Shown here in pieces: positions 1-64,000 of a stretch of 64,000 bases of DNA. The DNA is from Symbiodinium natans (lineage: Eukaryota; Sar; Dinophyceae; Suessiales; Symbiodiniaceae). Location: the NCBI GenBank assembly GCA_905221605.1, contig CAJNDS010002091.1, positions 824,501 through 888,500 of the forward strand. The letters run 5' to 3'. Under the pieces are notes generated by a model that did not search any database, was not told the DNA's origin, and worked only from the letters and a program-made list of their open reading frames with translations. The position numbers and the translations under genes were made by a program. Every line of letters begins with the position of its first letter. Positions within the stretch are counted from its first letter, which is position 1.

Positions 1-60
1 CGAAACCCCAAAAACCCCAAACCCCAAACCCCAAACCCCAAAACCCCGAACCCCGAACCC

Positions 61-129
61 CAAACCCTAAACCCTAAACCCTAAACCCTAAACCCTAAAC
101 CCTAAACCCTAAACCCTAAACCCTAAACC
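61..129. repeat. CCCTAAA array at the window's left end
   Basis: About ten perfect CCCTAAA units, preceded by degenerate CCCCAAA and CCCCGAA units in 1-60. The C-rich strand reads 5'-3' on the plus strand, the orientation expected at a left chromosome end, but similar arrays occur throughout the window. Confidence 0.9.
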
Positions 130-134
130 CTCAC

Positions 135-223
135 CAGCCAGCGGGCGTACGACTCAGCTGCCGCCATGACGTCCGCGACGGAGACCGAGCTTGAGGAGCT
201 GTGGTCCGGGTAGCCGCCACCTC
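135..223 (-). CDS. Candidate exon ending at a telomeric-repeat donor
   Basis: Follows CTAG at 224 and reads GGGYPDHSSSSSVSV...AAAESYARWL. It ends in phase 0 at CTG|GTGAGGGTTTAGGG, so the telomere-like tract begins at the 5' splice site. The plus strand is also open here (a short frame with an ATG), so the strand choice rests on neighbours. Confidence 0.5.
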
Positions 224-642
224 CTAGAGGGCTTTTCGATGTCATTTTCTCAAGTAATCTTAGGGTTTAGGGTTTAGGGTTTGGGGTTTGGGGTTTGGGG
301 TTTGGGGCATGGGGTTTGGGGCTTGGGGTTTGGGGTTTGGGGTTTAGGGGTTGTACAGGGTGTAGGGTTCAAGGTTTAGGTTGAGGGTTGCAGATTAAAC
401 TAGAGGAATATTGGAGGTGAGAGAGGTTGGAATTTGAGGAAGCCTAAACCTAAACCCTAAACCTTAAACCCTACTGTAAACCCTAAACCCTAAGCCCTAA
501 ACCCTTTTGGGGCTTCAGGCTCAGAGCTTTGGACAGGGCTTGCGGTTTGGGGTTTCGGGTATCTGGGGAGGGCAATGACACGCCACGCTCGGCACCTCGC
601 AAAAACACCCCATCACCCTAAACCCTGAACCCTGAACCCTGA

Positions 643-706
643 ACCCTAAACCCTAACCCTAAACCCTAAACCCTAAACCCTAAACCCTAAACCCTAAACC
701 CTAAAC
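643..706. repeat. CCCTAAA array
   Basis: Near-perfect heptamers with one CCCTAA hexamer. Confidence 0.9.
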
Positions 707-750
707 CTTGTCCGGCAGTCCGAGTCCCGGGACGCTCTAGAACCTCGAGC
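707..750 (-). CDS. Short candidate exon
   Basis: 44 nt, after GTGAG, reading LEVLERPGTRTAGQ and ending at G|GTTTAGGG. Length alone makes this weak. Confidence 0.3.
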
Positions 751-879
751 CTCACCCCCACATGCATTGCATTCTGGGACTTTCCACCCCACAAAAGACC
801 AGTACTAATGGACAAAACAAAACCCCCTTACACCCTAAAGCCTAAACCCTAAACCCTAAACCCTAAACCCTAAACCCTA

Positions 880-1085
880 AACCCCTTTGAGCCGAAACTT
901 TTCATTGTCTGGCATCTTCTGCACGTCCGTGATCTACCCAGGGGGCTTGCCCCGCTCCTTTTCTGTAAGGATGGTTGTAGTACGTTTGTGCATTTGTTAC
1001 CTAGCTGTGAAACACGCCCACGCAGCTTCTGGCACTGCGCTATTTTGAGCTGGCCGCCGAAACTGCTGGGCCAAAAACAAATGAT
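880..1085 (-). CDS. Possible coding patch, one or two exons
   Basis: After TTTGGCCCAG near 1072 a minus frame reads QFRRPAQNSAVPEAAWACFTAR to a GTAACA donor. A second patch after TTACAG continues in compatible phase (KGAGQAPWVDHGRAEDARQ) to a TGA. Other frames are open in part, so this is tentative. Confidence 0.3.
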
Positions 1086-1463
1086 CTCTCTATATGTTGT
1101 CCCAGCATGCTCACTTCTGCAGATGGGCGGAACATGTGGACACATTCGCCCACGCAGACTGAGCACACCGAGGTAGCTCTACACACCCAACACGCAAGAA
1201 ACACAAAAACAAGAACACAATTTAAACGAGTGGGGGAGCCCCAAACTCCCCAGCTTGTTCGGTTCGGGTTTAGGGTTGAGGGAGACACGTCTAGACACCT
1301 GCTGAGGGGCTTTGTTTTTTTTGGGGGTTTAGGTTTTAGGGTTTAGGGTTTAGGGTTTAGGGTTAAGGGTTAAGGGTTAAGGGTTAAGGGTTTAGGGTTT
1401 AGGGTTTAGGGTTTAGGGTTTAGGGCTCCCCACTCACAGCTTAGGCCGGCCGCATGCAAGTGA

Positions 1464-1640
1464 TCACTTGCGCAGCCAGACGTCGCCATTATTCCAGGAA
1501 ATGCTGGTCTGCGCATCGCGGTCGACTCTGCCAACTGCAACCTGACCCTCTTGTTCGTACATGACGGTATCTGCCGCCACGATTTGCAAATAAGCACTGT
1601 CCTCCGGCTGGTGCCATTGCTGGTGCCAGATCAAGCGGTC
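1464..1640 (-). CDS. Candidate exon with in-frame stop
   Basis: Starts after CTCCAG and reads DRLIWHQQWHQPEDSAYLQI..., then RVDRDAQTSISWNNGDVWLR and K, with TGA at 1464-1466 (or an AA|GTGATC donor). The 58-codon open frame is rich in Trp, Asp and Gln. The sequence just before it repeats the end of the exon at 1887-1805 (see findings). Confidence 0.58.
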   Translation of the reverse strand, partial: DRLIWHQQWHQPEDSAYLQIVAADTVMYEQEGQVAVGRVDRDAQTSISWNNGDVWLRK

Positions 1641-1804
1641 CTGGAGGATTTCACGACACCCTGCACCCTAAACACCAAAACCTTGTCATACGATAATCAG
1701 AAACATAGTAGCAGAATATAGTCATATAATATACATATTACAATACTTGCAGTAAGAAGAAGAAGAAGGGAACAGAATAACTACTTCAATGATAGCAATC
1801 TAAC

Positions 1805-1887
1805 CCAGTGGTCCTCGAGGATTTCACCGACACAAAGGTTGTCGCGCTGTCGGTACCACATCCCCTGGCTGACTTCATTGTAGTTCC
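1805..1887 (-). CDS. Candidate exon, Trp/Tyr-rich
   Basis: After GTTAG, reads NYNEVSQGMWYRQRDNLCVG and EILEDHW, ending at a GTTAGA donor (phase 0) or, if GA-AG, after ILE. The composition resembles the neighbouring exon at 1640-1464. Confidence 0.5.
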
Positions 1888-1966
1888 CTAACTACACCCT
1901 AAGCCTAAACCCTAAACCCTAAACCCTAAACCCTAAACCCTAAACCCTAAACCCCCCAAAAGGGGC

Positions 1967-2047
1967 CTGGAAGTCGCTCCAGTAGACGGTGTCACTGCCA
2001 GGAATGCGGTCCACCGATGCCCATTCCTGAGGTGGACTCGGGGGGCC
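1967..2047 (-). CDS. Candidate exon
   Basis: After TTTGCAG, 27 codons in phase 0: GPPSPPQEWASVDRIPGSDT then VYWSDFQ. Ends at a GC donor (CAG|GCCCC), with the TTTAGGG-sense tract a few bases later. Confidence 0.58.
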
Positions 2048-2142
2048 CTGCAAACATTGAACTTCTTAGGGTTTAGGGTTTAGGGTTTAGGGTTTAGGGT
2101 TTTGGGTTTTGGGTTTTGGGTTTGGGTTTTGGGTTTTGGGTT

Positions 2143-2213
2143 CGTACATACATACATACATACATACATACATACATACATACATACATAGATACATAGA
2201 TACATACATACGT
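2143..2213. repeat. CATA microsatellite
   Basis: About 17 copies of a 4-bp unit, next to a TTTTGGG-type tract. Confidence 0.9.
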
Positions 2214-2451
2214 GTATATTACATACCATTACACACGTGCCTATTAACTGCTTCAACATTTGTGATGTCTGGGATTATAAGGCCTGTTGAAAGGCCTGTC
2301 GAACAAAGCCATTAAAAAAAAAAAAAAAAAAAACTGAACATCACTAAACCCTAAACCCTAAACCCTAAACCCTAAACTCTAAACCCTAAACCTAAACCCT
2401 AAACCCTAAACCCCTAAACCCCGAAACCCTAAACCGTTAAACCCCCTAAAC

Positions 2452-2527
2452 AGCCCACGCGTCGTGCTTGTCGTCAATCACCAGCGCTGAGCTGGTCACG
2501 GGAAAGCAGACCTCGGTTTGGTCCTTC
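2452..2527 (-). CDS. Candidate exon ending at a telomeric donor
   Basis: After GTAAG, reads KDQTEVCFPVTSSALVIDD then KHDAWA and stops at GCT|GTTTAGG. The 5' splice site is the first repeat unit. Confidence 0.52.
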
Positions 2528-3153
2528 CTTACTGGATAGCAGGGAGTCAGGGAATGAGGGTTTAGGGTTTAGGGCTTAGGATTTAGGATTTCGGGTTTAG
2601 GGTTTAGGGTCTAGGGTACCCCATATAGGGTACATATTCCCTGAATAATCCCTTAAAGAATATACTAAGCAACAGTAAGCTTCCCATTCAGGGAAGTGTT
2701 GCAGCCATGGCAGGTCACCGCAAGCCAACTTGCGAAGGACATGACTCTGCCTACTGACCCCCTGCGAGGATCTAGAAAGTGGAGCCCCCCTGCTGCCCTA
2801 AGACCCTCTGAACCTGTGCGCGGGTTTTGGGGTTTAGGGCTTAGGGTTTGGGACTCATTTCTGTGGGGGGGGGGGGGGGGCGTTCTAAACTGGGGGCTCT
2901 ACTTTCGAGATCCTCCGGGGGTCTGGACGACGCAGACGGCGAGCAGCAACAGTACTAGTGGCGTTTCTTGCTCAGCTTGTACTGCCTAGTGCTTACTTGA
3001 ATCACATAGGGGTTCAAATTCTGGTTTATGGTTGTCTGTGTTTCTTAATTGATCCATTGGGGATGATCTGGGTACGGTACGGTGCTTCCGATGCCTCTGA
3101 ATATATGCCCAAACGATGTTCAAGAGCTTATGGCTCCCGGGACCAGCTTTGTT

Positions 3154-3284
3154 TAGGGTTTAGGGTTTAGGGTTTAGGGTTTAGGGTTTAGGGTTTAGGG
3201 TTTAGGGTTTAGGGTTTAGGGTTTAGGGTTTAGGGTGTGGGGTTTAGGGTTTAGGGTTTAGGGTTTAGGGTTTAGGGTTTAGGG
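3154..3284. repeat. TTTAGGG array
   Basis: About 18 units, one TGTGGGG variant near 3237. Confidence 0.9.
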
Positions 3285-3389
3285 CGGACCTGTGGCTATG
3301 GTCCCGCATGTGCTGAGGCGCGGCGATCTCTGTTTAGTCAACTTTGAACCCACAAGGCCCGAACCAGGGGCTTAGAGGATTCCTGAGGT

Positions 3390-5000
3390 TAGGGTTTAGG
3401 GTTTAGGGTTTAGGGTTTAGGATTTAGGATTTAGGGTTTAGGGTTTAGGGTTTTGGGTTTTGGGTTTTGGGCTTGGCTTAAAGGGTTGGGTATAGGCTTT
3501 AGGGCTTAGCCAAGAGAAATGAAGGTGCGCACCAGCCTGGTCCCTGAACAGCCCTCTCGAAGAAATTGTCCCAAACCGGAAACCCTAAACCCTAAACCCT
3601 AAACCCTAAACCCTACACCCTAAACCCTAAACCCTAAACCCTAAACCCTAAACCCTAAACCCTGAACCCTAAACCCTAAACCCTAAACCCTAGACAGAAA
3701 TAATGTAATACCCTAAGCCCTAAGCCCCAAACCCCAAACCCCAAACCATAAACCCTAATCCTTAAGACTCTCTCTCACCCAACAATAGGAAACATACGCC
3801 GGTCCCTAGCACATTAATCCTATCCCCCTAATATGAATCGGGCGGCCCCCCCCCCCCCCCCACCCCAATAGAAACTCGAAATGTGTTTTTGTTACGGGGG
3901 GAATGTTTTTATCCAAATGTCATGACAGACAGGCAGGCAAGATCTGCCATTAGATCGTATGAGTAGTGAGGTAGGCTGTGGAGAGCCAGCTCACAGACAG
4001 CTCACAGACAGCTAGGTGCTCCGAAATGACTGGGAGGGAAGGGAGGGCTAGGAGGGAAGGGGCGGAAGGGAGCTTAAGGATGTTGGCTGGTTTGAGGCTT
4101 TTGGAAGCCCTCAACCCACCCCCTAATTCGGAATAGGGTTCAAAAGGCGGGGTCAGTTTTGGCAGGATTTTCCGGAAAGTGTTGTTTTTGTTCTTAGGGG
4201 CACGTTTAATGCAAGGGAGGTGGGATTAGGGTTCGGGGCTTGGCGTTTAGAACGCCAGCTCCCGGAGGCTCCTTGAGCTTTCTGAGGTTTGTTAGGTACC
4301 CCCCCCCCTGCACCCCCTCCCTTCAGGACCCTGTGGGTTGTGGGTTTAGGGTTTAGGGCTTAGGGGTTTAGGGCCTGAAAGTTTAGGGTTTAGGGGCCAG
4401 GGTTTAGGGGTTTAGGGTCTAGGGGGGTGTAGGGTTTAGGGCTCAAGGCTTAGGGTTCTTCAGGGTTTAGGGCTCAGGGCTTTGCGCTCAACATTCTTCC
4501 AATAAAACTCTGCGGGGAAACATGCAGCCCCATGCTTAGCAGTGATGCCTTTGACTGCGCGTCTGAACTTCTCCAAGGGATAGCACTTCGGCCTGCAAAC
4601 TGGGTTTAGGGTTTAGGGTTTAGGGTTTAGGCTTTAGGGTTTAGGGTTTAGGGGCTTGCGGGGGCTTTCATCAAACAGAAAAACACAAACACAGAGGCTA
4701 CCACGATCAGAATTCCCCCCCCCCAGATCCTGAAGCGTAAAACCTTAACTCTTAGTGTTGCTTCATGATCCCTTTCTATGGGCCCTTAAAAGGGTATCCT
4801 TTATATGCCCCCTGTAAACCCCATACAATGCAAGGGCCCCTACTGCAGAACCATATTAAGGGCCCATGTAACTACCCCCCTGAACCCTCAACCCCCGACA
4901 CCCTAAACCCTAAACCCTAAACCTCAAACCCTAAACCCTAAACCCTAAACCCTAACCCATGTAACTTTCCTTAGATTAACCGAGGTAGTCTGCCCTAAGA
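3390..5000. other. Repeat-rich stretch without a supported exon
   Basis: Both repeat orientations, poly-C runs (3847, 4300, 4716) and unique spacers in which I could not justify an exon. Confidence 0.5.
4762..4878. mobile_element. Inverted-repeat element (pair with 45286)
   Basis: CATGATCCCTTTCTATGGGC near one end and AAGGGCCCATGTAACTACC near the other. Confidence 0.55.
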
Positions 5001-5008
5001 CCCTAAAC

Positions 5009-5043
5009 CTTGACGAAGGTAGCTGGCATGAGCGTTTTTAGGT
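5009..5043 (-). CDS. Short candidate exon
   Basis: After TTCACAG, reads PKNAHASYLRQ and ends G|GTTTAGGG. Supported by the acceptor and the repeat donor; very short. Confidence 0.38.
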
Positions 5044-5229
5044 CTGTGAACCAGGGTGGGCAGTTAAGGGTTTAGGGTTTAGGGTTTAGGGTTTAGGGTT
5101 TAGGGTTTAGGGTTTAGGGTTTAGGGTTTAGGGTTTAGGGTGTGGAGGGCTTGAGGGCGATGATTGGTTTGAGAGTCCCTAAGCCCTCATCCGACACCAA
5201 ACGCTGAACCCTGAACCCCAAACCCAAAC

Positions 5230-5289
5230 CGCCATACAACCTCCTCATGGAAGAAAGCTTGGGTAGATGACATTCTGAGGGCTAGCAAG
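5230..5289 (-). CDS. Candidate exon
   Basis: After CTCTCCAG, reads LLALRMSSTQAFFHEEVVW and ends CG|GTTTGGGTTTGGGG, a variant repeat donor. Confidence 0.45.
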
Positions 5290-5341
5290 CTGGAGAGGGT
5301 TTAGGGTTTAGGGTTTAGGGGTCTAGGGTTTAGGGTCTAGC

Positions 5342-5418
5342 CCCAAAATCCTGCTTCGAACATCAAAGCAAAGCTAGCAGGAACTTCTTCGACGTTTTGA
5401 AGGCGCGAAACCACAGCC
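5342..5418 (-). CDS. Candidate exon
   Basis: After GCCGAG, 25 codons AVVSRLQNVEEVPASFALMF then EAGFW, ending at a GC donor (G|GCTAGA). Other frames contain stops within the segment. Confidence 0.48.
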
Positions 5419-5832
5419 CTCGGCGAGGATTTGCGACACCAGGTACCAAGCAATTAGGGAATAAGGGTGCCACCGCCCCCGAAACCCTAAACCCAAAGAG
5501 GGGAAGCGCGTGGCCACCGGACTTGGATAGAACCCAAGACAAGACCATGACTTTACGAATCGACCAGGGGATTAACAAAAATGGCGGTCCATTTCTTGGG
5601 TGGTCCTGATTGGGATTCTGCTACCTTCACTTGGGATAAAAAAAAATTGGGGTTGGGGCTTGAGGTTTGGGATTTACAACTGCCCTAAAACCTAAACCCT
5701 AAACCCTGACTCCTAAACCCTAAACCCGAAATCCTGACTCCTAAACCCTAAACCCGAAACCCTGACTCCCAAACCCTAAACCCTAAACCCCAAACCCCAA
5801 ACCCTAAACCCTAAACCCTAAACAAAGCTGAC

Positions 5833-5917
5833 CCTGCACACTTCCCCGGCCCGCCTCGGCATGCCCAGAGATGCACCCATCTCGTCCAGCTCACCTTCTG
5901 TCAGCCACCGCCCATTC
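5833..5917 (-). CDS. Candidate exon
   Basis: After ACCCAG, reads NGRWLTEGELDEMGASLGMP then RRAGEVCR to an AGG|GTCAGC donor. Flanked on the plus map by CCCTAAA on the left and TTTAGGG on the right, the usual arrangement around candidate exons here. Confidence 0.58.
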
Positions 5918-6270
5918 CTGGGTTTAGGGATAGGGTTTAGGGTTTAGGGTTTAGGGTTTAGGGTTTAGGGTTTAGGGCTTAGGGTTTGGGGTTTAGGGTT
6001 TAGGGTTCAGAAAACCCTGGACCCTGAACCAAAGACCTTGGTGTAGGGCCAAGGCTTAGAGATTTCGCGGGTCGAAGGTGCGGACCTCTCTCAAAAGAGA
6101 CCAGGCCTCTTGCTGTTGATTGGCAAAAAAGGTCCTCCTGGAACTTTAAGCCAACTTTCATCCTATCCGGCCAGAAGAAAGCCAAGCTACAAACTACACC
6201 CAGTTTAGGGTTTAGGGTTTAGGGTTTGGGGTTTGGGGTTTAGGGTTTAGGGCCCCTGAAACGCCCAAAC

Positions 6271-6319
6271 CTGCAACAGCCCGGCCCAGCGGCTGCATCA
6301 TGGCCAGAAGTCGGAAGCC
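6271..6319 (-). CDS. Candidate exon next to a family A element
   Basis: After GCGGCAG, reads GFRLLAMMQPLGRAVA and ends G|GTTTGGG. It starts in phase 0, matching the end of the exon at 7928-7854. The inserted element lies 19 bp upstream. Confidence 0.48.
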
Positions 6320-6337
6320 CTGCCGCACGTAGGATTT

Positions 6338-6439
6338 CTTAGTTGTCCAGTACCTAGGGGTTTTAAAGGTTAACCTTTGGGATTATAAGGGGAATATATT
6401 ACCCCAAAAAGGTTAAAGGTTACCTACTCTACTACTAAG
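6338..6439. mobile_element. Family A short inverted-repeat element, copy 1
   Basis: 102 bp, starting CTTAGT and ending ACTAAG, with longer imperfect inverted arms (GGTTTTAAAGGTTAACC against the complementary side). Flanked by ATTT on both sides. A related sequence at 6503-6530 has the same flanks with a single ATTT and no element. Confidence 0.85.
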
Positions 6440-7487
6440 ATTTAGCATTTAGGGCCGAGGGCTTAGGATTGCTTAGGGTTCAGGGTTTAGGGTTTACCTG
6501 CGCACGTAGGATTTAGCATTTAGGGCCGAGGGCTTAGGATTACTTAGGGTTCAGGGTTTAGGGTTTAATTGCAGCTTACCGGTTTCGGGTTTAGGGTTTA
6601 GCGTTCAGGGTATTGCGCAAGTGTCGCTGAGAAAACTGCCCACTTACTTTCTGCTGCATTTCTGCATGTTCGGATCCCCTGAATCATTGGCGGAGGCTTT
6701 CGGAACGGCTTAGGTTTTAGGGTTCAGGGTTAAGGGTTTAGGGTTCACCCAAACCACACCTCAAAAATCCGAAGCCCACAAAAATGATGCACTGACTTCA
6801 AAACCAGCCCGAAACCAAAAACCCAAAACGCCACACCCAAGTTAAACTTGAAAAGACTACGCCAAACCTAAACCCTAAACCCCAAACCCCAAGCCCTAAA
6901 CCCTGAACCACCAACCCTCAACCCCAAAACCCTAAACCCTAAACCCTCAACCCTAAACCTGCAACATTGTCTTCCAAGTCCACAAAGCCCCTGCACTCAG
7001 GCGGTGGCCTCGTATTGGTAGGGAACGCAAACCTGCTCCAGGGTTTAGAGTTTAGGGTTTAGGGTTTAGGGTTTAGAGTTGAGGGCTTATACTATAGGTT
7101 GTGGGGTTGAGGGACCTTACAACTCTCCTGGGTTCTGAGTCCTCTTGAACCCAATCTTGGTTGCACAGTAACTAGACAAAAAGGGGTAGCCGCTTTTTTA
7201 TATGAAAATAGGGGGACCAGAAGCCAAGCCAAGCAACAGGGTACCACTCAGCCACCAAGCAATAAGGGAATCGCAACGCATCTCATTAAAGTCCGTACAG
7301 CAAGGGAAGGGTTTTATTGCAAAAGAAGCACTATCCTAAGGGCCTGATCTAAGCACCAAACTCCCTTCCTGGATTGGGGGTGCGCCACAACTTTCTCAAT
7401 ATTTATGGGCTAATTATTGGAAAAGTTAGAGGATTATTGCCCGAAGAGCTTGAAAGAGCTTGAATCTTCAACTCAAAGAGCTTGAAC

Positions 7488-7616
7488 CCGAAACCCTAAA
7501 ACCCTAAAACCCTAAAACCCTAAAACCCTAAAACCCTAAAACCCTAAAACCCTAAAACCCTAAAACCCTAAAACCCTAAAACCCTAAAACCCTAAAACCC
7601 TAAAACCCTAAAACCC
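7488..7616. repeat. Homogeneous CCCTAAAA octamer array
   Basis: About 15 copies of an 8-base unit (TTTTAGGG on the other strand) instead of the usual heptamer. Confidence 0.92.
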
Positions 7617-7853
7617 TGAAACCCTTCTTTTGCCACATCGGATTCTTACATAGTAGGGGAAGAGTGCTCGGTGAAGGGGAAACCTACCAAAAAAGGTTGG
7701 TTTGGAATTCTGCGGGCTAGCATTGGCAGCCGACAGCGCAGGTTTAGGGTTTAGGGTTTAGGGTTTAGGGTTTAGGGTTTAGGGTTTAGGGTTTGGGGTT
7801 TAGGGTTTAGGGTTTAGGGTTTAGGGTTTAGGGTTTGGGGTCGTAGGCATGGC

Positions 7854-7928
7854 CTGGGACTCCGCTGTGACCACCTCAACCACCGCGCAGGAAGCGCCCT
7901 CGGGCAGCCGAAAGTGCGGATGCTGCTC
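7854..7928 (-). CDS. Candidate exon
   Basis: After GGTTGCAG, 25 codons in phase 0: EQHPHFRLPEGASCAVVEV then VTAESQ, ending at a GC donor (CAG|GCCATG). Confidence 0.58.
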
Positions 7929-8538
7929 CTGCAACCTTGGACATCCTAAACCCTAAACCCTAAACCCTAAACCCTAAACCCTAAGCCCTAAGCCCTAAAC
8001 CCTAAGCCTTAAAGCCTAAAGGCCCGAAACCTCAAGCCCTAAACCCCAAAACCCAAGCGAACACGGGACTTTCAAGGAGGGGCCTTTCTAAGAGACCCTA
8101 AACCCTAAGCCCTAACCCTAAACCCGAAGCCCTAAACCCAAACCCTAAACCCTAAACCCTAAACCCTAAACCCTAAGCCCTAAACCCTAAACCCTAAACC
8201 CTAAACCCTAAACCCTAAACCCTAAAGGGGTTCTACAGCAACTTTGGGGCCTACTTAGGTACATAGGATGTGAGGATAGAAGGTGTGGAGAGGGGGACGG
8301 GACTATGTAAGGCGTGGAGAGGGGTTATACGGAGTAGGAAGAAGGGCTTCTTATCAACTGAAGAACCTCCCCCCCCCCCCCCCCCAAACAACCCAAAATA
8401 ATGCTCAACTATAAGGTTTGGGGTTTGGGGTTTGGGGTTTAGGGTGTAGGGTTAGGAAACCAAGTTGCCAACCCCCAGTGTCACCGCAGTCTGAATCCGC
8501 TCTCAAACTGAACTCCTAGGAATGATGACGAATATGGA

Positions 8539-8652
8539 CTAGACCCAGGAGTAACCGAGGATAAACAGGGTACCCTTTTTGGTTTTAAGGGGATGTTAAG
8601 GGAACCCCAACCCTAAATCAAGGAAATAAGGACCTTCTCTGGGTCCTGGTAG
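8539..8652. mobile_element. Family B element
   Basis: Begins CTAGACCCAGGAGTAAC and ends with its imperfect inverse (CTCTGGGTCCTGGTAG). The interior has a GGTACCCTTTTTGG block, GGTTTTAAGGGGAT and GGGAACCCCAACCCTAAA. Confidence 0.75.
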
Positions 8653-8860
8653 CCTTAAACCCTAAACCTACTCCGTGTCCTAGACGAATATAGAGGGTTT
8701 GGAGGGGTTGTTGCTCGTCCCCAGGGCATTCAACTCGCCGGCGGTGGCAAGCCAAACTTAGGGTTTAGGGTTAGGCTTTAGGGTTTAGGGTTCAGGGGCC
8801 TTCTTAAGCCCTGAGCTAGCAAAGTCCTCCGCTAGTAGGGCCAAGGGGGTACAGACCCAC

Positions 8861-8935
8861 CAACAAGGCGCGTTCTGAGTCTTGTGGAAAAACTCCAAAA
8901 GGCCGTCCAGTAGCCACCACATGACCAAAGGCAGG
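8861..8935 (-). CDS. Candidate exon
   Basis: After GCTGTTGCAG, 25 codons in phase 0: PAFGHVVATGRPFGVFPQD then SERALL, ending at a GTGGGT donor. Confidence 0.58.
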
Positions 8936-9054
8936 CTGCAACAGCACGCGTGGGAAAGGCCGGTTGGGGGTTTGGGGTTTGGGGTTTAGGGTTTAGGGTT
9001 TAGGGTTTAGGGTTTAGGGTTTAGGGCTGAGGGCTTAGGGCAGCTGCTAAGAAT

Positions 9055-9197
9055 CGCACGTATGCGCCGAGCACGCTCTCGAAGCGGAGGCGCAAGTTCC
9101 TCCTCCGCAAAGGCGGCTGTGGCAGCTGCGAGTATGAGCGAGGCAAAGACGCCGGCTGTGCTGTTCTCAAAAGGTGCAAAGGCAGAAGGGCACTCTC
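9055..9197 (-). CDS. Candidate exon, Ala-rich segment
   Basis: After TTTTGCAG, reads ECPSAFAPFENSTAGVFASL then ILAAATAAFAEEELAPPL and RERARR. It needs one base from the previous exon, which the exon at 10150-10081 supplies (G|GA gives Gly). The Ala-rich hydrophobic stretch could be a membrane or signal segment. The donor is not fixed. Confidence 0.6.
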
Positions 9198-10080
9198 CTG
9201 CAAAATTTCTTCGCGGTGGGGGTCTCGGGTGTTAGGGTTCAGGCTTTAGGGTCGTAGGGTTTTCGGGTTATCTTGATCCCCAAAGCTGCCCGAAGCCCCA
9301 AAACGCTGTTGAGTTTGGGAACTTTGGGTTATCACATGGGCTGCTGCAGTAGTCTACATGGCCTCCTGTAAATCGCCAGCACGTGAAACCCTTAACTCTT
9401 ACGCAAGGCTTGTTGTGGGAAATTTCTGCTTAGGAGGCTGTCGGGTTTCTCACCGCTTCCTAGTTCTTAAGCCCCGAGACCCCCCCCCCCCCCCCCCGTA
9501 TTGTGAACCTGCCCCCAACCCGAAACACTAAACCCTCAACCCTAGTAACCCTAAACCCTAGACCCTATAAAACGCTAAATCCTAAACCCTAATTTAGGCT
9601 TCGAAGGGTTCAGGGCACTGCAAGCATTCGCCAGGAAGCATCGCCCTGTTCTTGGCCACTGAGGGGCTCCAGCCCACCGACCTTGGCTTCGTTTGGGGTT
9701 TAGTTTAGAGTTTAGGGTTTAGGGTTTAGGGTTTAGGGTTTTGAGGGTTGGGAGTTTAGGGTTGAGGGTTAGAGTTGTGAGGGTTTGGGGGTCAAGGCTG
9801 TTGGGGCTTTCAAGACCCGAATCCTAGAAGCCTCTAGGCCTGAACTCCAAACCCAAACCCCAAACACCCGTAAGTTCAGTCTCAAACCCAAAGCCCACTA
9901 ATCATGAACACCGTCAGCACACAAAGAATTAAGGCCCACGTGCACCATCAGCACGCAACCCTAGGAGCTTAGGGTTCTATAGCACATGGGGGCTTACGAA
10001 ATTAGGGGGTACCTGATTGGGGTCCTGATAAGAGCATACTATTTGGGAGTCAATTTTGGGGGTCCCCTATTTTCGTAAAC

Positions 10081-10150
10081 CCCAGAAGGCCAGTGGCTTC
10101 GAGGACAAGAAGGGCAGCGCGTCCGGCAGCAGGTCCAGCGTCTGCGGATC
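10081..10150 (-). CDS. Candidate exon
   Basis: After TTTCCAAG, reads DPQTLDLLPDALPFLSSKPL then AFW, ending phase 1 at G|GTTTACG. In phase with the exon at 9197. Confidence 0.58.
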
Positions 10151-10676
10151 CTTGGAAACAGCAGGTGTTGGGGTTAGAATGTGTTGGTTGGTCCTTTCTG
10201 AAGTTCCTAAAGCCTGAACCCTAAACCTCTCTGCAGATCCTGACCCATCATTGAGCTCGGGATTCCTAGCAGAGCGGGCTTGTAGGGTTGTAGGCCTAGC
10301 CGGGTCCTAGGCCCTGCACAGTCGGCTCTCCCCTTAGGGTTTAGGGTTCAGGGTCTAGGGTTTATCATGGGTTCCCCTACTCCCCCCCCCTCTGCACTAC
10401 CCCCCCCCCCCCCCCCCCCCCCACCCCTAAATAACTCTAAATCCTAAACCCTACCCCCTAAACCCTAAACCCTGAATTCCCCCTGAATAGCCTGAATTGG
10501 GGGGCGCAACCGAGGGAGGCAGTGAGGAACCCATTGGGTTTAGGGTCTGCGGTTGAGGGTCAAGGGTTCACGGCCTAAGGGCAAGTTTAGGGTTTAGGGT
10601 TTAGGGCCTAAACCCTAAACCCTAAACCCTAAACTCTAGTCCCTAAACCCGAACATTGGATTCCCGGTGTGCAAGC

Positions 10677-10728
10677 CTGAGGGCGAACCGCCTCGCCCAG
10701 TATAGTCAACTGCCCCAATAGGCAAGCC
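10677..10728 (-). CDS. Candidate exon
   Basis: After GATGAGAAG, reads GLPIGAVDYTGRGGSPS, ending at a GC donor (G|GCTTGC). Confidence 0.45.
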
Positions 10729-11173
10729 CTTCTCATCTAGTCCCTATTTCGGGTTTAGGGTTTAGGGTTTAGGGTTTTGGGTTTTGGGTTTTGGGTTTAC
10801 GGTTTAGGGACCCCAAACCCCATACCCTAGACCCTAAACCCAAAGACCCCAGACTCTAACCCTTTCTTAAACCCTCAAGCGATCCCTATGAAAGACTTCT
10901 ACCACCAGGAGAAGTGGAACATCGTAACAGCACGGTTTCAAAATCGAAGCAGAGTTTGGGGTTTGGGGCTTAGACCCTACTTGGAGGTTCATTGTCCTCG
11001 CTAAACCAGTTGCAACTGCAGTTAGAGCCCAATTCTAAGCGTATTCGGGCTCGTAAGGGGCTTCCGAGAGGGTAATGCGCACCCGAAACCCTGAACCCTC
11101 AACCCTAAACCCTGAACCCTAAACCCTAAATCCTAAACCCTAAACCCTAAACCCTAAACCCAGTAAGTACCAC

Positions 11174-11232
11174 CTCTGAGGCATCAGTCGTGGATCGCGG
11201 GCGGGATACAGCGTGCCAAGGGATCCATCCAC
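11174..11232 (-). CDS. Candidate exon
   Basis: After GATCAG, reads VDGSLGTLYPARDPRLMPQ and ends AG|GTGGTA. Confidence 0.52.
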
Positions 11233-11464
11233 CTGATCGGGGCTTAGCGTTTGGAGGGTTTCAGTTTTGGGGGGAGTGAAGTAGGGTTTAGGGTTTAGGG
11301 TTTGGGGTTTAGGGTTTAGGGTTTAGCGTTTGCGATTTAGGGTTGTGTATGTACTCTTACCCAAACCCCCATAAACTACCCCCAAGACTTCGGGGGGGGG
11401 GGGGGGGGGGGGGCTAGGCGCGAGCCTGCTGTCAACAGCTTCGGGCCCGCCCCAAGGCTTTAGT

Positions 11465-11566
11465 CTTAGTTGTCCAGTACCTAGGGGTTTTAAAGGTTAA
11501 CCTTTGGGATTATAAGGGGAATATATTACCCCAAAAAGGTCAAAGGTTACCTACTCTACTACCAAG
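11465..11566. mobile_element. Family A short inverted-repeat element, copy 2
   Basis: 102 bp, nearly identical to the copy at 6338. Flanked by TAGT on both sides, a second independent 4-bp target duplication. Confidence 0.85.
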
Positions 11567-12411
11567 TAGTACAATAAAGGCCCACGAGGCTTGAACCCTG
11601 AACCCCTGAACCCTACATTTGGGGTAGAGAGGTCAATGCCTCACCGGACTTCGGAATCTCATGATGTCTTGAAAATGGGGTAATATAGTACGAAACCAAA
11701 ACTATCCCACAGAGCAAACAGCTTTAAGCACTTGAAACCCTGAATCCTAACCCCAAGCCCTCAACCCCAAGCCCCAAGCCCGACAGCCCAGAAATCCTAA
11801 ATCCTAAACCCCAAAACCTAAATCCTAAGCTCCAAGCCCAACAACCCGGAAACGTGAAGCAGTAACTCCACCTTTTATGTCCCGAGACACCCTATACAAC
11901 CCCAGGGACCCCAAACCCCGCAAAACCCTAGAAACCCTAAACCCTAAAACTTTAGGGCTTTCAGGTTTAGGGTTTCGGGTTTAGGGCCACCCTAAACTTC
12001 AAAGCCTCCTATAGTCCCTTAAGGGTTTAGAACTCACAAAGCATCCCTAAGAGCTGTAAGACCCCCTTAAAACCTTATGCCTTGATCCCCACACACAGCG
12101 CCTTCTCCACAGCTGCCGCTACGCCCACGATGTTGGGGTCGGTTCCTGAGCTACCCTAGGCTCCGCACCCCGGAACCCCAAACTCTAAAGTCCTTAAACC
12201 CTGGAACCTAAAACCCCCCCGTGAAAGCTTTGGAATCCTAAGCCCTGAGCCCCCTACAGCCTTAGCCCCTACTTGGAGGCTCATGCTAAACCATAGAAAC
12301 CTAGAACCCCTAAGCCCTAGAACCCTAAAGCCCTGGAACCCAACAACCCCAACCTCAAACCACTCAAACCCAAAACTCTAAACCCCAAAACCCTACATCC
12401 CTCCCCCAAAC

Positions 12412-12467
12412 CCCCTGAACTGCCATCCCGGTGTCCCAGACATGTGTGCGAGATGACACCCTCAGTT
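12412..12467 (-). CDS. Short candidate exon
   Basis: After CCCTTCAG, reads TEGVISHTCLGHRDGSSG and ends G|GTTTGGGG. Confidence 0.4.
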
Positions 12468-12595
12468 CTGAAGGGTTTAGGGTTTAGGGTTTAGGGTTTA
12501 GGGTTTAGGGTTTAGGGTTTAGGGTTTAGGGTTTAGGAGTTTAGGGATCAATTCCTGTCCTGAGGGAACCCTAAACCCCTCCAGCCGCAAGCCCA

Positions 12596-12743
12596 CTTGG
12601 AGGTTCATGGTACTTATTGACCCATTTGTTGCTGTACTTAGAACCCAGCTCTAAGCACTTTGCGGTACTTGCGGGGCTTTATATGATCGGTGGCACTATA
12701 TAAGTGCACATTCTTTGGGTTACAAGTACCCTGAACCTCCAAG
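12596..12743. mobile_element. Family D element
   Basis: CTTGGAGGTTCATGGTACTT at one end and AAGTACCCTGAACCTCCAAG at the other, imperfect inverse of each other. Confidence 0.78.
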
Positions 12744-13382
12744 TAAACATCAAGTAAACCCTGGACCCTAATCCGAGCATCTGTGTACTTAATACCTCCA
12801 CATTTAAAGAAAATTTTCTCGTCGAGAAGCCCGCCGGAAGACTACTTTCCATTGCGGGGGTTTTCGCATCAGGAAATACCAGCACATTTAAAGAAATCTT
12901 TTTCCGGGGGGGTGGGGGGGCTCAAACATCTGTCGGCAGGCTTCTTTTTGCTGCTTGCTGAGCTACAGCACCTCAGGGATCTGCAGCCTGCATTCCTATA
13001 CATTGCCGTGGTCTGATTATTGCCGCGCCCTGCCTTTCTTATTGCGGTGGGGGTGCAGGGTCGGGGGGGGGGGGGGGCGGGGCCCAACTAAACAGATGCT
13101 CGGATTAAATCTAAACATCTCAAGCCTGAGCCCCTAAACCCTGATCCCAAAACCCGAAACTTTAGAGCCCATGCCCTGAAACCTCCAAAACCCTCCATCC
13201 CCACTTTCTGTTCTGGCTGACAAGCGGCAGCCCAGGCGGCAGCCTCCGAAAATTGTTGGGGGTCTAAAACCCTACGGCCCTCATAAACACCCTATACCCC
13301 AAGGACTACACTCTATACCTTCCCCCCCCTCCCCCAGCCACTAAAAAAACAAAAGGAGTAATTCGGCCGGGCATCCAAAAAC

Positions 13383-13436
13383 CTTCTGCAGGTCGCTCAG
13401 CAGGGTGTCCGCCTCCCAGAATTTCGGCATGCACTC
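13383..13436 (-). CDS. Candidate exon
   Basis: After GCGCCCAG, 18 codons in phase 0: ECMPKFWEADTLLSDLQK, then a GTTTTT donor. Last member of a run of exons from 17141 that are all phase-compatible. Confidence 0.58.
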
Positions 13437-13725
13437 CTGGGCGCACCCAGAGAGAGACCGGGTTTCGGGTTTCGGGTTTAGGGTTTAGGGTCTGGGGTTT
13501 GGGATTTGGGGTTTGGGGTTTAGGGTTTAGGGTTTGCGGTTTAGGGTCTGGGGTTTAGAGTTTAGGGTTTTGGGTTTGGGGGATTCAGGGGTTCAGCGAC
13601 TAGGTGCTTTTTGGGGTTTAGGGTTTAGGGTTTAGGGTTTAGGCTGTTTTGAGCTTGGGGTTCCGGAATTTAGGGTTCGGCTTGACGCGTCATGGGTTTC
13701 GGGATCCGGGTGGTGCTGCTCCACC

Positions 13726-14044
13726 TAAACCCTAAACCCTAAACCCTAAACCCTAAACCCTAAACCCTAAACCCTAAACCCTAAACCCTAAACCCTAAAC
13801 CCTAAACCCTAAACCCTGAAGCTTCGGGTTGAGGGTTTATGGGGTGTGGGGTTGAGGGCTTAGAGCTAGGGTTTAGGGTTTAGGGAATAGGTTTAAGGGT
13901 TTAGGCTTTAGTTTAGGGTTTAGGGTTTAGGGTTTAGGGTTTAGGGTTTAGGGTTTAGGGTTTAGGGTTTAGGGTTTAGGGTTTAGGGTTTAGGGTTTAG
14001 GGTTTAGGGTTTAGGGTTTAGGGTTTAGGGTTTAGGGTTTAGGG
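13726..14044. repeat. Opposed telomeric arrays (CCCTAAA then TTTAGGG)
   Basis: CCCTAAA at about 13730-13816, about 100 bp of degenerate spacer, then TTTAGGG at 13915-14044 with about 18 perfect units. No exon is seen between them. Confidence 0.9.
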
Positions 14045-14423
14045 TGGATGGGGGGGGGCCACCAGGGATGATTGAGGGCTGGTTAAGCTTCAGGGCTTTT
14101 GGCCTTCGGGTGTTTTTGCCAGGCTTTTGTCTTGGAGGTCTTGGGAGTTTTCGGCGTAGGGTTTTCAGGATTTTTTGCGGATCTAGGGCACCAGGATTCT
14201 CAAAAAACTTCTCGAAATCGATGTAACAAGTTTTTAGGGTTTAGGGTTTAGGGTTTGGGGTTTAGGGTTTAGGGTTTAGGGTCCTTTAATAAGGAAGAAT
14301 AATTTTTCGGGGTTCTTAAGCAATTAGTAACCCTAAGCCCTAAACCCTAATCAAACCCTAAACCCCTAAACCCTAAATCCTAAACCCTAAGCCCTAAACC
14401 CTACACTCCAAAACGCCCTAAAC

Positions 14424-14522
14424 CTCATCTTTGTCGGCCGGAGAGTCGGCGACCTCAAGCGGCACTTTGGACTCCGGACGCACTGCGTCCTCCAGGTGGA
14501 TGAGGTCCAGGGTCGCTCCCTC
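14424..14522 (-). CDS. Candidate exon ending at a telomeric donor
   Basis: After GGAACAG, 33 codons in phase 0: EGATLDLIHLEDAVRPESK then VPLEVADSPADKDE, ending GAG|GTTTAGGG. The plus strand is also fully open here (VGDLKRHFGLRTHCVLQVDE), so the strand is judged from neighbours. Confidence 0.55.
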
Positions 14523-14536
14523 CTGTTCCCGTTTGT

Positions 14537-14648
14537 AGGGTTTAGGGTTTAGGGTTTAGGGTTTAGGGTTTAGGGTTTAGGGTTTAGGGTTTAGGGTTTA
14601 GGGTTTAGGGTTTAGGGTTTAGGGTTTAGGGTTTAGGGTTTAGGGTTT
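14537..14648. repeat. TTTAGGG array
   Basis: About 16 perfect units directly upstream (minus-strand sense) of the exon at 14522. Confidence 0.92.
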
Positions 14649-14966
14649 ACCTGGATCCTCGGGCTCCTGCTGAATTTCAGCCTTTAGGATACAAGTAGCC
14701 TTTTGTGCATGGGGGGGCATTATTTTTGGTTCTGGTACTTTGGGAGTGTCTGAGCATTTTCTTTCGAGAAACGAGAGCTTAGTCTTCCTGTGGGAGACAC
14801 GGTTGATGCCATTCGTTACTGTCGCGGCTCGAAACTTTTACATCCCTGACTCGTGGAGGGAAAGACCGTGGCTTCGCAAAGCGGCGTGCATAACACTGCT
14901 GCATGCATCGTTCAGTTGCGGGTGCATTTGACCTCATGGGACTGCGCACATGCAAGCCAGACCTGT

Positions 14967-15035
14967 TTTACATGAAAAACCTGTAAACCGAATGTGGAAA
15001 GAACACCCCTGTAAACTACGGGTTTTTCATGTAAA
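14967..15035. repeat. Perfect 15-bp inverted repeat
   Basis: TTTACATGAAAAACC at 14967-14981 and GGTTTTTCATGTAAA at 15021-15035. Confidence 0.85.
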
Positions 15036-15108
15036 GCGGTGGGAATTACAGGACTTTCGTGTAAATGTATGTCAGTCTGTTTTTCTTGGAAAAATGGGAG
15101 GCGTATTT

Positions 15109-15157
15109 GGCCGCTCCAGCGGCGTATTTGGCCGCTCCAGCGGCGAATTTTGGGGTT
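15109..15157. repeat. 21-bp tandem repeat
   Basis: Two exact copies of a unit beginning GGCGTATTTGGCCGC, then a partial third. It lies in a TTTAGGG-poor island (14650-15620). Confidence 0.85.
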
Positions 15158-15766
15158 CGCCCGCCGGCAGCCTGCCCAAGCTCCGGAACATGCGCAGTTT
15201 CGCTAGCAACCTTACTATTCGTTAACCCTCACCGTGAGACATGAACTACTCCGGGAGCACGATGAAGACGATCGAGAGCTCGGCTGTTTCGGTGCCTTCT
15301 GAGCCCATGCCCTAACCCTGTAAGTCACCCTATCTAGACTCGAGACAGGGATGGTCCACTCAGGCTGAGTGCATCTGAGTGTTGTGTGATCACCGAAAGA
15401 CTGGTACAGACAAAATAACCCTCTATCGGATGTAACTCCCTATGCTCAAAAAACCGTATAGCTCTGTCACTACGTATAGATTCGAAACACTACATATTGA
15501 TTCCAAACCATGCCTCCTAATGATAATTCTCCGAAACCCGCAGAGGCAACTTTTGAGTGCAGAGGCAACAATTTCCGACTTCCGAGCCGGCGGCAAAAAT
15601 AGAGCACACACGAGGTTTCAGGTAGGGTTTAGGGTTTAGGGTTTAGGGTTGAGCAAGCCTTAAGCATGGAAACCTTAAGCCCCCCCCCCCCAAGAAATGC
15701 AAAAAAAAAAAAAACTCAACCTTAAACCGAAATCCCTCCCCCGGCGCACATCCCCAAACCCTAAAC

Positions 15767-15866
15767 CCCCTCCTCCGCATCCCGCAGGTTCTCTGGGAGG
15801 GTGATCATGACGGTCAGAGCCCGGCATAGGACCTGAGCCGATCCTACGATTGAGCTCGGCCGCTTG
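15767..15866 (-). CDS. Two candidate mini-exons with a 40-nt intron
   Basis: The exon at 15866-15833 reads QAAELNRRIGS and ends at G|GTCC. After CCCAG, the exon at 15792-15767 (ENLRDAEEG) joins in phase and ends at GGG|GTTTAGG. The 40-nt intron is very short; reading straight through is the alternative. Confidence 0.45.
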
Positions 15867-16269
15867 CTTCAAGGGATTCCCCTAAACCCTAAACCCTAAA
15901 CCCTAAACCCTTAACCCTAAACCCTAAACCCTAATCCCTAAACCCTAATTCCTAAACCCTAAACCCTAAACCCTAAACCCTAAACCCTAAACCCTAAACC
16001 GAACATCAGGGGAGTCATACTCGGACCCCTGAGGATGCACCCCCTGAGAGGTTTCTTTTCATGGGGTCCCCTTATATTCCCCTCTTAGAGGATCTTTAAA
16101 AAGGGTCCCCAAACCCAAGGGTACAACCTTAGGGGTCCAAGGTAGAATTTGACAACCCGAAACTGGCCCTGAATCACAACTGACAACCCTGAAGCCTCAA
16201 CCCTATAAACCCTAAACCCTAATTAACCCTAAACCCTGATCCCAGACATCCGGAGGTGAACCTAACTTC

Positions 16270-16370
16270 AGAACCTAGGAATAAAAGGGTACCCTTTCTG
16301 GTTCTAAGTGGATTATGAGGGAACCCCAACCCTAAACAAACGAAATAGGGGCCCACTCCGGGTTCCTAGT
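16270..16370. mobile_element. Family B element
   Basis: Shares AACCTAGGAATAAAAGGGTA, GGGAACCCCAACCCTAAA and the end CTCCGGGTTCCTAGTA with other copies. Confidence 0.7.
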
Positions 16371-16569
16371 AGAGATTGGAGTGCGTTCTCCTGCTGCCTA
16401 CCTCTGAGAAGTATGGCACCGTTCGCTGGGATGACAGGTTGCGGGGTTGGGATGAAAAAGTTATGGGGTTTACGGTTTAGGTCTTCTTGGGTCTACAAAT
16501 GAGGGCTTAGGGAGTAGAAGCCTTAAACCCGAACCCTAAACCCTAAACCCTAAACCCTAAACCCTAAAC

Positions 16570-16647
16570 CCTGCACATCCTGAACATGCCGGAAACGCCG
16601 TGTGCTCGTCCCACTGCGAGTTGGGGATCCGCTGGTCGTACGAAAAC
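16570..16647 (-). CDS. Candidate exon ending at a telomeric donor
   Basis: After GTCCCTGCAG, 26 codons in phase 0: VFVRPADPQLAVGRAHGVSG then MFRMCR, ending AGG|GTTTAGGG. The plus strand is open too (ELGIRWSYENLQGHFFLM, then GTATGG), so the strand is not certain. Confidence 0.52.
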
Positions 16648-16676
16648 CTGCAGGGACACTTCTTCCTTATGGTATG

Positions 16677-16836
16677 GTTTAGGGTTTAGGGTTTAGGGTT
16701 TAGGGCTTAGGGCTTAGGGCTTAGGGCTTAGGGCTTAGGGCTTAGGGTTTAGGGTTTAGGGTTTAGGGTTTAGGGTTTAGGGTTTAGGGTTTAGGGTTTA
16801 GGGTTTAGGGTTTAGGGCTTAGGGCTTAGGGCTTAG
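16677..16836. repeat. TTTAGGG array with CTTAGGG variant blocks
   Basis: Blocks of six and three identical CTTAGGG units lie within canonical units, showing local copying of a variant. Confidence 0.92.
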
Positions 16837-16943
16837 GGTTTTAAGAATTAAAACAGGCACTTCTTCCTGTGGATGTTTGTTAAAATTTAAACGGGGAGTT
16901 CTTCTTGTGGATCAGTTGTAAAAAAAATCTAGACGGGGCATCG

Positions 16944-17049
16944 TGACTACAGTAGCCACATTCTGAAAGGGCACCCTTGTTGGGGTTGGTTCCTCGATAC
17001 GGGAACCTTGAACCAAAAAAAAAAGTAAAGGGTACTACTGGGCTACCTA
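16944..17049. mobile_element. Family C element
   Basis: Ends TACTACTGGGCTACCTAG. The interior has GGGCACCCTTGTTGGGGTTGG and GGGAACC, shared with the other copies. Confidence 0.6.
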
Positions 17050-17093
17050 GCTGTTCAACCAAGAAGCACGTAGAGGCCTAGGCCGTATCCGAC

Positions 17094-17141
17094 ACGCCCC
17101 TTGCAGATGATCGACCGCGCGTGGCCGCACGAAGCCTGATT
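17094..17141 (-). CDS. Candidate exon
   Basis: After CTTTGCAG, reads NQASCGHARSIICKGR and ends CGT|GTCGGA in phase 0. Confidence 0.5.
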
Positions 17142-18050
17142 CTGCAAAGCCCCAAGCCCTAAAGCCCCAAACCCTGAAGCCCTAAACTCTAAACCAAACC
17201 CTAAACCCTAAACCCTGAACCCTGAAACCCCAAACCCTACCCCGGAAACCCCGAACCCGATAGAACCCCAACTAAGGAGACAAGCCGGTAGAACCAAAAG
17301 AGGATAAGGAGCTTCTATGTCCCAGAAAGGGATGTTAATCTTAAAGGCTTTACCTAACTCAGCACCAAAGCGCTAGACCCCAGACCCCAAAGCCCGAACT
17401 TGGACCAACGCCCACAACATCTTGAAAAAACTTCCTCAAGCCAAAGCCTGAACCCTAAACCCTAAACCCTAAACCCTAACCCTAAACCCTAAACCCTAAA
17501 CCCTAAACCCTAAACCCTAAACCCTAGACCCTAGACCCTAGACCCTAAACCCTAAACCCTGAACCTAAACTAAAGCCTCAAGATCCTGAAAAAGCTTCCC
17601 AAGCCGGACTCCTCAACTGCTCCCGGCCGGGGTTGGGGCTTAGGGTTTAGGCCTTTGGGTTGGTTTAGGTAAACCCTACACCCTAGATCATAAAGCGGGT
17701 GGTTTAGGGTACCTATAGGGTACTGAGGGTTTATAGGGTATCTGAATAGGGCGGTAGCACTGGTGTAAGGCTGAGGGTTCGGGGTTGTTAGGGCTTATGG
17801 CTCAGGATACCTGATTCCTGAGTTCCTCCTTCAGAGTCGGGGGCTCAGGGAGGAATATGCCCTGATTCCTCCCCAAAAAGCAGCCGTATTTTTTTTGGGT
17901 TCTATAGTAAGGCTTTAAGGAGGGGCCGCAGAGACACTAAAAATGATGGCCAGAACCAACCCAGGACAGCCTTGACAGGCTCGAAACGGCTCTATGAGTA
18001 AAACCCAAATAGGGTTTAGGGTCTAGGGTTTAGGGTTGTCTAGGGTTTAG

Positions 18051-18193
18051 GGTTTAGGGTTTAGGGTTTAGGGTTTAGGGTTTAGGGTTTAGGGTTTAGG
18101 GTTTAGGGTTTAGGGTTTAGGGGTTAGGGTTTAGGGTTTAGGGTTTAGGGTTTAGGGTTTAGGGTTTAGGGTTTAGGGTTTAGGGTTTAGGGT
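18051..18193. repeat. TTTAGGG array
   Basis: About 20 units; downstream boundary sequence for the exon at 18303-18205. Confidence 0.92.
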
Positions 18194-18204
18194 AAAGCCT
18201 AAAC

Positions 18205-18303
18205 CCTTCTTGCACCGGGCTGCTACATCCGTCGGGCCACACTTGCGAACGCAAAGAGTGCGGGTTAGGTCGATGAGCTTTGCGATGAGCCTCTTCTTGT
18301 CAC
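18205..18303 (-). CDS. Candidate exon between two telomeric tracts
   Basis: After CCCTGAG, 32 codons: DKKRLIAKLIDLTRTLCVR then KCGPTDVAARCKK, ending G|GTTTAGG. Both flanks are telomere-like repeats with essentially no other intron sequence. Lys/Arg-rich and well formed. Confidence 0.62.
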
Positions 18304-18994
18304 CTCAGGGTTTAGGGTTTAGGGTTTAGGGTTTGGGGTTTAGGGTTTAGGGGTTTAGGGGTTTAGGGTTTAGGGTTTAGGGTTTAGGGTTTAGGGGTTT
18401 AGGGTTTAGGGGTTAGGGTAAAGAGTAAAGGGTAAAGGGTAAAAAACACCCTACCTGCGAGTACCGCGGAGGTTTGGGGTTTGGGGTTTAGGGTTTGGGG
18501 TTCCTAGCCCGGGATTTCAGCTTGTCGACACCTCTAGGGCTTGCTGGCTTCCAGTCGAGGAGTTGTCGGGTTTAGGGCGCTAAACCCTAAACCCTAAACC
18601 CTAAACCGTAAACCCTAAACCCTAAACCCCAAACCCTAAACCCTAAACCCTAAGCCCTAATTAGGGTCCCATAGTCCCTTCTTTAGGGCTTCTGAAGCCC
18701 TATGTGGGATAAAGGGCCTGATTAGGGCATTTTGAGGTTCTTACACCCCTCCCTTCCACCCCCTCGGTTCTTATGAACCGTGACGAACGCCAGCTAAAAA
18801 CCCCGAACCTGGCGTAATGGCTTATAAGTAATTGCAGCCATTGCTGTCATGGATGAGTTCGAACTACCCAGGCCCTCCAAGTAAACCCCTTCACCCGCAA
18901 ACCCTAAACCCGACACCCTAAACCCTAAACCCTAAACCCTAAACCCTAAACCCTAAACCCTAAACCCCAAACCCCTAAACCCTAAACCCTAAAC

Positions 18995-19087
18995 CGCAAA
19001 GCGGGCCTCCATGAGCTTCCGCCACGAGGTCTTGAAACTCCGAACGTCTCTCAGGTCGCACGCTGGCCCGCAGAGCTCTCTGCATGG
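18995..19087 (-). CDS. Candidate exon ending at a telomeric donor
   Basis: After ATCCTGAG, 31 codons in phase 0: PCRELCGPACDLRDVRSFK then TSWRKLMEARFA, ending GCG|GTTTAGGG. Another frame on the plus strand is open, but this one has acceptor and donor in place. Confidence 0.6.
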
Positions 19088-19328
19088 CTCAGGATCCCTC
19101 TGACTCAAAAGGGGGTTTGGGTTTCGGGATTAGGGTTTAGGGTTTAGGGTTTAGGGGACTCAAAGGCGTTTCAGGGGTCGGGTTTGAGGGCGGCGTTTCT
19201 GTGTCAGACCCCCCAGACCCTAACAAGAACCCTAAACCCCCCAAACTCCCCCCAAGAAAACCTTGACTATCTCTAACTCCTAAACCCCAACTCCTAAACC
19301 CTAAACCCTAAACCCTAAACTCCTAAAC

Positions 19329-19426
19329 CTCAAAGTCATGAAGATGTCAACTCTCCGGTGTGTGGCTTCCATGCTGCGCTTTTGTGACGCCTTTGCCTCT
19401 TCAGCCAAGAAAGCCGGGCTGCGGAG
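19329..19426 (-). CDS. Candidate exon ending at a telomeric donor
   Basis: After ACCCGAAG, 32 codons: LRSPAFLAEEAKASQKRSM then EATHRRVDIFMTL, ending AG|GTTTAGG. Confidence 0.6.
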
Positions 19427-19999
19427 CTTCGGGTTCGGGGGTTTAGGGTTTAGGGTTTGGGGTTCAGGGTTTAGGGTTTAGGGTTTAGGGTTTAGGGTTT
19501 AGGGTTTGAGGTTTAGGGTTTAGGGTTTTGGGACTGGGGTTTGGGGTGTAGGGCTTGGGGTTCAGGGTTTAGGGTTTGGTTTAGGGCTCGGGGGTTGGGG
19601 ACGTAGGGTTTCGTGGTGCCTACAGGCCTTAGGTTTGTCAACCTCCCGAAGCCAACTAAGCTCTATGATTCAGAAACTTCTGGAACCCCGAACTCCCTCA
19701 TGCCTGATTTACCTGCCTTGAAGTAGAAGCCTCGCAGCCCAAACTCCAAAACCCAAATGGTTTGGGTTTTTAAGGGGAATTGCAAATCCCATACCCCTAA
19801 ACCCCTAAACCCCCAAACGCTAAACCCCTAAAGCCCAAGCCCCAAACCCCTCGTGCGCGCTTGTGACAGCTTGCTTTGGCTCGAGGACGCAGGGCTGATG
19901 TTTTCAGGGGCTTTGGGATTTAGGGTTTGGGGTTTACGGTTTGGGGCTTCGGGTTTAGTGCTTGAGGTTTAGGGTTTAGGTTCAGGGCTTAGGGTTTAT

Positions 20000-20880
20000 G
20001 AGAACCACGTAAGCCCGATCGAGTATTGGGTACCTGCTTGTGCTTTTTTGGGTCAAGATGCTATAACAAAGAAGCCGGTGCAGGGTTGAAGAGCTGTAGG
20101 CCGTAAGGGTAGATGATGTCGCGTGGGTTATGTCTCTGATGGCTTTTGGGGTTTAGGGTTTAAGGCTTAGGGTCTACTATCCTCCCCTTAGAACCTTAAT
20201 ACAAATATTACTTTAAATACCCTGGTGGGTTTTATATGAACAAAAATTAAAAAATATTCCCCTGGAGGGTATCGTCTAGGGTTTGGGGTTTGGGTCTGGT
20301 CGTGGGTCTGGGCCTTACGATCAAGGCAAATCGTGTATCTCCCTGAGCATCCTCGTCCATCAGCAGCCTCCGCAACACCCTCTCCCACCAATAGCACCAC
20401 AGAGCCCAAAAGTACACAGAAAATGAAAAGAAAAAACACACACACATAGACTTATATAGACTAAAGGACACTTACACTATCCACACACCCACGCCCACAC
20501 CCACACCCACTCCCACCCCACTGCCAGAGCCACAACCACAACCACGAACGCATACACGCGCGCGCACGCGCACGCGCGTGTACGCACCCCAGCAAAAACT
20601 GAAGTCAAAAAAGCCTCAAGAAACCTAAAGCCCTGATTCAGGAACACAACGCCCCGAAAACCGTAATTGCTCTGGAACCCGCAACCTGAAACACAGAATA
20701 TCCGGGTAGTGAAGGTGGGGGGCTAGGCACTACCTAGAATAGGGTCCCTTATAATTATAATCATAATTGTCATTATTCATATCATTATTATTACTATTAT
20801 TATTATTGTTTCAAATATTATTATTATTGAAATAATAATACTTCTTCTTCTTATTATTATTATATATATATATAAGCCAG
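20000..20880. other. Microsatellite-rich stretch
   Basis: CA-rich tract (20440-20590), CG/CA alternation and the AT cluster; the open frames near 20188-20471 follow simple sequence and are not supported. Confidence 0.5.
20740..20874. repeat. AT-rich microsatellite cluster
   Basis: ATT and ATA triplets with a CTT stretch and a TATA tail; AT content is unlike the surroundings. Confidence 0.85.
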
Positions 20881-20890
20881 CTGACCACGC

Positions 20891-20939
20891 CTGATTGGGG
20901 CATCTCCACATCTACGTCGTACATGAGCGTGAACCTCCA
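20891..20939 (-). CDS. Candidate exon
   Basis: After GTGTCAAG, reads WRFTLMYDVDVEMPQS and ends at a GC donor, or continues VVSWLI in frame. The upstream codons (LHGVK) are also open, so the start is uncertain. Confidence 0.45.
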
Positions 20940-21968
20940 CTTGACACCGTGGAGTTGAGGGTTTAGGGTTTAGGGTTTGGGGTTTAGGGTTTAGGGTTTA
21001 GGGTTTAGGGTTTCGGGTTTCGGGTTTAAGTGGCGAAGACTTAGAAACAACCGACACGTCGTGGGAGGGTTTGGGACTTCGGGTTGTTGTGCTTCTTCTT
21101 ATTCTTCTTTTACATAGAACTTATACTTTGATTAAGAAATAGAGGGATCAGGGACGTTTGGGTTTGGGGGGGATAATATGATCATTCCTAATGTCATTTT
21201 ATCTCTCTTTTCTTGCACGGTTTCGGGTTTGGTGGCATGCTTTGAGGTTGTGGGGTTTGGGGGTTCGTTTCTTGTGGGGCTTGTCTCGGGCCCAAGGTAA
21301 GCCCTGCATGGGGGAGCCCTTACTTATAGAGCCCCCCAAGCCCTACACAAAGCCCGTCACGGGACCCAGACCCCGGGACCATGTAATACCCCTCCAAGAA
21401 GCTTCTCCTATCAAGCCCTCAGGGCTTAGGCTTTTGCTCAGCCACCCTAAACCCTAAACCCTAAACCCTAAGACCCAGGTTTGGGGTCTGGGTTTGGGAG
21501 TTTGGGGTTTGGGGGTTCGGGTGGTCCATCCTAAGCCTTACCCGTGTAAGGGGACACTGCTTTACAACAGGCCTCGCTGCCCAGTTCTTGGATACATTCT
21601 GGCTCGAAAAATCTGCGAGCCCATAGTATCATCCCTAAACCCCAAGACCTCATCACCCTCACCACCCTAATGCCCACATGTAGGGAAATCGCCCTGATCT
21701 CTAAACCCTAAACACCCTCATCCCTTAAACCGTAATCCCTGATGAGGAATCACTCTTAAACACTAAACCCGAAACCCTTATCACCATAATCACCCTAAAC
21801 CCAAATCACTCTAATCCCTAATCCCTAATCCCTAATCCCTAATCCCTAATCCCTAATCCCTGTTCCTAAACGCTAAACCCTAAACCCTAAACCCTAAACC
21901 TTAAACCCTAAACCCTAAACCCTAAACCCTAAACCCAAAGTAGAGAACCTGCCATGTGCAGTCCCAGG

Positions 21969-22016
21969 TCACTCCGACGGCCGAATCTCGACGACCGAGT
22001 TGGCCAAGGGAAGCCT
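21969..22016 (-). CDS. Candidate terminal exon
   Basis: After GAGTCGCAG, reads RLPLANSVVEIRPSE followed by TGA. Two other frames are open across the same spacer. Confidence 0.38.
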   Translation of the reverse strand, partial: RLPLANSVVEIRPSE

Positions 22017-22847
22017 CTGCGACTCAGCGGAGCGGGCAGAAGCCACTCCGGCCCCAAACTCCTTATGGCCCTAAACCCTAAACCCTAACCCTAAACCCTA
22101 AACCCTAAACCCCAAACCCTAAACCCTAAACCCTAAACCCTAAACCCTAAATCCCTAAACTAGGCGGGTCTGTTCTCGTACCCTCGATTTCGGGAGGGTG
22201 TTGGTCTAGCTCATGCGTTGATGCCCACTCTGGAACACTAGACAATTACTGGAAACAACTCCAGCCCTAGGGGGGTCCAACGTACGGCGTACCCATATAG
22301 TACATACTTTGGCCCTAAAGCGACTGTATAGGAACCCCTTTCAGGCTCAAGCAAATACGATAAATGTACATGGACCCTGTGGGCAGGAAGCCATCCCTGT
22401 CCACGTCCGCTACAGAGCCAGAGGCCAATCCGAATATCATGCAGTACTTCTACTTCAAGGATCAAGGGACCTAGTAAGTGGCAAGTGGGCTTAAATGTAG
22501 GGCAACTATACATATAATTACTTGCAAGCCCACTTAAGCTACCTCTGACCCTGCTTACTAAGAGCCCCGATCAAGTCCAAACGAGGTTGCATCACTTGGG
22601 ACACGCGCATGCAATGAGAGTCCAGCTGGGACAGGTGCTTACAAAAAGCAGCGATTCAAGTAACGAATGGGGGCGTCCGCAGTCTTATACAAGCCCAGTC
22701 CTTGAATCCCCAAAAAAGGACACCCAATATGTACACTCACCAACATGAAAAAAGGAACCTTATACACACTCACCTATAACAGTGATACAAACCCTGCTTC
22801 ATATAGGGTTGAGGACAAGGGCTTGGGAGGCATTTCCTTCCTCTACG

Positions 22848-23023
22848 GTTTAGGGTTTAGGGTTTAGGGTTTAGGGTTTAGGGTTTAGGGTTTAGGGTTT
22901 AGGGTTTAGGGTTTAGGGTTTAGGGTTTAGGGTTTAGGGTTTAGGGTTTAGGGTTTAGGGTTTAGGGTTTAGGGTTTAGGGTTTAGGGTTTAGGGTTTAG
23001 GGTTTAGGGTTTAGGGTTTAGGG
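22848..23023. repeat. Long perfect TTTAGGG array
   Basis: About 25 uninterrupted units, one of the longest perfect runs in the window. Confidence 0.94.
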
Positions 23024-23299
23024 TAGTTCCCTGATCCCCGACACCAGTCGGACCAAGTACCTGCTCTTTGCCGTTGTGCAATGTGAATGTCCGAACGTTC
23101 CAAGCCACTGAACTCATCCAACCGACAAAAGGGTTTGTTAGGGTTTAGGGTTTAGGATTTAGGGTTTAGGGTGTTGGGTTTAGGGTTTAGGGTTCAGGGT
23201 TACAAGGTTTCGGGTTTGATGGCAACCATGGAGCGTGATCGAGAGCGAAGGCGCCGGTACACCTGGCAGGAGGACTGCTACTCAACAGGTACAGCGGTT

Positions 23300-24400
23300 T
23301 AGGGTGTAGGGTTTAAGGTTTAGGGTTTAGGGTTTAGGGTTTAGGGTGTAGGGTTTAGGGTGTAGGGTGTAGGGTGTAGGGTTTAGGGTTTAGGGTTTAG
23401 GGTTTAGGGTTTAGGGTTTAGGGTTTAGGGTTTAGGGTTTAGGGTTTAGGGTTTAGGGTTTAGGGTTTAGGGTTTAGGGTTTAGTGATTTTGGCGTGACC
23501 TACCGTGACCATGCCTATAGGAATCAAAGAGAGATAGAGAGAGAGGGAGGTGTTCACTCACGCTGGAAATGTCTACTTATCTACATTAGGGTCCCTTTTC
23601 GGGTCCTATATAGTATGGCACCCTGCAGCCGATTACCAACATGCGCACTGTACTGGCTGTTGGCGTGTGCACATCGACAGACCTTGAAACAAACCGTGCC
23701 CCGTGCGGGTTCAACGCCAGCTTGGCCCCGACGCAAGAAGTACGTACGAGCCACCACAGATGTGGACGGGAACGGTGCCCGACGCTGTCCAGGCACCGTC
23801 CTGTCCACCGACGGTGTTGGTTGATATTGGATAGCCCTGCAGCTCGGCGAAGCGCCAGAGAAACAAGCAGAAGGGACTCTAGTTTAGAGAACTGCCTCTT
23901 CTGGGTACAGGTATCCCTCTCAGGGTGCTACACATCCTGCAGACCTGTAGAATGCATCCAAAACTTTCCAAAGATGAAAACCCGTAAACCCTAAACCGTA
24001 ACCCTGAACCCTAAACCCAAAACCCTAAACCGGGTAATGGAGAAATAGTGCGTATAGCCGATGTTGGCAGCGAGTCTTCACAACATGTGTGCTTCTACTG
24101 TATACGGACATATTGGGGGCTCACGAAAATACGGGAGCACTAATATGGACCCTCAAATTGGCCCTCAAATAGTAACATTCCCTTATACCAAGGACCCCGA
24201 CAGGGTACCCCCTACTATCGGAAACCCTAAACCCTAAACCCCTAATTCCGAAAACCCCGTATCTGTGGGGGCGGACGGGAGGGGGTCATCTAAACTCCTC
24301 CCAACCCCATCCCTAAACCCTAAACCCTAAACCCTAAACCCTAAACCCTAAACCCTAAACCCTAAACCCTAAACCCCAAACCCCTAAACCCCTAAACCCT
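23300..24400. other. Repeat array and unresolved unique segment
   Basis: TTTAGGG and TGTAGGG units to 23483, then a unique segment (23490-23990) open on both strands in overlapping frames; no splice-supported exon chosen. Confidence 0.45.
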
Positions 24401-24404
24401 AAAC

Positions 24405-24760
24405 CCTGTGAATCTGAGGCCGGGGGTGCTCCAGGTTGTTGCCGGCTCCAGGCTCTCAGCCACCGGCGATGCAGCGGAGGACTCCGAACAAAGCTCCTCT
24501 GCCCGGCACCCTTTGTGATTGCATTGGTTTCGGGGGTTTAGGGTTTGGGGTTTAGGGTTTGGGGTTTGGGGTTTGGGGTTTAGGGCTAGGGTGTAGGGAT
24601 GGGGTCTAGGGTTGAGGGTTGGGATTGGGACTTGAGGGCTTAGGTTGGTCTATAAGGATCCTAAGAGGCTGACTGAGGGCACGCCTGGCTTCAAGACCCC
24701 AACGAACATCGCAGCCGTAGCCAGAGTTGTCACTATCATTAGCAGCCGCTTGTCGTCCAT
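24405..24760 (-). CDS. 5' end of a gene with a signal/anchor-like N-terminus
   Basis: The ATG at 24760 gives MDDKRLLMIVTTLATAAMFV then GVLKP, a short charged start followed by a hydrophobic stretch, as in a signal peptide or N-terminal anchor (inferred). A GC donor after 24685 (phase 1) joins in phase to the exon 24498-24405 (ELCSESSAASPVAESLEPAT then TWSTPGLRFT), which ends GG|GTTTAGGG. An intron of 186 nt contains telomere-like repeats. The plus strand is partly open over both exons. Downstream exons to the left are not resolved. Confidence 0.58.
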
Positions 24761-24940
24761 TGAGGGTTTAGGGTTCCCCTAAACCCTGAACCCTGCACCC
24801 GCAAAACTCCCTATAAATCCTAAACTAGGAATTCAGGGCATGCGGGTTGGGTCGTGACGGATGCATAACTTGGTGGTGACCTCGAGCTAGGATTTAAGGT
24901 GTAGGGTTTAGAGTGGGGGGGGGACGGATCTGTGCTCTAT

Positions 24941-25035
24941 ACCTGGAGGTTTATGGTGCTTATTTTCCAAATTGTCAATGATAACGGCACTCGTAACCCA
25001 CTTAAAAGCCCCCTCAAGTGCCATAGTATGGTTGA
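24941..25035. mobile_element. Family D fragment
   Basis: ACCTGGAGGTTTATGGTGCTT, with the middle motif GTAACCCACTTAAAAGCCCC. Confidence 0.5.
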
Positions 25036-25396
25036 AACTTGGGAGATCTGTAGATACAGCTTTAATCGGCGAGTTAGTAAACCACCAAGTGTAGGCTTTC
25101 AGGTTCCGGGCTGACGTTGCGTGAGAAGCTTTCGAATTGTCCTGCACGGTGGCATGGTAGGAGGTGTTCTCATCTAGCCCATAGGCGAGGCATGAAGTCG
25201 TTTCCTTGACAGCAGACGGTGTTGCTAAAATCCGAAGCCCTCAACCCCAAACCCTAAACCGGAGCCCCAAGTCCCCTAGGCCGGCTCTCCCGGAAGCCCC
25301 TAGCATTTAGGGCGTAGGCTTTGGGGTCTTGGGGCTTAGGGTGTAGGGCTTGGGTTTTTGGGTTAGGGTTCCCCCCAAACCCGAACTAAACCCCAA

Positions 25397-25515
25397 AGTA
25401 ACCTAGGAATGAGAGGGTTTATTTGTTTGGCCCCCGCCCCAACTAGGAAAAAAATACCGGGCCCAGGGAGTCTGAACCATGACAAAAGGAGAACAAGGGC
25501 TTTCTCTGAGTCCTA
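25397..25515. mobile_element. Family B element, diverged
   Basis: AGTAACCTAGGAATGAG at one end and GAACAAGGGCTTTCTCTGAG with TCCTAG at the other. Confidence 0.55.
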
Positions 25516-25525
25516 GCGAATTAGC

Positions 25526-25619
25526 CTAGACCCAGGAGTCATCTCGGAATATAAGGGTACCCTCTTTGAATTTGAGGGAACCCCAACCCTTACAAAATAA
25601 AATAGGGGCCTATGCCAGG
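25526..25619. mobile_element. Family B element
   Basis: CTAGACCCAGGAGTCATC start, then AAGGGTACCCTCTTTG and GGGAACCCCAACCC. Adjacent to the previous copy. Confidence 0.65.
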
Positions 25620-26047
25620 TAACCTACAAGCCCTCAACCAGCAAAGCCCGAAGCCCTGAGCCCTGTATGCACTGTGAAACCCTGGCGAGACCTACTGGTA
25701 CACATTGCTGCATCCTATGAGGTCCTCTTTGACCCTACAAGCCACAATTGCCTACGAACCCTATGCCGCTCCCAAAGAAACTCATCCGAAGCTCTACACC
25801 CTGAGTCCTAAACTTACTGGCTCTTAGTAGGGAACTCGACCAGTAGGCTACCTACATACTCCCTTCAGACAGGACAAAAGTAGGCGAACTATGGCTCTAA
25901 CGTACCCGGTTCCCGAATTCCTGAAACCGAAAACCTAAGCCCTGCTACTAACAAAGCACACCACAGGGAATTAAAACGCTTGGGCCTCAAAGGTACCTCC
26001 TATGTACGTACTCTGGGGGCCCAGGTATATAACCATGAGCTACATGG

Positions 26048-26158
26048 ACCAGCCCAGTACCCAGATTATTATAAGAGCACCCATTTTGGGGTTATCAACT
26101 ATATAGTAAGGGAACCCAAACCCCAAAAAAGGGTAAAGGGTACCACTGGGCTACCAAG
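26048..26158. mobile_element. Family C element
   Basis: GACCAGCCCAGTACCCAG at one end and GTACCACTGGGCTACCAAG at the other; AAGGGAACCCAAACCCC inside. Confidence 0.68.
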
Positions 26159-26266
26159 TTAAGCTCGGGTTTATAGAACCCTAAACCCTAAACCCTAAAC
26201 ACTAAACCCTAAACCCTAAACCCTCAACCCTAAACCCTACATGGACCCTTAGGGTAAGCTTTGTAC

Positions 26267-26365
26267 CTTCCGAGGCACCCTGGTGAGGCCGCTGCAGCCC
26301 GCCACCGCGCTTGCAGAGCCCGACCCCACGCGGAGCCGCACGTCCCAGGTGGCGAAGGCGCAGTC
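26267..26365 (-). CDS. Candidate exon
   Basis: After GTCCCCAAG, 33 codons in phase 0: DCAFATWDVRLRVGSGSASA then VAGCSGLTRVPRK, ending at a GTACAAAG donor. Confidence 0.58.
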
Positions 26366-26606
26366 CTTGGGGACCCGGGCTTCGAAACCCTAAACCCTAA
26401 ACCCTAAACCCCAAACCCTAAACCCCAAACCCCAAACCCTAAACCCTAAACTCTAAACCCTAAACCCTAAACCCTAAACCCTAAACCCTGAACCCTGAAC
26501 CCTGAACCCTATAAACCCCTAAACCCTAAACCCTAAACCCTAAACCCACCTGTTTCCCTCAGGCTTTCGGGCTTTCAACTCCCCGCTCGAGGCTTTGAAC
26601 AACCCT

Positions 26607-26700
26607 GGGCGTGAAAAGGGCGCCCTTTTTGGTTTGAAGGGGCTTCTCAGGGAACCCTAAACCCCCAAAAAGGGGAACAAGGGCCTACTCCGGGTCCTAG
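26607..26700. mobile_element. Family B element
   Basis: GGCGCCCTTTTTGGTTTGAAGG interior (split by copy differences) and end GGGCCTACTCCGGGTCCTAG. Confidence 0.7.
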
Positions 26701-27188
26701 TATTGTAGTGCTTCCAACTTGCTTCGGCTTAAGGGTTCAGGGCTTAGGGTTTAGGGTCCAGTGTTCGCGGGCGTAAGTCTTCCAATCAAGCCTATCCCCA
26801 TTTGGCGTTGAACTCCCAGTACGCCATTTTCAAGTCTGGGGCTCCCTGCTCAGAGTGGCCCTTTTGGGTTTTCGGGGTTAGGGTTTAGGGTTTAGGGTTT
26901 AGGGTTTAGGGTTGAGGGTTGAGGGTTGAGGGTTTAGGGTTGAGGGTTGAGGGTTGAGGGTTTAGGGTTTAGGGTTTAGGGTTCAGGGTTCATCCCTCTT
27001 ATTCAATCAGGGCGAACCGACATCTCCTTAGTCTCCTTCAAACGTCTCAGCGCTCGCATCTTACAACGTCGGATTGAAACTTGTTGCCCAGCCCCCCAAA
27101 CCCCCTAAGCCCTCGTCCCTGAAACCTAAACCCTAAACCCTCAACCCTAACCCCTAAACCCAAACTCTAAACCCTAAACCCCCGAAAC

Positions 27189-27267
27189 CCCAAGCCCATG
27201 CTGTCCCGCGTGCGCACGTCCTGGAGCCAATGCCCAGATTACTGCACCAACTGCCACACAGGGACGC
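27189..27267 (-). CDS. Candidate exon ending at a variant repeat donor
   Basis: After GACATCGCAG, reads RPCVAVGAVIWALAPGRAH then AGQHGLG, ending GGG|GTTTCGGGGGTTTAGGG. The plus strand carries a competing 37-codon ATG frame. Confidence 0.45.
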
Positions 27268-27783
27268 CTGCGATGTCCGTTCGTGTCATTCATCCAATCA
27301 TAGCTTCGTGAGCACCAAAGTGTCATGCCATTGTAATTTGAGTGGCAGATTCGCTTTGTAAGCGTATCGACCTAGAGTAGTCTCCAGCTAGCCCCCAAGC
27401 AAACAATCAGAGCATCTCACAGATAAGAAAAACCTCAAGACTCTGTGAACGGCTTAGTCGAGCCATAGGGTCGCGGATGGTGGGAAACGGGGGGGAGAGG
27501 GGGAATGGACACGCGCTAAGCTGTTCGCAGTCTCCAACAGACCTGCTGCTTGCGTGCCTCGAGCTGCACGGAAATTCGATCTCGAAAGTTACAACGCCAT
27601 TTCAAGGATTGAAAACTCGGGCCCGTGCCTAGAATACTAGGAACCCTCGGACCCTCACCCTCAGCACCCAACACTCATGAACCGCCCCATCGCAAAGTGG
27701 GTAACTGGGGGCGGGGGGGGCGGGGGGGTGGTGGGGGGTGGGGGGTGGGCTTGATTTGGGTTGAGGGTGGGGGTTCAAGGTTA

Positions 27784-27923
27784 CCTAGCGGTTCATGGTA
27801 CCTAATACCCAAGTATAACTGTCCTTGTCACCCGTTTATAACCATACTAGGATACTTGAGGGGCTTGTAAGTGGGTTACAAGTACTGTCATCATTGGGTT
27901 TAAAGTACCATGAACTTCAATGT
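27784..27923. mobile_element. Family D element
   Basis: CCTAGCGGTTCATGGTACCT start and AAAGTACCATGAACTTCAA end. Confidence 0.68.
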
Positions 27924-28252
27924 AGGGCTATGGGTTACCCTAAACCCTAAACCCTAAACCCCAAACCCCAAACCCTAAACCCTAAACAAGGGGAGTTCAA
28001 AGGTCGCGTGATGCGCGAACGCTTCAGGACAGGCTTGGGGTCTAGGGCTTAGGGTACCTAAGAGACCCGCACTCCAAAGTGCAAGAAGATTTCCGGGCCT
28101 AGGGTCTAAACCCTAAACCCTAGACCCTAGACCCTAAACCTTAAACCTTAAACCCTAAACCCTAAACCCTAAACCCTAAACCCTCCATTGCCAACAGCCC
28201 TGTAAACCCTAAACCCTACATGAACCCTACACGGAAGCCTCCCCTTACTCAC

Positions 28253-28291
28253 AGCCTGGGGCGCTGACGTTGGATTCGCCCGCCTGATGAA
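28253..28291 (-). CDS. Short candidate exon with consensus splice sites
   Basis: After AATTCTGCAG, 13 codons FIRRANPTSAPQA, then a consensus donor GTGAGTAAG. Splice signals are strong; length is short. Confidence 0.5.
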
Positions 28292-28501
28292 CTGCAGAAT
28301 TGGTGGCTTTAGGCCCTCGAGCCCTAGAGCCCTAATTAAGCCCTAAACCCTAAACCCTAAACCCTAAACCCGAAACCCTAAACCCTAAACCCTAAACCCT
28401 GAACCCTGAACCCAAAGCCGATTGCAAAGCTCTGGTTCCCACCTGAACTCAGCCTAGAACCCATGAGCGCTCCATTTGGCGACTACAATATCATTGAAAT
28501 A

Positions 28502-28668
28502 CTAGACCCAGGAGTCCTTTTTAGGGTTCAGGGTTTAGGGTTGAGGGTTTAGGGTTGAGGGCAAGACCCAGGAAAAAATCCTCGGAATAAAAGGGTGCAC
28601 TTTTTGGTTTAAAGGGGCTTATGCGGGAACCTAAGCCCTTCGGAACAAGAGCCTAGCCTGGGTCCTAG
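28502..28668. mobile_element. Family B element interrupted by a telomeric tract
   Basis: CTAGACCCAGGAGTCC is followed by TTTAGGG and TTGAGGG units. A second ACCCAGGA then leads into the remaining body, ending CCTGGGTCCTAG. Confidence 0.7.
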
Positions 28669-28775
28669 ATGAAGGGAAGTCCTCAAAGCATAGTCGGATC
28701 CCCGTCGCAATTTGAAGCTTTAAGGCATGTTGGACTGGGGCACGGGCATGTCCCAAGAAAAGGTACCCCAGACAT

Positions 28776-28776
<1 letters not shown>

Positions 28777-28823
<47 letters not shown>
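28777..28823. repeat. Poly-C tract of 47 bases
   Basis: Uninterrupted C run. Any open frame through it is artefactual. Confidence 0.95.
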
Positions 28824-28825
<2 letters not shown>

Positions 28826-29218
28826 CCCCTCCCCCAAAAAAAGAAGACAAGAACAAACACGACAATTGCTACTGTAGGACCGCCAAAAAATCATACCCTA
28901 ATTCGGAGCAGCTCCCATATTCGAGTTTCTGAAACGAGGGATACTAGTAGTGGGTTTCAGGGTTTCAGGAAGATTCCAAAGTCATATATTGGATCCCCAC
29001 TAGCTACACTTTAAGGAACAGCCCGGTTTCCCTCCAAAACCCCAAAGCCTGAACCCCCCCCCCCTCCTCCCCCATAGAAAGGCAATCACCTCTCTGCCCA
29101 CCTGCAGCTACATGCAATGCTTTGAAAGGATGAAAGTTTCACCCTACCAGGGAGGAAAGAGTTTAACCCAGCTGGGCTTTGTACAGGGCTTTTGGTTCAT
29201 GATGGAGGTGGGGTTTAC

Positions 29219-29319
29219 TGGGTAGCCCAGCAACCATATTACAATCAGGGCACCCTTTTGGGTTGTTGGTTACTTTATAAGGGAACCCAGAACCACAGAA
29301 AAGGGTGAAGGGTACCAAG
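29219..29319. mobile_element. Family C element
   Basis: CTGGGTAGCCCAGCAACC start, GGGCACCCTTTTGGGTTG interior, GGGTACCAAG end. Confidence 0.68.
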
Positions 29320-29530
29320 CTTAACACCTTGACAACCCCTAACGCCCTAACACCCCCACACCCCAACTCCCCTTTCAACTTGGAAGCCGCGGGCTTCCGT
29401 GCAGGGTTCAGCTGGGAAGGCCTGCAAACGCCATCAGTCTAATCAGGAGTTCGTAGGCGCAAATGCCTAGACCCTAAACCCGAAACCCTGAACCCTAAAC
29501 CCTGAACCCTACACCCTAAACCCTAATCAC

Positions 29531-29621
29531 CGAGCCTCCCAGGAAATCCTGATGGTGCTCACCGATGTGGCCAGGGCCACAACGCCCGCCGGGCGCCCAG
29601 CACGGATGAGGCAAGCGGCAC
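29531..29621 (-). CDS. Candidate exon ending at a telomeric donor
   Basis: After CCACTTCTCAG, reads AACLIRAGRPAGVVALATSV then STIRISWEA, ending CG|GTGATTAGGGTTTAGGG. An internal GTGAGC is an alternative donor. Confidence 0.58.
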
Positions 29622-29732
29622 CTGAGAAGTGGGTGCGCTCTTCAGCCTAAGGTTGAGGGTTTAGGGTTTAGGGTTTAGGGTTTAGGGTTTAGGGTTTAGG
29701 GTTTAGGGTTTAGGGTTTAGGGTTGAGGAATG

Positions 29733-29822
29733 TAACTGTACTTATGTCCCAACTAGAACCATACTAGGGCACTTAAAGGGGGTTATATGTACAGATATCA
29801 TTGGGTTATAACTACCATGAGG
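29733..29822. mobile_element. Family D fragment
   Basis: Middle and right part only: CATACTAGGGCACTTAAAG and TTGGGTTATAACTACCATGA. Confidence 0.5.
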
Positions 29823-30370
29823 ATTGGGGCGCTTTAGCTGTCGGGTTTAGTAAAGGTTTAGGGGTTTAGGATTAGGGTTTTAGGGTTTTAGGGGTTTAGG
29901 GGTTTAGGGGTTTAGGGGTTTAAGGGTTTAGGCGTTTAGGCGTTTAGGCGTTTAGGGGTTTAGCGGTTTAGGGGTTCGGGTTTAGTAAGGGTTTAGGGTG
30001 CGAGGTTTATTGGGCTTTAGACTACGTAGACAGGGATCCGCGTCTATGCTGGGGGGTGGGGGCGGGCGTCAGTCTCTCGAGAAAACGGGCCCCAAGGAAG
30101 CCAAAACGCGGTTGTTGCGGGCAGCTTCGGGGCTTGTAAGACCCGAAACCCAAACAACCCTAAACCCTAAACCATAAACCCTAAACCCTAAACCCTAAAC
30201 CCTAATCCTTGTCGCGGCCTCAGAGACAAAAACGAGGGTTCATTGCAGAGCCGAGGGATAGCCAGAGGAGCCCGCAGGGTTTAGGGTTTAGGGTTTAGGG
30301 TTTATAGGGTTTAGGGTTTAGGGTTTAGGGTTTAGGGTTTAGGGTTTAGGGTTTTAGGCAATACCGTGTA

Positions 30371-30510
30371 CTAGCCCCAGGAGTAAGCTAGGAATAAACA
30401 GGGTATGCCCTTCTTGGTTTTAAGGGGATTATAAGGGAACCCTAAACCCTAAACCCCAAACCCTAAACCCTAAACCCTAAGAAAAGGAAATAGGGCTACT
30501 CCAGGCCCAG
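30371..30510. mobile_element. Family B element with an internal CCCTAAA expansion
   Basis: Where other copies have GGGAACCCCAACCCTAAA, this copy has GGGAACCCTAAACCCTAAA continuing into about six repeat units, then GGAAATAGGGCTACTCC. Confidence 0.75.
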
Positions 30511-30747
30511 CTTATCGTTTTAGGGTCACCCATCCAGATACCCGTCTAAAAGGGGAGTAGACAAGAATCAGAAATCCAGGTACATGTCCCCGTTTCATGC
30601 ATATAAATGACTTCCGGTAATCCGTAGAGGGTTTAGGGTTTAGGATTTAGGGTTTAGGGTTTAGCCTTAATTCCCCCCCAAGTTTTGATAGCTCCAAGCA
30701 CTTAAAGTGGCCTCTCCGACAGGCCTGGCGCCTCGGTGTTCGCGCAT

Positions 30748-30850
30748 CTAGACCCGGGAGTAACCTAGGAATAAAAAGGGTACCCTTTCATAAGGGAACC
30801 TCAACCCTACAAAAAGGGAATAAGGGCCTACCCACTCTGGGTCCGAGTAG
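30748..30850. mobile_element. Family B element
   Basis: Starts CTAGACCCGGGAGTAACC and ends CTCTGGGTCCGAGTAG. Confidence 0.72.
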
Positions 30851-31872
30851 CCCGAAACTCTAAGCCTACCCCCGGTCCTAGGCATGTAGAGGCTTAAGGT
30901 TTATCGGGTTCCCACAGCCCCGAGAGGAATCAAAAAGTAGAGCCCCCAACTAGTAACCCTAAACCCTGAACCCCAAACCCCAAACCCTAACCTTTAAACC
31001 CTAAACCCTAAACCCTGCACTACGAATGGGTCATTCCTAGGAACCCTTAAGCGGGATCCTCCCAAGGGGGTCTGGGTTTGCCCCCAGTGACCTGGGATTT
31101 AAATGAGGGCTTCCTGCTTCGAATTTTAAAAAGGAACCGAGCACCCCCAAGACATGAACAAGTGCCCAATGGGAGATCTATATAAACACGCTGCAACGGC
31201 TACAGCCTTCAGGGTTTGGGGATTCGAGTTTAGGGTTCAGGGTTTAGCATTTAGGGCTTACCAGATAAAAGATGCCACCTCGCTGTGTGGTGAAGGTGGT
31301 TGCGTTGCCCACCGCCGCTGGCTGGGCGTCGCTGTTGCTGCAGACTGGAGCCACGCGGGCCTGCATTGCTAAGGTTAAACCTATTTGCTTAGGGGGCAGG
31401 TAGACTCCTAGACCCTCCAAACCCTGTCTGGGCAGGCAGTAACTAAATCCATAAACCCAAACCTTAAGCCCTAAACCCTAAGCCCGAAACCCTAAACCCG
31501 AAACCCGAAACCCTAATCCCGAAACCTGAGGCAGTATTGCGTGATCCATGGAAGCAAGCTTGCACTCCACGATAACACTTCCTCCGGTGCCACCCCCCAC
31601 CCAAGCGCCCTTTAAGGTTTCGGGGATCCCAGATAGAGGGTTTAGGGTTTAGGGTTTTGGGTTTAGGGTTGGTTCAAGAACTCGCTGTTGGGATAAGGAG
31701 GGGTTTAGGGTTTGAATTTTGTTGTGGGGCGAAACAGTATGAGATAACCCTAAACCCTAAACCCTAAACCCTAAACTTTAGGGATTCATGTGGGCGCATG
31801 GCGTACGGATTAAGGGTTCATCTAGTGTTGACCATCGGGACATGCAAGCTGTTGCCTGAACCCGAGAGGAGC

Positions 31873-31914
31873 CTGGGCTTAAAAGGGAGCCTCAACCCCC
31901 TCTCTGGGTCCTAG
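31873..31914. mobile_element. Family B end fragment
   Basis: Only the CTTAAAAGGGAGCCTC segment and the CTCTGGGTCCTAG end remain. Confidence 0.45.
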
Positions 31915-32155
31915 TTGCAGGGGTTTTGGGTTTAGGGTTTAGGGTTTGGGGTTTGGGGTTTGGGGTTTGGGGTTCGGGGTTTAGAGTCTAGGGCTGCCTG
32001 GGCACCCTTGTTTCAAGACCTCGGAACAACTTGACACCGACACCCGAGACCCACAGCATCCGCGACCCACACCCACCCCACACCCAACCCCGCAAAACCA
32101 AAAAAACAAAATGAAATCACAGCACAATCTTCTACCCCAAGCGCTTCGCTCTTAA

Positions 32156-32247
32156 ACCCTAAACCCTAAACCCTAAACCCTAAACCCTAAACCCTAAACC
32201 CTAAACCCTAAACCCTAAACCCTAAACCCTAACCCTAAACCCTAATC
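32156..32247. repeat. CCCTAAA array
   Basis: About 13 units with one shortened unit. Confidence 0.9.
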
Positions 32248-32307
32248 AGCTCTTCACCCTTGAAACCTGGGCCAACGAATTCCTGAAGTGCCAGAAAACC
32301 CACCGTC

Positions 32308-32378
32308 GGTTTTGCAGGGAATGAGGGGATGGAGCTCCTACATAATCATCCCTTTTTGTCCCTCATTCCCTGCGAACC
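32308..32378. repeat. Inverted repeat, about 19-bp arms
   Basis: GGTTTTGCAGGGAATGAGGG and its near-complement CCCTCATTCCCTGCGAACC, 32 bp apart. Confidence 0.8.
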
Positions 32379-32915
32379 AACCGTAAGAGAAAGGATACCT
32401 GAACACCCCCCTCCTGATAGCTGCTGCCGCAGGAGAGCCCCATGGCCAAGCAGCCTATTGCTTGGGGGGCTTCGAGTTGTGGAGTCTAGGGTTTGGGTCT
32501 AGGGTTTAGGGTTTGGGTCTAGGGTTTAGGGTTTAGGGTTTAGGGTTTAGGGTTTGGGGTTTAGGGTTTAGGGTTTAGGGTTTAGGGTTTAGGGTTTAGG
32601 GTTTAGGGTTTAGGGGTTAGGGGTTAGGGGTTAGGGGTTGGGGGTTGGGGGTTTGGGGTTCACCTTTCGGGGTTCCGGGTTCCGGGTTCAGGGCTTCGAA
32701 GACTTGTGCAACAAGAAGTCTTGAAAAAAGGCGCCCGCAAAAGGGGCCATGATCTAGAACAACCCTACACACAAGCCGTGCGCATGATGTCGTGGCTCTC
32801 CTCTACAGGGTTTGTAGATTATAGGGCTTGGGGTTGCTCCGCCAAAACCAAACCTCAACTCCAGATTTGGGCTACGAAAGCTAGACAAATGCCGGAGTAA
32901 CACGCGACAAGCGCA

Positions 32916-32918
<3 letters not shown>

Positions 32919-32948
<30 letters not shown>
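32919..32948. repeat. Poly-G tract of about 30 bases
   Basis: Uninterrupted G run next to the possible exon at 33047-32950. Confidence 0.93.
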
Positions 32949-32950
<2 letters not shown>

Positions 32951-33185
32951 AAGATTCCAAGTCGTCCCACACCACTGAGCCAAACCAGACAAACATCCTG
33001 ACCCTATTAACTCTTGAGCTTCTGGACCCAACCCTCCAAAGCCCCAAATCCTCCAGTACTCGGCCATCCAGCTCGAGGTCATAAGCGATTTTCTTTCAGG
33101 CCTAACATATTGTGTAATGCACCAAACATGAGTCACGATCTCAAAGCCGGAGCATCTCCACTCGATGCCAGACCGGCATCTCCAC

Positions 33186-33282
33186 CTGTCTTGTAGCTAT
33201 GAACAAACTTCTTGACGACCGCACTCTTGAAGCTTTCGATTGAATGCCTGAGCAGCTTCAGACGGAGGGTGCTATTCTCCAT
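33186..33282 (-). CDS. 5' exon of a gene
   Basis: The ATG at 33282 opens MENSTLRLKLLRHSIESFKS then AVVKKFVHSYKT, ending phase 1 at G|GTGGAG. Basic, helix-like composition. The downstream frame in 33047-32920 (LDGRVLEDLGLWRVGSR...) may be a later exon but does not join simply. The region 33290-33508 upstream is also open in another frame. Confidence 0.6.
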
Positions 33283-33804
33283 GGCACCGGAGTCGGTTCA
33301 GACTGCTCCGTCGCCGGCACCGAGGACCCGATGGCTGTGAGGCAGCTCTAAGCACTGAGCTTGCTCTGCTCTGGAAATCCTTGACCCAGAATTTCTTCAG
33401 CACAACTCGACTGCACGATTCTGATCCCCGCGTTGCGCCGAAAAATGTGTGTTTTGGGCACATCTCCCACGGTTGACGGTTCCTATTGCGCAAAATCACC
33501 CCCCGCATTTCAGACCCCGATCAGCAATATGAGCTGTCACCCCCACTCCCTCCCCCCTCCCCCCGATTTGTTCCAAGCAATTTTGGGCACATGTCTCTCC
33601 CCCCCCGATTTCGACACCCACGTTGCACCGAACATGTTTGGACTGAGGGTTTAGGTGTTCCCTCTGGCCTGGAGCTAGACGTCAGCGAAGTGCGAACTCA
33701 TCGCTGCTGAAAAACTGCGAAATCGGAATACCTACAGAACTTCAGGTTAACATACGAGTCAGAAAATAGCTGCGCACGGGACACATGTAACTTCCCTTGG
33801 ATAG

Positions 33805-33869
33805 GCTTTACACAGGCCTTGTATCCCTTCCTTGACGTTACTTCAAGGTATACAAGGCCTGTGTAAAGC
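33805..33869. repeat. Perfect 20-bp inverted repeat
   Basis: GCTTTACACAGGCCTTGTAT and its exact complement, separated by 25 bp. Confidence 0.88.
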
Positions 33870-34143
33870 TTCTCTGAAGGCAAAACTCCCCTTAATTAAC
33901 CCTAAACCCCAAACCCTATCCTAACGGTCCATCTACCTGACTGTAGGGCCCAAGTACATAACAAGGTACATGCAGTCTTAGGGCTACACCCGAAATCCGA
34001 AAGAACCCCCGGGTTCAAAAAGCATCTCTGGGGGCAAAAACCCCCTTGATAGCCTAAACCCGAAACCCTAAACCCGAAACCCGTAACCCTAAACCCGAAA
34101 CCCTAAACCCTAAACCCTAAACCCGAAACCCGAAACCCTAAAC

Positions 34144-34217
34144 CGTTCGTTCGCCTGCCGCTGCGGCATTGGTCAAGGCGCTGATGCAAGAGCCATTGCC
34201 TTGTCGACATCTCCGGG
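34144..34217 (-). CDS. Candidate exon ending at a telomeric donor
   Basis: After CCTAAAG, 24 codons PEMSTRQWLLHQRLDQCRSG then RRTN, ending G|GTTTAGGG. The acceptor itself is formed by the repeat-derived CCTAAAG. Confidence 0.55.
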
Positions 34218-34314
34218 CTTTAGGGTTTAGGGTTTAGGGTTTAGGGTTTTTTAGGGTTTAAGGCATTCTCTAAACCCCAGAAAACCCCAAAGAACAACTT
34301 CCAAAGCAAGAGTG

Positions 34315-34560
34315 GGGTGCCAACTTATGGGGTGGGCTGTCTATCCGCCCTCTGAATATCCTTTGCAGGGCAGCCGCGCTTCTGCGAGGCCGTGGGCGGT
34401 TCTGCGAACTTCTCCACAAGGCAATTGTAAGCTTCCCTATAGGTTCTGCGCGGCTATGCAGGGCTCGTCGGGTTCTGCGGGGGTGTCATGGGGTGTCTGT
34501 AGTTCTGCAGGGGTCATTCAGGGGGTCGGGTAGGGCGGCCCACCCCATGAATTGGCACCC
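34315..34560. mobile_element. Inverted-repeat segment, 23-bp arms
   Basis: GGGTGCCAACTTATGGGGTG at 34315 and its near-inverse CACCCCATGAATTGGCACCC ending at 34560. The interior repeats a GGTTCTGCG motif several times. Confidence 0.6.
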
Positions 34561-35579
34561 GAAAGAGACCCCACCCCTTTGCCCGCCAGTCCTGGTTTAG
34601 AGTAGGGTTTAGCAATCGGCCTCTACCCAAAGCCACGACACCCTGAACCCTTCGACTTAGTGTACTTTCGGGGTTTAGGGTTGTAGACTTAGAAACCCAA
34701 ACCCTGAACCCTAAACCCTAAACCCTAAACGAGGGTTCAGGGTTTTGGGCAAGCCCCTTTGCGGTCGAAAGGCTGGGTGTCATCCAGGTCTCGGAAGCGT
34801 AGTCAAAGATCTCCGCCTCGACCGCCCGGAGGCCAAAACCCTACACCCCGCTACTATTTGCTCACGAACCCCTAACCAATGGAAACAAATGGAAAGATGT
34901 ATTGTTTGTATGATAAATAAATATATATATATATATGTATACGTATGTATATATATATATATATATTCCTTATCAGGGCAATATAGGTTCTTTTTTTTTT
35001 TGGGGGGGGGGGGGTTCTTGGCAAACAGTCGCCTCAAATCCTATCGGCCTGGGTTTAGGGTGCACTATTTGGGGGGGGGGGGGTGTATACTCGGCGTCCC
35101 TTACTGTCGCAAACCTCCATTTGGGTCAAAACTCGAACGCCCCAAGGCTGCGATCCTTTCCCACAGCTGAGGGTCAATTCAGGGTTGCTTTAAGTGGCGC
35201 TGCGGCGCTCCCTTGCACTGGGTATTGCCAGTAAGGTTTCGGTGTTATACGCTTTCGCGCTGAGGACAAGTTCATCTGATTCATGGGCGCTTTTTGTTGG
35301 GTGCCTTTCTTGGTATACAAAACTACCGTACGGGTCCATGTACCTCATTGTTGTATACTGGGGCCCCAAAGTCCCTATATAGGAGGCACTTTGAGACCCA
35401 AGTACTCCCTATATATGCGCATGGACCCTTAGGGCTACAATCTCAAATTGTAAGGGCGCTGAAAAGGACCCCGACATCGCGTGGCAATTGCCGGCTCCTC
35501 GCTTTGCAACTCAACTGGTCCACCGCTGACGCCCAGCGAACGCCCCCCTAAACCCTAAACCCTAAACCCTAGACCCTAA

Positions 35580-35668
35580 ACCCGAAACCCTAAACCCCTA
35601 AACCCCTAAACCCCTAAACCCCTAAACCCCTAAACCCCTAAACCCCTAAACCCCTAAACCCCTAAACC
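35580..35668. repeat. CCCCTAAA octamer array
   Basis: About ten identical octamers (TTTAGGGG on the other strand), immediately downstream (minus sense) of the exon at 35781-35683. Confidence 0.92.
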
Positions 35669-35682
35669 CCCAAACCCTAAAC

Positions 35683-35781
35683 CCTCTCCAGCGAGATGTT
35701 CTCTGAAATAAAGGCAACATTTCTCTGCTTGTTGAGCAGCCTTTGGAAGGCTGCCAGCTTGTCGGCACGGTGCCCCTCCCC
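35683..35781 (-). CDS. Candidate exon ending at a telomeric donor
   Basis: After GGGCCAG, 33 codons in phase 0: GEGHRADKLAAFQRLLNKQ then RNVAFISENISLER, ending AGG|GTTTAGGG. Low ambiguity: the composition is clearly protein-like. Confidence 0.65.
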
Positions 35782-36231
35782 CTGGCCCAGACTGTAGACC
35801 AAGCCTGAAAGCCCAAAACCTTCTAAACTTCGATCCCACAGGCCCTGAGTACACCCGGGCCCCCCAAAGCCCCAAAGCCCCCGAAGTTCCACCAGACCTT
35901 TGGGGGGGGTAGGGGGTCGGGGGGGCTTAGGGGGGCTTCAGGGGGGCTTCAGGGGAGTTTGGGGCTTTGGGGGGTTTAGGGGTTAGGGGTTTAGGGTGGA
36001 GGGTTGGGTGTTTAGGGTGTAGGATTCAGGGATTATTGTTTAGGGTTTAGGGGTACGGCTTGTCAAGTTTAGGGATTAGGGGTTTAGTGTTTAGTGAGTT
36101 CAGGGCTTCCTTGAAGGGTTTGGGGGCTTCCGGTCCTTAACTCCCTAACCCCCTCTAAATCCCCAAAACACTCGACGCAATCCACCAAACCCCCTAAACT
36201 CCTTCAACCCGCCGAGACAGCCCAAGCCCGC

Positions 36232-36288
36232 CTGCCAGCCCTGAACCACGCAGTCGTTCAACGTCACGGCGCCAGGACTGACGTAGTG
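36232..36288 (-). CDS. Candidate exon
   Basis: After AAACCAAG, 19 codons HYVSPGAVTLNDCVVQGWQ, ending at a GC donor; the frame stays open past it. Confidence 0.48.
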
Positions 36289-36299
36289 CTTGGTTTTAA

Positions 36300-37840
36300 A
36301 GCAGCACCACTGAGGGTTTTGAAGTGGTTAGGGGGTTTAGGGTTTAGGGCTTCACGGGTCTAGAGGTTTAGAACTTTAGGGCGTAGGGGTTTAGAAGTTT
36401 CGGGGTCCCGAGGTTCAGAGGTCTAGAGTTTTGGGTGCAAGGTTTACGGTTTAGGGTTTAGGGTTTAGGGTTGAGAGTTTAGGGTTTAGGGTTTAGGGTT
36501 TAGGTTCTTCCTCAGCGGGGGAAGCTGACACAAAGGCAATTGCAATGATCCTACGCCCATGCTCGACTCCATACTAGCGACTTGTACTGCAACGGGAGAA
36601 TTTACTAGGCTTAGAACTCAGGGTTCAGATTTGTTGCAGTCTTCCCGGTGTGGGGAAGGGAATTATAGTGCAGGGAGGAGAGATGGTTCTGGGCTTGGGG
36701 AAATCGGGGTTTCGGATGAGTCTAAGGGATTTTTGCGAAAACCCGAAACCCTAAACCTTAAACCCTTCTTCTGTCTCTCTCGGTGCCCACATTGGCCTCC
36801 ACCACCTAAGACCCTGGCGCGAAGCCGCAAACGCCAACCCAAAAACCAAAACCCGTGTCGTCCCCTGACCCTAATAATTACCCAAGGAGGGGATGATAAG
36901 GGAACCCCAACCCAAAAAAAAAAGAAAAAAAAGGAAACAAGGGCCTACTCCGGGTCCTATTTAACGCCCCCCCCCCCCACCCCCTAATTTTAAGTACCCC
37001 CCAGGATAGTTATATCATAGGGTAAGGGGGGGGGGGGGGTATTTAATATTAGGGGTATTAGGGTATTAGGGTATTAGGGTTTAGGGTTTAGGGTTTAGGG
37101 TTTAGGGTTTAGGGTTTAGGGTTTAGGGTTTAGGGTTTAACAACCCTAAACAATTTATTCAATTATGCTCGGATCTCTGCCGTTGCTTAATAGCAAAACC
37201 ATCCCTTAGTTCAGGCGCATTGGAGCTTCTTTGTTTAGGGATTAGGGTTTAGGGTTTAGGGTTTAGGGTTTGGGGTTTGGGGTTTGGGGTTTGGGGTTTA
37301 GGGTTTAGGGTTAGGGTTTGGGCTCGAAACCTCCTGCCTCTGCTACACGAAAGCCCAAAACCCTCCCCCCTAAACCCCCAAAACACCCTATATAAACCCT
37401 ACACCCTACACCCTACACCCTACACCCTAAACCCTAAACCCTAAACCCTAAACCCTAAACCCTTAACCCCTGGGAGCCCGTGTCTTAGCCTTGGCGGAAG
37501 AGACCAGCTCATGGCAACCTGCCCCCGTGGAAAGGGCGCGGATTCAGGGTTAGTGTTTAAGGTTTAGGGTTTAGGGTTTAGGGTTTAGGGTTTAGGGTTT
37601 AGGGTTTAAGGGTTGGGGGTTTACCGCTTGCCTTATATTGGTTGGTGGTCTCTTGAAGCAGGGTTTCTGTTTTGCAGGGGGTTCTTATTAGGGTACCTGG
37701 GGGCTCTATTAAGGTATATCGGTAGCGGTACTTGGTAGGGTGGCTGTAACTTAATTTTTGGGCTGCCTTATTCAGAAACCCAATAAACTCAAAAAGGCTA
37801 AGGGTCTAAAGTTATAGTAAAGCACCACAAAGACGGGTTG
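36300..37840. other. Stretch without a firm gene
   Basis: Includes a plus-strand ATG frame at about 36559-36742 (MLDSILATCTATGEFTRLR...) and a possible minus mini-exon near 37518-37490; both weak. Confidence 0.4.
36863..36959. mobile_element. Family B element with poly-A-like interior
   Basis: GGGAACCCCAACCC, A-rich stretch, then GGGCCTACTCCGGGTCCTA. Confidence 0.65.
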
Positions 37841-37849
37841 GGGATTTAC

Positions 37850-37999
37850 CTCTTCCCAGCCAGGGAAGGCAACTCGTAAATCCAGAACAGGCGGTGGTAG
37901 TTTATGGCTTCACAGCTCTCGAGTACTTTAGAGTCTTCCTTGCTGCACTCTAGATGCGAAATAGCGCTCCCGTCTGCAGCATGACGGAAATCATCGACA
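37850..37999 (-). CDS. Long candidate exon (49 codons)
   Basis: After CTTCGGAAG, reads VDDFRHAADGSAISHLECSK then EDSKVLESCEAINYHRLFW and IYELPSLAGK, ending AG|GTAAATC, a near-consensus donor. One of the longest clean exons in the left region and free of repeats. Confidence 0.65.
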
Positions 38000-38283
38000 C
38001 TTCCGAAGAGCGCCCCGGATTAAGGTGACTATTGAGGGCATCCCCAACAGGGAGCATCACTTTGAGAACTGACCACACAGGGTTTCGGGCTAGGGGGCCC
38101 TCAAGTAGGGGTTTAAACGCTGGAATCCTAAACCCTAAACAATGACACCCCCCTTAGAACCATAATACAAGTCATTTTAATAATTATTCTTGGGTTTTAG
38201 ACGACTAAAAACACACAGTCATTCCTAAGGAGACTATAGTAAGTAACAGCCCCCAGAGTCCCCCCAAGTTCCCATAAGCCCAC

Positions 38284-38326
38284 GAAGCTGACCCCACAGG
38301 CAGGTCCAGTTGCAGCTACGGGTCGT
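38284..38326 (-). CDS. Short candidate exon
   Basis: After ACCCTCAG, reads TTRSCNWTCLWGQL and ends at a GTGGGC donor. Confidence 0.35.
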
Positions 38327-38389
38327 CTGAGGGTTTAGGGTTTAGGGTTTAGGGTTCAGGGTTCAGGGTTCAGGGTTTAGGGTAACTTA

Positions 38390-38497
38390 CTTGGTAGTCC
38401 AGTAACCATATTATAGTAAGTTCACCCTTGTTTGGGTTGGTTACTTGATTAGGGAACCCAGAACAAGAAATGCAAACGGTACCACTGAGCTACCAAG
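38390..38497. mobile_element. Family C element with target duplication
   Basis: CTTGGTAGTCCAGTAACC start and GGTACCACTGAGCTACCAAG end, flanked by CTTA on both sides. Confidence 0.75.
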
Positions 38498-38644
38498 CTT
38501 ATGCTAAGAGTTTCGGAGGGTTTGGGCGTCTTTAGGATAGTATACTCGGCTTCAAAGACCCTCAATCCCTAGACCTAAATCCCAGTCAAACACCCCTTGA
38601 AGACCCTGTAACCCTATCCTCTAAGCCCAAAGACCCTGTAAGGC

Positions 38645-38745
38645 CTCATAGGCGCCCAGGACAGAAACATTGGGTCCATCCATGCTTTCGGCGCGCCTGC
38701 CCATGCATTCAAAGTCTGTAGGGCTGGAAGGGTCCGCATTCGTCT
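38645..38745 (-). CDS. Candidate exon
   Basis: After CCCCTTCAG, 33 codons: RRMRTLPALQTLNAWAGAP then KAWMDPMFLSWAPM, ending at a GC donor (AG|GCCTTA). Confidence 0.6.
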
Positions 38746-39024
38746 CTGAAGGGGTGGGTTTCGGGTTTAGGGTTTAGGTTTTAGGGTTTAGGGTTTAGGG
38801 TTCTGAAAGGGTTCAACCCTTACCCTAACCCCTGAACCCCATGAGCCTTAAATCAGCTTGGTTGATGTCATGCCCGTGACATATTTTCTACAGCGTTTTA
38901 GGTCTAGAGTTTAGGGAGTTTAGGGTCGTGCCTCAAGGGTGTAACCTTGATGATATAGGGATCCCCCAAACCCAAGCCCCAGAAACCCTCTTTAAGGCTT
39001 TAAGGTTCAAGATTTAGGGTATGA

Positions 39025-39201
39025 TCATGGGTTCCCCTACTACCCCCCTCTATACTACCCCCCTAGGTTCCCCCCATAATTCAGGCTGTTTACCGACAAT
39101 AAAGCAAGGTTACTTAAGGGGGCCCTAAACCTTAAACCCTAAACCCGAAACCCTAAAAACACTTAGAGGGGGGTAGCAGGGCAGGGAAACCCATGGTATA
39201 A
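39025..39201. mobile_element. Inverted-repeat element with internal telomere-like units
   Basis: ATCATGGGTTCCCCTACTAC start and GGGAAACCCATGGTAT end, with GAGGGGGGTAGCAG inside the right arm and CCCTAAA units in the middle. A partial relative starts near 10364. Confidence 0.58.
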
Positions 39202-39661
39202 TGGCTTGCGGTTTCGAGTCCGGGCTGAGTCCAAAGGAGGCGGGCTAGAATTTACTTTGCAAAGCAAAACACCGGACCCCCGAAACCCTGAACCCTGCTT
39301 CAAGGAGTAGGGTTTCGGGTTTAGGGTTCAGGGTTTAGGGGTTTAGGGTTGGTTCAGGGTTTAGGGTTTAGAGATCAGGGGACTTCGTAAGTGGGGCTGT
39401 AAGGGTAAGGTATCTGTACTTATAATGACTTATAAGCCCCACTATAAGGTATCTGTACTTATAATGACTTATAAGCCCAACTATAAGGTAGCTATAAACA
39501 TACTTGCTAGGTGCTCCGATCCTCAAAGTAGGAAAAAGGGCAGTGCCATGAACCCCTAGCAAACAGTACTCCTAAACCCTAAACCCTAAACCCTAAACCC
39601 TAAACCCCAAACCCTAAACCCTAAACCCTAAACCCTAAACCCTAAACCCTAAACCCTAAAC

Positions 39662-39740
39662 CCGCCATGCGCCTCGGCAGGGTGGACAGGGGCGTGGAGG
39701 CCGTCCACGGCCCATCCAGCGTTGCATTCTCACAATGCAC
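39662..39740 (-). CDS. Candidate exon ending at a telomeric donor
   Basis: After a strong acceptor (GGCTTCCCTTGCAG), 26 codons VHCENATLDGPWTASTPLST then LPRRMA, ending G|GTTTAGGG. Confidence 0.63.
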
Positions 39741-39769
39741 CTGCAAGGGAAGCCCGAATCCTAAACCCT

Positions 39770-39852
39770 AAACCCTAAACCCTAAACCCTAAACCCTAAA
39801 CCCTAGACCCTAGACCCTAGACCCTAGACCCTAGACCCTAGACCCTAAACCC
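39770..39852. repeat. CCCTAAA array with a CCCTAGA block
   Basis: About six successive CCCTAGA units follow canonical units. Confidence 0.9.
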
Positions 39853-40159
39853 AAATCCTAAGCCCAAAACATCCCTGAACCCTGCAAAAGCCCCCAGCGA
39901 CTCTGTGCTTCAGCATTCCTACGGAGCTCCGGCCCCCAACGTAAAATCCCCAAAGCTACGTACCAGCAAACCCTAAACCCTAAACCCTAAACCATGAAAC
40001 CTAAACCCAAACCCCTTAAACCGTACACATCCTGTACCCTGCGTCAAAGCGCTAGCATCAAACCCTAAACCCTAAACCCTGAACCCTGAACCCTAAACCC
40101 TAAACCCTAAACCCTAAACCCTAAGTTTGGGGGGTTTTGGGATAAGAGAGCCCCAGGGC

Positions 40160-40234
40160 CTTGGCGCGAAAAAGCACCTCGGAGTTCGAAGGAAGGCCGG
40201 AGACCGTGCAGCTGCTGTCGCCTCTTTTCTTACG
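40160..40234 (-). CDS. Candidate exon
   Basis: After ACCGAAG, 25 codons in phase 0: RKKRGDSSCTVSGLPSNSE then VLFRAK, ending at a GC donor. The acceptor lies at the edge of a long telomeric tract. Confidence 0.55.
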
Positions 40235-40240
40235 CTTCGG

Positions 40241-40470
40241 TTTAGGGTTTAGGGTTTAGGGTTTAGGGTTTAGGGTTTAGGGTTTAGGGTTTAGGGTTTA
40301 GGGTTTAGGGTTTAGGGTTTAGGGTTTAGGGTTTTGGTTTAGGGTTTAGGGTTTAGGGTTTAGGGTTTAGGGTTTAGGGTTTAGGGTTTGGGTTTGGGGT
40401 TTGGGGTTTGGGGTTTGGGGTTTGGGGTTTGGGGTTTGGGGTTTAGGGTTTAGGGTTTAGGGTTTAGGGC
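40241..40470. repeat. TTTAGGG array with a TTTGGGG block
   Basis: Canonical units, then about seven TTTGGGG units, then canonical units again. Confidence 0.92.
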
Positions 40471-40949
40471 TAGGGTTTAGGGCTTGCTACAGTTTAGCGT
40501 TTTGAGTTCTCGGGCTCGATAGCCAACCATAATACTGCCCCCCACTTCTTCATTCCCTACTTGGAGGATCGGGGCACTCAGTGAGTAGGGCTATAAGAGT
40601 TAGAAGTATCTGGATTGGGGTCATGAGTAATTCAAAGTATACTTACCTTACTTATAACCCCACGTACTAAGTCCCTGATCCTCTAAGTACTACACAGTGG
40701 CAGCTGAAGCTTGGGGGGATTTAAGGGCTTTTGAGGGCTCAGGGTAATTTGGGTTGTGCACAAAAACCTCAGGGTTCTGAACCCTAACACCAAAGCCCTA
40801 AGCCCTAAGCCCTCTACCCCAAACCCTGACTGTTGGGCCTGACGCTAAGGCTTAACAAGTGTAGGATGCGGGGGTTAATGGCTCCAGGGATCAGCTGCAC
40901 GCACATGAGGGGTATTTCCCTATTCGAACCCTAAGCCCAAAAACCTAAC

Positions 40950-41334
40950 CCGAAAGCGTCCCTGGCAAAGAGTCTTTAGACACGCCTAGGCCCTGCATGG
41001 CGCACGCAACCCATGCTCTGGAAAGCTCCCATGTATACGCTGACTCCAGGGAGGTGGCCCAAACTTTGGATGTTTCAGTCGCTGCCAGCCCCCACAAAAG
41101 GTGCTCACACTGTCCGTCGCACTTGCAGTCGAGTTCCAGGAACCAAGTACGATTACTGACCACCGCAGTGCTCTTTTTACGCTTGCTCCCGTACATGCAC
41201 ACGTGGAAGTCCGTCCAGTGGGCGGACTCCGCCAGAGACTCCAGGTCTGGATAGTGCCAGATGAGACTGTTGGAGGGGTTCTCGATGGACCAGCAAACTC
41301 CCTTGGACGTCAGGGAACGACACTCGCTGACCAT
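40950..41334 (-). CDS. 128-codon exon with a conserved-looking Cys/His/Trp domain
   Basis: The frame starts at an ATG that directly follows AAG (41335) and ends at a GTTAGG donor (last base 40950), an intron start resembling the local telomere-like repeat. Visible motifs in order: GVCWSIENPSNSLIW, DFHVCMYGSKRKKST, then FLELDCKCDGQCEHLLWG and KVWATSLESAYTWELSRA. From memory, the pattern ENP..S..W, ...CM.G..R.K..., CDG..EH..W occurs repeatedly in hypothetical, often repeat-associated dinoflagellate proteins; I could not check this. It is the largest clear open segment in the first 52 kb and is flanked by telomere-like repeats on both sides. It could be an exon of a larger gene or a fragment of a mobile element gene. 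Confidence 0.65.
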
Positions 41335-42000
41335 CTTAGACCCTCAACCCCAATAACCCTAAACCCTACAAAAGCACACCATGAGGTTTGAACCGCGACC
41401 ACCTGGTCTGAATAGGGTTTAGGGTTTCGGGTTGAGGGTTTAAGGTTAAACCCTAGATCCTAAAATCTCACAGACGCTCCCATATCCAAACCCGCAGACC
41501 GGCGGCAGCGAGTAGATTGCGTGTGAAGCCGTCAACATTCAGTGAAGGATTCAGCCTAAGCCCTAAACTCTAAGAAATATTCAACATACCTATTAAGGGG
41601 AATCCTCCCTTTCACTCCAGTATACTATACTTTCATATAGGTTAAGGGGTATGGGTTTGGGGCATGGTGAATGTTTCTTAGATAAACCGTAAGCAATGAA
41701 CCCTAAGCCTAAACCTCTAAGACCAGAGCCTTGGATTTGTGCCCTTGCGCAGTAGATACAAAGGGCACGAGGGTGCCCCTACACCCCGCAAAACCTCATA
41801 TCCTAAACAGCAAAACCCAAAACCTCAAATAGCCCTAAGCACCTAAACCGTGCGAAGCCCAAACAACTCCACCCTGAAGCCCCAACACCCCCTAAGCCCC
41901 AAACCCTAGACCCCCCAACCGCCCCCCTGAGCCCTACACGCGAAAATCGAAACCCCTACACCCCACATCCCAAAACCCCAAAACCCTACCCTCCCCCCTG

Positions 42001-42165
42001 GAACCCTAAACCCCCAAAACCCTAAAACCCTAAAACCCTAAAACCCTAAAACCCTAAAACCCTAAAACCCCAAAACCCTAAACCCTACCCTCACCCCTAA
42101 AACCCTAAAACCCTAAAACCTAAAACCCTAAAACCCTAAACCCCTAAAACCCTAAAACCCCAAAA
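42001..42165. repeat. CCCTAAAA octamer array
   Basis: A second, imperfect octamer array; it provides the intron start (GTTTTGGGG) for the exon at 42260-42167. Confidence 0.88.
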
Positions 42166-42166
42166 C

Positions 42167-42260
42167 CTTATCAAGTGAGGAGCAGTAGGCGTGCGAAGCG
42201 CCGCAGCTGGTGACAGTGGCCCAGGAGCCGCCAATGTCCTCAGTCTGTCCGCCGTGCACC
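42167..42260 (-). CDS. Candidate exon with an RCC1-repeat-like look
   Basis: The acceptor is the telomeric unit itself (GGGTTTAG|G). 31 codons VHGGQTEDIGGSWATVTSCG then ASHAYCSSLDK end AAG|GTTTTGGGG. The pattern W..V.(S)CG..H.Y is reminiscent of an RCC1-type repeat, but one short exon cannot establish that. Confidence 0.55.
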
Positions 42261-42482
42261 CTAAACCCTAAACCCTAAACCCTAAACCCTAAACCCTAAA
42301 CCCTAAACCCGGCTTTGTGTAGGGTTTGTGTAGGGTTTGTTTAGGCTTTGTGCCATCTGGTGCTCTGAGGTCAGGCAACTCGTGGGCTGTGATTGGGGGC
42401 ACATCGGGCCTTTTCAAGCTTGTAGGGTTTAGGGTTTAGGGTTTAGGGTTTAGGGTTTCGGGTTTAGGGTTTAGGGTTCAGG

Positions 42483-42582
42483 GATGTTCCCCCTTATACT
42501 CACAGTCCTTCTTAGGGAGTATAATAGGGGGGTACTATCATCCCTATTACTTAAGGACTGTTAGCATCAGGGGGAACATATC
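42483..42582. mobile_element. Inverted-repeat element (pair with 50629)
   Basis: GATGTTCCCCCTTATACT start, AGCATCAGGGGGAACATATC end; shared middle AATAGGGGGGTACTA and AAGGACTGTTAG. Confidence 0.72.
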
Positions 42583-42844
42583 AGCTTATAGGTCCCAAAC
42601 ACTAAACCACGAACTGGCAACTTGATGGCTTTAACCCAGAAACACACAAGACTCCCCTAAAGCCCCAGAGCCTCCAAACCCCTAGAAGGCCAACCCTAAA
42701 CCCTAAACCCTAAACCCTAAACCCTAAATCCTAAACCCTAAACCCTAAACCCTAAACAAAGTCCCATAGCCCTGACGATGCCAGGCCACAGTGCTCTGCC
42801 ACTGGAGCTCATATCCCTGGAAGCGGCAGTCCTGTGCTTTCAGG

Positions 42845-42906
42845 CTAGGCTGCCCAGTGGCCTAAAACCTAAAAAAAGGGAATAAGGGTACTACTGGGCA
42901 CCCTAG
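42845..42906. mobile_element. Family C short derivative
   Basis: CTAGGCTGCCCAGTGG and ACTACTGGGCACCCTAG form near-inverse ends around a short body. Confidence 0.6.
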
Positions 42907-43850
42907 CAGAGGCTCCAGCTATAAGGGGGTTTGGGGGCTTCTAAGGCTTTAGGGCTTGAGTTAGGGGTTGAGGGTTTAAGGGGTTAGTGGCTTAGGGTTT
43001 AGGAGTTTAGGGTTAAGGGTTTAGGGTTCAAGGGGTGGTGGTTCAGGGGGGGTTGAATTCGGGGCTTAGGGTTTTGCAGTTTCCTAAGCCGGCAGGGCCG
43101 GAGAGCGTTCAGGGCTGAGTGTTGCATATTTCAGAGGTAGACCCAAGGATTTGGAGCTTAAATTCTTCAGGGGTTACCCTAAACCCTAAACTTTAAGGTC
43201 TTCAAGGGCTCTGGGGGGCCTTAGCCCCTATAGATCCACTGGTGCGCACACGGGTTTAGTGTTTCGGGTTTGGGGTTTAGACTTCAAAGTCTTGCCATTC
43301 TTGGGTTCATTCTCCAGGGGTTTTGGGGCTAGACGTCGGTTTAACGAGCACGCAAGCCTTGCGTAAAAAAAACGAGATAGAGAAGGAGGAAGAGAGGAAA
43401 TCGTGAGAAAGAGGCCGTCAAAGACCGCGAGGCAGTATGTTCGGCGGCTGTACGCTGGGTCTGCCGCGCGCTGCCTCGCGTGCTGCTTTGCATTGCGAGC
43501 AGGGGTGCGTGCCATGGGGTAGTTGCAAGGGGCCCCTCCCCCACACGCGCAGTGCGGATCTTTGCAGCCGACGTTTAGGGTGCCTAAACCCTTATCAACC
43601 CTAAACCCTAAACCCTAAACCCCTGAGCCGTGGGTTGTGCCCAAGCGCGAAGTGTTTCGGGGGTTTCGTGGGGTGTGGGGGGGGGGGGGGCTCGTTTGCA
43701 AAGTGTAGGGCCAAGATTACACGAATTATCTAACACTACTATTCGTTTTAGAACCACCCAAAGAAGATGAGAACCCCGAAAATGCGCTCGATGCAGAAGA
43801 ATATATGAAAGATCATGATGCCTATATTGCCCTTATGCAGAAGAACATTT

Positions 43851-43891
43851 CTTTTTTTCTTTTTTTTTTTTTTTGGGGGGGGGGGGGGGGG
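43851..43891. repeat. Poly-T/poly-G junction
   Basis: A T-rich run passes directly into about 18 G, then TTCTTAAG. A similar T-then-G junction followed by TTCTT lies at 34991-35017. Confidence 0.9.
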
Positions 43892-44301
43892 TTCTTAAGA
43901 AAAAAGTAGAACAAGGCTGCCTCAAAACCCCTTGACAAATATTTCCAAATCTGGGAAGTTAACCCGGAAAATGGGTTGCCCCTGCACCACAGACCCTAAA
44001 CAACCCCAATCCCCCAAAGCTCCAAACCCCCCAACCCCCAAGCCCCAAGCCTAGGGTGCAGAGTTTCGGGTTTATAGAGTTTAGGGATGAGGGCTAAGGG
44101 CTAAATCATCCCAAATCGCAAGCCCTAGACCCCCCAAACTTCTAAACCCTAAACCCTAAACCTTTGGAGCTCCTAAGGTTCTAAATGCCAACATCTTCAA
44201 ATTCTAAACCCTGAACCTTAAACCCTAAAACCCTAAACCCAAAACTCCTAACACCTAAACCCTCATCCCGAACCCCAAACCCTAAACCCCAAAGCCTAGA
44301 C

Positions 44302-44380
44302 CCTTGCTTTCTGCCGAAGCGGCGTTGAGAGTGGGCTGCCCCCACTGCACGAGCATGGAAGAATCTGTCGGAGATTGCGC
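44302..44380 (-). CDS. Candidate exon
   Basis: After CTCCCCGAG, 26 codons AQSPTDSSMLVQWGQPTLN then AASAESK, ending G|GTCTAGG, a variant repeat donor. Confidence 0.55.
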
Positions 44381-44838
44381 CTCGGGGAGGGGGTCTTCGG
44401 GTTTAGGGTTTAGGGCTAGGGTTTAGGGTTTAGGGTTTAGAAATATTGGGTGTAGGGTTTAGGGTTCAGGGTTCAGGGTTTAGGGCTTAGGGCTTAGGGC
44501 ACCGGGTTTCCCCTTTAGGGTTTAGGGCTTAGGGCTTGTAAAATTGTGATCTGAGATTCTATAAGGATTAGAGCATTGGGGCTTGTAGGGTGGACTGTAG
44601 GGTTCAGGGTTGTTGAGCTTTGGGGCTTCAGGACTTTAAGGTTTAGAATCTGGAGGGTTCAGGGTTTGGAATCTCAAGGTTTAGGGCTTAATTGGGGTTT
44701 AGGGTTTAGGGTTTGGCTTAGGTCTTCGGGATTAGGGTTTGGGGCTTGGGGCTTAGGCTGTGGAGCTTTGGAAGTCTTAGGGCTTTACTTCTTGGGGTTT
44801 ATCGTGTTAGGGGTTGCGTTTTTGCTGAGGCTTTGAGC

Positions 44839-44981
44839 CTTGCTGGAGCTATGGCTTTCGGCGGTGCTCGTGCTGCTGCTGCTGCGGCTTCTGGCCCACG
44901 TTCTGCTGGGCCGATGGCAGCTCCTCGTCCGAAGAGGAGGTCTCCCGTGCAGACGCGCAGGCTCCGCGCCAAGCGCAGATC
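44839..44981 (-). CDS. Candidate exon, Ala/Arg-rich
   Basis: After TTGAAGAG, 47 codons: DLRLARSLRVCTGDLLFGR then GAAIGPAERGPEAAAAAARA and PPKAIAPA, ending at a GC donor (AG|GCTC). A plus-strand ATG frame rich in Ala and Arg competes over the same bases. Confidence 0.5.
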
Positions 44982-45061
44982 CTCTTCAAACCCTTAACCC
45001 TAAACCCTAAACCCTAAACCCTAAACCCTAAACCCTAAACCCTAAACCCTAAACCCTAAAC

Positions 45062-45153
45062 CCCAGGGTCTTTCGCTTCGCGTGCTGTCGACGCGAGTTC
45101 GCGTCGCTGAGAAGCTGCGCCATGCAAGCTTCGCAGGCCAAGTGCAGCGCCGC
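45062..45153 (-). CDS. Candidate exon between two telomeric tracts
   Basis: After AAACAG, 30 codons AALHLACEACMAQLLSDANS then RRQHAKRKTL, ending GG|GTTTAGGG. Perfect repeat arrays abut both ends. Confidence 0.63.
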
Positions 45154-45157
45154 CTGT

Positions 45158-45241
45158 TTAGGGTTTAGGGTTTAGGGTTTAGGGTTTAGGGTTTAGGGTT
45201 TAGGGTTTAGGGTTTAGGGTTTAGGGTTTAGGGTTTAGGGC
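45158..45241. repeat. TTTAGGG array
   Basis: About 12 perfect units abutting the acceptor of the exon at 45153. Confidence 0.92.
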
Positions 45242-45285
45242 TTCCGGGGGGGCCCTAGGATGGCAAACCTTCTGCAAGACTTTAA

Positions 45286-45421
45286 GGGTAGTTACATGGT
45301 CCCTTCATATGGGCCCTTAACCGGGGGGGGCCCTTATGTACCCTATAAAACCTAAAAACCCCTGCTTCAGAACCCTTTAGAGAAGGTAGGGGACCATATT
45401 CAGGGACCGTAGAACTACCCT
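45286..45421. mobile_element. Inverted-repeat element (pair with 4762)
   Basis: GGGTAGTTACATGGTCCCTT start and GGGACCGTAGAACTACCC end. Confidence 0.6.
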
Positions 45422-45467
45422 TAGAAAGACGGCCATGGCGTCCCGCCCCTATGACTTGATGGCTTAC

Positions 45468-45610
45468 CTGGAGGTTCATCGTACTTATAACCCAATCATA
45501 ACTGTACTTACAACCCACTTAGAAGCCCTTTCCGTGCCCTAGTCTAGGTTTATATAATTGGGATTTAAGTACAGTTCTTATTGGGTTATTCAGTACCATG
45601 AACCTCCAAG
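45468..45610. mobile_element. Family D element
   Basis: CCTGGAGGTTCATCGTACTT start and CAGTACCATGAACCTCCAAG end. Confidence 0.75.
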
Positions 45611-45862
45611 TAGGGGTTTAAGGGCTTGGGGGGGGTTTAGGGGCTGAGGGGGTTTTATGGGTAAAGGGGGTAGAGGAAACCCTAAACCCTAAACCCTAAA
45701 CCCTAAGCCCTAAACCCTAAACCCTTAGAACAGTTTAGGGGCCCTTGCGGGCGCAGCCAGAGGCCCGGAGATTGACTGGCTAACTTAGAAGATGCCCTGA
45801 ACCCTAAATCCTAAACCCTAAACCCTAAACCCTAAACCCCCAACCCCAAACGCTCCTGTGAC

Positions 45863-45931
45863 CAGCTTGTGGCCGAGCCAAGGGGCGACGACTGCATCCG
45901 GTGCTCCAGCTGCCATTGCTTCCGTCGTCCC
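45863..45931 (-). CDS. Candidate exon
   Basis: After CCTTCCTGCAG, 23 codons GTTEAMAAGAPDAVVAPWLG then HKL, ending at a GTCACA donor. The plus strand is open too. Confidence 0.5.
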
Positions 45932-46145
45932 CTGCAGGAAGGGCCACGCAAGAAGACCCTAATCCCTAAACCCTAATCCCTAAACCCTAAACCCTAAACC
46001 CGAATCCTAAACCCTAAACCCCGAGCCCTAAACCCTACCTCCTAGACCCAAAACGTAAGGGACTACAGGAGGGATCCTGATAAGGGACCTCAGGGCTTGG
46101 GCTTCTCAGGTATGCACTGGTCGACCACGAAGCTACGGATGTCAC

Positions 46146-46217
46146 ATGCGGGCAACGGCATTCAAGCATGCAGGAGTTGATAGTCCAAGAGCAGCTGCAA
46201 CCACCGTGCACTCCGGG
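46146..46217 (-). CDS. Candidate exon, Cys-rich
   Basis: After GGTGTTGCAG, 24 codons PGVHGGCSCSWTINSCMLEC then RCPH, ending at GTGACA. Confidence 0.4.
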
Positions 46218-46632
46218 CTGCAACACCCTCAAGCCTAGACCCTATAAACCCTAACACCCTAAGCCCTGACGGTTAAACCCACGAAGCTCCCAGTCCCAGA
46301 GCCTCCCACGCAGCGCCCTGGAATCCTAGAAGCCCTCGGGGCTACACACTAAGAGCCCTAGAACCAGCAAACCCTCAGCACCCTCAAAATCCGAAACCCA
46401 AAGACCTACACCCTAAACCCTAAACCATAAACCCTAAACCCTAAACCCTAAACCCTAAACCCTAAACCAGTTTGGTTGGTTCAATGGGTTGGTCAGGTCA
46501 CCTAACAGCCCTGAGGAGGGGCCTAAACTCAGAACCACAAGCCCTGAACCCGAAACCCTCCCTGTCCGGGCAGGGTTTAGGGTTTAGGGCTTGGCCTTAG
46601 GGCTGAGTGGTATGGGCTTGTTACTTGTCGTT

Positions 46633-46846
46633 CTAGATGCCTGCGCGGCCAGGGCATTTCTACAAAAAGTGTGGCCCAATTGGACCTTCAACGATGCCCA
46701 GCGGGTTGCAGGTTTATGGTGCGCACACAGGGCACTCACGCCCCCACTCAATGGCTCATGCATTGCGTCACTCCATGCAATTCTCAAGTAGAAGTCGCTC
46801 ACTCCAGGGCATCCTGCAGCAGATTCATCATCGCCTGCTGGCCGAT
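46633..46846 (-). CDS. Candidate last two exons of a gene
   Basis: The exon 46846-46740 (RPAGDDESAAGCPGVSDFYL then RIAWSDAMHEPLSGG) ends at a consensus GTGAGT donor. After TTTTTGTAG the exon 46659-46633 adds KCPGRAGI and a TAG stop in the same phase. The intron is 80 nt. Overlapping open frames on the plus strand exist. Confidence 0.5.
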
Positions 46847-46878
46847 CTTTACACAAGTTTGTGTAGGGAAAACAAGGG

Positions 46879-46982
46879 GGGTTTAGGGTTTAGGGTTTAG
46901 GGTTTAGGGTTTAGGGTTTAGGGTTTAGGGTTTAGGGTTTAGGGTTTAGGGTTTAGGGTTTAGGGTTTAGGGTTTAGGGTTT
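46879..46982. repeat. TTTAGGG array
   Basis: About 15 perfect units between candidate exons. Confidence 0.92.
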
Positions 46983-46997
46983 GAGGGCAAAGCCTAC

Positions 46998-47080
46998 CCC
47001 AGCGCCTGCAGGGCCACCAGCGCAGCGGTTGCTGTGTCAAGTTGGCTCCACAAGGTACGGCCGAAGAAGTTGCCCAACAT
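46998..47080 (-). CDS. Candidate exon, possibly a first exon
   Basis: The ATG at 47080 gives MLGNFFGRTLWSQLDTATAA then LVALQAL, ending GG|GTAGGC. Amphipathic start; AG precedes the ATG by 1 nt, so it could be an internal exon or a trans-spliced start. Confidence 0.55.
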
Positions 47081-47218
47081 ACTCATTCAACTGTACACAG
47101 GCCCCTCAACTCTAAGCCCTAAAGCCCTAAAGCCCCAAACCCCAAGCCCTAACCCTAAACCCTAAACCCCCAACCCTAAACCCCAAACCCCAAAACCCTA
47201 AACCCCAAAACCCTAAAC

Positions 47219-47318
47219 CCTCCCAGCCTGTGCGAGGCTGCTCCAGGGGGAGTCCGTGGAGTTGGCAGCGCAGCGCTCGCGGACCCTCCAAACATCCGAA
47301 CCCTTCTTCGATGGACCC
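47219..47318 (-). CDS. Candidate exon ending at a telomeric donor
   Basis: After GTAACCCCAG, 33 codons GSIEEGFGCLEGPRALRCQ then LHGLPLEQPRTGWE, ending G|GTTTAGGG. Confidence 0.6.
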
Positions 47319-47946
47319 CTGGGGTTACCGAAAGGGCTAGGGTTTAGGGTTTAGGGTTTAGGGTTTAGGGTTTAGGGTTTAGGGTTTAGGGTTTAGGGCT
47401 TAGGGCGTAGGGTTTAGGATTTAGGGTGTAGGGTTTAGGGTTTGGGGTTTCGGGTTTCGGGTTTCGGGTTTTGGGTTCATTATATAGAAAGGGCCTGACC
47501 CTGCCCAAGCTTTCCTGGGGTTGAAGATACACATGGATACACCACTTTGGGTTGAGCGCACGGGCCTAGGGTTTAGGGGGATATTGCACGGAAAAGCACG
47601 TGTTTCCTTAGTGCATATTGCTGGAACATGTGTTTGGGGTTTGCTTAGGTAAGCAACAATAGACTTTGCACAGTCCTGTTCTGCTTTGTAAGGTGCATCC
47701 AGGGATGCCGGGCCATATGGAGGTTTCCGATCATCAGAAACCCCTAATCTAGACCTCCCAACTGGATTCCCTTACAAACAGGACCCCCAAGAAGGTGCCC
47801 CCTGATTCTGCGCAAAACCCCATGTGATGAAGGCCGAAAGCACACCTCAAAGCCCTTTCGCCATGCAGTTGTAGAAACCCTAAACCCGGAACCCTAAACC
47901 CTAAACCCTAAAACCTAAAGCCTAAACCCTAAACCCTAAACCCTAC

Positions 47947-48038
47947 CAGCACTGCCTATGGCGTTGAGCGTTTTCGGGGGTCCCCTTGCCGGCCTGAACT
48001 CGTAGGAGGTCGCCGATGCAAGCTCTGTGACAGTGCAC
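47947..48038 (-). CDS. Candidate exon
   Basis: After TTAACCGAG, 30 codons VHCHRACIGDLLRVQAGKG then TPENAQRHRQC, ending TG|GTAGGGTTTAGGG. Confidence 0.6.
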
Positions 48039-49147
48039 CTCGGTTAAGTCTAAGCCAAACTGCGTCAGAAGGGACTCAGTGGATTTTTGGGGTTTAGGGT
48101 TTAGGGTTTAGGGTTTAGGGTTTAGGGTTTAGGGCTTGGGGCTTAGGGCTTAGGGCTTGGGGTGTTTGCTGTTTTGTTGCGGGCTGCTACACCCTATCTA
48201 GGAACAAAAGCCGGCTCAGGATTCGCTTGCGGAGAGCACAGCTGTCGGGAAGTCACATGGGTTCTGGTTGACAAGGTTCAAGGGTTTAGGGTTTCGGGTT
48301 TAGGGTTTAGGGTTAGGGGTTTAGGGTTTAGGGTTAAGGTGCACAGGCTCCCACTTGGCTGAAGAATACCGGGAATAGGGCATAAGGTTTGGGGATGGTT
48401 ACCCTTGTGAGGCTCCCAACAACTCACGCAGCCCTCACTTAAATCGGCCCTCAGTTGAAAGGGGCATAGGGCCAGAATATCTCCATCCCAACTCGGCCCC
48501 CTAGAATGCACCCTGAATCTTAATTCCCCTATATAACACCAGTATATTCTTTATTTGGTCCCTATATTCCTAAGGAGCCCCTAAAAAACACCCAAATAAC
48601 CCCTAAGGTCCCTTGTAAGGGTCCCTCCTGTAGTCCCTTGACAGTGGCAGGGTTCTTAAGGGAGGGGGGGTTCAAGGGGGGTAGGTACCTACGGAACCTT
48701 AGGGAAGCTTAGGGAGCCTTAGGGAGTAGTGGGGAATGTCAGGGAACATTGGGTTACATTCACCCCTTGAAGCCCTAAAGCCTAAAGCCTGAAGCCTAAA
48801 GCCTAAAGCCTAAAGACTAAACCCCAAACCCTAAACCCCCCTCCGTTAAGAACCCTGCAACCCAAGCAAGAGGAAACAGGACCCGACAACTCAGAGTCTG
48901 TGAGCCCTAAAACCCAGCAAGAGTGTTGGCTCCACCCAGTCAACCCTGCATCCCAGAACCCGAAACCGTAACACCTAACATTAAACCCGAAACCCTTAAA
49001 CTCTACACCCTTGAGCCCTACACCCTTAAAGCCTAAAGCCCAAGCCCTGAAACTACTACCTTAAAAACTAAACCCTGAACCCTAAACCCTAAGCCTAAAG
49101 CCTAAGCCCTGAACACTGACACCATCACCTTCAACCCTAAACCCGAA

Positions 49148-49561
49148 ACCCTAAACCCTAAACCGTAAACCCTAAACCCTAAACCCTAAACCCTAAACCC
49201 TAAACCCTAAACCCTAAACCCTAAACCCTAAACCCTAAACCCTAAACCCTAAACCCTAAACCCTAAACCCTAAACCCTAAACCCCAAGCCCGAGACCCCG
49301 CAACCCACCTCGGACTCAGCTCGACCGGGGCGCTGCGTGGTCGAACGCGCCGGAAGTGTGTCGCAGCCTTCCGGCTCTTGGGTTTAGGGTTTGTAGGGTT
49401 TAGGGTTTAGGGTTTAGGGTTTAGGGTTTAGGGTTTAGGGTTTAGGGTTTAGGGTTTAGGGTTTAGGGTTTAGGGTTTAGGGTTTAGGGTTTAGGGTTTA
49501 GGGTTTAGGGTTTAGGCTTTAGGGTTTAGGGTTTAGGGTTTAGGGTTTAGGGTTTAGGGTA
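49148..49561. repeat. Opposed long telomeric arrays flanking one exon
   Basis: CCCTAAA (49148-49283, about 19 units) and TTTAGGG (49379-49561, about 25 units) flank the 68-nt exon candidate. In RNA the two arms could pair. Confidence 0.92.
49309..49376 (-). CDS. Candidate exon
   Basis: After AACCCAAG, 22 codons SRKAATHFRRVRPRSAPVEL then SP, ending AG|GTGGGTTG. Basic composition. It sits between the two longest opposed telomeric arrays of the window. Confidence 0.55.
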
Positions 49562-49649
49562 AAAGGTTTAGGGTTTGTAGGGTTTAAGATCTCTTCGTCA
49601 CTTCATTGGCTTGGGCTGCGAAGATGCTTGGGGGCATCCTCGAAACCCT

Positions 49650-49830
49650 GCTTGGAGGTTCGGTGTACTCCCAAACCCTAAACCCTAAACCCTAAACCCT
49701 AGACCCTAAACCCTAAACCCTAAACCCTAAACCCCCGAAAGCACCTACAAGCCTGCTACGTACCGGAAGGTGTGTAGGTGCGCTATACGTACGGCTCGAA
49801 TTGGGCGAGTAAGTACCATGAAGCTCCACG
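49650..49830. mobile_element. Family D element split by a CCCTAAA tract
   Basis: GCTTGGAGGTTCGGTGTACT is followed directly by about seven CCCTAAA or CCCTAGA units, then the remaining body and GTACCATGAAGCTCCACG. Confidence 0.65.
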
Positions 49831-50296
49831 TAACCCTGAACTCCAAACCACAATCCCCCTCACCCCCGCCCCCCAAAGCTTCGGTTTGAAGAGGCACTGT
49901 TGGGGCCCAAGGATGAGGTCGTAGGGATGCCAGCCCTAAACCCTATCGACCCTCAACTTACGTAAGTCCTGATGTAGGTTTCAGACTTGGGCTCATACGG
50001 ATTTAGGGCTCACGGCTTTGGGTTTAGGGTTTGGGGTTTGGGGTTTAGGGTTTAGGGTTTAGGGTTTAGGGTTTAGGGTTTAGGGTTTAGGGTTTAGGGT
50101 TTAGGGTTTAGGGTCCCTATGCCTAAACTCTAAGCCCCAAACCCCAAACCCTAACCCCTAAACCCTAAACCGCCCTAAACCCTAAACCCTATCACCCAAC
50201 CCGTCCCTGAACCCTAAACCCTAAACCCTAAACCCTAAACCCTAAACCCCAAATCCCAAACCCCAAACCCCAAACCCTAAACCCTAAACCCTAAAC

Positions 50297-50357
50297 CCCC
50301 GTCCCAGAACCAGCCTTGGGCAGGCAACCACACGGCCAAAGTCGGTCGCACCTGCAC
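50297..50357 (-). CDS. Candidate exon ending at a telomeric donor
   Basis: After GCACGTCAG, 20 codons VQVRPTLAVWLPAQGWFWDG, ending G|GTTTAGGG. An internal GC donor at 50315 is an alternative. Confidence 0.5.
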
Positions 50358-50628
50358 CTGACGTGCATTTGGGGGACCAAGGGCCTTGGGCTTACCTTGT
50401 GGGTTTAGGGTTTAGGGTTTAGGGTTTAGGGTTTAGGGTTTAGGGTTTAGGGTTTAGGGTTGTTTGTGTTAAGCTTGGGGTTTTGCTCGTGTTTTGTGGG
50501 CTTTGCGGGCAGCATCGGCGTGAGAAAACGCGTGTATTGCTCAAGTCTTCTCGGGAAAATCCTTCCGGTTGTTTTGCTGTAACGCGATATCCCTTTCTGG
50601 TTCCTTAATATACGGGCGCCATGGTGGG

Positions 50629-50721
50629 GATGCTCTCCCTTATACTAGAAGTCCCTAATCGGGGTTAGAATAGGGGGTACTAGAATCCCTATCAAGGACT
50701 GTTAGTATAAGGGGGAACATC
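50629..50721. mobile_element. Inverted-repeat element (pair with 42483)
   Basis: GATGCTCTCCCTTATACTAG start, AGTATAAGGGGGAACATC end. Confidence 0.72.
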
Positions 50722-51378
50722 CCAAGGTTCCGCCCAGGAAGCCCAAGCTTAGGTGAAAGGTCCCGGGACAGAGATCCACGCCAGCCCCAAAAGCCCTAAA
50801 CCTTAGGGTTTAGGGTTTCGGGTTTAAGGTTTAGGGGAACCCTAAAAGCTAAAATTCTAAGCTGGGGCGAAGTTGGGTCTGGGATGTAGAATAAACGATC
50901 CAAACACCATAAACCCTAAAACCCCGCCCCTGTGTGCTTCTTGAACCCATGGTCCTGTCTCGAAAACATGTGGCCAGTTTTGCGAAGAGGTTATTTTTTA
51001 ATACAGCAAGGACTACTGTAAGGCTTAAGGTTAAGGAATACAGGTGTGTTGGCACCCCGACAACAGGAACGCCCGAAACATAACATAGTCCCCCTGACAA
51101 TGCTTAGGGTTACCCCAAACTCCCGCCCAAAAGAAAATTTCACCCCAAAACTCCGGACCCCAAACCCTAAACCCGAAGTCCTAAACCCCGAACCTCTAGA
51201 TGGATCCTCGGCCGAGAGAAAAAAATGTATGAAACACCCTCAGCCCTAGCCCCTGAAGCGTAAAAACGCTCAAGAACACGGGCCCAAACTACCGCCTTAC
51301 ATCACGAAAAAGAATTGATTAAAATTAGGCCTGCTTAAATTAAACCCCATACCTCCACTAAACCTGAACTTCCTAAAC

Positions 51379-51443
51379 GGCAAGGGCCTCCCAGGAAACA
51401 AACTCGCACTGCTCGGCTGCTCCTCAGCGTTCAGGGGCCGGAG
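51379..51443 (-). CDS. Candidate exon ending at a telomeric-type donor
   Basis: After CCCACAAAG, 21 codons LRPLNAEEQPSSASLFPGRP then L, ending CC|GTTTAGG. Confidence 0.5.
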
Positions 51444-51449
51444 CTTTGT

Positions 51450-52350
51450 GGGTTCGGGGCGGTTTAGGGCTTGGGGTTTAAGGCTTATAGGGTTTCGGGT
51501 TTCGGATTGAGGGTGTAGGCTTGTAGGGTTTAGTTCAAGGGGTTTAGGGTTCCGGGTTTATGCGGGTCAAGCCCCTGTTTGTAACTCGGGTTGATATTTC
51601 AAGGCCTTCCAAGCCCGATTTGAGGCCCGATTTGATCCCGTCTCTCTGCCCAGTTCACAAAACTATTTGGGGCCCCCCCCCCCCCCCCCCCCCGCGCCTC
51701 CCCCTCCCGCCCCACCCTCCCCCCGCCTTTGGAATCTCAAAGGTTTCGGCATGCACGTCGCGCTTGCTCATCGGAGCTAAAAATTGAGACATGACCGTGC
51801 AAGCAGAATTATGGAGGGTTGACAAGGATGGAGCAGGGTCTGAGCTTGTATATATGTATATATTCATCCGCCTGCGCATACATATACACAGAAGATTCGG
51901 CCCTCGGGTGTAGGGAAGAATGAAAGGGTTCACATGGATTAACAAAGGCTTCCTAGAGTTCAGGGTTCAGTGCTGGATGTTCTGTTTTTTTCTAGTCAAG
52001 CAGTTGTCAGGTGACAGATAATTTGTCCACCCGCCCACAGACTCCCCTAACGTCACGAGAACAAACAAATGTCCCACAACATTTGGACAGTTCTATCCCT
52101 ACCTTCCCCATTCTCTGAACCTGTTCGGTTTTTCTTGGTTTTCAGCCAGGAATACATAGACCTAGAGCCCAATGGGCAAAGAGGCTGCTGAAATCTTTTT
52201 CGCCTGTCCACTGCAGTTTATCTCATCATGCAGCTGTCCCCAGCTGCCAGAAACCCGAGGTTCACAAGCGAGGCAGCAGCACGACACAGACTTTACATAA
52301 TATTCAGGCTGAGATGATGCTTGAGTAGTCTTGGTTCAGCATATTTTTCT
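51450..52350. other. Transition between the repeat mosaic and the gene array
   Basis: Telomere-like units stop near 51550. A poly-C run (51673-51694), a TATA-rich microsatellite near 51850 and unique sequence follow; no gene recognised. Confidence 0.5.
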
Positions 52351-52357
52351 CTACCAT

Positions 52358-52710
52358 TCAGCTGTTGCGAGCTCGCTTGCGGGCTGGTTCAGCCGTACCC
52401 CTCAACCCTTCCTGCTCGGCTGGCGTGAGCATGTTGAACCATTCAAAGCTCCAAGCAGTAGCACAGGCCATGGCCTGATCCTTTGTACGTTGGGTGGATT
52501 TTGCACCCGCATGGTTCTCATCCCTGAAACAGAAAGCTCTGGACATCTTCTTTGTACTTGGGTGGCGAAAACCTGGGGGAAGCTTCACTTGGCAGAATGG
52601 AGAGGAATCTGTTGGGTAGCCGAAGTACCGAGCGCAACCCGGAGCTACTTCACCATCAGGAGGAGGAGGTCGTTGCACGGGCGATGCGTGGGGTCCATCC
52701 ACACGTTCCT
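52358..52710 (-). CDS. Probable alternative or true last exon of the long gene
   Basis: A minus-strand frame reads ...APGCARYFGYPTDSSPF..., continues through FCFRDENHAGAKSTQRTKDQ and ends EPARKRARNS with TGA at 52358-52360. Composition and the basic tail (RKRAR, possibly nuclear-targeting) look like coding sequence. It lies directly downstream of the core stop at 52767. A GC donor in the previous exon after ...MQRKELIF (phase 1) joined to the AG before 52640 would give ...ELIFAPGCARYF in frame and bypass that stop. Other acceptors are possible. Confidence 0.5.
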
Positions 52711-52766
52711 TTCAAAAGGGATGCTTTAGAGCTTTATTAAGGACTTTTGATGTATTCGCAGCTTCA

Positions 52767-55700
52767 CTACTGTGGCAAGGGTTGGGGGTTTTCGATGCCA
52801 AATTGAATTTTTTTGACATGAGCAAACCACCTAAGCAAAGAAGAGCTTAAAATGCTGCCAAATATGAGCTCCTTCCGCTGCATGTCGATGTCCTGTGCGA
52901 TGGCATCCTCGGAAGCCCGGTCGTGGCATGGAGCAGCTTCAGCAGCTGCGGCGACTTCATCTCTGTGCTGCTCGGCAGCATTGTTGCTTGCCTCTGTCGG
53001 TGCTTCTTCCATGTTCGCCTCTGATGCTGGGTCATCTCCCATCTCTTCCATGAGGCTTATTTCTTCTTCGTCGTCTGTTTCTCCTTCAAGTTTTTCGTCG
53101 GGCTCCCTGTTGTCATCCTTACTTCGGTGAGTGGGTTTAGGGTTTAGGGTCTGGGGCCTGAACGGTAGACCCTTTTTCCAAAAACCCTAAAACCCTAAAC
53201 CCTAATATGGAGTGAAAAACTTTAAGGTGGGGTTTAGGGTAGAAGACGAGGGCCCTCAACACCATCCACATATTAGAGCATGTAGGATTCTGCTGCTTTG
53301 TCAGCCTCCTTGTCAGGAAGCTCTTCCAAAATCTCGCTGATGTACTTCTCTGACTTCTTCTCATGTTCAAGGAAAAGCTTGACCCGAGACTTGTAGTCGA
53401 GCTTGCCGTGCTTCAATCCCAGCGAACTGCAGATGCTAGACAGCAGGGAGCGGGGCACTGAAAGAATGGAGTACTCGGCAACGTAGCTGGCCAGACTCAT
53501 CCAACCAGACACCTGCTTCCATGCCAGCTGGTCGTGTGCCAAGCACTCCTCTGTGAGGGCCACGTGAACTTCGTGAAGGTCTCCAACGATTGTGTCTGTC
53601 CGGGGAACTTCCAAGGCCTCAAAGGTAAAGACATTCTCTGCAAACCTTTTCAATGGCCAAAGGCGTGCAGCATAAGGACCGGAGGAGAGCACGAGCGAGC
53701 GGGTGTCATCTGTGGGCTGGTGTGCACGGCAGGAAATGAAGCAATGCTCCGGAACCAGCTTGCTTGTCCACATGGATGAAAACACACTGAGAAGGACCTC
53801 CTTCCTGTCATCCTGCCTGTCCAATTCTGGCCGGATGTGCACATGATAGCAAGTGCTGAGGACCTTCATGAGGGAAAGCCTCTGCACCAGTATGTGTGGC
53901 TTTGTGTAGTTCTTATTGGTGCGATGCTTTGTGAGGCCCTCTGAGCAGATTCCCAGCTCCGTGTCTGTAGCCTTCAAGGCACTGTGCACCCGAGCTTTGA
54001 TGTGTTTCTGCGACAGTGGCTGTTGCCAATCCTGGGCAGTGAGGTTCAGGACTTCGGCACCAGCTGGGCGTTTCAGGGTGGACTTGTGTGCCACAGCGTG
54101 CAGGTTGTGCGGGTTTGTCTTCTCGCTTTTGGCATGCCTTCGACCAGCATCTCTCAGATCGTTGAAGCACAATTCGGAAGGCAACGAGCAAAGTAGACTG
54201 GAAGTCCCAGGGCCAGTGAGGCCAGCCATGCATCTGCAACATTGTCGGAAGGCCTGCCCAGCGGCGGTGTCCATGGCCTCGGACTTGAAGCTGAAGGACC
54301 TGACGTTGTGAGTTTTTGTTTTGTTTTGACTGGGTTAACATGACTTACCGAATCCAGGGTTGAAATCTCTAGTCTGTGCTCATGAGGAGGCCCGTGAAAC
54401 TGAGCACCACACTCCCCCTTTGTCATGATGTCTCTGTACGGTTGATAGCGGGTGAAAGAAAGAAGACCGTACAAAGCACTTTTGCTCGGGAGGACATCGA
54501 CAATTTCCGTCACAAAGAGCCATTCCTTCTGCATGTCTTCCAGACAGCTTGCCCGGGCTTGCGCGTTCAGGCATGCAATGGCTCTCCAAGGAAATGAGGT
54601 GTGGTAGGCGTCCAAGGAACACAGGGAGCTCAGATGGCAAAGGGTCAAACTTGCCAGCCATGTGCGTGACTCGGGGTCGTTGTCTGCAGAACAATAGGGG
54701 ATGGCTGCACCTTTAGCTGCGTCCTGTAGAGTCTTCCTTAGGCGTCACATCTAGAAGGCTTCAAAGACTGCTTGGACTGGACTATTAACCGAGCTTCGTG
54801 ATGAGTCGTTGCACCCGCTTGCCAGTGGCCAAGGACAAGGCATGCTTCAAGGAGGCGCTTGAGTTGTTCTGGAAGTCTCGTGCCTTAGATGCAACATTTA
54901 GAACTGAAACTAAGAACCTTTGACCCCAGGGCCAATACTGCAGCCCAGGGGCACAGTCACACACGAACATTCTCAAGGCTCGGAACACCACAATGAAGGC
55001 CCTCATCTTGTCTTGGTTTGTGTCATCAGCCAGCACCTAGATGAACACAGGTGAGCAGCGTTTCTGTGCGAGGTCCCCTTAAATCCGCTATTTCGGGTTT
55101 GGGATTTAGGGTTCAGGGTGTCAGTGTTTAGGGTACAAGAGCAAGAAGAGCAGCTAAAGCACGTGCCATGCAGCGACCCGGGCAGAGAAGCTATCGTCAC
55201 TGCCATCACTGCGGGCGGTCATCCCCCACGGGTTTCGCCCTTCACTGAAGAAGGAGAAGCAGTGAGCCATTGCTTCTGCGTGCCATACCCCGTCCAGGGC
55301 AACACTGTAGTCCCAGAAGCTGAACCAGCGACTGTCCTTGGAGGTCTCGGCCCGAAGATGTAGCCTGCCTGTTCGGGTCTTGGTTTTAGGCTGGGGTTTA
55401 GGGCTAAGGGCTGAGAATTCAGGGTTGCTGTAAAATACATTTTGTGTGCACACCGACTCACAAACTATTTTCAAACCATACGTGGCCTTGCCGGTCACGT
55501 AGCATGCTCAAAGCATCGGCTGCTGTGAAGCTGCTCTCGGCAATCCCACTCCCATTGTGCAAGCCTGCCGCATCCTTAGCCATGCCTGGTATAAACATCT
55601 GTGCAAAGTCGGCGTTGGGGTCCTTTGACAGAAGCTCGATGATGCGGTCGCGGGCATCTGAAACCAAACGGCCAAACTTTGATGTTTTGAATGGTCCCCT

Positions 55701-58700
55701 CGAGAAGCGAAAGAGAACCCCCAGCTTCTTAAGCAGATCTGCGGCCCCTGTGAGGCCACGAATGGCCTGGGCACATCTCCGTGCGGAGCGGTGGAAGATG
55801 TCGGGCCATAGCACAGCCCAGCAATCTGAGGCACTGAGGTGTTGCCATGCCACGAATCCCTGAGGTCATTTTGAGAAGCAGTTTCAGGGTTGAGGGTTTA
55901 GGGTTTAGGGTTAAGGAGATTTCGTGTTAGGGGCTTCATAAACCTCAGCCAGGCAAGCCTGTGTCCCTTCGTCGGCACTGAAAACCAGTCTTGTGAAGTT
56001 TTCGTGCTCATAGAAGTCCTTGCGGGATTCCAAGGCCTCTGAGTCCCAGGTAAAGAAGAAGTGTGCGTCTGACGGAAGCTGCTGCGGTAGGAGTCGCAAC
56101 TCACTATTGTCGTAGACATGTCTTTCACATCCTTGTCCAGCAGGTTTCAAGGGATTCGGCGGCTTGCAGCTCTGAAGGGTGAACCCGGAAGGCATGGCTT
56201 GCTGCAGAGAGTTTGCAATCCCAGCTAGCAGGTCTTTTGTGGGCTTGCGAAACTCTCGGAAAGCAAAGGCGTTCTTGGGAAGCTGCATGCGCTGCGTGGC
56301 GTCCTGCGGCAGTCGACCCTGCAAGGCTGCAGCCAGGCTTCGTGAAGCCTCTGCAGCTTCGTCTTTGTTACACACGTTCACAGGTAGCATCTGCGTGGCT
56401 CCGGGAAAAAGACAACCGTCCAGCATAAACACCACGGACAAGACCTGTTTCGGAGGGAAAGGAAGGCAGTACAGCAAGCATCCCCCCACGTTTAAGTTTC
56501 CCCACTGCCCTCCCAGGGAGCCTTCTCAGTGGCCACTGTGGCCTCGTCAAAGCAAAAGTTCAGGCACTTCATCTCTTGACGGCTAAGAGCAGCTGCAACG
56601 TGGCTCTCTGTCTTCAGGAGAAGTCGGGCCACAAACTCAGCGGCTGTCTTGGTAGCCAGATTCGAGTTCTCAGCCACGAGTTCTAGCTCCGAAAGGCACC
56701 TTTCGTCCTTCAAAGACACGTAGCCTGTACCCCGGCAGAGGAAGCGGCTTACCATGTTCATGCGAAGCGACCTGTTGCCCTTCCTGCGTGACACAGCCAT
56801 GTACGGATGATACTTGTGAGCAATGTTGGGGTCCGGGCATTGTTCTGTGGTTGCCGTTTCCAGACTCTCTTCTGCACGTTGCGCAAAAACGTGCAGGACA
56901 CGTTTTGTCAGGCGACGGAAACCAAGGGAGTTCCAGAAATCCTTATCGGATCTCATCCTCAGGCACGTGACAAGGAAGGTGCTGAGCGGCATTGTGGCAT
57001 TTGTGTCTTTGCCAGGGATTTTTTTTGCAAACCTGGCGGGCAGAAATAAAGACAAACTTCGTCAGGGAAAGATGCAGAAGTTTACAGCCCCAACAAAAAA
57101 AATCTCACCGAAATAGACAGGAAATTCCTCAGCGAAATAGCAGAAAGAATCCTCAGCCGAACCCTAAACCCGAAATTTTAAGGGGAAGCCCTAAATTGAA
57201 CCTTAATCCCAAAACGGAAACAAACGGGAGACCTCAACCGCCCCAGGTAAGGCCTTGCCCAACTGAGACCAAGCTCGTGCAGTGCTGCTTTCAGTGCTGG
57301 CACAGGCATCAGGTTCTCTTGCACCTGAACACAGAAGACTCGGGCGTGGGGCAGCAGGGGAATGGAGTCATTGATGCTCATGTGTTCTTCGAATGTTTGC
57401 AGGACCCCCAAACACTCCATCAGAGCATCAGGTCCCAGGCTTGCTGTGGGAAGCAATGTGGCCAGAGTGACAAGTATCCCCAGGACTGTGCAGCAGTCCA
57501 CTGGCAGGGAAGTCAATCCGGCGATGTGGCCTTTGTAGGTTGGTCTGCGTGCCACCTTGGGAACAAAAGAAAGAAAGATCTCAGAGACGGCCTCAGAAAA
57601 AAGAGAGAGATAGAGAGAGAGAGAGACTGAAAGTGAGGATGAGAGTGAGAGAGAAAATGAGAGTGAGACTGAGAGCGAGAGAGAATCCAAAACGGGATCA
57701 GCAATTGGTGGAGTCAAAGAAAGATGTCGATCTAAGATACCCACATGCCGAGTTCCCACTTCCAGCAAGTGTGCCAGAGGCAAGTAGTTGCCGGCATGGT
57801 TCTTTGTGAAGTACTGCGTATATGGAGTGCGAAGAGAATACCATTCTGCTGTGGAAATAAAGTGCCGATACCCATCAACGGCGTCATTGTTCTCAACCTG
57901 TCCCACGTGCAAAAACAGAAATGCTACGTACGTGAAGAGGAGAAATCAGCGTTGTGCCAGAACCCGGCCTGCAAGACAGTCCAGACACCACGTCTGTTCG
58001 AAAGAAATCTGAAGACATGACCTGGACAATCCCGATCTACACCTGGGCTTCGCTTTTCAGGGGAGGTTTCGGCGTCGTCATCATCCTCCAAGGCAGGCGA
58101 GGGCTGCTCCGGAAGGCTTTCCAGACTGGGCTTCGGGGCGAAGGGCGTGTCAGGACCGTACATCTGCACAAGCTGCTCATGCTGTTTCTCAAACTCTTTG
58201 AGATTACTATGCCATGCGGCATCCCGATGACTCGGGGCCACGTCAGCGTATGTCTTCCATGCCTCAGCCACCTTCTTTCTGACAGACAACAATGCTATGC
58301 AGCGAGAGCCGTTCTCATCTTCCAGCGGGACCTTTTCCAGCAGAGCCCGAATCTCGCCGAGCCAATCCTGGAGTTTAAGGTGTTAGTGTTTAGGGTGAGG
58401 GGTTCAGGCCTTGAGGTTGAAGGCCTAGGGTGTAGGGTTTAGGGTTTAGGATTTAGGGTTTAGGGTTTAGGGCTTGGGGTTTAGGGTTTAGGGCTACCCC
58501 CAAACCCACCTCCAGGATCATTCTGGCCACACCGTTTCCCCCGGCACGGCCCCGGAGCGCTCAGGAGGCGCACTATGGCAAAAAGAAGGCCAGTAGGTTG
58601 AGTTGGAATCTTCAGTTTTACAGTGCGTACATCCCACCTTTCCCATTCTGGCCCGTATCCTTCTGGCCTTATTTTTGGCTCTGCGAGCAACAGAACTGCT

Positions 58701-59311
58701 CCTGTAGCCCCAGTAGGATTCCCGTTAGCGAGAACGTTGCCTGCTAGCGAGAACGTTGCCTGCTAGCGAGAACGTTGCCTGCTACCGAGAACGTTGCGTG
58801 CTAGCGAGAACGTTTCTGCCCGGGAGAACGGTTCTGGCCTGGAGCCAGCAGCAGGAGGACAGCACAAGAGCAACTTTCAAGCAAGAATGCTTCAAACAAA
58901 GAGCACGTGCACCTTTCAGAGCACAAAGCTGAGATCAACAAATTTCTACCTGGCATTCTCTGTCCCTTAGTCCATGGTGTGAAGATTGTGTACAAAAGGC
59001 CGATGCAGGCGAACAGCCCAACGACTCAAAGCCTCATAGTCGTAGAGCAGTAGGTCATCTCCACGACGATCTTCGACGAAGATATGCACTCCTTCATCCA
59101 AGTAGTTCTTGTCCCCGACTTGTGCTGTGGCCAGAAAGAGAAACATGGCCCCAGGCCAGGCTTCCAGATAAGACCAAGTCCTCTGACACTGCACTTCAAG
59201 CTGCCGCCACCAGGTTGCATGCCGACTGGAAAGAATCGGCACGGCAGAGGCCGAAACTATGGGCCCCACCTCCGAACAGGAACGAGCAATTTTGTTGGAG
59301 CAGGACTTCAT
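52767..59311 (-). CDS. Long multi-exon gene, unknown protein (core 1442 aa)
   Basis: Eleven core exons join in phase: 58367-58043, 57923-57745, 57555-57254, 57032-56522, 56444-55944, 55859-55462, 55364-55163, 55036-54790, 54683-54349, 54283-53306 and 53117-52767 (stop TAG). They total 4329 nt. Seven introns are GT-AG and three are GC-AG (after 57254, 56522 and 53306); lengths are 65-221 nt. The phases agree at all ten junctions, which is the main support. Probable 5' exons lie at 59311-58970 and 58690-58538. The protein is hydrophilic, with an acidic tract (ALEDDDDAETSPEK) near residue 95, a hydrophobic/acidic stretch FCFDEATVATEKVLSVVF spanning one junction near residue 430, and an acidic C-terminus (LEGETDDEEE). 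I recognise no family. A 3' exon ending at 52358 may replace the last stop. Five core introns, and the one before 58367, contain telomere-like repeats. The product is unknown; the exon structure is the confident part. Confidence 0.75.
53118..53305. repeat. Telomere-like repeats inside an intron of the long gene
   Basis: This 188-nt GC-AG intron holds TTTAGGG units at 53134-53150 and 53230-53238 and CCCTAAA units near 53185-53203. The flanking exons join in phase, so the intron assignment is well supported. Confidence 0.8.
57556..57744. repeat. Purine/pyrimidine microsatellite filling an intron
   Basis: GAGA-rich on the plus strand (CTCT in the transcript), within the 189-nt intron between the exons 57923-57745 and 57555-57254. 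The intron is fully open in frame but lies between a GTGGGT donor and a CCCAAG acceptor. Confidence 0.8.
58368..58537. repeat. Telomere-like repeats in the intron before the core exons
   Basis: TTTAGGG, CTTGGGG and related units fill about 58387-58493. The acceptor at 58368 is firm; the upstream donor is not fixed. Confidence 0.7.
58538..58690 (-). CDS. Probable second exon of the long gene (boundaries unclear)
   Basis: This segment is open on the minus strand after an AG near 58690. It reads PKIRPEGYGPEWERWDVRTV..., followed by LKIPTQPTGLLFAIVRLL. It lies between the first-exon candidate and the well-phased core. Several donors are possible (for example GTGCGC or GTGTGG), so the phase into the exon at 58367 is not fixed. 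The following intron carries TTTAGGG repeats. Confidence 0.45.
58724..58818. repeat. 19-bp tandem repeat, five copies
   Basis: Unit GCTAGCGAGAACGTTGCCT, with one-base changes in copies 1 and 4 and a diverged fifth. It lies in the probable first or second intron of the long gene. Confidence 0.9.
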
Positions 59312-59327
59312 GGGAAACACGGTGAGG
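58970..59327 (-). CDS. Probable first exon of the long gene
   Basis: An ATG at 59311 (MKSCSNKIARSC...) opens a frame that stops at 58970 (...HNLHTMD). A pyrimidine-rich tract and CAG end at 59328, 16 nt before the ATG, a suitable acceptor for trans-splicing of a 5' leader or for a cis-intron. The segment contains FLFLATAQVGDKNYLDEG. The core exon at 57923 contains FLFLHVGQVENNDAVDG, so the two may share a short motif. The 3' boundary is unresolved: a GTAC donor after RLHRPF (phase 0) would lead to the next exon, while the in-frame TAA would make this a small separate gene. The upstream gene stops only 250 bp away. Confidence 0.55.
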
Positions 59328-59561
59328 CTGCAAGGACAAGAAGGCTACGTAAATGCTGCAGCGAAAACCAGGAGATCAAAAAACATGTCCGTGTTCCTGT
59401 TCAATCAAGGGCAGGTAAAATCAATGGAGACAGCATCTTTCCTTCAGGAGCATGTGCACACGTGGTGTCTTGCGATGGCGTCTGCGTCAGGTGCCCCACC
59501 TACAGCAGCGTGACAAAACCAAGGCAAATGGGCTGCGAGGCCCAAGGACTCCAGAGGAGAT

Positions 59562-60702
59562 TCACTCGGAGTCGGACGGAAACTGAACATCCTTAGCGTC
59601 AGTGCCCTCAGCGGCTCCATGAGCTGCCTTCTCCTGGACTGGCGGGGTTCCTGCGGGTGGAGAACTGGTCTCTTCAGGCGACTTCTGAGGGGTCTTCTGA
59701 GGGGTTCCATCATCACTCGGGAAGAGGCTGCGAGAAAGAAGACGACCAGCACGATCACGATGCGTGTCCTGCAAAGCTGTAGAGGGTTGCGGTTTTGAGC
59801 GCCTAAGGTCCGTTTAAGCTTGCGTGACACACACTGGAACATACCCATGCAGTCCAGGTCTTTGGCCATGTCTTTAAGCATGCGGTGCATGCTTTTGCGA
59901 CCCACCCAACTCATGGCCGACAAAACAGAGCGGGCTCCATCACCCATGGCATCCACACTCCAGCCGTCACGGAGTGCATCAAGGAAACACCGAATGCTGT
60001 CCTGAGGAGACGGATGGGGGTGATGGGGCAAAGGCGTCTCTGACAGCCCAACCCAACAAGCGTGAGCCAATTCCTGAGTTCAGAACAATGCCATCTTTCT
60101 CCAGCAGGTCCCAAAACAGGATGCGGTCGCCCTCCTGGGCAAAGTACATGGCCATCTCATCCTTGAGGAAGGTTTGGATGGCCTTGGCATCATCCTTTTC
60201 CTTGTCCCCACCCTCAGGACCCAGCAAGTCAGGCTTGCTTCTCTTGCCCCCCTTTCGAGCGAAGCGGGCGGAGAGGAGATCATCATCATTGGAAATCTGC
60301 CACTCCTTGTTGTTGGACGTTTGGTCTCTCCATGAGCCACGTGTTGTGGGAGCCTGCAGCAGAGCAGAAACAAAAACAGGTATGCACTAAACATCAAGAG
60401 CACATGCCCAGCCCTGCGTGCGCCTGAGTGCCTAAGTCCGACTTACTCGATGTACGTCGCACAGGCTTGCGTGTTGAAGGCGTTTTGTGCTCAGCATCGT
60501 CACTGCCATCTTCGTCAGATGATGGCAGCGATGCCTGACTACTGCGGCGTCGTACTGAGCCTGACAGAGCCTTACTTTTCTCGTCCTGCATATCTCCAGC
60601 AGCCTCGTGCTGCAACTTCTGCAGCATGTCCTTTGCCTCTTTCTGCCAGGACAGTGACGTGTCCGACTGGTTGCGTGTCTCCACTTCGCTCTCCAGGGTC
60701 CT
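59562..60702 (-). CDS. Small Ser/Lys-rich protein gene, unknown function
   Basis: At least four exons. The first (about 60702-60430) reads TLESEVETRNQSD..., then KEAKDMLQKLQHEAAGDM and SSQASLPSSDEDGSDDAEHK. The second starts after a good pyrimidine tract and CAG at 60353 (APTTRGSWRDQTSNN...) and runs to 60045-60098; its donor is ambiguous. The third is 60001-59845 (DSIRCFLDALRDGW...DLDCM). The fourth is 59776-59562 (LQDTHRDRAGRLLS...), ending VQFPSDSE with TGA. The third and fourth join in phase (donor G|GTATGT, acceptor CTACAG). The fourth contains a short repeated motif TPQKTPQKSPEE. The in-frame TAA just upstream of 60702 shows that an upstream exon or a trans-spliced leader is needed; the first in-frame ATG is at 60627. 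The first-to-second junction does not fit a GT donor in phase (GTAAGT is present but off phase). I recognise no domain. Confidence 0.62.
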
Positions 60703-61338
60703 TCTTTACATTTACATGTACACATGAACGGAACTACACGAGAGTGAACATGCCAGCTTAGTCCGATAGGTCCTGCGTATACTGGCAACCGTTTTGTGCT
60801 GAGAGATGACCGTCAGCGAATGCAGCTCCGTGCCTCGATGCGTTTTTTTTAGGGGCTGCTCGGCCTCCACAAGGAACTCGGGAGTCGCAAAACCCTAAAA
60901 CCCTAAAACCCAAAAGCCCTAAACCCTAAACCCCCAAACCCTAAACCCCTAAAGCCCTAAACCCTAAACCCTACCGACTCAGCACCTCAGGTCTACCTCG
61001 GTAGTGGTGCCGACAGGTTTAGACCTTCAGGCTGGAGGGTTTAGCTGCTTGGGCTTTAGGGTTTGGGGTTTAGGGTTGAGGGTTGAGAGCTTTGTGTTAG
61101 GATTTAGTATTCGGAGTGTGTTTTTGGCGGGGGAGGCTTCTTGGGGCTTAGGGTGCTTCTGAGCTGTTCTTGTCTTGGCCCCCTTGAACCCTTCATCATT
61201 GACAAACCTTTCATGGTGGGCAAAATGGAAAATCGTTCAGCAGCCAAGCACTAGAACCCTTAACTTAACAGGTCTAAAGACTTTAGGGTTTAGGGTTTAG
61301 TCTAAGTGCAAGGAGCGGGAATAACAGAGGGAAAGACC

Positions 61339-61600
61339 CTAAACCCTAAACCCTAAACCCTAAACCCTAAACCCTAAACCCTAAACCCTAACTAAACCCT
61401 AAACCCTAAGCCCTAAACCCTAAACCCTAAACCCTAAACCCTAAACCCTAAACCCTAAACCCCTAAACCCTTAAACCCTTAAACCCTTAAACCCTTAAAC
61501 CCTTAAACCCTTAAACCCTTAAACCCTTAAACCCTTAAACCCTTAAACCCTTAAACCCTTAAACCCTAAACCCTAAACCCTAAACGCTAAACCCTAAACC
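61339..61600. repeat. CCCTAAA array with a CCCTTAAA octamer block
   Basis: Canonical units, then about 13 identical CCCTTAAA octamers (61459-61564), then canonical units, between two genes on the right. Confidence 0.93.
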
Positions 61601-61629
61601 CCCCCCAAAGGCACAAAGTAGATGGCTTG

Positions 61630-62752
61630 CTACAAGGCACACTTCTCGATGAGCTTGAGCAGGCGTTCTCGCCATTGAGTCTCGGCTTGACTCTCGGCCT
61701 GCGTCAGTTGCACCTTGAGCTTGAGCGAGTCCGGGCAGTTGGCGTCGAGATTGCTCTGTTGCTTGGCACGTTTGCGAAGCTGCCAGGGAAACAGAGATGA
61801 AATGATGAGGTTGAGAAACTGAAAACACGAAGAGCAAGCAGCAAACTGTAGAACATCTCCCCTAACAGCCTCCAGCAGCTCCCCACCAACTCTCATGAGT
61901 GCATTCTCTGTGAACCCGGGCACAAGTCGAGCCAAGCATGTGGCAAGCAACCACGGTGAGAGATCTGACAATCTCGTGGCCCGAGCACTCGAAAGCCGAA
62001 GATGCTTCACAGTCCTGTAGTTGGAGAGGAAGCTAAAAATAGTCCAAACAAACAGAAAGGGAACTGAGTGCAACAATAAATTGAGGCAGGGCGCAGACCG
62101 AAAGCAACAGCAATGGCTGTGACAGCTTGCATGTCTGGGGACTCATCTTTCGACGGGGAAGATGAGCCGGAACTCCGGCGTCGACGACGATCCTTCTGAG
62201 ACTTCTTCGCCTTGTGACTTGACCTCTTGGCAGCCATGGCCAGCAACAGAAAACTTCAATTTGCCTCCCAGGCCAATCACAGATGACAGCACGTTGTGAG
62301 GCTGCGATCCATCAGGACACGTCATATTGTAAAGGTTTGCTTTCCGAGATGGGGTGCCAAACATGACACTCAAGCAAGCCAAAGTGCCACAAGATGCAGG
62401 CACTGCATGCTGACAAGCCGATTTTCGCAAGTAGCTGAGGGTAGCCTCTTCGGGCCCGGGGGTCTCAGCTCTAGGTTGCAAGATGCCAGCTGACCACTCT
62501 GGGAACAGCTTTGCAAGAACAGCCAAGGCGGGAACCCAATTGAACATCCACAAAATCGCTTGGCCTCAGCTTGTGCCTTCTGGCTGCAAGCCACAGCAAC
62601 AGCACTCCTGTAAAGCCAACAATCAAGTAGTTCCAGCAGAGATGCCACAATGAAGAGGCAGCCAAGGAGAGATCACTCCTAGGGCAGGAATACTTATGGG
62701 CTTCGGCTATTTTGGGATAGAAGTCCGTTTGAGTCCTGCGAGTAGCCATCAT
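61630..62752 (-). CDS. 280-residue protein gene with RS-like tract and hydrophobic segment
   Basis: Five exons join in phase: 62752-62617, 62564-62281, 62225-62095, 62032-61891 and 61779-61630 (stop TAG). They total 843 nt. Two introns are GC-AG (after 62617 and 62095) and two GT-AG; lengths are 52, 55, 62 and 111 nt. The ATG at 62752 (MMATRRTQTDFYPKI) follows a CAG at 62766, a plausible trans-splice acceptor. The first junction creates a hydrophobic stretch, LCWNYLIVGQAILWMFNW then VPALAVLAKLF, which could be a membrane segment. The middle has a basic RS-like tract (KKSQKDRRRRRSSGSSSPSK). The C-terminus is charged (LRKRAKQQ...LLKLIEKCAL). An alternative start inside the third exon region (ATG at 62237, MAAKRSSHKAKK) would make a shorter protein. 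Function unknown. Confidence 0.62.
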
Positions 62753-63038
62753 GGTTCACAGCAGCCTGGGCCAGGTGAAGAACGAATTGTTTGGGACTCT
62801 ACGAAAATTAGACGTGAGGAGCAGTTTTTTTTGCGATTGACCTTAAGAAGCCCAGAACCGAGGCCTCAGAGCCACCGACAGCATTGCGAGCGGGAGGCTC
62901 GTCTCCTGGAACAGCGAATTGTCCAGAGCAAAATCTTGTTAAAGAAAGAAAGATGAGTGCCTAGACCTAGACCTTTCACAGCCTGTGCCAAGCCCCACAA
63001 ATTTGAGGGCCCAAGTCAAACGATAATGTTGCATCGCA

Positions 63039-63999
63039 TCATCTACAGGTTCTGTCCTCCATCGTCAGACGTGTTGGGGTCCACTGGCTGCCAGCCTGGG
63101 AAGGAATGGAAGCCCCTACAAGAGGGGCATGACTAGTATCAACACTCAAAGACAATGAGAGGTACATCTAAATAGAAACACATGCTCACCCGCGAAATGT
63201 CAGTGCAGTGACCAGTTTCCTTTTCAAAACTGGGCCCCTGGCTGAAAGCTTCTGAAGGGGTTCCGGGAGCATCACTTTCGGAATCGGAGTCACTCGGATC
63301 ATCGCTGCCCAAGTCATCCGATATCTCAAACGGATGGGTAGCAGACAAGAGACAGGCCTTTCGTTTCAAAAGGGCTTGTTTGACTAGACGGGGGTTCGGT
63401 TTGCTACAGAGCATGTCTTTCAAACCTGGGAAACCCGGGTCATTGTCATTCCAGGCAATTTGCTCTGCAGCAGCTTTGGCCTCCTCCAGGGCAGCCTGAG
63501 GGGTTGGCAAGCGACTCGCGAGGTCGAGAGCAAAAGCTTTGCGTTGCCGAACATTGCTGTTCTGCAAAAGCCAGCTGTAGCATGTGGCCACAGCCTCCCC
63601 AAACAGCAAAGGATAAATTGCTGAGTACACCATGTCCGGGGTTCCTTGCCTCGAGTCCAAAATGCTTGAATACGGATCCAGATAGAACAAAGAATCAAAA
63701 ATGAAACATACTTTGGGGGGATAAGCTAAATTAAAAAAAACCTGCAATGCGCATATTCGATCTAGTCTTGTTTTTTGCAAAGCGGGCAACCTTCAAACTT
63801 GAAAACAAGCAACCTCCAGCCCGCGCGAGACTGCCTCATAAGGGTCGGCAAATTCCTCCTGGAAGAATTCGTCTGAATTATCTCCTGAAGCTCCCCGAGC
63901 AAAACAAGGCCAGGCCATGAGCCAGTGAGCTGCAGTGGCTTCGTGGAGAATCCCCCGAAAAAGCACATCCGAAGCTTCAGGGTGATGTAGACTCCTGTC
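63039..63999 (-). CDS. 3' part of a gene running in from beyond the window
   Basis: Three exons join in phase: 63999-63814 (open to the window edge), 63741-63190 and 63095-63039 (stop TGA). All three junction sites are GT-AG; donors are GTTGCT and GTGAGC. About 264 residues are visible. The first exon reads DVLFRGILHEATAAHWLMAW..., the second VFFNLAYPPKVCFIFDSLFY... and then an acidic Ser/Asp-rich tract (DDLGSDDPSDSDSESD). The short last exon reads AGSQWTPTRLTMEDRTCR. I recognise no family. The stop lies 287 bp upstream of the next gene's ATG on the same strand. Confidence 0.68.
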
Positions 64000-64000
64000 C

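Follow-up and report, generated by a model that had tools for sequence, protein, structure and literature searches.

Candidate introner-like introns with telomere-like interiors in the dinoflagellate Symbiodinium natans

A gene and a telomere-like mosaic in one window

The stretch of DNA analysed here, the window, spans 64,000 nucleotides and lies at positions 824,501-888,500 of a contig of 1,548,494 bases, so that its TTTAGGG arrays sit away from chromosome ends. It holds a long mosaic of telomere-like tracts and, at 52-64 kb, a gene (Table 1). The original prediction had described the mosaic over 1-51550, and HMM labelling bore this out, with 31.7% of that zone assigned to telomere-like sequence (G-sense, 8,210 bases; C-sense, 8,106 bases), compared with 6.3% of 51551-64000. 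Seventy-five arrangements of C-tract, spacer and G-tract were found in the window (median spacer length, 99 nt). Both flanks of the window carry similar tract-rich sequence (15-36%), and across the 759-Mb assembly (CCCTAAA)3 has about 2.37 million matches. Telomeric arrays are present in three of the five homology-placed introns of the window gene and absent from the other two. Scanning the window for Rfam families and tRNAs yielded no match, and a Pfam search of ten long open reading frames (ORFs) returned two weak matches only, both under the cut-off.

Table 1. Features of the window (a slash marks a splice junction)
Feature	Position	Strand	Basis
Telomere-like tracts in both orientations with short spacers; mostly non-coding	1..51550	.	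HMM labelling
Spacers cited in the original prediction, with AG, open frame and GTTTAGG	18303-18205, 18995-19087, 19426-19329, 35781-35683, 39740-39662, 45153-45062, 47318-47219	read on minus	original prediction
Top-scoring candidate exon, donor GTTTAGGG	14424..14522	-	coding score 12.8 for 14515-14424; none >10 in 40 shuffles
Candidate exon, telomeric donor	19329..19426	-	score 7.0; homologue not found
Candidate exon, telomeric donor	24405..24510	-	score 5.4; homologue not found
Family-2 element start match	26681..26700	-	<=5 mismatches in 20
Nine other family-2 start matches	starting at 36960, 31914, 30881, 30847, 28668, 25516, 8683, 8649, 8266	-	<=5 mismatches in 20
Truncated dinoflagellate-type retroelement protein fragment, tracts cutting both ends	40950..41342	-	P0001-P0007, 35-58% identity
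Probable histone H3-like exon, flanks (CCCTAAA)nCAG/ and GG/GTTTAGGG	45062..45153	-	Pfam PF00125, E 5.4e-4
Predicted intron, TTTAGGG tract then CCCTAAA tract	53118..53293	-	gene model alone, no homology placement
Gene of unknown function, collinear with P0009 of Cladocopium goreaui	54788..58355	-	homology
Intron, CCCTAAA-sense tract 35% of 126 nt; 5-nt junction direct repeat GTGCT	55037..55162	-	AAWH/VLADDTN vs P0009
Intron, CCCTAAA-sense tract 43% of 127 nt; precise donor uncertain	55365..55491	-	placed vs P0009
Intron, CCCTAAA-sense tract 34% of 99 nt	55860..55958	-	EGTQ/GFVAW vs P0009

Spacers of the mosaic and their coding signal

More than 50 spacers of the mosaic had been proposed as minus-strand exons on the grounds that they are open, follow an AG and end at GT or GC, with the telomere repeat itself acting as donor in about half of them. 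All seven spacers cited as examples do have this form: each is preceded by AG, is open in one or more minus-strand frames and runs into GTTTAGG. The form was evaluated in the 54 spacers of 45-200 nt that lie between a C-tract and a G-tract in 1-51550, with 60 dinucleotide shuffles for comparison. An AG, an open frame and a GT or GC were found together in 39 of the 54 spacers on the minus strand and 41 on the plus strand, compared with 41.8 +/- 2.2 in the shuffles; when a GTTTAG donor was required as well, the counts were 26, 26 and 27.7 +/- 2.0. These criteria therefore operate at chance level and do not pick out exons, leaving most of the proposed exons without support, and the repeat is not in excess as a donor. 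Tract-start phases, compared by eye on both strands, showed no visible strand difference. Because a GT within 7 nt comes with any TTTAGGG tract, and because the order of C-tract, spacer and G-tract is identical when read from either strand, spacer geometry is uninformative about the transcribed strand.

Coding signal was scored across 1-51550 using a codon model for which 52-64 kb was the sole training sequence, with 40 shuffles as background. The minus strand scored 43.7 and the plus strand 19.7 (shuffled, 10.7 +/- 4.3), and the top four plus-strand matches were antisense to minus-strand matches. Thirteen minus-strand exons scored above 5 (expected, 5.1 +/- 2.1); for exons with telomeric donors the count above 5 was three (expected, 0.58 +/- 0.67). 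When the codons of 62 spacers were compared in a simpler way, the result pointed weakly in the same direction (36 minus, 26 plus; P value, 0.063). A self-trained gene finder run on the whole window (minus, 2321; plus, 1922) was dropped as over-fitted. The coding signal anticipated for the spacers is thus present as a minus-strand excess, but the excess suggests perhaps eight to a dozen exons rather than more than 50, set in a zone that is otherwise mostly non-coding element and repeat DNA.

Searches of the spacer ORFs against Pfam (E of <=0.05) gave eight family matches on the minus strand, where 450 of 513 ORFs were scanned, and five in the plus-strand control (150 of 490 scanned; best, 0.0015). 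The best minus-strand match, to Histone, was the one noteworthy hit, and its 20.6 bits fall under the Pfam gathering score of 26.4. The same spacer is identical at 14 of 29 residues to an H3 sequence, matches PDB H3 at an E of only 0.28 and has a RING domain (0.0044) as its next-best Pfam family; a further H3 exon was looked for and not found. A composite query of candidate window exons (14 pieces, 542 aa) matched the retroelement fragment alone, and a second of 15 pieces (544 aa) found no homologue. Family-2 element starts, present in the window and at locus L018, are distributed in the window as 10 minus and 1 plus (<=5 mismatches in 20). An exact-signature scan of the window was weak (6 minus and 5 plus, compared with 1.85 +/- 1.15 shuffled), and the acceptor-like CCCAAGG, with 3 minus and 11 plus occurrences, does not favour the minus strand.

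It is possible, at somewhat less than even odds, that 1-51550 is decayed intergenic DNA and not a gene, composed of telomeric arrays together with small elements and captured DNA, the retroelement fragment among it, with telomeric introns lying elsewhere in the genome. The chance-level spacer criteria, the yield of the composite searches and the one noteworthy match, itself sub-threshold, among 450 minus-strand ORFs are in line with this, while the minus-strand coding excess, the three telomeric-donor exons, the H3-like spacer and the strand bias of the family-2 starts argue against it.

Anatomy of the homology-placed introns

Reading frame and protein homology fixed the positions of 22 introns, some in the window and the others in ankyrin and ascorbate-peroxidase genes elsewhere in the genome, the identity of the genes being established by Pfam and PDB matches (Ank_2, E 1.3e-62; peroxidase, E 6.8e-43; ascorbate peroxidase, E 3.5e-52). 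The ankyrin locus lies at C800:50001-67983 and the ascorbate-peroxidase locus at C1850:50001-60000. Telomeric arrays lie inside 19 of the 22 (L018, 9/10; L019, 3/3; window, 3/5; L027, 4/4), in a sample in which 14 introns come from one contig, loci were chosen for recognisable genes and, where frame and AG/G allowed a choice, placement may have been pulled towards repeats. TTTAGGG/CCCTAAA arrays make up as much as 79% of an intron. The single array-free ankyrin intron of L018 is doubtfully placed, and at least three further gaps in that gene were left unplaced. The donors are GT (10), GC (6) and GA (6), the acceptors of the examined introns are AG/G, and a few non-telomeric bases usually separate the donor from the tract. 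The proposal that telomere repeats form introns is supported as regards the arrays themselves, but not as regards a bare repeat donor: just one of the 22 introns (L027:5064) was placed with exon/GTTTAGGG as its donor.

The ends of these introns are distinctive. Direct repeats of at least 4 nt were found at the junctions of 10 introns and not at those of the other 12, compared with 1.13% for random donor/acceptor pairs. Intron ends also pair, leaving a median residual splice-site distance of 9 nt compared with 46.5 nt in shuffles and 48.5 nt in random segments (n = 16; P value, ~4e-5), with L019:6944-7147, L018:3035-3127, L018:2586-2905 and L027:5064-5196 as exceptions. Many introns have an unremarkable folding energy, with z near 0 in several. 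Four of the five introns with both arms have the G arm before the C arm, the tracts near predicted exons show no consistent orientation across loci, and family-1 ends recur in several ankyrin introns. Collectively, sequence and homology indicate that introns dominated by telomeric repeats, with complementary ends and in part with junction repeats, exist in this genome, and that their anatomy is introner-like with a telomeric interior, not that of bare telomere tracts.

A passive origin, in which break repair and slippage scatter interstitial telomeric sequence genome-wide and ordinary introns merely tolerate it with no intron-making element involved, appears unlikely. It would fit the tract density of the low-coding flanks, which equals that in genes, and the introns that lack tracts, including all three of a chaperonin gene in the same assembly; interstitial telomeric repeats are likewise described as inserted at repaired breaks in primates and rodents in the available text of PMC7215372. 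Junction direct repeats in 10/22 introns, together with paired and recurring element ends, stand against it. An assembly artefact, with telomeric reads misplaced within contigs, is very improbable. The unevenness of the assembly (5 of 14 sampled regions are tract-free) speaks for it; against it, the repeats are matched assembly-wide, are degenerate and not perfect, and are confined between homology-placed exons.

Origin of the telomeric introns

We put at roughly 60% the probability that many of the genome's millions of short telomere-like arrays sit in introner-like spliceosomal introns. The examined introns look like introners, introns that arise when short mobile elements insert, as suggested by their complementary ends, the frequent short direct repeat at both splice junctions, the GT, GC or GA donors and the AG/G acceptors. 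Most of their interior consists of (TTTAGGG)n, (CCCTAAA)n or the two together, in the last case usually with TTTAGGG first and CCCTAAA second, and the gene at 52-64 kb appears to carry such introns. Beyond this anatomy, we infer actual splicing, mobility, a telomerase origin and a function for the hairpin. Splicing would probably obey the rule usual in dinoflagellates; with the ends paired to each other, and the G arm to the C arm, the repeats would be looped out and the splice sites drawn together. Telomerase may add repeats to both ends of a break, and subsequent joining would yield the head-to-head order. More tentatively, and with less than even confidence, the elements may be intron-creating mobile elements with a telomeric body, each insertion supplying head-to-head arms, hence a hairpin and a spliceable intron, and their spread would have made telomeric DNA a major intron component.

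Head-to-head telomere fusion sites have TTTAGGG followed by CCCTAAA. Placed introns with both arms mostly share this order, but the arrays here are short, numerous and intronic, with unique sequence between the arms. Dinoflagellate introners are described, in the available text of the reports, as having inverted repeats near both ends, 3-5 nt boundary direct repeats, predicted hairpins and non-GT donors (Amoebophrya, PMC7789003; Prorocentrum cordatum, PMC10666404; Roy et al. 2023 via PMC11453091). The placed introns resemble them in these respects, the boundary repeats being seen in 10 of 22; unlike those introners, for which that text mentions no telomeric interior, their interior is mostly telomeric repeat. 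The introners of Amoebophrya are, in the same text, short, with splice sites mostly of a non-canonical type, whereas the donors here are GT, GC and GA with AG/G. As with interstitial telomeric sequences, the repeats lie away from chromosome ends, but in contrast to those in the available portions of PMC7215372 and PMC6395649 they are very abundant and inside introns; interstitial telomeric hybridization signals in Karenia are given as rare (PMC6395649). Among the matches listed, a scope mostly outside the subscription literature, titles and abstract openings held no report of telomeric introns, and an earlier description may exist.

The arrays raise the question of how the spliceosome would ignore the thousands of AG and GT decoys within them. 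Where new introns come from has long been debated, and introns that combine a telomeric interior with repeated junctions would tie their gain to the synthesis of telomeric repeats or to the repair of breaks. If intron-creating elements with telomeric bodies are indeed at work, telomerase would contribute directly to intron gain.

Spacer form and coding signal in 1-51550

The original prediction took the unique spacers between CCCTAAA and TTTAGGG tracts for minus-strand exons. All seven of the spacers it cited have the form claimed. Fifty-four such spacers of 45 to 200 nt were compared with 60 dinucleotide shuffles of the spacers. An AG, an open frame and a GT or GC were found in 39/54 on the minus strand, 41/54 on the plus strand and 41.8 ± 2.2 after shuffling, and the repeat-derived donor GTTTAG in 26, 26 and 27.7 ± 2.0, respectively. 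Both features are at the level expected by chance. The arrangement looks identical from either strand and so holds no strand information.

The minus strand of 52-64 kb served to train a model of codons and splice sites, which scored 309 on the minus and 29 on the plus strand of its own training region. Across 1-51550 the scores were 43.7 (minus, 25 exons) and 19.7 (plus, 17 exons) versus 10.7 ± 4.3 in 40 shuffles; 13 minus-strand exons scored above 5, where shuffles gave 5.1 ± 2.1, and the top four plus-strand predictions were all antisense to minus-strand ones. Telomeric-donor exons scoring above 5 numbered three on the minus strand (14424, 19329, and 24405), one on the plus strand and 0.58 ± 0.67 in 60 shuffles. 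A simpler coding test was weak, with 36/62 spacers favouring the minus strand (P = 0.063).

The H3-like spacer shares 14/29 residues with a histone H3 sequence, and it matched PDB H3 only at E 0.28. A search for a further H3 exon found none. With 450 ORFs scanned, its possible identity as histone H3 is suggestive only, although the spacer is one of the seven originally cited. Both ends of the retroelement fragment are cut beside telomeric tracts, and no adjoining parts of the protein were found in the window; the reverse-transcriptase match of its relative P0003 is itself under cut-off (E 0.0019). A 103-nt spacer sequence occurs twice (6337-6439 and 11464-11566, 98% identical), which may reflect either a recent duplication or an element.

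Features of the window
Feature	Coordinates	Strand	Basis
Gene collinear with homologues P0009 and P0008	58355-54788	-	protein homology
Intron, CCCTAAA-sense array 34% of length	55958-55860	-	homology placement
Intron, CCCTAAA-sense array 43% of length, donor uncertain	55491-55365	-	homology placement
Intron, CCCTAAA-sense array 35% of length	55162-55037	-	homology placement
Dispersed short repeat family copies	8535-8652, 16272-16321, 25517-25578, 26614-26699, 28564-28639, 30367-30437, 30748-30850, 36888-36959
H3-like spacer	45153-45062	-	PF00125 E 5.4e-4, under Pfam gathering score
Retroelement protein fragment, dinoflagellate-type	41342-40950	-	ORF; relatives P0001-P0007

Introns placed by protein homology

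In the window gene, which is 38% identical to P0009, a Cladocopium goreaui protein of 929 aa, placement was tried for six introns and achieved for five, two of which lack a telomeric array. None of the 13 tracts of at least 14 nt in 51.6-64 kb overlaps a predicted exon. At 58712-58814, within a predicted intron, a 19-nt unit, AGAACGTTGCCTGCTAGCG, is tandemly repeated four times.

Outside the window, gene models were read for five regions (L012, L013, L018, L019, and L020), and the two with recognisable multi-exon genes were followed. L013 has a long CA/GT-type microsatellite at 1657-761 (-), translated as HTHT repeats. L018 and neighbouring L027 (contig C800) encode ankyrin repeats (Ank_2 in L018, E 1.3e-62), and L019 (contig C1850) encodes an ascorbate peroxidase (PF00141, E 6.8e-43; PDB, E 3.5e-52). 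Junctions were fixed by joins such as ALMMAAQHAHV|DAVDLL, GWTAL|MVAAAHGH, and LGRT|ALMIAAKRGH (ankyrin) and MLDK|CKTD, AK|SCGPIM, and MA|LLEDP (peroxidase). Telomeric repeats were carried by 9/10 placed introns in L018 (one at only 4%; the tract-free one is doubtfully placed, and at least three more gaps were left unplaced), 3/3 in L019 and 4/4 in L027 (one at 8%). A chaperonin gene (contig C1992) had a tract in none of three introns, read from frames and inexactly placed. Overall, 19/22 exactly placed introns are telomere-bearing, or 19/25 with the chaperonin, tract labelling being looser for L019, L027, window and chaperonin introns than for L018.

Telomeric content is highest in L018:1651-2168 (79%) and L019:7751-8116 (76%). 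In the latter array CCCTAAA shifts to CCCCAAA over ~200 nt, a variant-repeat expansion within one intron; in L019:6944-7147 the variant unit TTTAGTAGGG recurs among normal TTTAGGG units. Two-armed introns run G then C in 4/5, the exception being L027:2945-3557 (C, G, C). Donors among the 22 are GT (10), GC (6), and GA (6). Every acceptor reads AG|G, a pattern that also guided the choice among frames. The proposal of exons between telomeric introns fails as a spacer statistic; a modified version of it appears to hold in this genome, as telomere-bearing introns placed by homology.

Element-like anatomy and tract orientation

Direct repeats of at least 4 nt flank 10/22 introns, compared with 1.13% of random donor/acceptor pairs (L018, 5/10; L019, 3/3; L027, 1/4; window, 1/5); the longest is the 8-nt GCTGCTGG in the peroxidase gene. 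Several ankyrin introns start near CCTTGGGGA and finish in CCCCAAG or similar (family 1), and another starts GTGG-CTAGGACCCAGAG and ends CTCCTGGGTCTAG (family 2). On folding, intron ends pair at a median residual distance of 9 nt versus 46.5 for shuffles and 48.5 for random segments (P ~4e-5; 16 introns, all those placed outside the window minus L027:3629-4704), the exceptions being L019:6944-7147 (115 nt) and L018:3035-3127, L018:2586-2905, and L027:5064-5196 (32-35 nt). Folding energy is extreme in some introns (L018:4026-4320, z -14.9; L018:4405-4771, z -6.85 in one calculation and -5.6 in another) and ordinary in others.

Copies of the family-2 start in 1-51550 number 10 on the minus strand but one on the plus (P = 0.012; 0.13 in shuffled spacers), a bias matching its coding-strand position in L018. 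The acceptor-like end CCCAAGG (plus 11, minus 3) counts against the minus-strand reading, and a scan for repeats plus inverted ends (6 minus, 5 plus versus 1.85 ± 1.15) counts against it too. Dispersed short repeats, the family-2 start included, lie in one orientation between telomeric tracts.

CCCTAAA contains neither AG nor GT, while TTTAGGG offers decoy AG|G and GT; CTAAAC within CCCTAAA arrays resembles a branch-point motif. In 51.6-64 kb, every tract lying no more than 60 nt upstream of a predicted acceptor, five in total, is CCCTAAA-sense. At predicted exons of other loci the orientation varies: upstream tracts are C-rich for L018 and L019, and G-rich for L009 and L013 and on one of the L022 strands. 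Judged from sequence, the introns read as introners, formed by inserted short mobile elements, with a telomeric interior. Splicing would use GT, GC, or GA and AG|G with hairpin looping, and the head-to-head order may have been left by telomerase adding to both ends of a break.

Telomeric repeats across the genome

TTTAGGG-like (8,210) and CCCTAAA-like (8,106) bases make up 31.7% of 1-51550 and telomere-like sequence 6.3% of 51551-64000 (hidden-Markov labelling). The window (C1779:824501-888500) is interior to a 1,548,494-base contig, and in four flanking stretches of 10 kb the telomere-like share ranges from 15 to 36%. Across the assembly (759 Mb, 2,543 contigs), (CCCTAAA)3 gave 1,184,385 forward and 1,185,204 reverse matches, whereas writing the pattern back to front gave 33 and 41. 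The Cladocopium homologue, the splice sites and the TTTAGGG repeat itself all point to a dinoflagellate genome. Fourteen sampled regions (140 kb) averaged 12.1%; the five without a tract (L014, L015, L021, L023, and L026) may be either gene-dense regions or foreign contigs.

Introners described from dinoflagellates carry direct as well as inverted repeats, along with hairpins, and their donors are unusual (PMC7789003, PMC10666404, PMC11453091); the telomeric interior seen here goes unmentioned in the relevant passages of those papers. In Karenia, interstitial telomeric signals are described as rare (PMC6395649), whereas in S. natans the telomere mosaic is a genome-wide feature, of which the window is one sample.
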